From: a virus
IMG/VR virus record: IMGVR_UViG_3300031626_001263
Location: 1-22,063 of that record
Strand: one strand, 5' to 3'
DNA length: 22,063 nucleotides
Translations under genes and position numbers: made by a program
The notes under the pieces: generated by a model
What the model was told of the DNA's origin: nothing
The model's input: only the letters and a program-made list of their open reading frames with translations
The model's database searches: none
Shown here: positions 1-22,063 of the stretch, in pieces
How positions within the stretch are numbered: position 1 is the stretch's first letter
Layout of the letters: every line of letters begins with the position of its first letter

Positions 1-751
1 AACGAGAGCCTGTAGCATACCCAGCGGCTGTAGATGAAGAAAAGATAGAAGGTAATGTATCATCTATATCAATCAAGCAGCATGATGCATATTGTCTAAC
101 TTTACTTCGTACCCCGGCCATTAAAGGGGTTGGTAAATTAATCTTAAACTTAGAAAAATAATCATAAGCTTTCTTAACATAAGAGATACGAGCAGGTCCT
201 TCATATTGACCAAAACATACCATAGCTATGATCATATACGCAAACTGAGGCGTTTCGTATATCTTAGTTTCAGATCTATCCTGAATTAGATACTTATCAC
301 ATAACTGACGAATACCTGCATAAGTAAAATTATTATCTCTAGAGTGATCTACATACTCATCAAGTTTATTAATTTCTTTATCGGTATATAGCATTAAAAT
401 ATCTTCATCGTACACATCATTTTCATGCACGTTTTTATTAACAAAGTCGACTAACTTAGGGGGATTCTTACCACCCCATACATCTTTACGTAACTGGTAA
501 GATAATAATCTTGATGCAACATATTGATAATTAGGTGATTGTAGTGATATTAGATTAACAGCAGAATCAATTAACACATTATGTATCTCTCGCGTTGTTA
601 TACCTTCTTTCATCTGAAGTTTAGCATTAATTTCAATATCAGAAGCTGTTACCCCTTTGATGTCATTAACTGCCCAACCTACGACCCTATGTATTCTTTC
701 AACATCGAATGGTACGGTTTCTCCAGTTCTCTTTACAATATTCATATTCAT
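1..751 (-). CDS. nrdA: Ribonucleoside-diphosphate reductase, class Ia large (alpha) subunit, N-terminal 250 residues
   Basis: This enzyme reduces ribonucleoside diphosphates to deoxy forms, supplying dNTPs for phage replication with a small (NrdB) subunit that is not in the window. The gene is cut by the left edge. An N-terminal ATP-cone (about residues 4-95, opening IVKRTGETVPFDVERI) is followed by the start of the catalytic domain, with DKYLIQDR at 153-160 and ETPQFAYMIIAM near 166-177. The motif LPTPLMAGVR then leads to YASCCLIDIDDTL. One of the two adjacent cysteines at 224/225 corresponds to E. coli NrdA Cys225, which forms the active-site disulfide. Two in-frame ATGs at 751 and 745 are possible starts; the first leaves 11 bases after the upstream gene. 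It is the last gene of a minus-strand run starting at 1855. The family call is secure; the start is not. Confidence 0.95.
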   Translation of the reverse strand, partial: MNMNIVKRTGETVPFDVERIHRVVGWAVNDIKGVTASDIEINAKLQMKEGITTREIHNVLIDSAVNLISLQSPNYQYVASRLLSYQLRKDVWGGKNPPKLVDFVNKNVHENDVYDEDILMLYTDKEINKLDEYVDHSRDNNFTYAGIRQLCDKYLIQDRSETKIYETPQFAYMIIAMVCFGQYEGPARISYVKKAYDYFSKFKINLPTPLMAGVRSKVRQYASCCLIDIDDTLPSIFSSSTAAGYATGSR

Positions 752-762
752 TATTTAAATTA

Positions 763-1272
763 TTATGTTATTATCAACGCTATAATAGAACCAAATTTTT
801 GAAAGTCAAACTTACTTTCATCTATATTGAGCATATGTTGTAATATTTTTTTATCTTTCGATATTTTATCATCTGTTAAATCTCTAAATTTCTTAAAATC
901 TATAGGGTATATACCACTTTTAAAGTAAGCATAACAATCATTACATGTAAGCTCGAATTCACTTAATAAATTTTGATAAACAACTAAATTTATATCATAC
1001 GATTTTTCTTGATCACCTATTATCTTAATGATATTATCGCCGAGGTCATTAGGTTTTAAACAAATTCCATATAATGGTAACATACTGCTTTTACCTTTGG
1101 CTTTATATAACCGAAAGAATTTCTTTGGATTATACTTTTCGTTTATTTCTAACCGTTTGTTATCATATTCATTCTTTATAATAAAACCTAAGAATATTGA
1201 CGGTTCTAAAGGAGTCTTATACGAAAACTCTTCCCCCTCTACCGGGGCGTCTACTAAAGATACATCTATCAT
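763..1272 (-). CDS. Hypothetical protein, 169 aa
   Basis: I do not recognise this protein. It is soluble-looking, with no signal peptide and only a short hydrophobic C-terminal end (residues about 162-169). It is rich in Lys, Asp and Asn and carries three cysteines, two close together in ELTCNDCYAYF (about 108-118). Its ATG shares one base with the stop codon of the 74-residue gene upstream (TAATG arrangement), so translation is probably coupled. It sits directly before nrdA in the same operon. A role in nucleotide metabolism is only a guess from position. Confidence 0.75.
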   Translation of the reverse strand: MIDVSLVDAPVEGEEFSYKTPLEPSIFLGFIIKNEYDNKRLEINEKYNPKKFFRLYKAKGKSSMLPLYGICLKPNDLGDNIIKIIGDQEKSYDINLVVYQNLLSEFELTCNDCYAYFKSGIYPIDFKKFRDLTDDKISKDKKILQHMLNIDESKFDFQKFGSIIALIIT

Positions 1273-1496
1273 TATAGATTTATTTCTCTTTTTAAAGTTG
1301 CCCCTTTTAGACTGTATACTCTAATTTTATCTTTACCACCGTTCTTCGGGTGTATAGTAACTGTAGCAGTATCACCTGTTACGACCGGTCCACTATAGGT
1401 ACAAGAACCTGGTAGTTCGGCTGTATGTTGTATTGAACCGTTTTCAGCATTGAAAATGATAAGTTTACTTCCTTCTATTCTTGGTACTAAATTCAT
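1272..1496 (-). CDS. Hypothetical beta-rich small protein, 74 aa
   Basis: This is a short protein of alternating hydrophobic and polar residues, predicted by eye to be mostly beta strand (for example SKLIIFNAENGSIQHTAEL, then GDTATVTIHPKNGG and KIRVYSLKGATL). There is no signal peptide or membrane segment. The start overlaps the stop of the gene upstream by four bases (ATGA), and the stop shares a base with the next ATG, so it sits in a tightly coupled operon ending in nrdA. I do not recognise a named family and propose no function. Confidence 0.7.
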   Translation of the reverse strand: MNLVPRIEGSKLIIFNAENGSIQHTAELPGSCTYSGPVVTGDTATVTIHPKNGGKDKIRVYSLKGATLKREINL

Positions 1497-1855
1497 ATCT
1501 TAATTATATATTTATTTATAAAGGATTCAACTTCAGGATCGGATTTATTATAAGTAAATGAAGATAAATTTTCATTTATCGTTGGTATTTTTAAACTACT
1601 CGTTTTAAACCTATCTTCTAGTTGGTTGACAATAGTTTCATCTGGAATTTCAATATCATCTGATATATTTAAGATATTTCTAATTTCCATTACACCGTAA
1701 CCTCGTTTAAACAGAGTTTTTACATCTCTACTTATGTAGAGTTTTTGTAATGTTTCTATATCTTTATATTCTTTTATTTTCTTTCTTAAATAGCCACCAG
1801 AAAATAAACTTTCTTTGTTTGTAACTATACACTTAACCTTTAAGGATTTAACCAT
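1493..1855 (-). CDS. Hypothetical basic protein, 120 aa, first gene of the nrdA operon
   Basis: This is a small protein with a Lys/Arg-rich N-terminal half (VKCIVTNKESLFSGGYLRKK, then LFKRGYGVMEIRNIL around 48-62) that looks helical, and a more acidic C-terminal half. Only one cysteine (residue 9) is present, so a zinc finger is unlikely. I do not recognise the family with confidence. The ATG at 1855 lies five bases after a TATAAT box (1861-1866) with TTGAAT 16 bases further upstream, so it heads a transcript through nrdA that is probably leaderless. It is divergent from the small basic gene at 1878, with only 22 bases between the two start codons. Confidence 0.72.
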   Translation of the reverse strand: MVKSLKVKCIVTNKESLFSGGYLRKKIKEYKDIETLQKLYISRDVKTLFKRGYGVMEIRNILNISDDIEIPDETIVNQLEDRFKTSSLKIPTINENLSSFTYNKSDPEVESFINKYIIKI

Positions 1856-1860
1856 ATCTT

Positions 1861-1888
1861 ATTATAAATATAAATATATGAAATTCAA
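1861..1888 (-). promoter_or_regulatory. Sigma-70-type promoter for the nrdA operon
   Basis: Read on the minus strand: -35 TTGAAT at 1888-1883, 16-base spacer, -10 TATAAT at 1866-1861, then five bases to the ATG at 1855. No ribosome binding site fits between -10 and ATG, so the transcript should start at or beside the start codon. The -35 lies inside the first codons of the divergent gene at 1878. Confidence 0.65.
1863..1870 (+). promoter_or_regulatory. T4-late-type promoter word TATAAATA
   Basis: An exact match to the T4 late promoter -10 word TATAAATA lies seven bases before the ATG at 1878; a second overlapping copy occupies 1869-1876. No -35 hexamer is visible upstream, as expected for sliding-clamp-activated late promoters. 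The same tract supplies the minus-strand TATAAT. The DNA is AT-rich, so chance matches are possible. Confidence 0.5.
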
Positions 1889-2108
1889 CGCTTTAGTTAA
1901 AAATATATTAGAAGATTTTAAAGCTCCAACCGATACTAAAAGACCTACCAAAAGGTCTAAGGGTAAATATGGTACCGTTAACCCACAATTAAACGATCCA
2001 CATAGTACTAAAGCTATTTCTGGATTTAAAGGCATGCCTGGTGGTAAACAGCATACTTTAAAATTTGCGTTACCTAAGCGTAAGAAGAAGACTAAAAAGC
2101 CATCTTAA
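1878..2108 (+). CDS. Small basic protein with capsid-targeting-like leader, 76 aa
   Basis: I chose the ATG at 1878 rather than the longer reading from 1815, because the extra 21 residues would run across the divergent promoter region. The protein begins MKFNALVKNILED, nearly the same leader as the protein starting at 20453 and similar to that of the superoxide dismutase, with an I-L-E site of the kind cut by T4-type prohead protease. The rest is very basic, ending KRKKKTKKPS, with Gly/Pro/Lys-rich low-complexity sequence, as expected of an internal head protein that binds DNA. It converges with the muramidase-like gene, overlapping its 3' end by 17 bases. The function is an inference; the leader similarity is directly visible. 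Confidence 0.7.
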   Translation: MKFNALVKNILEDFKAPTDTKRPTKRSKGKYGTVNPQLNDPHSTKAISGFKGMPGGKQHTLKFALPKRKKKTKKPS

Positions 2109-2601
2109 CACCTTTTTGAATATCAGCGTCTGAAATCTTAGCAGCTTCTTTTTGACCATTTTCAAATTGGAAAATTGGTCTCATTAATTTTATTAACACC
2201 TGTGGGTCATTTAGATCAATTTTTTCATCAACATCAAACCCTGATCCGTTTGAAACATGTTTTGCATAGTTGGCGTTATTTGGATTATTATCTTCTGGAG
2301 GAGCATATCTATCAATAATTTTATTAATAGTATCTATACCATATTTTCTACCATATGTTCTTAAAATCCTAGCAGAAGCTCTAACCCCCATATGCATATC
2401 GCTAAATCTCTCAAATTCTTCACCAGGTTCAGTTACCTCACCATTCCAATTTGTAGGTGAGGTACGAATATTTCCAGGATTATTATTAAAGATTGATGCG
2501 TCGGCTTGGCTAGCCATTAACCCTGCTGCTGCAAATGCACCAGTTGCTAATGCTTTACTAAATTTACCTTCTTCAATAACGTATGCTTTAAATGTCTGCA
2601 C
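2092..2601 (-). CDS. Virion muramidase-like protein (NNPGNIR family) with capsid-targeting-like leader
   Basis: The motif NNPGNIR (39-45) followed by FERFSDMHMGVRASARILRT is typical of phage virion-associated peptidoglycan-degrading proteins, often annotated as structural protein P5 or muramidase; these open the cell wall for DNA entry. The leader MQTFKAYVIEEGKF closely matches the T4 internal-protein capsid-targeting pattern (M-x-T-aromatic-x-x-aromatic-(I/V)-x-E) and has an I-E-E cleavage-like site. A hydrophobic Ala/Gly-rich stretch (17-31) ending SQADA could alternatively be a signal peptide or signal anchor. The start codon is GTG at 2601 and shares its first G with the helicase TAG stop, so translation is probably coupled. 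A classical endolysin is the main alternative to a virion enzyme. Confidence 0.72.
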   Translation of the reverse strand: MQTFKAYVIEEGKFSKALATGAFAAAGLMASQADASIFNNNPGNIRTSPTNWNGEVTEPGEEFERFSDMHMGVRASARILRTYGRKYGIDTINKIIDRYAPPEDNNPNNANYAKHVSNGSGFDVDEKIDLNDPQVLIKLMRPIFQFENGQKEAAKISDADIQKGVKMAF

Positions 2602-4229
2602 TATACAAATCTTTCTATAAAGTATTTAGGCAATTTGTTCTTATTCCGAATAATGGCTTCATATACACCTGCATCTAAAATATAAGTCTTACAATGATCT
2701 TGCTTACTTCGTATACCTCTACCACATTGCTGTACAACATTACTTAACATCTTATTTGAATACCATGCCTTATCTAATTCAAATAACTTCTTAATTCTAT
2801 TATCACCAAGTGGTAAGTACGGAGCTTTAATTACTATTTGAAATCTAGCTAAGTCATCTTTTAAATCAATACCTAAACCTAATGATGGACTTACTAATAC
2901 AGTTGGTTCTTTACTATTCGAATGCTGTCTTAATAGTTCTTCATTCCTCGTTTCTTTATCTCTACATAAAAAGCGTCTACTCTTTAAATTATTCTGTAAG
3001 TATGAAGCTATAAACCCAGTATGGGTATGTATAATACCTTTTTCGAATTCATGTTGCTTACATATCTCTTCTATCTGCTTTACAATCTTAGGTAATGTTT
3101 TCTTTAAATTATAATGATTAATCTTTTGCTTAGTATTAATATAGATAGGAGCTTTTTGAGGATCGAAAGTACTATCTGATTCTACATATTCGTACTCCTT
3201 TATACCTAAGCTCTTAGCAAAATGTTTATGATCAATAATAGTAGCAGACATTAACAGTACGTTATCAGCGTACTTAAAAATATATTTTGATAAAACATCC
3301 ACCTTTAACGGCATTACTCTAGCAGTCTTACCATCTCGCTGTACAACATACTCACACTCTTCCCACGTTTCAGTTATTAAGTTTAAACTTCTATGGAGAT
3401 TTTTTAAATAACTTAGCTTAATATTTTCACTATTACTAAGCTGTATATTTTTATTATTACTTTTATTAGTTAATGTATTTATATACTCACTAACTTCTAG
3501 GATACATGAACATATCCATTTATATATAGCATCTTGTTTTTCGGAATATAAACTTGGTACACTTACCCCTAATAACTTTAAACGGTCAGGGTCAATAAAG
3601 ACTGAATATTGTTTTACTATCTCATCTTCAAGTTCAGATGCCTCATCACATATAATAAAGTTTTTACGTTTTATATGCCCGGGTAAGGCTAAAAACATCT
3701 TATAATTTAATACCCCAAACTTATCGACTAATCCTCTATTACGAGCATTATGGTAATTACACTTATGAGCTTTTCTATGTTCATCTAATACCTTACGAGG
3801 CATTACAGATGTCTCCATTTCAACATCAATATCAGGGTTTATAGTACTAGTGTAATTACTCTTACCTTTCATTACCATACTATCATCAAACAATTCATAA
3901 TACTGATCTTGTAATGATTTAGTTATAGTTAATGCGAATGCACCGCTAGCTGGCTCATCTAAACACTCAGGCTCATTAATATAATTACCAACGTTATCCA
4001 TTTTAAACGCATCGTAACTATCAATTAATTCTTTAAATGAATCTGTAGATTCGTTCGATACATTAGCAAGGGTCTTTGATATAAAACTCTTACCGCTCCC
4101 GGTAGGTGCACTACAAATTACAAATTTATGACCTTTATTAAATGCATGCTCAATCTTTTTAATTATATTGATCTGCTGCGTACTCGGATTATAACCGTCA
4201 GGAAATTTATTAAGGTATTTACTCAGCAT
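2601..4229 (-). CDS. DinG/XPD-like superfamily 2 DNA helicase
   Basis: This is an ATP-dependent 5'-3' type DNA helicase of the DinG/XPD/Rad3 group by motif order. Walker A APTGSGKS is at 41-48, TKSLQDQY (motif Ia) near 103-110, DEAS (DEAH-box variant) at 195-198 and MSATI (motif III) in the middle. Late in the protein come HTHTGF, GLGIDLKDD and QQCGRGIR (motif VI). The region that carries the four Fe-S cysteines in XPD/DinG is recognisable (KGKSNYTS and KCNYHNARNRG) but holds a single cysteine, so the cluster appears lost. The gene likely acts in replication, recombination or repair. A TATAAT box six bases before its ATG suggests its own promoter, with the muramidase-like gene downstream. Confidence 0.9.
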   Translation of the reverse strand: MLSKYLNKFPDGYNPSTQQINIIKKIEHAFNKGHKFVICSAPTGSGKSFISKTLANVSNESTDSFKELIDSYDAFKMDNVGNYINEPECLDEPASGAFALTITKSLQDQYYELFDDSMVMKGKSNYTSTINPDIDVEMETSVMPRKVLDEHRKAHKCNYHNARNRGLVDKFGVLNYKMFLALPGHIKRKNFIICDEASELEDEIVKQYSVFIDPDRLKLLGVSVPSLYSEKQDAIYKWICSCILEVSEYINTLTNKSNNKNIQLSNSENIKLSYLKNLHRSLNLITETWEECEYVVQRDGKTARVMPLKVDVLSKYIFKYADNVLLMSATIIDHKHFAKSLGIKEYEYVESDSTFDPQKAPIYINTKQKINHYNLKKTLPKIVKQIEEICKQHEFEKGIIHTHTGFIASYLQNNLKSRRFLCRDKETRNEELLRQHSNSKEPTVLVSPSLGLGIDLKDDLARFQIVIKAPYLPLGDNRIKKLFELDKAWYSNKMLSNVVQQCGRGIRSKQDHCKTYILDAGVYEAIIRNKNKLPKYFIERFV

Positions 4230-4235
4230 ATAACA

Positions 4236-4264
4236 ATTATAATATCAGACTGCCGATAAAACAA
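4236..4264 (-). promoter_or_regulatory. Candidate promoter for the helicase gene
   Basis: On the minus strand, TATAAT at 4241-4236 lies six bases before the ATG at 4229. The best -35 is TTGTTT at 4264-4259 with a 17-base spacer, a weak match. The -10 position agrees with the five- to seven-base geometry of the other promoters here, but the -35 is poor, so confidence is moderate. Confidence 0.4.
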
Positions 4265-4586
4265 CTATGTTATTGTATAACTTACTTTTCTTTTCAAAGT
4301 TTAAGACTTTGGTTTTAAAATGAACAAACTCATTATTTTTGGCAAATTCCTCTATTCTATAATCAAATTTAAGATGCATATGACCTACTTCAGAATTAAA
4401 AGGAAAGGGGATTTCATATTGTTTTATATCACCCTTTTCATTTTCCAAGGATAAACTAAAATAAAAATCTTTTACTTTAAATAAAATTAACTTGCCACGT
4501 TTTAAAGGCTTTACCGGATTAATATAGATTACTATATTTCTAAGTAATAAATTAGTTAGGTCTTTTTCTAGTTTTTCAAACTTCAT
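4245..4586 (-). CDS. Hypothetical protein, 113 aa
   Basis: I do not recognise this small protein. It appears to be mostly beta strand (RNIVIYINPVKPLKRGKLIL, then FYFSLSLEN and FVHFKTKVLNF) after a short N-terminal helix. There is no signal peptide, membrane segment or cysteine. Its ATG overlaps the stop of the SH3-like protein upstream by four bases (ATGA). It is the last gene of the operon that begins with the DUF366 gene at 6977. Confidence 0.72.
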   Translation of the reverse strand: MKFEKLEKDLTNLLLRNIVIYINPVKPLKRGKLILFKVKDFYFSLSLENEKGDIKQYEIPFPFNSEVGHMHLKFDYRIEEFAKNNEFVHFKTKVLNFEKKSKLYNNIVVLSAV

Positions 4587-4957
4587 GTACCCATATAACC
4601 TCTCTTTTCATCCGCAGACATTGGATATATTTTTTCATTAAAATACTGAAAAAATTCGTTTTCAGGTATAGTATTTATTACTTCACAATTTTCCATACTT
4701 ACCATTCTCCAACCTTGCATCATAATGTCCCATACAGGTAATAAATTTTTACTACCAGGATTATATTTTGGGTTACTAGATGGTGGTTTATAATTTAATG
4801 TCGTTCTACCATTGACACTATTAAGTAAACTCTCATCTAGAGTACATAGCATTCTTCTTTGAGAACTATCACCGGGTTTAGGTCTTCGTTTCACAAAAAT
4901 TATTTCACAGACATTACCCTGTAAAGTATTTTTAAGACTCGGTAGACTTACTTTCAT
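4583..4957 (-). CDS. Small WYL_2/SH3-like phage protein, 124 aa
   Basis: The central pattern RRMLCTLDESLLNS, followed by NYKPPS, LLPVWDIMMQGWRM and a closing strand, resembles small SH3-like beta-barrel proteins of marine T4-like phages (the WYL_2, formerly DUF2693, type); this is from memory and unverified. I chose the ATG at 4957, which has AAGG just upstream and overlaps the co-chaperonin gene by 26 bases. An ATG at 4993 in the same frame would add a Lys-rich 12-residue extension lying inside the co-chaperonin tail and is less likely. The function is unknown; related folds bind nucleic acid or small ligands. Confidence 0.7.
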   Translation of the reverse strand: MKVSLPSLKNTLQGNVCEIIFVKRRPKPGDSSQRRMLCTLDESLLNSVNGRTTLNYKPPSSNPKYNPGSKNLLPVWDIMMQGWRMVSMENCEVINTIPENEFFQYFNEKIYPMSADEKRGYMGT

Positions 4958-5465
4958 TTTCCTTTTTTGCTTTTTCTGCTTCGCTTTTAGCAATTGCTTT
5001 CAAACGGGTTTTTACTTTACTAACTTCTTTTTTATTTGGTTTATTTGCTGTTTCATTTTTATGTTTAGCTATACCAAATAGCCGATTTTCGTTTAAAAAT
5101 ATACCTTTTTTAAGTTTACCGTAACCTGAAACATCAGCATTTCCAATACCAACCCCTAGGTTATTCGGAAATATAACTACATCATCTTTTTTTGTATATT
5201 TACATTCAGGTCCTGCTAAAATAACTTTACCTTTTCTCCATGCTCTTTGAACTGCATTAGTTGGGATGTAAACACCACCTCTCATAACAGCATCACCTTG
5301 ACCATCGGATATTTCGTCTATATATTCTACTAAAATAATATCATCGAATAAAAAACCAAGTTCGTAATCTTGATCAATAATACCATCAAGTGTATTGTTA
5401 TGAGAGTCGACTAAGTCTATTAAATTTCTTTTTGTTGCGAGTACGTCTATATTTGCTTGTGCCAT
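4932..5465 (-). CDS. GroES-type co-chaperonin (T4 gp31-like role), 177 aa
   Basis: The core from about residue 40 follows the GroES fold. DDIILVEYIDE is the first strand, then comes a mobile loop with RGGVYIPT in place of the GGIVLT of GroES, then WRKGKVILAGP, DDVVIFPNNLGVGI and the closing strand ENRLFGIAK. Such phage proteins cap the host GroEL, typically to allow the major capsid protein to fold. Compared with the roughly 97-residue GroES, it has an N-terminal extension of about 38 residues and a Lys/Glu-rich tail of about 45 residues, which are unusual and probably disordered. It follows the methyltransferase by two bases. The assignment rests on motif order and the hydrophobic loop tripeptide. 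Confidence 0.85.
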   Translation of the reverse strand: MAQANIDVLATKRNLIDLVDSHNNTLDGIIDQDYELGFLFDDIILVEYIDEISDGQGDAVMRGGVYIPTNAVQRAWRKGKVILAGPECKYTKKDDVVIFPNNLGVGIGNADVSGYGKLKKGIFLNENRLFGIAKHKNETANKPNKKEVSKVKTRLKAIAKSEAEKAKKENESKSTES

Positions 5466-5467
5466 AA

Positions 5468-6025
5468 TTATTTTACCCTTTCTAGTATACCAAGACCGTT
5501 ATTATTGGTATAAAATTTCTTTTTTATCCAGTGTGGGTTTTCTTCTATAAATTCATCAATTGCGGCTAATAAGCCAGGCTTCCAATACTTACCATTATTT
5601 TCGCTATACTCACCACATACCTCGGTATCATGGAACATTAAGTATTTTGTAGCTTTATTACCATGTAATTTTAATTCTTGTACCAGATGTTCATATGTAT
5701 GTAAGGTGTCAATAAACAGTAGATCGCATTCGTCTATTTCAATATCTAATGTACAAGACTTAATAAAGGAAAAATCTATATTATCCAACATACAAGCTTG
5801 TCTAACAAGATTTAAACTATTTTCCGGGGGTGATACAATATCTATAGATGTAAGCTTTTTGGGATTGCCTTTGAGAAACGCCCATGTAGAACAAATAAAT
5901 CTAACACCCATTTCGACAATAGTATCACATTCTGAAGCATACTTGGCTATAATTGGTAAGTGTTCATTAATATCACCTGGTACTCTACAAACTGTGTTAA
6001 ACTGGTCGTCAATTATATCACTCAT
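5468..6025 (-). CDS. Class I SAM-dependent methyltransferase, 185 aa
   Basis: A Rossmann-type methyltransferase is indicated by DTIVEMGVRFICSTWAFL (about 34-51; motif I, strand then glycine loop), LTSIDIV (motif II acidic residue), DECDLLFIDTLHTYEHLVQE (motif IV region) and a late LMFHDTEV. The DxLHTYEHV-like motif is typical of the Methyltransf_24/CmcI-like group often found in polysaccharide and small-molecule clusters. The substrate cannot be read from the sequence. It lies between the gp62-like gene (five bases away) and the co-chaperonin gene. A DNA methylase is unlikely because no DPPY/NPPY-type motif is present. Confidence 0.85.
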   Translation of the reverse strand: MSDIIDDQFNTVCRVPGDINEHLPIIAKYASECDTIVEMGVRFICSTWAFLKGNPKKLTSIDIVSPPENSLNLVRQACMLDNIDFSFIKSCTLDIEIDECDLLFIDTLHTYEHLVQELKLHGNKATKYLMFHDTEVCGEYSENNGKYWKPGLLAAIDEFIEENPHWIKKKFYTNNNGLGILERVK

Positions 6026-6030
6026 TATGT

Positions 6031-6393
6031 TTATTTACATGTAAAATTTTCTAATTCAACAAGATGTTTATATTCTCTTTGACTGTAAAATTCAGGTATC
6101 AATTGTTTTTCTTCTTTACTCTTTTTTTCCTTCTTTATCTTTTTAAGATAGTTTAATCTTTTAAATTTCAATCTAGGCAATATAGAATAGATGTAGTTAT
6201 ATTGAGACAACTTATCATCAAATAGATTCCAATACTTATTAGTAGTTTCATTTATGTATTCATTTAACTCTTTTGAATACATACTAGTCCATCTATTAAC
6301 CATAAATAGATTAAACTGCGATTCATCATCACAGTTCATATCTATCTTTTTCTTACTAAACAGTAAGCTATTTATATATTGAAATATTGTCAC
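6031..6393 (-). CDS. Sliding-clamp loader small subunit, T4 gp62-like
   Basis: In T4, gp62 joins four copies of gp44 to load the gp45 clamp for replication and late transcription. The protein is short and helical, with FNLFMVNRWTSMYSK (about 28-42), an Asn/Tyr-rich helix and QYNYIYSILPRLKFKRLNYL (64-83). This pattern (FN-x-F-(M/I)-V-N-R ... QY-x-(Y/F) ... P-R-x-(R/K)-(Y/F)) is what I recall for the phage clamp-loader A subunit family. The C-terminus is Lys/Glu rich. It overlaps the DUF366 gene by four bases. A loader subunit implies gp44 and gp45 homologues elsewhere, in line with the late-promoter-like words in the window. Confidence 0.65.
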   Translation of the reverse strand: MTIFQYINSLLFSKKKIDMNCDDESQFNLFMVNRWTSMYSKELNEYINETTNKYWNLFDDKLSQYNYIYSILPRLKFKRLNYLKKIKKEKKSKEEKQLIPEFYSQREYKHLVELENFTCK

Positions 6394-6977
6394 AGATTAA
6401 TCTTAGTAGTTGCAATAAACATATCATCATTCATCGCATAAAATAAATCAATAATATCTTGCATAAACCCTTCAACCTGCTCATCGGTAAGTTTAGTACT
6501 ATAAGCAAAGTTAGGAGCATTCGACCCAGCATTTACATTGATACCAGTATGCCCGATAGCTACATTATCCTTTGAATAAGTAATGCTGACACTACATTTA
6601 CCAACGGTTTGTAGGCTACCATCACTACCTTCGAACTCATCATGTACCATTAGATCATCACCGTCTACTTCAATAGGCTTCTTAATATACTTTGAAGATA
6701 GAATATTAGCAATCTGTGTATTTAAAAGTCGCTGATACGCTACAGCACCGAACTTATCCAAGTTAGGAATTTCCCAACAAAAACTAATTGCATCGTCACT
6801 TGCAATATAATCGTTTTGAAGTACATCTTCTTGATCGATCATACCATCAATACCTACATTCATATAACCTCTAAAGGCTATAATATTTCCAATAGGTAAA
6901 GTTTTCTTTCGAAAGAAATTATACGCAAAACGTTTATGAATTAAATCACCGTCATAATTAAGATTTTTAATAATCAT
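6390..6977 (-). CDS. DUF366-family protein, 195 aa
   Basis: The order of motifs fits DUF366: an opening I-H-x-R-x-A-Y segment, IIAFRGYMNV (about 32-41), IDQEDV, a central YQRLLNTQIANIL, EVDGDDLMV and KCSVSITYS, then VAIGHTGINVNAG (140-152). The family is small and soluble and has been tied by recollection to 7-deazaguanine DNA modification in phages (as a proposed decarboxylase); I cannot verify that here, and no DpdA-like or QueC/D/E-like gene lies in the window. It is the first gene of an operon with its own strong promoter and lies just upstream of the gp62-like gene. The family call is fairly good; the function is open. Confidence 0.7.
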   Translation of the reverse strand: MIIKNLNYDGDLIHKRFAYNFFRKKTLPIGNIIAFRGYMNVGIDGMIDQEDVLQNDYIASDDAISFCWEIPNLDKFGAVAYQRLLNTQIANILSSKYIKKPIEVDGDDLMVHDEFEGSDGSLQTVGKCSVSITYSKDNVAIGHTGINVNAGSNAPNFAYSTKLTDEQVEGFMQDIIDLFYAMNDDMFIATTKINL

Positions 6978-6983
6978 AACTTA

Positions 6984-7011
6984 ATTATAAATTATAAAAT
7001 GAATTTATCAA
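6984..7011 (-). promoter_or_regulatory. Sigma-70-type promoter for the DUF366/clamp-loader/co-chaperonin operon
   Basis: On the minus strand: -35 TTGATA at 7011-7006, 16-base spacer, -10 TATAAT at 6989-6984, then six bases to the ATG at 6977. The -35 lies within the last codons of the upstream GT17 gene. No ribosome binding site fits, so a leaderless transcript is expected. Confidence 0.7.
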
Positions 7012-7855
7012 GCTTATTTTTATTATTAATTATATATTCTGGGTAGGTATTGTCTATTTCTACCTTTTTTAGTGAACCTTGCCTTCCAAAAATATCTTGC
7101 AAATTATCTACAGTATTGTCAAGATTATCTTTAATATCGTCTCTATTTATTTCTTGATGACTATAGCTAATAATTTTTTCTTTTACCGCTTCTTTACCAC
7201 CCATAAAACTAAAATGCCAACCACCGTTATCAACTAAACTGTCCCATTTAAAATTTCTTGTATCATTTAAGCAAACATTTTTAATAGTTTCATAACTAGT
7301 GAGGGTTGTACCTTTCCAATTATTTTCTTTAAAAACATTAAAATAATAATAGTACATATTTTGGAGCAATCTGTAAATTTTATCTTTATTAAAAAATTTA
7401 TTTAAATTTTCAATTACCTTTGGGTTAGGTATTTCATCTATATCTGACATTAAGATAATATCTTCATCGTTACATTTACCATACCCAACCCGTAACATTT
7501 CTCTATGTAGGAAATCTCTACACCAATTCTTTTCATTTTTAGGAAAATGTGTTGCATTTTTAAAAAATGTTAATACTTTATTTGTTTCTTCTTCTTTAAA
7601 ATTTTCTGGATTGTCAATAAATTTAACATCATTAAAGTCATCAAATTCTAAATCATGCTTAATATAAATTATTTTATCTGAATATTTTTTAAATAAATCT
7701 CTATTTTTTTCAAATATATACTCTTTCTTTAGACCGGAATGAGTTATATTGAATTCTGAAATAATAAAATAGTCTACTACATTGTCTAAGATTTTTAATC
7801 TTATATCAAGTAAATCGAGTTCGTTAAAAAATATAAATGTATCGTAAATTTTCAT
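6992..7855 (-). CDS. Glycosyltransferase family 17 protein, 287 aa
   Basis: The N-terminus YDTFIFFNELDLLDIRL is diagnostic of GT17 (named for eukaryotic beta-1,4-mannosyl-glycoprotein N-acetylglucosaminyltransferase but widespread in viruses and bacterial surface-glycan clusters). It is followed by FIISEFNITHSG, WCRDFLHREMLRVG, an acidic ILMSDIDEIPNPKVI (DxD-type metal/nucleotide-sugar site) and a Tyr-rich YYYYFNVF. The C-terminal part holds GWHFSFMGG, also typical. The start overlaps the upstream GT11-like gene by four bases. It is the last gene of the sugar cassette. The transferred sugar and acceptor cannot be told from sequence. Confidence 0.92.
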   Translation of the reverse strand: MKIYDTFIFFNELDLLDIRLKILDNVVDYFIISEFNITHSGLKKEYIFEKNRDLFKKYSDKIIYIKHDLEFDDFNDVKFIDNPENFKEEETNKVLTFFKNATHFPKNEKNWCRDFLHREMLRVGYGKCNDEDIILMSDIDEIPNPKVIENLNKFFNKDKIYRLLQNMYYYYFNVFKENNWKGTTLTSYETIKNVCLNDTRNFKWDSLVDNGGWHFSFMGGKEAVKEKIISYSHQEINRDDIKDNLDNTVDNLQDIFGRQGSLKKVEIDNTYPEYIINNKNKLDKFIL

Positions 7856-8772
7856 AGTTGTATGTTATGTTCTTCAAAGAATTTATGTTTGAAATTTTCA
7901 TATTCAACTTTACATTGACCGTAGTCATAAAAATTATTATTAGTATCTTGATACAACCAATCTTTAGTTAAGGCTTCTCCTTGAGACCAAAAGCCATCAG
8001 AAATATTATGCCTTGCCCAATATTTAGGAGCTATACAAAATTTATTCTTAGAACTCGTCCAAACAGCAAACCATGCAAAGGAAGTGTTAGATAGAATAGT
8101 ATAATACGCATTATGTATAACTGAATAATCCCACTCTAATGTTTCATGCCTTACTTCAAAGTCTGGAAACCATTCTTGACTTGTATTTACATCGTCCGTA
8201 ATAACTACAAATTTCATATTAGAATTTATCTTCCTCATTTTTTCTATTGCATTGTCCCAATAGTTTTTTTGTAAAAATAGATCATGTTGTGGTATATACT
8301 CTGGACCACCTCTTAGATTTAAAATGCATGTATCCTTATTTGAGTACTTACTTTCATAATAATCCTCATTAACGTGTAATAATTTTTTAATATCTTCCCT
8401 GCGGTGATCTATATATTGTTCAGCTTGCATAGTACCATCTATTTTTGTATTGTCTGGCAATCTAAAAAAGTTAGTATCAATAGGATTTATATAACAATTA
8501 TACTTCGGATGGAATACGTTCTTTTCTTTATAATAATGTTTTATATTTTCAGGTAACGATGTAGGGGGTCCGCCTTCTGGCCCTGAACCACCATTAACTG
8601 TAATAGTTTCTAACTCCTCTTTAATGTTAGGAAATAAATTTAAACCTTTAAACTTATTAGGACTTTGTATACCAAATTTATATCCTAAATCTTTAGCTAA
8701 TGTTCTGGTAACCGTATAACACCAGATTTGATTGCCTAACCCCTGCCCGTTATATATTTCAGTTATTAACAT
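7852..8772 (-). CDS. GT11-like (alpha-1,2-fucosyltransferase-like) glycosyltransferase, 306 aa
   Basis: The N-terminal GQGLGNQIWCYTVTRTLA matches the nucleotide-sugar-binding opening of GT11 enzymes (GGLGNQxFQ). CILNLRGGPEYI sits where GT11 has its H-x-R-x-G-D motif, and SNTSFAWFAVW followed by IAPKYWAR matches the conserved end. The R-G-G without the usual His and Asp departs from the family, so donor specificity could differ from fucose. I chose the ATG at 8772: it leaves a 14-base overlap with the upstream gene and starts right before the first strand. An upstream ATG at 8814 adds residues lying inside the neighbouring gene. It is paralogous to the GT11 gene at 14486. Confidence 0.82.
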   Translation of the reverse strand: MLITEIYNGQGLGNQIWCYTVTRTLAKDLGYKFGIQSPNKFKGLNLFPNIKEELETITVNGGSGPEGGPPTSLPENIKHYYKEKNVFHPKYNCYINPIDTNFFRLPDNTKIDGTMQAEQYIDHRREDIKKLLHVNEDYYESKYSNKDTCILNLRGGPEYIPQHDLFLQKNYWDNAIEKMRKINSNMKFVVITDDVNTSQEWFPDFEVRHETLEWDYSVIHNAYYTILSNTSFAWFAVWTSSKNKFCIAPKYWARHNISDGFWSQGEALTKDWLYQDTNNNFYDYGQCKVEYENFKHKFFEEHNIQL

Positions 8773-9430
8773 AATATTTAGAATTCTTACCATGAAAACC
8801 AAATGGGTTTTCAATATCTTTTATTTCTTCAACTGGACACTCATGGGAGAAATATTTAGCTATATCAGTAGAAGCAAATTTAATGCCTTCTTTTTCTAAT
8901 AAATGCCTATTATGGCAAGTTAAAAAACCATCTTCATTCCAATAACCATAATATTGTTTCCACTCTAAATTTAATTTAGATGGTAGCTCTAAAAGCTTTT
9001 TACTTCTGAATGAAAACCCTCCATTACCAACTCTAATTAAATTACCGAAAGGATCTCTATATGAGATTTTATCGCTATCATCTGGTACTGGCCATATAGC
9101 ACCAATATAATCATAATTATAAAAATCATCTAACCAACTAGTTGGGTTAACTACATACCCATCATCCTGTACTAATAATACAAATTCTGTATTAATATAA
9201 TCTTTTAAATCGTATAAGATAAATCGATTATATTCTACATAATCTAATTCTTTATCTAACTTAATTATTTGGACCTCTGTATTTTCAGTCTCTGCATTTT
9301 TCGGAGTTAAAAGCTTTACTTCTCCAAAAGTAATACCTTTCATCGAGTGTTTGATAGCATTATAAGCCTCTTGAATTCTAACCCCGGCCACTGCCACTAA
9401 AGTTACGTTTGGTAAATTTATTTTATTCAT
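8759..9430 (-). CDS. DUF5672-type glycosyltransferase-like protein, 223 aa
   Basis: The motifs fit the DUF5672 group found in glycan clusters: NVTLVAVAGVR at the start, FVLLVQDDGYVVNPTSW (about 102-118, with the acidic QDD), YDYIGAIWP, VGNGGFSFRSKKLLE, NEDGFLTCHNRH and a final NPFGFHG. The GT-A-like layout suggests a glycosyltransferase, but the activity of this family is not established to my knowledge. Its start overlaps the RmlD-like reductase by eight bases and its end overlaps the GT11-like gene, so it is embedded in the sugar operon. Confidence 0.85.
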   Translation of the reverse strand: MNKINLPNVTLVAVAGVRIQEAYNAIKHSMKGITFGEVKLLTPKNAETENTEVQIIKLDKELDYVEYNRFILYDLKDYINTEFVLLVQDDGYVVNPTSWLDDFYNYDYIGAIWPVPDDSDKISYRDPFGNLIRVGNGGFSFRSKKLLELPSKLNLEWKQYYGYWNEDGFLTCHNRHLLEKEGIKFASTDIAKYFSHECPVEEIKDIENPFGFHGKNSKYYVNN

Positions 9431-10241
9431 GTATATTAAAATTTTTAAGATCTATTATTTGTTGATAGATCGTTTTCGTTATTGGTGATTTATAAATTGA
9501 AGATAAATTTCTAAAACAATTATTATCAGTTGAAACTTCTTCAATTATTAAATTTAATTTATATACTTTATTAATATATTCTACTAAGTCTAATTTTGAA
9601 ACCGTATCAGGTGAATAAAAATGACGTACACCTTGCCAAGATATATTATCTTCAATCATTATTAAAACTTGTTTGCTTAATTCAAGACAAGTCACCCCGT
9701 TCCATAAATGATTTTTAAACCCCATCACCTTTTGACCTTTCTGTGATATAACCCACTCAAGTAAAGATTTTTTATTATTTTTTTCTTCACCAATAATAGA
9801 TGTTCTAATAATAGTAATATTTTCAGGTTCACCGAGTGATTTACTTTTACCATATATATCGTTACATGTATGGTTGCAATTTTCGTCTAATAATATATCT
9901 AAACTTCTATCACCATCATACACACAATCAGTTGTAAAATGTATTATATTAGTATTATATTTTTCTTTTATAGCTGATAAAAAATAGGGTAACAAACTAT
10001 TAATTTTTACCATTTCTATTTCATCATAATTTCGTTGTTTAATAATACCAGAAGCGTTTAGAATATAGTCACTGCTTGTAATACCTAAATCATCGATATA
10101 TTTTTCTAAAGTTTCAAATGTAATTTTAGAAAGATCTAAATCGTTTCTTGTTGATGGTATAACTTCGTGATTAACAGAAAGATATTTTGTTAAGTATGTA
10201 CCTAACATACCATTTGAACCTAATATTAGAATTTTACCCAT
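9423..10241 (-). CDS. RmlD-like sugar-nucleotide reductase (extended SDR), 272 aa
   Basis: The NAD(P)-binding motif GSNGMLG (8-14) is followed by NDLDLS, LNASGIIKQ, FTTDCVYDGD and the catalytic YGKSKSLGE (Y-x-x-x-K), in the order seen in dTDP-4-dehydrorhamnose reductases and related reductases. In such enzymes the 4-keto sugar made by a dehydratase is reduced to the final nucleotide sugar. The dehydratase-like gene lies directly upstream and overlaps by eight bases, so the two probably act in sequence. RmlA, RmlB and RmlC are absent from the window, so the product need not be rhamnose; an N-acetylated 6-deoxy sugar is equally possible. Confidence 0.85.
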   Translation of the reverse strand: MGKILILGSNGMLGTYLTKYLSVNHEVIPSTRNDLDLSKITFETLEKYIDDLGITSSDYILNASGIIKQRNYDEIEMVKINSLLPYFLSAIKEKYNTNIIHFTTDCVYDGDRSLDILLDENCNHTCNDIYGKSKSLGEPENITIIRTSIIGEEKNNKKSLLEWVISQKGQKVMGFKNHLWNGVTCLELSKQVLIMIEDNISWQGVRHFYSPDTVSKLDLVEYINKVYKLNLIIEEVSTDNNCFRNLSSIYKSPITKTIYQQIIDLKNFNIHE

Positions 10242-11163
10242 TAAAAAAATTCCTTTCCTCCAAATAATTATAAAGTTCTTGTTTACTTAAGCAATAATCT
10301 TTAGACGAATATTCTGTTGCTTCAAAGTTTACATTGTTAAATTCCTTTTTCGGGTGTAATAAGTATAAATTATCTTTCTCTATATATTCCATTCTTCTTT
10401 TTTCTTCATTTGAAGCCATAATTTCATGTATTTTTTCACCAGTTCTTAAAGAAGTTATTTCATATTTTAATCCAAATTTTTCTTTATAAATTTGAAATAA
10501 ATCTTTTATTTTAAATGAACGTGCCATTGGTATTACACAGACATTGCTATACTTGGTTGATTTAAAAATTAAATCAATAGCCTCGTCAATGTCTAATAAA
10601 AATCTTGTCATTTCAGAACCATATAACTGCAACTTATTTTTATTTTTAATAAAATTCCAAATTAAAGGTATGATTGAACCAGTAGAGTTGGTAACATTTC
10701 CATAAATTGCCGTTGTTAGTTTGCAATTAGATTTACCTGCTATAAATCCTTCACCAGCGACATACTTCATAGCTCCGTATATAGTGGTAGCTGCTCTACT
10801 CTTATCTGTCGAAATAAAACAACCAGATTTAAAATTATTTTCTTCAGCAGCTATTCTAGAATTAAATGCCCCATCAATAATAATTTTCGAAGCCTCTTCA
10901 TAATTTTCATCACAAGCTTCTATCTGCTTTAAAGATGCAGCAAAAATACCTACTGTATGGTCTCTAGATTTTCTAAGTAATAAATCTCTATTTCTTATAT
11001 CACCTACAACGAAATTAACTTTAGGAAATTCTTTCTTAATATAATAATGTTTAGCTTCATCACGTGAGTAAACAGTTATTTCATTATTTTTATATAGCCG
11101 TTTAATTAAATTTTTACCTAGGTAGCCAGCACCACCAGTAATAAAAATTTTTTCATTTTTCAT
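10234..11163 (-). CDS. UDP-N-acetylglucosamine 4,6-dehydratase/epimerase-like SDR (CapE/PseB type), 309 aa
   Basis: The NAD(P) motif GGAGYLG (10-16) is followed by VYSRDEAKHY, VGDIRNRD, AASLKQIEACDENYEEA, ISTDKSRAATTIYGAMKYVA and TRFLLDIDEAIDLI, then LRTGEKIHEIM. This is the signature of the CapD/CapE/PseB group, which starts synthesis of 6-deoxy-N-acetyl sugars by 4,6-dehydration of UDP-GlcNAc. Tyr and Lys of Y-G-A-M-K are present, so the enzyme looks intact. It is the first gene behind an internal promoter in the sugar cassette and is coupled to the reductase that would complete the pathway. The exact stereochemistry cannot be told from sequence. Confidence 0.87.
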   Translation of the reverse strand: MKNEKIFITGGAGYLGKNLIKRLYKNNEITVYSRDEAKHYYIKKEFPKVNFVVGDIRNRDLLLRKSRDHTVGIFAASLKQIEACDENYEEASKIIIDGAFNSRIAAEENNFKSGCFISTDKSRAATTIYGAMKYVAGEGFIAGKSNCKLTTAIYGNVTNSTGSIIPLIWNFIKNKNKLQLYGSEMTRFLLDIDEAIDLIFKSTKYSNVCVIPMARSFKIKDLFQIYKEKFGLKYEITSLRTGEKIHEIMASNEEKRRMEYIEKDNLYLLHPKKEFNNVNFEATEYSSKDYCLSKQELYNYLEERNFFNG

Positions 11164-11168
11164 ATCTA

Positions 11169-11196
11169 ATTATAGCTAATATTTTGCAGTTATCAA
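11169..11196 (-). promoter_or_regulatory. Sigma-70-type promoter inside the sugar cassette
   Basis: On the minus strand: -35 TTGATA at 11196-11191, 16-base spacer, -10 TATAAT at 11174-11169, then five bases to the ATG at 11163. It lies in the only real gap (42 bases) of the cassette and would drive the dehydratase, reductase and three glycosyltransferase-like genes as a separate, probably leaderless transcript. Confidence 0.72.
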
Positions 11197-11205
11197 GCAT
11201 TAACA

Positions 11206-11946
11206 TTACTTGTATTTCTCATTAACTTCCCAGTCACAATTAAAAATTAACCATAAACATCTTTCAATCATATGAGCTTCTCCAATAACTATATCATAAC
11301 TTAAAATTCTTCTTATTTCTTCATAGAATTTTTTACTATGTTTTAACATATAAGATTTGGGTATAATATAACTACCACCCGGGGCAAACCTAAACCAATT
11401 TACCTTTTTAGGTGTTTTATACATTTCTTTTAAAAATTCTTCAACATATGTATAATATTTACCCGGGTGCTTATGATGGTGTAAATACCAACTATCGTTT
11501 CTTTCACAATAACTATTATCTGGACCGTAATTATTAGTTGTACCGTTTATTCTCCAACTATCATCTGTAAAATCTTGAAGTTCTGTAAAAGTATTATTAT
11601 TACAATTCTTCATAAAAAACTCTTCAGTACATGTACCATTTGATAATCTATTACCATCCTCATCTAGCCTTGGTGTACCTGTATCTTTGGGTGAGTAAAT
11701 GCAAGCTCTGCAAAATAAAGTATTTTCTGGTAAATTATTGTAATTTTCTACTATAAAATCAAATATATCATATATGTTTTGACCTACATTTTTTTGATGT
11801 TTGATTTTATGTGATTGCTCAAATCTATGATATCTATCATAAATTAAATAGTTATCACTTAATTTATCAACCCACGAATCTTCTATATTCTCAGGTAACC
11901 AATTATAATCGCTAACTACTAAAAAATTATTTTTTATATATTTCAT
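11206..11946 (-). CDS. DUF3431-like protein, putative glycosyltransferase-associated, 246 aa
   Basis: The C-terminal half fits the pattern I recall for DUF3431: RFAPGGSYIIPKSYMLKHSK, then KFYEEIRRIL and a final IGEAHMIERCLWLIFN. The N-terminal half has IYDRYHRF and ENLPENTLFCRACIY-like segments and several cysteines (for example NGTCTEEFFMKNC). The family occurs beside glycosyltransferases in sugar clusters, but its activity is unknown to me. The ATG at 11946 shares one base with the stop codon of the epimerase gene upstream, so translation is probably coupled. No signal peptide or membrane helix is seen. Confidence 0.72.
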   Translation of the reverse strand: MKYIKNNFLVVSDYNWLPENIEDSWVDKLSDNYLIYDRYHRFEQSHKIKHQKNVGQNIYDIFDFIVENYNNLPENTLFCRACIYSPKDTGTPRLDEDGNRLSNGTCTEEFFMKNCNNNTFTELQDFTDDSWRINGTTNNYGPDNSYCERNDSWYLHHHKHPGKYYTYVEEFLKEMYKTPKKVNWFRFAPGGSYIIPKSYMLKHSKKFYEEIRRILSYDIVIGEAHMIERCLWLIFNCDWEVNEKYK

Positions 11947-12941
11947 TATTTCCAGTATTCGTAAATACCCTCAGTAACTTCATAATTCATTAACTTTGTC
12001 TCTCTATCAGGCTGTTCTTTAGCCCAAGTAAACATACTATCAATTAATTTATATAGGTCTGTTTTATCTTCAAATTTTAAAAGTTCTTTTGCTTTTTTAT
12101 GATCAGAATATGCATGTTTTACCTCATGTCTTGGTTCTTTATATTCAATCTCAACGTGCAACTGATGTTTATTCATTGCAATATCTTGTACAATATTTGC
12201 AACCTCATTAATTGTAAAATATTTATCTGCACCAATATTGAAAATTTCACCATTATGTTCTGATATTAATTTTTCAAAAGGCTCCATATAATATTGTATA
12301 TCTGAAAAAGCTCTTGTCTGTTCACCATCTCCGTAAATTAAAATAGGTTCACCGTTTAAAGCTTTTTTGATAAAGATACCAATAACATTTCTATATTTAT
12401 CCCAAATATTTTGATATATACCTAACACATTATGTGGCCGGACGATATTATACATAAGGTCAAATTGTTTATGTGCTGTAATTATATCCATTTCAACTGC
12501 ATATTTTGCTATACCATAAGGATCAATTGGGGACTGTAGTAGGTCTTCAGTAAAGGGTGGGGTTTGGTTACCATAAACTGCCATAGAGGATGTAAAAATT
12601 AATTTACTTTTACTTTTTATACATTCATTAATTATATTAATAGAAGCTAATACATTATTAGTATAGTTAAAATTTCTAATAAAAGGGGAAAGACCTTCAG
12701 CAGCATAAGCTGCAAAATGATAAACTACTTCTGGTTCATAAAGTTCAAAAATATCTTTTAAACCTTGTATATCTTTTTCTAAATTTAGATTACAAAATTT
12801 AAAATTTTCATGCTCAGGTAAAAAATCTTTATAACCACCGAAAAAATTATCTATACCTATAATTTTATGACCTTTTGATAATAAATGTCTTGATAAATGA
12901 CAACCAAGAAGTCCAGCTGCTCCAGTAATAACAATATTCAT
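11946..12941 (-). CDS. NAD-dependent nucleotide-sugar epimerase/dehydratase (GalE-like extended SDR), 331 aa
   Basis: The Rossmann motif GAAGLLG (7-13) is followed by DNFFGGYKDFL, YHFAAYAAEG, FTSSMAVYGNQTPPF and the catalytic PYGIAKYAVE (Y-x-x-x-K). The C-terminal part has RPHNVLGIYQNIWDKYRNV, GDGEQTRAFSDI and FNIGADKYFTI, in the order typical of UDP-glucose/UDP-hexose 4-epimerases and related dehydratases. It likely makes a nucleotide sugar for the neighbouring transferases. All catalytic residues are visible (S-S-M, Y, K). Whether it acts on UDP-glucose, UDP-GlcNAc or another sugar cannot be decided here. Confidence 0.9.
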   Translation of the reverse strand: MNIVITGAAGLLGCHLSRHLLSKGHKIIGIDNFFGGYKDFLPEHENFKFCNLNLEKDIQGLKDIFELYEPEVVYHFAAYAAEGLSPFIRNFNYTNNVLASINIINECIKSKSKLIFTSSMAVYGNQTPPFTEDLLQSPIDPYGIAKYAVEMDIITAHKQFDLMYNIVRPHNVLGIYQNIWDKYRNVIGIFIKKALNGEPILIYGDGEQTRAFSDIQYYMEPFEKLISEHNGEIFNIGADKYFTINEVANIVQDIAMNKHQLHVEIEYKEPRHEVKHAYSDHKKAKELLKFEDKTDLYKLIDSMFTWAKEQPDRETKLMNYEVTEGIYEYWK

Positions 12942-12949
12942 AAGATTAT

Positions 12950-13675
12950 TTAACCTTTAAATTTCAATTTACAATACTGAATTTCTCTAGATATTAGACC
13001 TGGGTCCGCTCCTTCATTATTACTAATCTGACCGGGGTGTTGTCTAATTACAATACCATGATAATTTATAATTCCGGGGTATCCAAATTTATCAGCCATT
13101 TGTTTATAGAAATCGCAATCCATTAACATTACTAATTTTTCATCAAAAAATATTTTTTCATCTCTATTTCTTAAAGAAATAATACTAGGTCCGCTCATTG
13201 TATTTTCACCTAGGTAAATTCTTTCTGTATATGTCGGAGTAACAATTCTAGAAGCAGTTTTAACATCACGGGTTTCATAAAAGCAACTTGCTGCCCATTC
13301 ATAATTATTTTCTTTATAAAAATCATATATGGTCTGAAGAGTATTTTTATTACGTACAAAATCATCTTGAAATAAAATTTGTATAATTTTTTTCTGACAT
13401 CTATTTAACACTCTATTTGCATTAGGTGATAAACCTTTATTATATGGTCGATCATCTAAAGGTATATCTTCACTTTTAAAATATTTTATATCTAAAATAC
13501 TATTATAACCATCTAACATTTTTTTAATATTATCATTATCACTATCATCACTAATAATAACTTCAAAATTTTTAAATGTTTGTTTTTCTAATTGCTTTAA
13601 AGAGAATTTTATAAATTCTGCTCCTTCACCATTCTTATCGAATGCTGGTATTGCTATTGATATTCCACTTTTCAT
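12950..13675 (-). CDS. Family 2 glycosyltransferase, 241 aa
   Basis: The GT-A start GISIAIPAFDKNGEG is followed by LKQLEKQTFKNFEVIISDDS (about 27-46, nucleotide binding), a spacer with NANRVLNRCQ, and the acidic IIQILFQDDFVRN in the place of the DxD motif. The C-terminal half contains MSGPSIISLRNRD and KLVMLMDCDFYKQMAD, typical of acceptor-side residues in GT2. A Shine-Dalgarno-like GGGAAG lies about seven bases before the ATG, within the end of the upstream gene. The donor and acceptor sugars are unknown. Confidence 0.9.
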   Translation of the reverse strand: MKSGISIAIPAFDKNGEGAEFIKFSLKQLEKQTFKNFEVIISDDSDNDNIKKMLDGYNSILDIKYFKSEDIPLDDRPYNKGLSPNANRVLNRCQKKIIQILFQDDFVRNKNTLQTIYDFYKENNYEWAASCFYETRDVKTASRIVTPTYTERIYLGENTMSGPSIISLRNRDEKIFFDEKLVMLMDCDFYKQMADKFGYPGIINYHGIVIRQHPGQISNNEGADPGLISREIQYCKLKFKG

Positions 13676-13679
13676 AAAT

Positions 13680-14489
13680 TTACGCTTCCCACGTTTTTAT
13701 ATATTCTTTAAGTTCTTTATCAGAGCAATTGCCTACAAACTCACTATGATTGTAATTATTTTGATACATGTTATGTCTCTCTCTTATTGTATTTTCGTGA
13801 GGAAAATGCCAAGCTATAGCATTATGATCTTTAACTCTATCCCACGTATAACCTAATCTCTTAACTCGATTAATAATTTCATCATCTTCAAATCCCCAAG
13901 CAACAAAATTTTGATTATAACCGTTAAATTTAATAAATCGTTCTTTATTATACATAACCATTCCACCTTTACTACCGGGGTGGGCTACCAAAAAGTTATC
14001 AGTTTCATGATATGGTACGGGTTTCAGTTCTTGAATTTTATCATTTAATAAATTCATTTCATATTTACTAGTGAACTTATCCATTAAATGTTGCTTAAGG
14101 TGAACAAACATTCCATTGTAAGGGTGTAAAATGCCTAACTTATCATCTTTTTCGAACATTTCCTTACCTTTAAGTAGATATAACGGGTCGATAAAAACAT
14201 CAGTATCACCGGCGATTAGGTAATTAGATTCTAAATTTCTCATACCTTTATTAAAAGCTAATGTCCTGTGATATAACCCGTCGTTTTTCATGAATAGGAT
14301 TTTACAACCATATTTTTCATGTAATTCTTTTAATGATGCATCCGGTTCTTTATCATCATTTACTATTACTATTTCTAAATTTTCAGAAAAAGTCCTATAA
14401 AAAGATAACACACATTTTAAGTTGCGTAATCTATCTTCTACATCTTTTCTAAAGTGAATAATTAAACCTATATCTTTTAAATCTGTCAT
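13680..14489 (-). CDS. GT-A glycosyltransferase (family 2 / galactosyltransferase C-domain type), 269 aa
   Basis: The early part has IGLIIHFRKDVEDRLRNL and NLEIVIVNDDKEPD, then YHRTLAFNKGMRNLESNYLI and AGDTDVFIDP (DxD motif). The late part has SKGGMVMYNKERF and FVAWGFEDDEIINRVKRLG, the hallmark of the C-terminal galactosyltransferase domain (W-G-x-E-D-D/E-x-x). Such enzymes add hexoses to growing surface glycans. The ATG overlaps the stop of the GT11 gene upstream by four bases (ATGA). It appears intact. Confidence 0.9.
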   Translation of the reverse strand: MTDLKDIGLIIHFRKDVEDRLRNLKCVLSFYRTFSENLEIVIVNDDKEPDASLKELHEKYGCKILFMKNDGLYHRTLAFNKGMRNLESNYLIAGDTDVFIDPLYLLKGKEMFEKDDKLGILHPYNGMFVHLKQHLMDKFTSKYEMNLLNDKIQELKPVPYHETDNFLVAHPGSKGGMVMYNKERFIKFNGYNQNFVAWGFEDDEIINRVKRLGYTWDRVKDHNAIAWHFPHENTIRERHNMYQNNYNHSEFVGNCSDKELKEYIKTWEA

Positions 14490-15247
14490 ACTGTTATAAT
14501 TTTAAATTCTTTCCTGTAAAGTCCTTCTGTATTTGTATTATCATTAAACCATCTAGATGGGGCAACAATTATATCCTTTTTGTTAAAATATGATGCAAAC
14601 CATGACAAGGTACTGTTAGATATAATTAAATTTTTACATCTTGTTAAGAATAAAAAATCTCCTATTTCATTACCACCGTCTATAATTTTAACCTCACCTG
14701 GCAATAACTGGTTAGCGTAATTTTTGTCATCGGTAACCGCATAAAGCTTACTATTTTTAAATAACCCGATACTATCTTTATAATATTGCTGATTAATAAT
14801 ATTATGCTTTGAGTATATTTTATAATCTCCGCCTCTAACATGAATACCAACGGTATCGTCATCTATAAAATCATCAATTTGTTCTATTTTAGATTTTAAA
14901 GAGCTAAAACTAATAATATCTAAATCTTCTTTATCAAAATAATAATCAGATTGAAAATAACCTTCTAATATTACATTACCATCCATAAATGGTATTTCAT
15001 TATACTCGAAAGATGGTTCATTATATAAATTAAAGCTACTATCTATTTTATTTTCTGGTATATTTTGAAATAAATTATTTTTATATGTACTTGGTGTATT
15101 ACCTTGACTAGCATGGAATTTGTTATTGTAATCTATAAAAAATTCTTTACCGTGTACCTTTGCATAATTATAACCAGCTAATATTTGAAATAGTTGATTA
15201 CCTAACCCGCCTTTTAAATTTACTGTTACTTTATATTTTGTTTGCAT
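14486..15247 (-). CDS. GT11 alpha-1,2-fucosyltransferase-like protein, 253 aa
   Basis: The protein has the full GT11 layout: NLKGGLGNQLFQILAGYNYA at the start, VILEGYFQSDYYF, TVGIHVRGGDY (the H-x-R-x-G-D motif that binds the GDP moiety), YAVTDD and FLFLTRCKNLIISNSTLSWF, ending with IVAPSRWF. These enzymes move fucose from GDP-fucose to a galactose 2-OH in O-antigen or capsule. GDP-fucose synthesis genes are not in the window, so the host may supply the donor. It overlaps the end of the upstream GT2 gene by 22 bases. It is a second, more canonical GT11 member in addition to the gene at 7852. Confidence 0.92.
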   Translation of the reverse strand: MQTKYKVTVNLKGGLGNQLFQILAGYNYAKVHGKEFFIDYNNKFHASQGNTPSTYKNNLFQNIPENKIDSSFNLYNEPSFEYNEIPFMDGNVILEGYFQSDYYFDKEDLDIISFSSLKSKIEQIDDFIDDDTVGIHVRGGDYKIYSKHNIINQQYYKDSIGLFKNSKLYAVTDDKNYANQLLPGEVKIIDGGNEIGDFLFLTRCKNLIISNSTLSWFASYFNKKDIIVAPSRWFNDNTNTEGLYRKEFKIITV

Positions 15248-16020
15248 TTTTTTAAAAAGTTAACTATATCACTCACTGAGGAATCAGGTACACAACCTTG
15301 CCAAGCTGGTAAATAACCATGCTTATTTTTAAATATTTCAGCACTTTCCATTATTTTTTGTTGCCAATTATCACCTCTTCTAATAGAAGAATTATCTTCA
15401 CTACAAGCTTGTTCTTCAATATAATCTAGACTATTAGCAATATCAGACCACCACCAATATGGTGTACTGTAACCAGCCTTAGCTAAACTATAAGAATGCT
15501 CGACATGTTCAAAATTATTTTTATCAAAATTTTCATCAAATAAGCCTACCTTTTTTAAACACTCTTTTGTATAAAAGCAAACTGCACCAACGCAGTGTTG
15601 ATTTAATGCTAATTTAAAATCACCATAATCTATAATTTTTCGTGGTTTTGGTTCACCTTTACTAATATTACCTTTATTAGCTGGTCCATGGTAACCAAAC
15701 ATCATATGATGAATACCTGTTTTTTTATAAGCATCAATATAAGCTTTAAAAGCATTATCTTTAAACATCATATCATCCTCAACTATAAAAATATAATCGC
15801 ATCCAGTTTTCAATAAATGTTTAAATAATTTATTTTTACTTTTACATACACCAATATTTTTTTTATTATTAATGATATTATAACCAGCGTTTTGTAAAGG
15901 TACATTACCATCATTTACTATTAATAATTCATCATACCATTCTTTATTAATACTTTTTAAACATTTATCTAAAAAATTATTCCTATTACATGTAACAATA
16001 CCTATTCCTATCTTTGACAT
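15226..16020 (-). CDS. Family 2 glycosyltransferase, 264 aa, first gene of the sugar cassette
   Basis: The start KIGIGIVTCNRNNFLDKCL and ELLIVNDGN are typical of GT2, followed by NNKKNIGVCKSKN, CDYIFIVEDDMMF (DxD-type EDD) and a C-terminal QHCVGAVCFYTKECLKKVG with GLFDENF. I chose the ATG at 16020 rather than the longer frame from 16098. The extra 26 residues are hydrophobic low-complexity sequence read across the divergent promoter region, and this ATG lies seven bases after a clear -10 box. It heads the cassette. Acceptor and donor are unknown. Confidence 0.9.
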   Translation of the reverse strand: MSKIGIGIVTCNRNNFLDKCLKSINKEWYDELLIVNDGNVPLQNAGYNIINNKKNIGVCKSKNKLFKHLLKTGCDYIFIVEDDMMFKDNAFKAYIDAYKKTGIHHMMFGYHGPANKGNISKGEPKPRKIIDYGDFKLALNQHCVGAVCFYTKECLKKVGLFDENFDKNNFEHVEHSYSLAKAGYSTPYWWWSDIANSLDYIEEQACSEDNSSIRRGDNWQQKIMESAEIFKNKHGYLPAWQGCVPDSSVSDIVNFLKKCKQNIK

Positions 16021-16027
16021 TATATAT

Positions 16028-16055
16028 ATTTTATAATAAATAATTAATATGTCAA
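16028..16055 (-). promoter_or_regulatory. Consensus sigma-70-type promoter of the sugar cassette
   Basis: On the minus strand: -35 TTGACA at 16055-16050 (perfect consensus), 16-base spacer, -10 TAAAAT at 16033-16028, then seven bases to the ATG at 16020. The -35 is formed by the first codons (ATGTCAA) of the divergent gene at 16049, so coding and promoter sequence are shared. The transcript should be leaderless. Confidence 0.7.
16035..16042 (+). promoter_or_regulatory. Late-promoter-like word AATAAATA before the tail-type gene
   Basis: AATAAATA, one base from the T4 late word TATAAATA, ends six bases before the ATG at 16049. A TTGACA at 16014-16019 lies 17 bases before TAAATA; it is made by the first codons of the divergent gene, mirroring the opposite promoter. 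Either element, or both, could be used. Confidence 0.4.
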
Positions 16056-16414
16056 CCGAAATAAGTATTAAACAATTACCTGTAGTAACTGAAATCAATA
16101 ATGATGATTTGTTATTAGTTCAAACACCAAATGCAACTAATACATTAAAATTTGAAAATTTTGTTATCGGTTTAGAAAATACTACATTTGCCCCTACAAT
16201 TAGCTCTAGTGCTACTAAACTTGCTTATTTAAGTTCAGTTTTTGATAATACCTTCTTCTTTGCTCCGGTAGAAGATGGTCCTAATATATTAACCAATAAT
16301 ACAACTAGTACTACATTATCAGTAATTGATACTGACAAGATACCAATTCAGATTACATCAGGTGGTCAGAAAAGGACATATTATTTCTTATTAGAGCGTG
16401 GCGCGACTGTTTAA
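16049..16414 (+). CDS. Small virion/tail-fibre-type structural protein, 121 aa
   Basis: The opening ISIKQLPVVTEINNDDLLLV, then a short strand and LKFENFV, is the recurrent beginning of phage tail-fibre and related structural proteins (I-K/S-x-L-P ... D-D-L/F-x-(V/I) ... (K/V)-x-F-x-(N/D)-F). The rest is Thr/Ser-rich beta sequence, for example TTFAPTISSSATKLAYLSSV. There is no signal or membrane segment. It may be a fibre adaptor or a truncated fibre; the usual large fibre body is absent. It overlaps the 3' end of the kinase-like gene by four bases and has a short terminator-like hairpin just beyond. Confidence 0.7.
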   Translation: MSTEISIKQLPVVTEINNDDLLLVQTPNATNTLKFENFVIGLENTTFAPTISSSATKLAYLSSVFDNTFFFAPVEDGPNILTNNTTSTTLSVIDTDKIPIQITSGGQKRTYYFLLERGATV

Positions 16415-17172
16415 TTATTAGTTAGATCATCAAGCTTCTTGATTTTTTCTAACTGCTCTTTAAACTCGTCTTCCTCTTTCTTTGTATGTTCCTGAGATAA
16501 GAGTATTTTTTCCATCATTTCTATATTTTCTGGGGTAAATATTTCCGAACCACCTTCACCTCCCATAACATCACCTTCTGCATCGATATATAATTTAATC
16601 ATTTGCATACGTTCTTGCTTATTACCGAAAACTTCAATTAATGCTGGGGAATCGTCTCTAGGAAAGAATGGATTATCCTGAGGATTTTCATGATAATGTC
16701 TCTGTAGTACTTTAAAAAAGCTATCAATTTCTTTAATGTATTTTTCATCAACTTCCCTAACACCGTTATCTTCTACTTTAATCTCATTAAATTTCGACAT
16801 TGGTATAAAAAAGATAATATCTAATTTAGTTAAAGCCTCTCTAACAATTGGAATACACTCATCAATAAAGTCTTCATCTATATCATTACCTTCTTGACTC
16901 ATAGCCCACATAGAGTAAACTAAATTATCTAAAGGACATCTATCAAAAATAACTTTATCACCTTTCTTAAACTCTTTTAAGGTTTCAACCATATAATCAA
17001 GAATAGCTTTTTGTGATTTTTTAGTAGTTTGTTTACTATGAGGTAAACCTTTTTCATTTAGAACGTCTCTATATGTCTTAACTTCACGCCCATACATATC
17101 CCACTCATTTAAGAAGTCTTGTATTAACGTACTTTTACCAACATTTGCTGTACCACAGATTGCAATTCTCAT
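16411..17172 (-). CDS. P-loop nucleotide-kinase-like AAA protein (AAA_28/NadR-kinase type), 253 aa
   Basis: The Walker A motif GTANVGKST is at residues 6-14, after MRIAIC. VIFDRCPLDNLVYSMWAM carries the D-R-x-x-x-D pattern of nucleoside/nucleotide kinases and the NadR ribosylnicotinamide-kinase-like AAA_28 group. LDIIFFIPMSKF is the strand before the lid. The C-terminus is a charged Glu/Lys helix (about 215-248) that may be a coiled coil. I chose the ATG at 17172, seven bases after a -10 box, not the frame extended to 17256, which crosses the divergent promoter. The substrate is unknown: a thymidylate-kinase-like or nicotinamide-riboside kinase role are alternatives. Confidence 0.8.
   Translation of the reverse strand: MRIAICGTANVGKSTLIQDFLNEWDMYGREVKTYRDVLNEKGLPHSKQTTKKSQKAILDYMVETLKEFKKGDKVIFDRCPLDNLVYSMWAMSQEGNDIDEDFIDECIPIVREALTKLDIIFFIPMSKFNEIKVEDNGVREVDEKYIKEIDSFFKVLQRHYHENPQDNPFFPRDDSPALIEVFGNKQERMQMIKLYIDAEGDVMGGEGGSEIFTPENIEMMEKILLSQEHTKKEEDEFKEQLEKIKKLDDLTNN
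16429..16448 (+). terminator. Possible short intrinsic terminator after the tail-type gene
   Basis: ATCAAG, a three-base loop, CTTGAT and a run of six T form a short hairpin followed by a U-tract on the plus strand, 15 bases after the stop at 16414. The stem is only six pairs with two G-C pairs, so it is weak. It lies inside the 3' end of the convergent gene, where it encodes part of KKLDDLT. Confidence 0.4.
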
Positions 17173-17179
17173 ATATATT

Positions 17180-17207
17180 ATTTTATAATAAAAATTTGAT
17201 ATATCAA
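17180..17207 (-). promoter_or_regulatory. Sigma-70-type promoter for the nucleotide-kinase-like gene
   Basis: On the minus strand: -35 TTGATA at 17207-17202, 16-base spacer, -10 TAAAAT at 17185-17180, then seven bases to the ATG at 17172. Its -35 forms the right half of the palindrome shared with the divergent promoter. Confidence 0.65.
17196..17207. repeat. Palindrome TTGATATATCAA made of two back-to-back -35 boxes
   Basis: This perfect 12-base palindrome consists of the plus-strand -35 (17196-17201) abutting the minus-strand -35 (17202-17207). RNA polymerases on the two strands could not bind at once, or a symmetric regulator could bind here; only the symmetry is directly seen. Confidence 0.7.
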
Positions 17208-17223
17208 GTCTATATACTATAAT
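17196..17223 (+). promoter_or_regulatory. Sigma-70-type promoter for the RecB-like nuclease gene
   Basis: On the plus strand: -35 TTGATA at 17196-17201, 16-base spacer, -10 TATAAT at 17218-17223, then six bases to the ATG at 17230. It mirrors the promoter of the opposite gene; no ribosome binding site fits before the ATG. Confidence 0.7.
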
Positions 17224-17229
17224 TAATGT

Positions 17230-17940
17230 ATGATTACGTTTGATGAAAAGTCCCATACTTACAAGTGTAGTAAAACCGGTAGAGAATTAATATCGGCAAC
17301 TACTTTAATAGGTAAGTATAAGAAGCCATTTGATAAAATGGAAAATGCAACTCGAGTAGCTAATAGAGAAGGTTTAGATGTCGACTTTGTATTAGATATG
17401 TGGGAGACGGAAAAGAATAGAGCTTGTGATTACGGTACTAGTATTCATAAGGTCATGGAAGATTATTTGACCGAAGGGGTTGAAGAAGAAGAGCATGAAT
17501 CTTTGTATTCTTCTTTTAATAAGTGGAAGCATATCTTTAAGAAGTTTCCTACTTTATTATGTGAAGAAAAATTACATGATTTAGATAATTTTATTGCTGG
17601 TACAGCAGATTTAATTTACGAAAATAAAACCCATTTCATGGTTGGTGATTTTAAGACTAATAAAGCGTTTAATTTCTTCTCTCAATATAATGAGTTTATG
17701 CTTAAACCGATGGATCATTTAAGTGTATGTGAATTCAATACATATGCGTTACAATTATCTTTATATGGTTATTTACATGAAAAGAGTTCAGGCAAAAAGT
17801 GTACCGGTTGTGTTATATTCTATAAGGATAAAGAAACTAATAAGTTTTACCCAATCAGGGTTAACTATATGAAGAATGAAATTATTGCATTAATTGAAGA
17901 TTACAATAATCCCAATTCACTATCTTCAAAAATTGCTTAA
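17230..17940 (+). CDS. PD-(D/E)XK nuclease, RecB/Cas4-like, 236 aa
   Basis: The layout fits the PDDEXK_1 group. It has ISATTLIGKY near the start, GTSIHKVMEDYL with H73, GTADLIY with D127, then VGDFKTNK with D140-x-K142, and LQLSLYGYL with Q175-x-x-x-Y179, the RecB-type motif V. Such nucleases process DNA ends in recombination or degrade DNA. The four Cys cluster of Cas4-type Fe-S nucleases is absent (cysteines at 13, 66, 111, 167, 191 and 194 lack its spacing). It has its own promoter and converges with the superoxide dismutase gene, overlapping it by 59 bases tail to tail. Confidence 0.85.
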   Translation: MITFDEKSHTYKCSKTGRELISATTLIGKYKKPFDKMENATRVANREGLDVDFVLDMWETEKNRACDYGTSIHKVMEDYLTEGVEEEEHESLYSSFNKWKHIFKKFPTLLCEEKLHDLDNFIAGTADLIYENKTHFMVGDFKTNKAFNFFSQYNEFMLKPMDHLSVCEFNTYALQLSLYGYLHEKSSGKKCTGCVIFYKDKETNKFYPIRVNYMKNEIIALIEDYNNPNSLSSKIA

Positions 17941-18505
17941 TATACTTTTCTCTATTAGGACCATACTTTTTATAGTAAGCATGCTCCCATACATCTATAC
18001 CAAGTAGTATAGTTACGTCTGAATACATTAAAGGGTTATCTTGGTTGTTGGTAGGTATTAATTCTAATTTATTACCTTTTTTAACTAACCATAACCAACC
18101 TGAACCGAAATGACTTAAAGCTTCTTCAACAAATATAGCTTTAAAATTATCAAAACTCTTATATTGTTTTTCAATTAACTCTCTAATAGGTCCAGAAATT
18201 GTTTTTCTATCTGGTGACATCATATTCCAGAATAACTGGTGATTATACGCGCCCCCTGCATTATTACGAATTGCATCTTTTTTAGATTTAGCTTTTTTAA
18301 CTATTGACAATAAATCTTGCTTATTAGTAGCTGGTAATGCTGCATTTAATTTTTTAACATAACCTTTATAGTGTTTGTTAAAATGCAAGTTCATTGTTTC
18401 GGCATCTATACTAGGCTCTAAAGCATCTAAAGCATATGGAAGCTTTATAGCTTTAATACCACCCACTTCTTCTAAAATTAAATCTGCTATTTTGTTATAT
18501 TCCAT
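17882..18505 (-). CDS. sodA: Mn-type superoxide dismutase with capsid-targeting-like N-terminal leader, 207 aa
   Basis: The enzyme converts superoxide to oxygen and hydrogen peroxide. Metal ligands are all present: H41 (in NLHFNKH), H89 (in NHQLFW), D171 and H175 (in DVWEHAYY). Mn-type markers are NNAGG before H89 and Gln155 in NNQDNPLM, where Fe enzymes differ. Relative to E. coli SodA it has about 14 extra N-terminal residues, MEYNKIADLILEE plus V, which resemble leaders of other virion-like proteins in the window. Cleavage after Glu13 would leave nearly the usual start before LPYALDALEP. The C-terminus ends soon after the conserved VNWD. A TAAATA word lies seven bases before the ATG. The host gene is its likely source, but the leader looks phage-made. 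Confidence 0.93.
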   Translation of the reverse strand: MEYNKIADLILEEVGGIKAIKLPYALDALEPSIDAETMNLHFNKHYKGYVKKLNAALPATNKQDLLSIVKKAKSKKDAIRNNAGGAYNHQLFWNMMSPDRKTISGPIRELIEKQYKSFDNFKAIFVEEALSHFGSGWLWLVKKGNKLELIPTNNQDNPLMYSDVTILLGIDVWEHAYYKKYGPNREKYIKQFLKIVNWDYCNLQLMQ

Positions 18506-18512
18506 ATAAAGT

Positions 18513-18518
18513 TATTTA
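18513..18518 (-). promoter_or_regulatory. TAAATA late-type -10 word before the superoxide dismutase gene
   Basis: TAAATA (18518-18513 on the minus strand, in the context ATTAAATA) ends seven bases before the ATG at 18505, the same spacing as at 1878 and close to those at 16049 and 20453. No usable ribosome binding site lies within 10 bases of the ATG. On its own this is weak, as the region is AT-rich. Confidence 0.35.
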
Positions 18519-18519
18519 A

Positions 18520-18951
18520 TTAGTTATTGTTACCTCTTTTAACATATTTTTGTATTCTTTTATAAGATTGGAGTTCAAAATAACTTAATACAATTTTTTT
18601 AAGTTTAGAATTAAAATTAGAAGATCTAATTAATTTAGCAGGAATAGTTTTTAGTTTTAAATTTAAAGCTTTCTGTGTTCTATTATTACCGTCTAATATA
18701 TATTTCACTTTTTCATTTTCATCAACCATTATGATAATAGGATATTGTCTTGTAATTTTAACTTCTTTTACCTTTTTAATATCCCTTGAAGCTATATAAA
18801 CAATCTTAGCTAATTTTTCCGTTGGATAATCTTGTTGAGGTATAATTTTTATTATCTCTTTTAATTCTTGTATAATTATTTCATTTTTTCCTTCAAAATC
18901 TTTTAATGGTAGGTGTGGGTGAAAATAATTATTTTTACTATATTCTTCCAT
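18520..18951 (-). CDS. ParB/Srx-fold-like protein, 143 aa
   Basis: The central part YPIIIMVDENEKVKYILDGN, followed by NRTQKALNL, is the ParB N-terminal (ParBc) pattern, in which D-G-x-x-R binds nucleotide and shapes the fold. Phage relatives include nucleases and adapters. Before it lies VYIASRDIKKVK, and after it a basic C-terminus (KKIVLSYFELQSYKRIQKYV). There is no helix-turn-helix or partition partner, so chromosome partition is unlikely. It follows the small Cys/Lys-rich protein by four bases and precedes the superoxide dismutase by 14. The role is unknown. Confidence 0.65.
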   Translation of the reverse strand: MEEYSKNNYFHPHLPLKDFEGKNEIIIQELKEIIKIIPQQDYPTEKLAKIVYIASRDIKKVKEVKITRQYPIIIMVDENEKVKYILDGNNRTQKALNLKLKTIPAKLIRSSNFNSKLKKIVLSYFELQSYKRIQKYVKRGNNN

Positions 18952-18955
18952 CTAT

Positions 18956-19153
18956 TTATTTTTTACCGCCTTTCATATTTGCACACCAATGATACATTTT
19001 ACCTTTTTCACCACCAGATTTTTTAGCTTTACGTCTTAGTTCAGTTACCGAACCTTTACAACTAGCCCCTGATTTTTTAACTCTACCCGGGCGGCTTTTT
19101 CCTTTTACCTTTTTATCGGCGTAATTTTCAAAATATGTACTAAAATTAATCAT
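18956..19153 (-). CDS. Small Lys/Gly-rich protein with Cys and His, leader of capsid-targeting type, 65 aa
   Basis: The start MINFSTYFENYADKK follows the T4 capsid-targeting spacing (aromatic residues at 4 and 7/8, Glu at 9), although no (I/L)-x-E site is present. The body is highly basic (KKVKGKSRPGRVKKSG) with two conserved-looking segments, ASCKGSVTELR and KMYHWCANMKGG; I recall this ending from other marine phages but cannot verify it. A DNA-binding internal head protein is a reasonable inference. It abuts the collagen-like protein gene with no gap and belongs to the same minus-strand run. Confidence 0.7.
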   Translation of the reverse strand: MINFSTYFENYADKKVKGKSRPGRVKKSGASCKGSVTELRRKAKKSGGEKGKMYHWCANMKGGKK

Positions 19154-20098
19154 TTATGAAGGAGCTATTCTGTTTAAGGCATCTATAATTACACTAGCAT
19201 AATAATTTACACCCGAGTTTGCTGTTTCGAAGTCAACCTTGCGTTGACCTTTTAAGATATCATAATTAAAATCCGTTTTACTTTCATAAACTGTATCAAC
19301 TAAAGATGCTTCAAATGTTTTTAACGCGTTCCTCCAAGTGGTACCAAGACTGCCGACTACATAGCTGCCATCTCCGGTACCGGCTCCGATTTGGAAAAAT
19401 ACAGCTCTGTTATTAGGTTTAAAATCTAAACCTTGTTTCATAAAACCTATCGACCCGGCATAGCCGGAATAGCCGTCATCACCTGGTGCCCCGTCGAAAT
19501 CGTCAGGAAAGGTCCCACCAGGTGCGTAACTACTATTCGACATGATATCTTGAAACATCATATTAATAACGTTTTTTGAGGAATCTACCATATCTAACCC
19601 TCCTATTGCTATACTATTTTTCTTAGCAGTAATCCCATTTAAATGAGAACTAGGACCGTGGTTTGCAAGAGTACCGCTACCGGTAGTCAGGCTTTGCATA
19701 GTACGCACAGTAACATTTGAATTATAAAGCGATTCGTTGTTACCATAAAAAGGTAGTAGCAGGCTCTTTAATTCAACACCTCGTAGACTTACTAAACTGT
19801 CAAAAGCTCCTGCCATTGAGGTACCACTAGTGGAGTTTTGAATAACAATATTAATAAAAGTATTTTGATTTATGAGACTAGTTAAACCGCCATCGAAAGC
19901 AGCAATCGTCTCACTAGTAAGGGACCCGAAAATTTTCGTAGATTTATATTTTTGATATTGGGCCCGGATACTATCTATAGATACTTCTTTATTTAACTCA
20001 TCTTTCGTTTTAAAATTATCTGGTCTAGACTTTGAAATTGACCGACTTCGTTTTAAATTATTTTTTGATATTGCTAGATATTTTTTTCTATTAATCAT
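19154..20098 (-). CDS. Probable virion structural protein with a short collagen-like run, 314 aa
   Basis: I do not recognise the family. The N-terminus is basic and Ser/Arg-rich (KRSRSISKSRPDNFK, about 16-30). The middle is Ser/Thr/Gly-rich beta-like sequence (for example FINIVIQNSTSGTSMAGAFD). Five consecutive Gly-x-y triplets (GAP GDD GYS GYA GSI, 203-217) are followed by hydrophobic sequence. Such runs are common in phage fibres and decoration proteins. The C-terminal part NSGVNYYASVIIDALNRIAP looks helical. It overlaps the gene upstream by eight bases. The DNA at the Gly-rich part is unusually G+C-rich (33 of 60 bases in 19441-19500). Confidence 0.72.
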   Translation of the reverse strand: MINRKKYLAISKNNLKRSRSISKSRPDNFKTKDELNKEVSIDSIRAQYQKYKSTKIFGSLTSETIAAFDGGLTSLINQNTFINIVIQNSTSGTSMAGAFDSLVSLRGVELKSLLLPFYGNNESLYNSNVTVRTMQSLTTGSGTLANHGPSSHLNGITAKKNSIAIGGLDMVDSSKNVINMMFQDIMSNSSYAPGGTFPDDFDGAPGDDGYSGYAGSIGFMKQGLDFKPNNRAVFFQIGAGTGDGSYVVGSLGTTWRNALKTFEASLVDTVYESKTDFNYDILKGQRKVDFETANSGVNYYASVIIDALNRIAPS

Positions 20099-20453
20099 TT
20101 TCTTTCATTCTTTGGGTTTTTTTCTTACTTGCTTCTTTTTTATTTTTAATATAATTAAAAGCAGCTCTTAAACTCTTTTTCTTTATAGGGTCTTTGGTTC
20201 TTCCTACTGCGGCTCTAACTCTTTGATGTATTAAATTTATAATTTGAGATTGTCTTGCATGAGATTTCGATTTAAAAGATCTTTTATTTAAAGTACCTCT
20301 TACATCAGCTACTGTACTAAATTTTACACTAACTGTATCTTTAGGATTTTCATCGGTATACAGTCTTCTACTAGAACCTTTAGGTTTTTTACCGGTTCCT
20401 TTCTTAGGATCAGCTTCTAATAATATTTTTTCTACTAAAGTGTTAAACTTCAC
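20091..20453 (-). CDS. Basic internal-head-type protein with capsid-targeting-like leader, 120 aa
   Basis: The start codon is GTG at 20453 (an ATG would lie too far downstream), giving MKFNTLVEKILLEADPKKG, whose first 13 residues nearly match the leader at 1878 (M-K-F-N-x-L-V-x-x-I-L) and contain an L-L-E site. The remainder is Lys/Arg-rich: GSSRRLYTDENPKDTVSVKF is a motif I have seen in marine phage proteins, followed by HARQSQIINLIHQRVRAAVG and KKASKK-like tails. An internal, DNA-binding or DNA-delivered protein is likely. It is the first gene of the minus-strand virion run. Confidence 0.72.
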   Translation of the reverse strand: MKFNTLVEKILLEADPKKGTGKKPKGSSRRLYTDENPKDTVSVKFSTVADVRGTLNKRSFKSKSHARQSQIINLIHQRVRAAVGRTKDPIKKKSLRAAFNYIKNKKEASKKKTQRMKEND

Positions 20454-20458
20454 CTAAA

Positions 20459-20486
20459 TATTTAATAGAAGTTTATAAAATGTCAT
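20459..20486 (-). promoter_or_regulatory. Candidate promoter of the virion-protein run
   Basis: On the minus strand: ATGACA at 20486-20481, 16-base spacer, TAAATA at 20464-20459, then five bases to the GTG at 20453. The -35-like box is one base from consensus; the -10 resembles the late word. The geometry equals that of the sigma-70-type promoters, but the match is weak. Confidence 0.4.
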
Positions 20487-20967
20487 GTTTGGTCTTATTA
20501 CAATGTTACTTACAACACTCGGTGCAACGGGTATGGGTTCAATGCTCAAAATCGTTGGTGGTCTCTTCGCTGGTATTTCAGATGCTAAAGAAGCAAAACA
20601 TAAAAGAGAGCTTATTAGAGATATGCAGCTTCAAAAAGCTGATCTCGAATTTCAAAAAGCCGTCTTCGGTGACATGGATAAAGACACATCTGTTTTTACC
20701 AGGGGTACTCGTAGGCTCATTGCTCTTATCGGGATGTGTAACTTTTTCGTCATCTCGGTCCTCTGCACCCTCTGGCCAGGAGTCGAGCTCGTTACCTTCA
20801 CACCCCCAGAAAACAAAGAAGCGATCAAGCTCATCTGGGGATTGGTTACTTTCCCCTCAGGAGCAGACATTACCACCTCAATTACAACGGGGCACATTGC
20901 TTTGGTATCAATCGCCACTTTGGGAGCGATAATCGGATTTTACTTTACACCTGGAGGTAAGAGGTAA
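20485..20967 (+). CDS. Holin-like protein with two to three membrane segments, 160 aa
   Basis: An N-terminal hydrophobic/Gly-rich stretch (about 2-31, GLITMLLTTLGATGMGSMLK then IVGGLFAGI) is followed by a charged helix DAKEAKHKRELIRDMQLQKA. Two further hydrophobic segments are RLIALIGMCNFFVISVLCTL (about 76-95) and HIALVSIATLGAIIGFYF (137-154). This matches the 3TM holin type seen in phages and gene-transfer agents, which opens the inner membrane at lysis. The base composition differs from its surroundings: 33 of 60 bases in 20761-20820 are G or C, and CTC codons are frequent. This suggests a recent transfer. The ATG at 20480 opens a different frame and was not chosen. Confidence 0.78.
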   Translation: MFGLITMLLTTLGATGMGSMLKIVGGLFAGISDAKEAKHKRELIRDMQLQKADLEFQKAVFGDMDKDTSVFTRGTRRLIALIGMCNFFVISVLCTLWPGVELVTFTPPENKEAIKLIWGLVTFPSGADITTSITTGHIALVSIATLGAIIGFYFTPGGKR

Positions 20968-21095
20968 TGGTATTGATATCTGAAAGTTCAGGGGCCGGTA
21001 TATTCGAAATTTTTGGTCTTATCGTTTGTAGTTTTATACTATGTGTTATTTTTAAAGACTTATACCAAGAATTTAGACGTAATAAAAAGAAGTAA
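20967..21095 (+). CDS. Small single-span membrane peptide downstream of the holin, 42 aa
   Basis: The ATG overlaps the holin stop (TAATG) and is preceded by a strong ribosome-binding site GAGGTA, so it is translated with the holin. The peptide starts MVLISESSGAGIFE, has one hydrophobic segment (about 11-29, GIFEIFGLIVCSFILCVIF), then a basic tail ending EFRRNKKK. Small membrane proteins next to holins are often antiholins, pinholins or accessory lysis proteins; a spanin is less likely because the charged tail is short and basic. It ends one base before the cyclase gene on the other strand. Its base composition is closer to the rest of the window than the holin's. Confidence 0.7.
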   Translation: MVLISESSGAGIFEIFGLIVCSFILCVIFKDLYQEFRRNKKK

Positions 21096-22063
21096 TTACT
21101 TACTGATAGCTCTATAAACTTTATCCCAATCTTCTCCTGGATCATTATCCTTTAGATCTGCTACCCGATCTTTCATCATATTATAATAATATTCTAACTC
21201 TGTATTTTCTTTTATTGATTTATTAAGAGTATTTTCTGCTTTTAACCAGTCTCGATTTTTATAATGCTTTAAGAATGTATCATGTAGCATATAATTGAAT
21301 TGGTCAGTTAATACTGTATAAACTGTTATACCTTCTTTCTTACCCTTAACAGCAATTTTATCTAATTCTATAAATTTAAACTTATTATGTATAAGGTTAA
21401 CAGTTTCCTGACCTAATAGAATACCCACACCATATGCTTTAGTTTGACCTTCAAGTCTCGCAGCTAAATTAACTCCATCTCCTAAGCACGTGTAATCGAA
21501 TCTTTGATCTGAGCCCATATTACCGACAACAACTCTACCTGTGTTAATACCGATACCGATTGCTAATGGTTTCTTACCCTCTTCAATTAACTGTATATTA
21601 AGGTTAGTTAATTCTAATTGCATTTTTATTGCAACTTCAATTGCTTTAATACGGTGAGTTATTTGATCTTCAGGTAAAGGTGCATTCCAAAATGCCATTA
21701 AAGCATCTCCAATATATTTGTCTATTGTACCACCTGATTCCATTACGATACGAGTCATTGGTGTTAGGTATCGATTGATTAGATAAGTTAAACCTTGAGG
21801 GTTATCTTTAAACTGTTCACTAATTGTAGTAAATCCTCTTATATCTGAAAATAGTATTGTTAAGTCTTGGGTATCACCTCCAAGTTTTAACATATTAGGG
21901 TTCTTTTGTAGCTTCTTAACTATTTCAGGAGCTAGGTAATGTTCGAACTGTTTTTTAATTAACATTTTACCTTTATATTCATGTATAAATCTAAAGAATA
22001 TAGCCAACGTAAATACAATAAAAATACTATAAACAGGATATGTAAAATCGTATAATAAATTGT
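21096..22063 (-). CDS. Membrane-anchored class III adenylate/guanylate cyclase, C-terminal part
   Basis: The reading frame is open to the right edge, so the N-terminus is missing. Just inside the window lies a membrane segment (YPVYSIFIVFTLAIFFRFI, about 21984-22040). Then comes the YLAPEIVKKL linker typical of CHASE2-cyclases, and the catalytic domain. Counting from the codon at 22007, residues for catalysis are present: D55 in FSDIRGFTT and D101 in DKYIGDALMAF (metal), K97 and T173 (base recognition, with Thr typical of class IIIb), N180 and R184 in DGVNLAARLE (transition state). The enzyme should make cAMP (or cGMP) from ATP (or GTP) in the host membrane. A sensor domain such as CHASE2 probably lies outside the window. 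Confidence 0.93.
   Translation of the reverse strand, partial: NLLYDFTYPVYSIFIVFTLAIFFRFIHEYKGKMLIKKQFEHYLAPEIVKKLQKNPNMLKLGGDTQDLTILFSDIRGFTTISEQFKDNPQGLTYLINRYLTPMTRIVMESGGTIDKYIGDALMAFWNAPLPEDQITHRIKAIEVAIKMQLELTNLNIQLIEEGKKPLAIGIGINTGRVVVGNMGSDQRFDYTCLGDGVNLAARLEGQTKAYGVGILLGQETVNLIHNKFKFIELDKIAVKGKKEGITVYTVLTDQFNYMLHDTFLKHYKNRDWLKAENTLNKSIKENTELEYYYNMMKDRVADLKDNDPGEDWDKVYRAISK

Follow-up and report, generated by a model that had tools for sequence, protein, structure and literature searches.

Short N-terminal leaders resembling T4 capsid-targeting propeptides precede unrelated proteins in an uncultured phage

Introduction

Why should proteins with unrelated bodies begin with the same kinds of short amphipathic leader? 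The question is raised by a 22,063-base contig of an uncultured phage, which we analyzed in its entirety (the window) and in which an initial annotation had picked out five such N-termini as a modular head-cargo system. In phage T4, the internal proteins IPI, IPII and IPIII and the Alt protein carry a capsid-targeting sequence (CTS), an N-terminal propeptide of 10-19 residues that is cut by gp21; in IPIII, the first 10 residues are enough for packaging, and T4-like phages have been proposed to acquire various proteins by way of the CTS (PMC9026906). We conclude with high confidence that the leaders in the window would be capsid-targeting propeptides like those of T4, which a gp21-type protease removes and which serve as exchangeable cargo tags.

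Results

Relatives of the window

We found no match to the window by megablast against 50,697 phage records; its closest relatives are IMG/VR contigs reached through a search with its superoxide dismutase (SOD), including the 185-kb contig G001. Genes for a prohead protease (Peptidase_S77, E ≤ 7e-34) and a major capsid protein (Gp23, E ≤ 1.6e-88), both of T4 type, are present in three of these relatives (G001, G002 and G007); neither gene lies within the window itself, which is a fragment of a genome. The protease gene of G001 begins MSLNLIVE and is preceded by TATAAATA, and the gene between its protease and capsid genes, which from position alone is probably the scaffold gene, begins MDIKQILSE/A and has TATAAATA upstream too. 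An adenylate/guanylate cyclase gene is found both in the window and in the SAR11 phage HTVC008M.

Two types of leader

All five annotated N-termini are present, one on the plus strand (1878) and four on the minus strand (2601, 18505, 19153 and 20453) (Table 1); four of them stand above chance, while that at 19153 does not. As had been claimed, the same four carry an (I/L)-x-E site (ILE at residues 10-12 in 1878 and in the SOD, LLE at 11-13 in 20453, IEE at 9-11 in 2601), and 19153 is without one. We rejected the idea that all five leaders form one family; neither of two profiles detects members of the other type. The leaders at 1878, 20453 and 18505 (the SOD) do belong together, in what we call the MKF type, approximately M-x-[FY]-x-x-L-x-x-x-[IL]-L-(x)-E. 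The T4-type form that had been assigned to both 2601 and 19153 holds for 2601, whose leader MQTFKAYVIEE has the key residues 4 and 7 of the T4 IPIII form (F4 and Y7), but not for 19153 taken alone, although some of its homologues are above chance. The MKF type has its aromatic residue at position 3 and its Leu at position 6, and is invisible to the T4-type profile.

To avoid circularity, we trained the MKF profile on 52 leaders from other contigs only, obtained by scanning IMG/VR for DNA encoding M-K-F-[N/D]-x-L-x-x-x-[I/L]-L-x-E. Among the 745 ORFs of the window and its relatives, this independent profile gave 14 N-termini a score of at least 8 bits, compared to 0.08 expected from internal windows; the leaders are non-random, and the outcome that the initial annotation had named as refuting its proposal, leaders no commoner than chance predicts, did not occur. 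No matches were found in HTVC008M, in Mosig or in the first 50 kb of T4; HTVC008M and Mosig are T4-like as well and are without the MKF type.

We also scored the leaders one by one, using profiles built from other contigs and taking internal windows of the same proteins as background. The leaders at 1878 and 20453 reached the resolution limit of the MKF-type profile (P = 7e-6 each), and the SOD leader gave P = 1e-3 alone, with one relative at 1e-4. With the T4-type profile, the 2601 leader gave P = 1.2e-4 and one relative 6e-5. The 19153 leader gave only P = 0.025, with homologues at 1.6e-4 to 4.6e-4. After correction for the ~35 ORFs of the window, 1878, 20453 and 2601 survive, 19153 fails, and the SOD leader alone is marginal. 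As a positive control, T4 IPII and IPIII begin with MKTYQEFIAEA, and the T4-type profile gives IPIII a score at its limit. A loose motif (an aromatic residue plus any [LIVMF]xE) was no commoner in the window than expected (4 genes vs 4.5) and was dropped for its high background; thus, the signal resides in the specific leader forms.

Table 1. Features of the leader-bearing genes in the window (a slash marks the predicted cut)
Feature	Position	Strand	Evidence or remark
Match to T4-type late promoter, TATAAATA	1863..1870	+	7 nt upstream of the 1878 ATG
Leader MKFNALVKNILE of 76-aa basic protein	1878..1913	+	P = 7e-6; predicted cut after E12
Body of 76-aa basic protein, including stop	1914..2108	+	ORF
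T7-gp16-type transglycosylase body	2092..2496	-	PHROGs E = 2.5e-42
Hydrophobic stretch, residues 17-35	2497..2553	-	In part common to G001 protein
Leader MQTFKAYVIEE, T4-type	2569..2601	-	P = 1.2e-4; predicted cut IEE/G
Fe/Mn superoxide dismutase body	17882..18469	-	Pfam Sod_Fe_N and Sod_Fe_C, E = 1.4e-33
SOD leader MEYNKIADLILE	18470..18505	-	P = 1e-3 alone; predicted cut after E12
Body of 65-aa basic protein	18956..19126	-	84% identical to C-terminal part of L006 leader-NUDIX protein
Candidate leader MINFSTYFE of 65-aa basic protein, weak	19127..19153	-	P = 0.025
Body of 120-aa basic protein	20091..20414	-	Leaderless homologue in podovirus HTVC033P
Leader MKFNTLVEKILLE of 120-aa basic protein	20415..20453	-	Top score overall, P = 7e-6; predicted cut LLE/A

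Unrelated bodies behind the leaders

The bodies differ as the initial annotation had it: an SOD, a T7-gp16-type transglycosylase and three small basic proteins. The leader is present in every complete SOD of the group, and in an alignment of 18 SODs, L11 and E12 are invariant, residues 13-15 are variable, and the residue after the predicted cut is E, S, G, Q or K. Also invariant in the 18 are H41, H89, D171 and H175, which we take to be the metal ligands, as well as Y49 and Q155, presumably the active-site Tyr and Gln. Since, according to the initial annotation, leaders buried in the folded domains would refute its proposal, we note that Pfam and PDB matches to the SOD start at residues 15-24, mostly 18-21, and that AlphaFold2 predicts the leader as a separate helix (residues 3-14) of low confidence (block means 51 and 69), with pLDDT >85 across most of the core; in the model, the leader is outside the fold. 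The SODs of Vibrio phage 2.275.O and MW462191 have no such leader.

The transglycosylase gene at 2601 starts with GTG, and the body of its product is 35-40% identical to internal virion proteins of T7-like phages (tblastn), a kinship that would be compatible with a role in genome entry. Internal virion proteins of the T7 gp16 type are ejected cell-wall enzymes; here the homologous body is a small protein on its own, carries a T4-type leader and occurs in a T4-like lineage. The hydrophobic stretch behind this leader could be an export signal.

None of the three small basic proteins has a Pfam match over the curated cut-off, and the 76-aa protein has neither a Pfam nor a PHROG match; its leader is retained in the homologues of G001, G002, G003 and G004. 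The 120-aa protein (20453) also starts with GTG. Similarity to its leaderless HTVC033P homologue begins at window residue 15, and the predicted cut lies between residues 13 and 14.

One leader, different cargo

The claim that leaders have been joined to different cargo is borne out in both DNA and protein, and leaders have been exchanged between bodies. At the 2601 locus, the upstream DNA is 92% identical between the window and G001 over 60 nt and the proteins align over residues 1-26 (65%, E = 1e-7), but BLASTP finds no similarity beyond these 26 residues and DNA identity drops to background past about codon 24. The body of the window protein, in turn, has 89% DNA identity to a protein of contig L025 whose leader differs in length. 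(The 92% and 89% come from a gap-tolerant aligner with a shuffled baseline of 65-68%, and only their contrasts with that baseline count.) Thus, with the leader matching G001 and the body matching L025, the two appear to have separate histories. The body of the G001 protein matches one PHROG of unassigned function and nothing in Pfam, PDB or the phage records; its AlphaFold2 model has a mean pLDDT of 60 and no significant fold match. A by-eye resemblance of this body to a transglycosylase is not claimed.

A second case is a 199-aa protein of L006, in which an MKF-type leader is followed by a NUDIX domain (E = 4.9e-12) and then by the basic body shared with the 65-aa protein of the window; an SOD is nearby in both. 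The T4-GC119 proteins of cyanophages contain domains of the 120-aa protein and of other leader cargo in series. By eye, their junctions are E/A or E/G-like, which we note as a lead.

Leaders in the wider viral collection

We scanned IMG/VR for DNA patterns that start with ATG but are not required to lie at a gene start. The scans yielded 20 non-identical MKFN and 55 MKFD matches, and, among the T4-type matches listed, 81. Fewer than 30 open codons lie upstream in 18 of the 20 MKFN matches, 51 of the 55 MKFD matches and, among the T4-type matches listed, 80 of 81; the numbers opening into an ORF of at least 40 codons are 19, 50 and, again among the matches listed, 79. Nearly all matches thus lie at gene starts. 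In the MKFN and MKFD scans, which placed no constraint on the residue after the predicted cut, this residue is A, S or G in 31/60 cases, compared to 18% expected (P = 3.5e-9).

A Pfam scan of 121 leader-bearing proteins found 26 families, among them nucleotidyltransferase, kinase/zeta-toxin-like, lytic transglycosylase, phage lysozyme, GNAT, acid phosphatase and anti-CBASS Acb1; the terminase in this list may be a chance match to the pattern. The Acb1 domain (E = 2.8e-23, residues 21-156 of the L257 protein) stands behind the leader MKTFREYLAEA. In L159, two neighboring genes have leaders that are 90% identical in DNA and different bodies, one a ParB-C-terminal-like protein and the other weakly ADP-ribosyltransferase-like, under Pfam cut-offs; T4 Alt, one of the core proteins that gp21 cuts, is an ADP-ribosyltransferase (PMC9026906).

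Across 12 same-contig pairs, the mean DNA identity of leaders is 73% (one pair 90%), compared to 66% between contigs, which is suggestive only of leader copying inside a genome at the DNA level. In G006, eight of a run of ten genes (26916-33093) have a leader-like start (permutation P = 0.003), and in G005 homologues of the 120-aa and 65-aa window proteins lie within a gene group resembling this run. Runs of leader genes outside G006 are not significant (P = 0.08-0.94).

Late promoters and the link to the head

Sites resembling TATAAATA peak at 5 nt upstream of start codons in the relatives, and a T4-type late promoter lies at most 25 nt upstream of 32/60 leader genes, which may therefore be expressed late. 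Nine leader contigs reach 86 kb or more, and eight of them encode Peptidase_S77 (G012, G016, G017, G020, G022, G026, G027 and G028); in the ninth, G025, where Peptidase_S77 was not found, the leader match is itself a questionable ORF of 49 aa. A weaker Peptidase_S77 match came from an 84-kb contig in which the leader pattern falls in a 7-codon ORF, and thus the association of leader and protease is not absolute. The cytidylyltransferase T4-GC190 was detected in purified S-SM1 virions (PMC3037559), and we found that its N-terminus in S-SM1, MKKFSAFLNEA, is a T4-type leader.

Discussion

Alternatives to head targeting

We considered that the leaders might target some other phage-made structure, such as a membrane assembly site, the tail or a replication compartment, rather than the head interior. 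Amphipathic helices are able to bind many partners, and the hydrophobic stretch of the 2601 protein could act in export, but this reading is improbable given the protease-like (I/L)xE site followed by A, S or G, the presence of a gp21 homologue in the relatives and in most large leader contigs, the homology of the 2601 body to internal virion proteins and the detection of T4-GC190 in virions. Alternatively, the conserved first codons might be an mRNA feature of leaderless or weakly led late transcripts, the peptide itself having no targeting role. Many leader genes do have TATAAATA 5-7 nt before the start codon, so that this codon would fall at the transcript's first bases. However, a leader is missing from most genes that have this promoter, the SODs of G003, G004, G006 and others keep theirs although they stand behind another gene and have no such promoter, and the amino-acid pattern is conserved while codons change; we consider this explanation very unlikely.

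We also considered that the proteins might be diverged copies of one ancestral family, in which case the common start would be ordinary homology. Several of the small basic bodies could indeed be related beyond recognition, but SOD, NUDIX, transglycosylase and Acb1 are unrelated families, which refutes single ancestry for the enzymes, and the 2601 locus shares residues 1-26 only; as a general account, we give it hardly any credence. Least probable of all is chance resemblance in an AT-rich genome. The 19153 leader alone and the count of the loosely defined motif speak for it, whereas the test with an independent profile and controls, the conservation in relatives and the body swaps refute it for four of the five leaders.

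A proposed route into the head

The head-cargo proposal of the initial annotation is thus supported, with two leader types and one weak leader. Against it stand the spacing of the aromatic residue and Leu in the MKF type, the lack of this type in HTVC008M and Mosig, the weak 19153 leader, the varied residue after the SOD cut, and the lack of protease and capsid genes in the window fragment. We infer the following route. A tagged protein, made late in infection, would bind the prohead core through its 11- to 13-residue amphipathic N-terminal helix and be enclosed as the shell forms. Inside the head, a gp21-type protease would cleave the (I/L)-x-E site behind its glutamate, leaving the mature cargo in the head to enter the next host together with the DNA. 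As a portable module, the leader would have been joined by recombination to a wide range of unrelated bodies. The cargo encoded in the window would comprise an enzyme that cuts peptidoglycan and may aid genome entry, small basic proteins of a DNA-binding-like kind, and an SOD that may protect the DNA while in the particle or the cell at the onset of infection.

Comparison with known systems

Bacterial microcompartments load unrelated enzymes into a protein shell by means of encapsulation peptides, which are short amphipathic N-terminal helices; these stay uncut and belong to a different shell, and the likeness is one of analogy only. The principle of the leaders studied here is that of the T4 CTS, whose function is established in T4 (PMC9026906), and the MKF type is a variant of it. 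The T4 CTS and these leaders share a short N-terminal propeptide, predicted here, with an aromatic/hydrophobic face, an (I/L)xE cut site often followed by A, S or G, unrelated cargo bodies, a T4-type protease and capsid and, putatively, late expression. In the MKF type, which is longer, the aromatic residue stands at position 3 and Leu at 6, instead of positions 4 and 7. What seems new is the range of enzyme cargo (SOD, NUDIX, transglycosylases, Acb1-like and ADP-ribosyltransferase-like proteins), far wider than in T4, the clear exchange of leaders and bodies, visible here between relatives, and an alternative polyprotein arrangement. In SPN3US and phiKZ, a T4-related protease cuts head and ejection proteins after a glutamate motif, and two proteins have identical N-termini, but the propeptides there are mostly >100 residues (PMC5694885), compared to 11-13 here. 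In cyanophage T4-GC119 proteins the same small basic domains are strung in one long protein, whereas here they have single leaders. We lean, with only modest confidence, towards a widespread, recombining head-loading system in which T4-like phages tag repertoires of enzymes and cyanophages string the same cargo into a self-releasing polyprotein.

If this is true, a feature of T4, with its few tagged internal proteins, would become a general and recognizable loading code, and it would be possible to predict of any protein behind such a leader, most of them now annotated as hypothetical, that it is virion cargo released into the host as infection begins. Such cargo would include an Acb1-like anti-CBASS protein, ADP-ribosyltransferase-like proteins, NUDIX and an antioxidant enzyme, active from the first moment of infection, and pre-packaged counter-defense proteins would act ahead of any phage gene expression. 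As tags, the leaders could also offer a new means of loading enzymes of choice into phage capsids. With an SOD in the particle, the phage genome or the host would be shielded from oxidants in an unusual way; we found no description of a head-targeted SOD or of the MKF leader type in the open-access papers searched. The SOD of phage PA5oct has an N-terminal extension with SIAEA, and its record carries the depositor's note 'ESI-MS/MS', which may refer to detection in virions.

Leaders on candidate counter-defence and other cargo

We found that the body of an Acb1-like anti-CBASS protein on another contig (L257) is preceded by a T4-type leader, MKTFREYLAEA, and this protein is a possible pre-packaged counter-defence enzyme. 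On a further contig, a ParB-C-terminal-like gene adjoins an ADP-ribosyltransferase-like gene (L159:4610-5889), and the leader DNA of these two neighbors is 90% identical. The SOD-like protein of phage PA5oct, whose record carries the depositor's note ESI-MS/MS, has an N-terminal extension containing an IAE|A-like site, and is possibly an independent virion superoxide dismutase (SOD). The cyanophage T4-GC119 proteins look like polyproteins, in which E|A or E|G-like junctions would divide one small basic or Cys-rich domain from the next.

The N-terminus of the T4 gene 61.1 product closely resembles the leaders of the T4 internal proteins. We also noted groups of adjacent small genes with leader-like N-termini in two related contigs (G001, 83-90 kb; G006, 26.9-33.1 kb), and among their products are one that looked DUF6321-like by eye and another, 630-665 aa long, that contains a KFDGAP motif. 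The hydrophobic stretch of the 2601 protein, the window transglycosylase, is partly common to the unrelated G001 protein.

Features of the window and of compared records
Feature	Location	Detail
T4-type late promoter region	window 1863-1877	TATAAATA match
Hydrophobic, signal-peptide-like stretch of 2601 protein	window 2497-2553	immediately behind leader
Guanylate cyclase domain gene	window 21096-22007	Pfam E=1.5e-25
T4 gene 61.1	L071:18966-19130	product N-terminus MKTFKEFIKED
Acb1-like anti-CBASS protein	L257:2104-2571	E=2.8e-23
SOD-like protein, phage PA5oct	L314:771-1319	
T4-GC119 proteins, cyanophage	L319:102-2228, L320:1411-2226, L321:868-2355	

Late promoters and other window genes

Allowing up to one mismatch, we counted 79 matches to the T4-type late promoter pattern TATAAATA in G001 compared to 20.3 expected (~4x excess), and matches in the relatives' contigs (G001-G007) displayed a sharp maximum 5 nt upstream of start codons, a spacing at which many late mRNAs would be leaderless.

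Like the window, the SAR11 phage HTVC008M has a guanylate cyclase gene, and the matching position in G001 holds a 682-aa gene. By eye, the gene run at window 6992-15247 resembles glycosyltransferases, epimerases and fucosyltransferase-like enzymes, and probably serves sugar modification.

Follow-up and report, generated by a model that had tools for sequence, protein, structure and literature searches.

The question raised by this locus is whether the superoxide dismutase (SOD) encoded by a T4-like phage acts as an ordinary enzyme of the infected cell or is carried in the phage head by means of a short N-terminal leader. The window (the whole stretch of DNA that was analyzed, 22,063 nucleotides) is a 22-kb virus fragment that contains neither gp21 nor gp23. 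The preferred explanation, with a probability of about 0.7, is that the SOD is a T4-type internal head protein with enzymatic cargo, which would be made late, loaded into the prohead by its leader, and trimmed. The features of the window that bear on this question are collected in Table 1.

Table 1. Features of the window discussed in the text. A slash marks a cut site, which is predicted for all entries.
Feature	Position	Strand	Size and start	Sequence or remark
Mn-type SOD gene, N-terminal leader plus enzyme	17882..18505	minus	207 aa, ATG start	
Leader peptide, putative capsid-targeting/cleavage peptide	18470..18505	minus	residues 1-12	MEYNKIADLILE; predicted cut after E12
SOD leader stretch, tag form				MEYNKIADLILEE
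Basic protein, same leader	1878..2108	plus	76 aa, pI 10.7	MKFNALVKNILE/D
Basic protein, same leader	20091..20453	minus	120 aa, pI 10.7, GTG start	(V)KFNTLVEKILLE/A
Basic protein in the gene run of the SOD	18956..19153	minus	65 aa, pI 10.3	MINFSTYFE/N
Lysozyme-like protein	2092..2601	minus	GTG start	MQTFKAYVIE/E (MQTFKAYVIEEGK); phrog_873 'endolysin, head and packaging', 2.5e-42
Two overlapping T4-late-type promoter elements	1863..1876	plus		TATAAATATAAATA; just ahead of the 1878 ATG

Identity of the Enzyme

The window SOD was matched by the Pfam domains Sod_Fe_C (1.4e-33) and Sod_Fe_N (1.2e-25) over residues 21-201. Its relatives of solved structure in the PDB are SODs, mostly MnSODs, with E values as low as 5e-50. 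The metal ligands H41, H89, D171, and H175 are retained and are invariant in 18 orthologs, as are the Mn-type second-shell markers G85 and Q155. The roles given to these ligand and second-shell residues are those known for E. coli SodA. A previous reading of this DNA from the sequence alone (the sequence-only reading) had listed all metal ligands and Mn-type markers, and the residues, the Pfam matches, and the 18 orthologs confirm that list. Judged by both Pfam domains, the four ligands, and the Gly/Gln markers, the gene is a complete Mn-type SOD, and the enzyme is expected to be active.

The fold, the ligands, and the Mn-type markers are held in common with the bacterial and archaeal Mn-SODs of the SodA type. 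The closest cellular sequences found, also SodA-type Mn-SODs, are about 45-49% identical to the window SOD, and the cellular enzymes of this type do not have its 14 extra N-terminal residues. The AlphaFold2 model obtained from the ortholog alignment has a confident SOD fold, and residues 1-13 (helix 3-13) are of low confidence and lie outside that fold. The SOD gene and a convergent PD-(D/E)XK-like ORF (17230-17940) overlap at their 3' ends by 59 bases (17882-17940), and a similar overlap is present in relatives.

Leader and Predicted Cut Site

Close relatives of the SOD (51-93% identical) were found at 30 viral loci on public viral contigs, which are fragments. A leader of 12-14 extra residues is present in 28 of the 28 viral orthologs with a readable N-terminus. 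For comparison, 76 cellular SOD loci from a genome collection were inspected and the leader pattern was found at none of them. The nearest ATG is located 7 codons ahead of the LPY motif in 71 of these loci and 6 or 8 codons ahead in three more. The extension of the window SOD amounts to 14 residues because its start is 21 residues ahead of LPY versus 7 in the cellular SODs. This value agrees with the figure of about 14 given in the sequence-only reading, and the host SODs with the same extension that would have spoken against that reading did not appear among the 76 loci.

M1, L11, and E12 are the only invariant leader positions in the 18 orthologs. At L11 and E12 the codons vary without any change of residue, and position 13 drifts among E, Q, S, K, and G. 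In 17 tabulated leaders, position 3 is Y or F and position 6 is L, I, or V, which are the counterparts of the T4 docking residues Y4 and F7; position 10 is I in 15 leaders and F or L in two, and is followed by L11-E12 in all 17. By these measures the leader is phage-specific and conserved at the protein level.

Because E12 is invariant and residue 13 is variable, the likely cut is I-L-E/x, after E12. The P1' residue would then be E13 in the window and E, Q, S, K, or G among the orthologs. At the T4 sites compared it is mostly A or S, and a small residue (A, S, or G) is usual in T4. Such a cut would leave 9 residues ahead of LPY, and the cellular SODs have 6-7. A cut one residue later, after L-E-E (E13), had been proposed previously and is abandoned since residue 13 varies while E12 does not. 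A GTG start at V14, which would give a SOD of normal length, was also discarded; the orthologs do not keep a start codon at position 14, and the codons upstream of it show conservation at the protein level.

The Leader on Other Proteins

A leader profile was trained on the SOD leaders only and applied to the sequences of these phages, at 1172 starts of non-SOD ORFs and, for comparison, at 2749 internal methionines. The starts came from mechanical ORF calls, and for two genes a start at GTG was assumed. At a threshold of at least 6 bits, the profile matched 12 of the 1172 non-SOD N-termini and 2 of the 2749 internal methionines (14-fold; Fisher p = 2e-5, a value that is optimistic because related phages were treated as independent). 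Shuffled N-termini are expected to give 0.85 matches at the same threshold. A loose regular expression for the leader was too permissive, being enriched only 2.3-fold at N-termini, and was replaced by this profile; the first pattern scan of the loci agreed with the profile.

Small basic proteins and the products of one gene cluster in a 185-kb genome make up most of the profile matches. The basic proteins at 1878 and 20453 of the window itself score lower, at 2.5 and 0.6 bits, and their families were found by the profile. The common pattern is apparent in MKFNALVKNILEDF (1878), VKFNTLVEKILLEA (20453, GTG start), and MEYNKIADLILEEV (SOD). The sequence-only reading had attributed one leader pattern to these three proteins, and this likeness holds beyond chance by the profile; the leader recurs at other N-termini when the related phages are searched, as that reading had suggested doing.

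The 65-aa basic protein and the lysozyme-like protein were added to the leader set by eye. The N-terminus of the lysozyme-like protein is compatible at each position with the T4 capsid-targeting sequence MKTYQEFIAE/A. Homologs of the 65-aa protein in annotated phages, intended as a second leader control, gave no match. The 120-aa basic protein is conserved upstream of the SOD in L002, L005, L011, and L029.

A natural control for leader use in T4-type phages is provided by the RARHNCDNPG basic protein (RARHNCDNPGPK). Outside the T4 group this protein starts at its domain (Kolga MAKYQGRTVKLNKP, HTVC026P, and CRP-901). In the T4-type Kyanoviridae it carries a leader that ends with a hydrophobic-x-E site, as in C48C1 (...ELTE/AEYQGKKVTLNKP) and HTVC008M (...LEE/AEFQGKKVTLNDP).

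The likeness among these leaders could be due to chance, since short helical N-termini may abound in L, I, K, and E. In favor of chance, high scores were also obtained at two internal methionines, and the looser pattern is the one with the modest 2.3-fold enrichment. The enrichment of the SOD-trained profile, the 28 of 30 cut-site junctions of other phage SODs described below against 3.8 in shuffles, and the 0 of 76 cellular SODs with the leader all argue against this explanation, which is regarded as very improbable.

Two further leader-bearing proteins were observed in relatives. A 665-aa protein (L048:9213-11207 (-); MINFKQHHKVLLE) contains DUF6267 and a cytidylyltransferase-like domain, and relatives of its N-terminal part, most of which have a hypothetical-protein annotation, are found in hundreds of cyanophages. 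In L006 (8836-9432) a Nudix hydrolase is fused to a leader (MIFNDLVEFILNE) and a basic KSRPGRVK-ASCKG domain; the Nudix and the basic protein are separate genes in neighboring phages.

Prohead Protease and Head Proteins of the Relatives

The protease of the window phage is deduced from its relatives because the window fragment is without gp21 and gp23. An S77 prohead protease and gp23 occur together on 6 of the 21 SOD-carrying contigs tested, so that the gp21-like protease called for in the sequence-only reading has been located in relatives. On the L011 contig, a T4-like genome of 185 kb, gp21, gp22, and gp23 follow the T4 order, and this gp23 shares about 33% identity with the gp23s of cyanophages. 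The sites in the head proteins of the relatives are MSLNLIVE/T for gp21 (T4, MNEPQLLIE/T), MDIKQILSE/A for gp22 (T4, MLKEQLIAE/A), and WCLNE/A for gp23 (T4, FLTE/A). The T4 record also contains MKTYQEFIAE/A for ipII/ipIII and MAKINELLRE/S for gp24.

In the T4 IPIII leader, residues 4 and 7 direct targeting and residues 8 and 10 direct processing (PMC9026906). Ten residues suffice, and foreign proteins tagged with them are packaged and delivered to the host (PMC9026906; PMC9958956). The T4 capsid-targeting sequence (CTS) of IPII/IPIII is, along with the gp24, gp22, and Alt propeptides cut by gp21, a short N-terminal peptide like the SOD leader. Both have an aromatic residue, a hydrophobic residue three positions on, and then a hydrophobic-x-Glu site, and each is also found on small basic proteins; S77 and gp23 are present in the relatives. 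The SOD leader differs from the T4 CTS in having 12 residues to the predicted cut instead of 10, and its P1' residue is mostly not A or S. The putative cargo also differs in being a metabolic enzyme.

Gene Position and Late-Type Promoter Elements

The SOD is located 83 nt behind gp23 in L018 and L030, with the late-type element NATAAATA at -14, and this arrangement of promoter and gp23 recurs in L019. The same late-type element is present at -13/-14 of the SOD in L004 and L026. At most of the other loci the SOD is directly downstream of the gene for the 65-aa basic protein, and the two genes overlap. The exact late element was not found directly before the SOD in the window. In the 185-kb genome, the element is found ahead of 12 of the 25 genes for leader-bearing or head proteins versus 33 of 218 others (p = 3e-4), a comparison that is only supportive because the 25 genes were chosen by hand. 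The late-type element is only 12-15 nt ahead of many start codons (the pair in Table 1 and L044-L053), and at this distance the messages would be nearly leaderless.

A Second Group of Phage SODs

A profile-guided scan gave 442 viral SOD relatives, and the analysis was carried out on the closest 80 of the 442. One group among these 80 has mostly unrelated N-termini and was termed freshwater because its contigs look so overall. In this second group the SOD sits behind leaders of 30-45 residues or behind a HEWxH-motif domain, sometimes with a C-terminal domain too. An [LIVFM]xE motif ending 8-10 residues ahead of LPY is present at 28 of 30 distinct junctions (26 from the second group and 4 more distant marine-type); the shuffles have an expectation of 3.8 and a maximum of 10. 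The density of [LIV]xE is seven times higher in the second-group linkers than in the SOD core. An S77 protease is encoded on several second-group contigs. The PA5oct-group SOD begins ...ISIAE/AASS, and an S77 protease is present in that genome. Vibrio phage 2.275.O is a counterexample, with a divergent SOD that has no leader although the genome has an S77 protease.

These N-termini bear on the possibility that the SOD works in the infected cell like any other auxiliary enzyme, with an N-terminal helix that is incidental (related to folding, oligomer state, or turnover) and not a head-targeting signal. Many host-type metabolic enzymes are carried by phages, as is generally known; the leader is predicted to be helical, and Nudix and thymidylate-kinase-like genes are nearby. 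An incidental helix would, however, have to be reconciled with a leader that is common to unrelated proteins and in which only L11-E12 is conserved besides M1, with the position of the SOD behind gp23 and a late-type promoter in one lineage, and with the retention of the cut-site position by the different SOD N-termini of other phages. This explanation is therefore considered improbable.

Fusions of the SOD to a C-terminal domain were observed at L243:3557-5419, L246:3557-5686, L211:3905-5470, and L248:3911-5455, with [LIV]xE in the linkers. The L243 and L246 fusions also have an N-terminal HEWVH metallopeptidase-like domain. These four fusions are possible prohead-protease-cut precursors.

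Proposed Role in the Virion

The sequences show the identity of the enzyme, the leader with its phage-specificity, its conservation, and its use on other proteins, and the protease and capsid genes of the relatives. The preferred explanation extends to SOD activity, targeting, cleavage, packaging, and function, all of which are inferred. The Mn-SOD would be made late by a T4-like phage and loaded into the prohead, with MEYNKIADLILE as the capsid-targeting peptide. The aromatic residue 3 and the hydrophobic residue 6 would dock to the scaffold core, and I10-L-E12 would serve for cleavage. A gp21-type S77 prohead protease would then cut after E12 to give a basic enzyme of 195 residues (pI 9.3), which would be packed with the DNA beside the small basic leader-bearing proteins. 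At infection the SOD would enter the host with the DNA and remove superoxide there; protection of the packaged DNA would be an alternative or additional role. The removable T4-type capsid-targeting leader of the sequence-only reading is probably correct, given a leader that is phage-specific, shared with small basic proteins resembling the T4 internal proteins, provided with an [IL]xE site, and found in phages with S77 and gp23. The exact cut site given there is not retained.

In the literature, no virion proteomics or leader-cleavage data were found for these phages, and no phage-encoded virion SOD was found. In the MIJ3 paper no more than four major proteins were identified, and SOD does not come up in the main text. 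Further points against the preferred explanation are the P1' residues, the two additional leader residues ahead of the cut, the derivation of the protease from relatives, the leaderless SOD of Vibrio phage 2.275.O, and the window SOD without the exact late element directly before it.

A parallel is the Cu/Zn SOD A245R of chlorovirus PBCV-1, which is likewise virus-encoded, the product of a late gene, and packaged in the virion (PMC7019647). A245R differs from the window SOD in belonging to an unrelated enzyme family and to a eukaryotic virus. A leader of the putative prohead-protease type, as on the window SOD, is not known on A245R. The redox proteins of the poxvirus lateral bodies are also reported to be particle components that reach the host by delivery; both virus and proteins are unrelated (PMC9282662).

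The SOD could also be packaged by its leader, exactly as in the preferred explanation, and then stay in the head to guard the packaged DNA from superoxide made by light or metals. SOD dimers are generally known to be very stable and could impede passage through the tail tube. That PBCV-1 packages its own Cu/Zn SOD is compatible with such a role, but the PBCV-1 enzyme has been connected with a reduced superoxide level in infected cells and not with DNA protection (PMC7019647), and the proteins that T4 ejects include its internal proteins, Alt, and even foreign proteins bearing the CTS (PMC9026906). Retention in the head as a guard is thus somewhat unlikely. Injection into the host is most likely the purpose, ahead of DNA protection, because the T4 internal proteins are ejected and the packaged chlorovirus SOD goes along with a lower superoxide level during infection of the cell.

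According to one proposal, the T4 capsid-targeting leader offers T4-like phages a general means of carrying varied proteins (PMC9026906). In the sources consulted, the natural cargo is mainly Alt and the internal proteins, which are small and basic and include an anti-restriction protein; the SOD would be a metabolic enzyme cargo, and thus a new cargo for the known mechanism of T4-type capsid targeting. If the SOD is packaged, this would suggest that oxidative stress is important early in infection or for the survival of the particle. Head cargo in uncultured phages could be predicted with the help of the leader rule (an aromatic and a hydrophobic residue at the start, followed by [LIV]xE). 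A wider scheme is offered tentatively, in which marine and freshwater T4-like phages would have a modular internal-protein system that includes SOD. In some lineages a precursor composed of a metallopeptidase-like domain, SOD, and a C-terminal domain would be cut into separate cargo and injected, and host oxidative stress would be blunted early.

Two further observations were made in the window. An ORF for a class III adenylate/guanylate cyclase (Pfam Guanylate_cyc, 1.5e-25), an unusual signaling enzyme for a phage, is located at 21096-22007 (-), and matching or related cyclase ORFs are upstream of the SOD in several relatives (such as L006 and L011). A long series of ORFs that resemble glycosyltransferases and nucleotide-sugar epimerases, as judged by eye, occupies 6992-16098 (-).

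Follow-up and report, generated by a model that had tools for sequence, protein, structure and literature searches.

A cluster of curli (type VIII secretion) genes with FecR and adenylate cyclase genes was published for pelagiphages in 2022 (PMC9599517), so a cyclase gene of this kind is in itself ordinary as a discovery. The isolates HTVC008M (AGE60353.1) and Melnitz (QZI94833.1) carry the gene, annotated as a cyclase, in the order csgF, csgG, curlin-repeat gene, FecR gene, second curlin-type gene and cyclase; CHASE2 goes unmentioned in the cluster paper. In bacteria, FecR–CHASE2 receptor adenylate cyclase units are known in Campylobacterota (PMC9239204). Like the phage genes, the units of Campylobacterota and Alphaproteobacteria comprise a CHASE2–TM–class III cyclase adjoining a FecR-domain gene, but they are otherwise surrounded by genes for adhesin-like proteins, type I secretion, TPR proteins or phosphodiesterases instead of curli. 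The CHASE2 receptor cyclases CyaD1, CyaD2 and CyaK of Sinorhizobium meliloti, likened to the phage proteins by description, reportedly produce cAMP in answer to a cue from the envelope. These chromosomally encoded enzymes raise cAMP once an outer-membrane protein (NsrA) senses a protein signal, and the output is the CRP-like Clr. CyaD1 without CHASE2 is constitutive, and the FecR gene beside cyaD1 is unnecessary for signal perception.

The DNA analysed here (the window) is a whole IMG/VR record, a linear virus fragment of 22,063 bp with no DNA-level match to sequenced phages. Its genes for a ribonucleotide reductase large subunit, a DNA helicase, an endolysin-like protein, an exonuclease and a thymidylate kinase-like protein are phage genes. 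A frame of 321 codons, stop-free and entered from the contig end, runs along the minus strand from 22,061 to 21,096. The contig end cuts this cyclase gene, and its 5′ part, encoding CHASE2 and TM1–TM3, falls outside. The features are as follows:

21096..22061, minus strand: predicted CHASE2-type class III adenylate cyclase, C-terminal 321 residues and stop (open frame, Pfam, full-length relatives)
21981..22043, minus strand: last transmembrane helix (TM4), running into the linker to the catalytic domain (family-alignment hydropathy; helix 368–400 of the AlphaFold2 model of relative L002)
21315..21872, minus strand: catalytic domain PF00211 with D73, K115, D119, T191, N198 and R202 (321-aa numbering)
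21147..21293, minus strand: C-terminal helical tail (alignments and model)

The catalytic domain matches Pfam Guanylate_cyc (PF00211) with E=1.8e-25 and 90 bits (cut-off 21.9), and a phmmer comparison with the PDB gives class III cyclases of the CyaB/Cya2/CyaC type with E-values down to 1.5e-37. It contains the two metal-binding Asp residues (D73 and D119) and the transition-state Asn and Arg (N198 and R202) that define class III, with K115 and T191 at the substrate positions. D73, K115, D119 and R202 are invariant in 83/83 phage homologues and N198 is kept in 82/83; the T191 position is occupied by T in 77 sequences, S in five and D in one. A Lys with Thr, Ser or Asp at the purine-selecting positions is the adenylyl pattern as far as residues tell. 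The guanylyl cyclase Cya2 has Glu where the phages have Lys (phmmer alignment), so ATP is the predicted substrate; the Lys/Thr pair predicts an adenylyl, not a guanylyl, cyclase. The sequence-only reading had described a phage-encoded membrane cyclase of class III and CHASE2 type with its catalytic residues in place. This is supported, the class and the residues by the Pfam and PDB matches and the 83-homologue alignment. Its Thr173, counted from an internal TTG, corresponds to T191 when numbering starts at the contig end. The step from this Thr to class IIIb, a bicarbonate response and sensing of the carbon state is unsupported: it is one residue, Ser in most close bacterial homologues, and is by itself no evidence of a bicarbonate response. 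The C-terminal tail is comparatively fast in evolution; most family members end in a WD(G/K)VYRATSK-like motif, common to bacterial CHASE2 cyclases.

In the cyclase of Melnitz (L083:10912-12960), the otherwise invariant transition-state Asn is replaced by Ser, and the Thr position holds Asp. Such an enzyme may work less well or differently; lacking the catalytic Asn, at least one lineage may thus be weakened. The HTVC008M cyclase retains the catalytic set, with Ser where the window has Thr.

A relative is present in no fewer than 363 viral loci; with the annotated isolates and the published phage cluster, this leaves unsupported the earlier remark that cyclic-nucleotide synthesis is rarely reported in phages. 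In the viral relative L002, the cyclase protein is 97% identical, and the locus is colinear with positions ~15.3–22.06 kb of the window at 86–93% DNA identity. The edge of the window is therefore not misassembled host DNA, a concern that had been raised together with that of a disrupted gene; full-length homologues in the relatives are intact, the window's own 5′ half being past the record end. Relatives such as L002 also supply the missing upstream sequence, the window's own upstream genes lying off the contig.

Along its 682 aa, the L002 cyclase passes from TM1 through a CHASE2 domain and three further TMs to the cyclase domain, and it ends in a helical tail. A domain search gave CHASE2 (9.8e-34, residues 18–328) and Guanylate_cyc (1.4e-24, residues 427–612), numbered along the fragment scanned. 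The AlphaFold2 model, built from 22 sequences (mean pLDDT 86), places TM1 at 2–25, CHASE2 at 28–301, helices at 312–333, 336–361 and 368–400, the cyclase domain at 425–611 and the tail helices at 618–666. The order of CHASE2, TM helices and cyclase recurs in other relatives, the window contig ending before CHASE2. The ‘membrane segment’ (TM4) and ‘CHASE2-like linker’ of the sequence-only reading were thus rightly recognised, since the full-length relatives carry CHASE2 and four TM helices. Four membrane passages put CHASE2 and the cyclase on opposite sides of the membrane; judging by this topology, CHASE2 is likely periplasmic and the cyclase cytoplasmic. According to structure comparison, the catalytic domain has a close solved match in 3r5g, the isolated catalytic domain of the Pseudomonas aeruginosa adenylyl cyclase CyaB (target TM-score 0.87, 41% identity), which shares its fold and catalytic residues. 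Along its full length, the cyclase model is matched by a viral model annotated COG4252. The CHASE2 receptor architecture of the phage cyclase is new in this analysis.

Codon comparisons show purifying selection on the phage cyclase, with dN/dS of 0.037 against L002, 0.050 against L003, 0.106 against L005 and 0.04–0.15 across lineages. CHASE2 and the catalytic domain are equally constrained (0.058 and 0.075, L002 against L005).

In the relatives, a phage curli/type VIII secretion module with the order csgF–csgG–curlin repeat–FecR–cyclase ends with the cyclase gene, and this linkage holds almost without exception. Scanning of viral loci with profiles built from HTVC008M and Melnitz phage proteins found csgF, csgG, curlin and FecR genes upstream, on the cyclase strand, in 56/56 viral cyclase loci with at least 3 kb of upstream sequence. 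In the reverse test, the cyclase was present in 37/37 viral csgG loci whose downstream sequence reached 6.5 kb or more. Each sample consists of the 80 nearest loci of a larger set, the cyclase sample having two isolates in addition, and near-duplicates are included, so the counts express the tightness of the linkage, not independent events. The quantified linkage in both directions is new here. Locus L078 showed no module match; its 2.8 kb of upstream sequence falls under the 3 kb threshold. Pfam matched CsgF, CsgG and FecR in L002, curlin being slightly under the cut-off. The pelagiphage cluster has a homologous cyclase and the order csgF–csgG–curlin–FecR–(curlin)–cyclase; the nearest relatives of the window differ from it in lacking the second curlin gene and in the FecR/cyclase overlap of 4 nt. 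Among the 56 viral cyclase loci, an overlap of this length is usual. The window gene is a further example of the known phage curli-linked cyclase, its own flank lying beyond the contig end. The sequence-only reading had overlooked this fixed context, which lies past the window edge. The curli–FecR–cyclase module is conserved and widespread.

Directly upstream of csgF in L002 (L002:3449-4041, plus strand), two small tandem proteins belong to one family (phrog_18771, unknown function). In loci L022, L034, L069 and L079, the curlin gene is set apart from the cyclase gene by 2–3 kb of extra DNA.

Among bacterial proteins, the closest matches found were CHASE2 cyclases of Alphaproteobacteria, at 32–36% identity. 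Phylogeny, previously named as a check against host cyclases, was run as a quick tree, and the phage cyclases form one group (47 rows, SH-aLRT 100) on a long branch to 61 bacterial rows, which are best matches only and nearly all alphaproteobacterial. A FecR-domain gene, often encoding a large adhesin-like protein with cadherin, RTX or Big domains, lies upstream in 33/66 bacterial cyclase loci, and type I secretion genes are frequent beside these adhesins. Neither csgG nor curlin was found upstream of the cyclase in any of the 66 loci. Conversely, neither FecR nor cyclase was found in 20 bacterial csgF regions, and CsgF was found in none of nine bacterial genomes carrying the cyclase; on these last two results, the idea of a bacterial curli operon with FecR or cyclase already in it was rejected. 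The bacterial FecR–cyclase and curli units were never found together in the sampled loci, so the phages join two bacterial units, a union of separate modules that is new here.

In a marine alphaproteobacterial single-cell genome (L088:575-7768), a CHASE2 cyclase gene lies in one run with genes for an ABC transporter of type I secretion, an HlyD protein that carries a cNMP-binding domain at its N-terminus (PF00027, 1.2e-19) and two small cNMP-binding proteins; L085, L102, L108 and L114 are similar, with one or two of the latter. The run is possibly a cAMP-controlled secretion system, as the sharing of an operon by cyclase, secretion and cNMP-binding genes suggests that cAMP there acts on or near the secretion machine.

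Taken together, the architecture and the linkage make an outside-in sensor, producing cAMP upon envelope or curli status, the most likely role. By analogy with the S. meliloti cyclases and the L088-type runs, the phage cyclase would respond to how the phage curli system stands in the envelope. The fuller reading, that the CHASE2–TM–cyclase encoded by the last curli-module gene is an envelope- or curli-coupled sensor making cAMP for host receptors, is favoured with some reserve. CHASE2 would likely face the periplasm and the cyclase the cytoplasm. CHASE2 could plausibly be coupled to the periplasmic FecR-domain protein, whose gene overlaps translationally with that of the cyclase, and/or to the state of the CsgG–CsgF pore and its curlin cargo. 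In response to the cue, the cytoplasmic domain would likely act as a homodimer and turn ATP into cAMP. Acting via host receptors, cAMP might then adapt the infected cell to the fibre or pore programme, with adhesion, aggregation, superinfection exclusion or lysis timing as candidate outcomes. No cNMP-binding protein (PF00027) was detected in 20 phage records, several of them fragments, so the receiver would be the host's; this absence of a detected phage cAMP receptor is new here. It weighs against the favoured reading, as do the dispensable FecR beside cyaD1 of S. meliloti and the lost Asn of Melnitz. If the sensor reading is true, infected ocean bacteria would for a time gain a new surface structure and, with it, a circuit for sensing that structure and signalling its state. 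Identification of the enzyme as a CHASE2 receptor cyclase, alongside a FecR partner familiar from bacterial units, turns a bare ‘AC’ annotation into a testable sensor–output model.

A more specific version is put forward tentatively: a trans-envelope cAMP checkpoint, in which the bacterial FecR–CHASE2–cyclase unit, joined to the curli unit, would let the infected cell read the presence of fibre or pore via cAMP and its own receptors, and then change adhesion, superinfection or lysis. Such a combination was not found in the bacterial loci sampled; if it is real, phages would encode a second-messenger circuit whose input is defined.

The sequence-only reading had proposed that the cyclase reprogrammes metabolism. 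According to this unlikely explanation, it raises host cAMP or cGMP apart from the curli genes, perhaps tuned by bicarbonate. An intact cyclase should indeed raise cAMP, to which K115 and T191 point, and host CRP-type regulons are generally broad, which counts in its favour. The linkage, however, is to curli and FecR, not to metabolic genes, and the conserved CHASE2 sensor and the fixed csgF–csgG–curlin–FecR linkage are left unexplained.

It is also rather improbable that the cyclase senses the pore or envelope state in order to time progeny release. The CsgGF pore has been proposed as a gated pinholin (PMC9004378), and the cyclase is the final gene of that module, yet the proposal does not mention the cyclase. 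Lysis timing as proposed for the pore is compatible with this module. No holin family matched the small membrane proteins next to the module, and their annotation as holins was rejected.

A role in counter-defence was also suggested earlier and is very unlikely; the product would then interfere with antiphage systems based on cyclic nucleotides, Pycsar or CBASS for example. PADLOC PycC models do match the cyclase domain (best 1.1e-29), but the matches do not extend beyond the class III domain that such enzymes have in common, the Lys typical of adenylyl cyclases never varies, and a membrane sensor linked to curli fits poorly; with no PF00027 effector in the 20 phage records, assignment to Pycsar (PycC) was rejected. 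That the gene is an inactive or recently acquired passenger is hardly credible: its homologues are bacterial and Melnitz has lost the Asn, but the low dN/dS across lineages and the single phage group in the tree strongly disfavour recent host acquisition or decay, the catalytic residues being invariant, the branch from the sampled bacteria long and the gene order fixed.

Convergent with the cyclase gene, a plus-strand gene (window 20485-20967) encodes a 160-aa protein with hydrophobic segments, kept in L002 and with no Pfam or PHROG match. Genes for glycosyltransferases and for nucleotide-sugar epimerases/reductases form a row on the minus strand (window 6992-16098; GT17, GT11, Polysacc_synt_2, Epimerase and RmlD matches) and suggest surface polysaccharide modification. 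An iron/manganese superoxide dismutase is also phage-encoded (window 17882-18505, minus strand; Sod_Fe_C, 1.3e-33).
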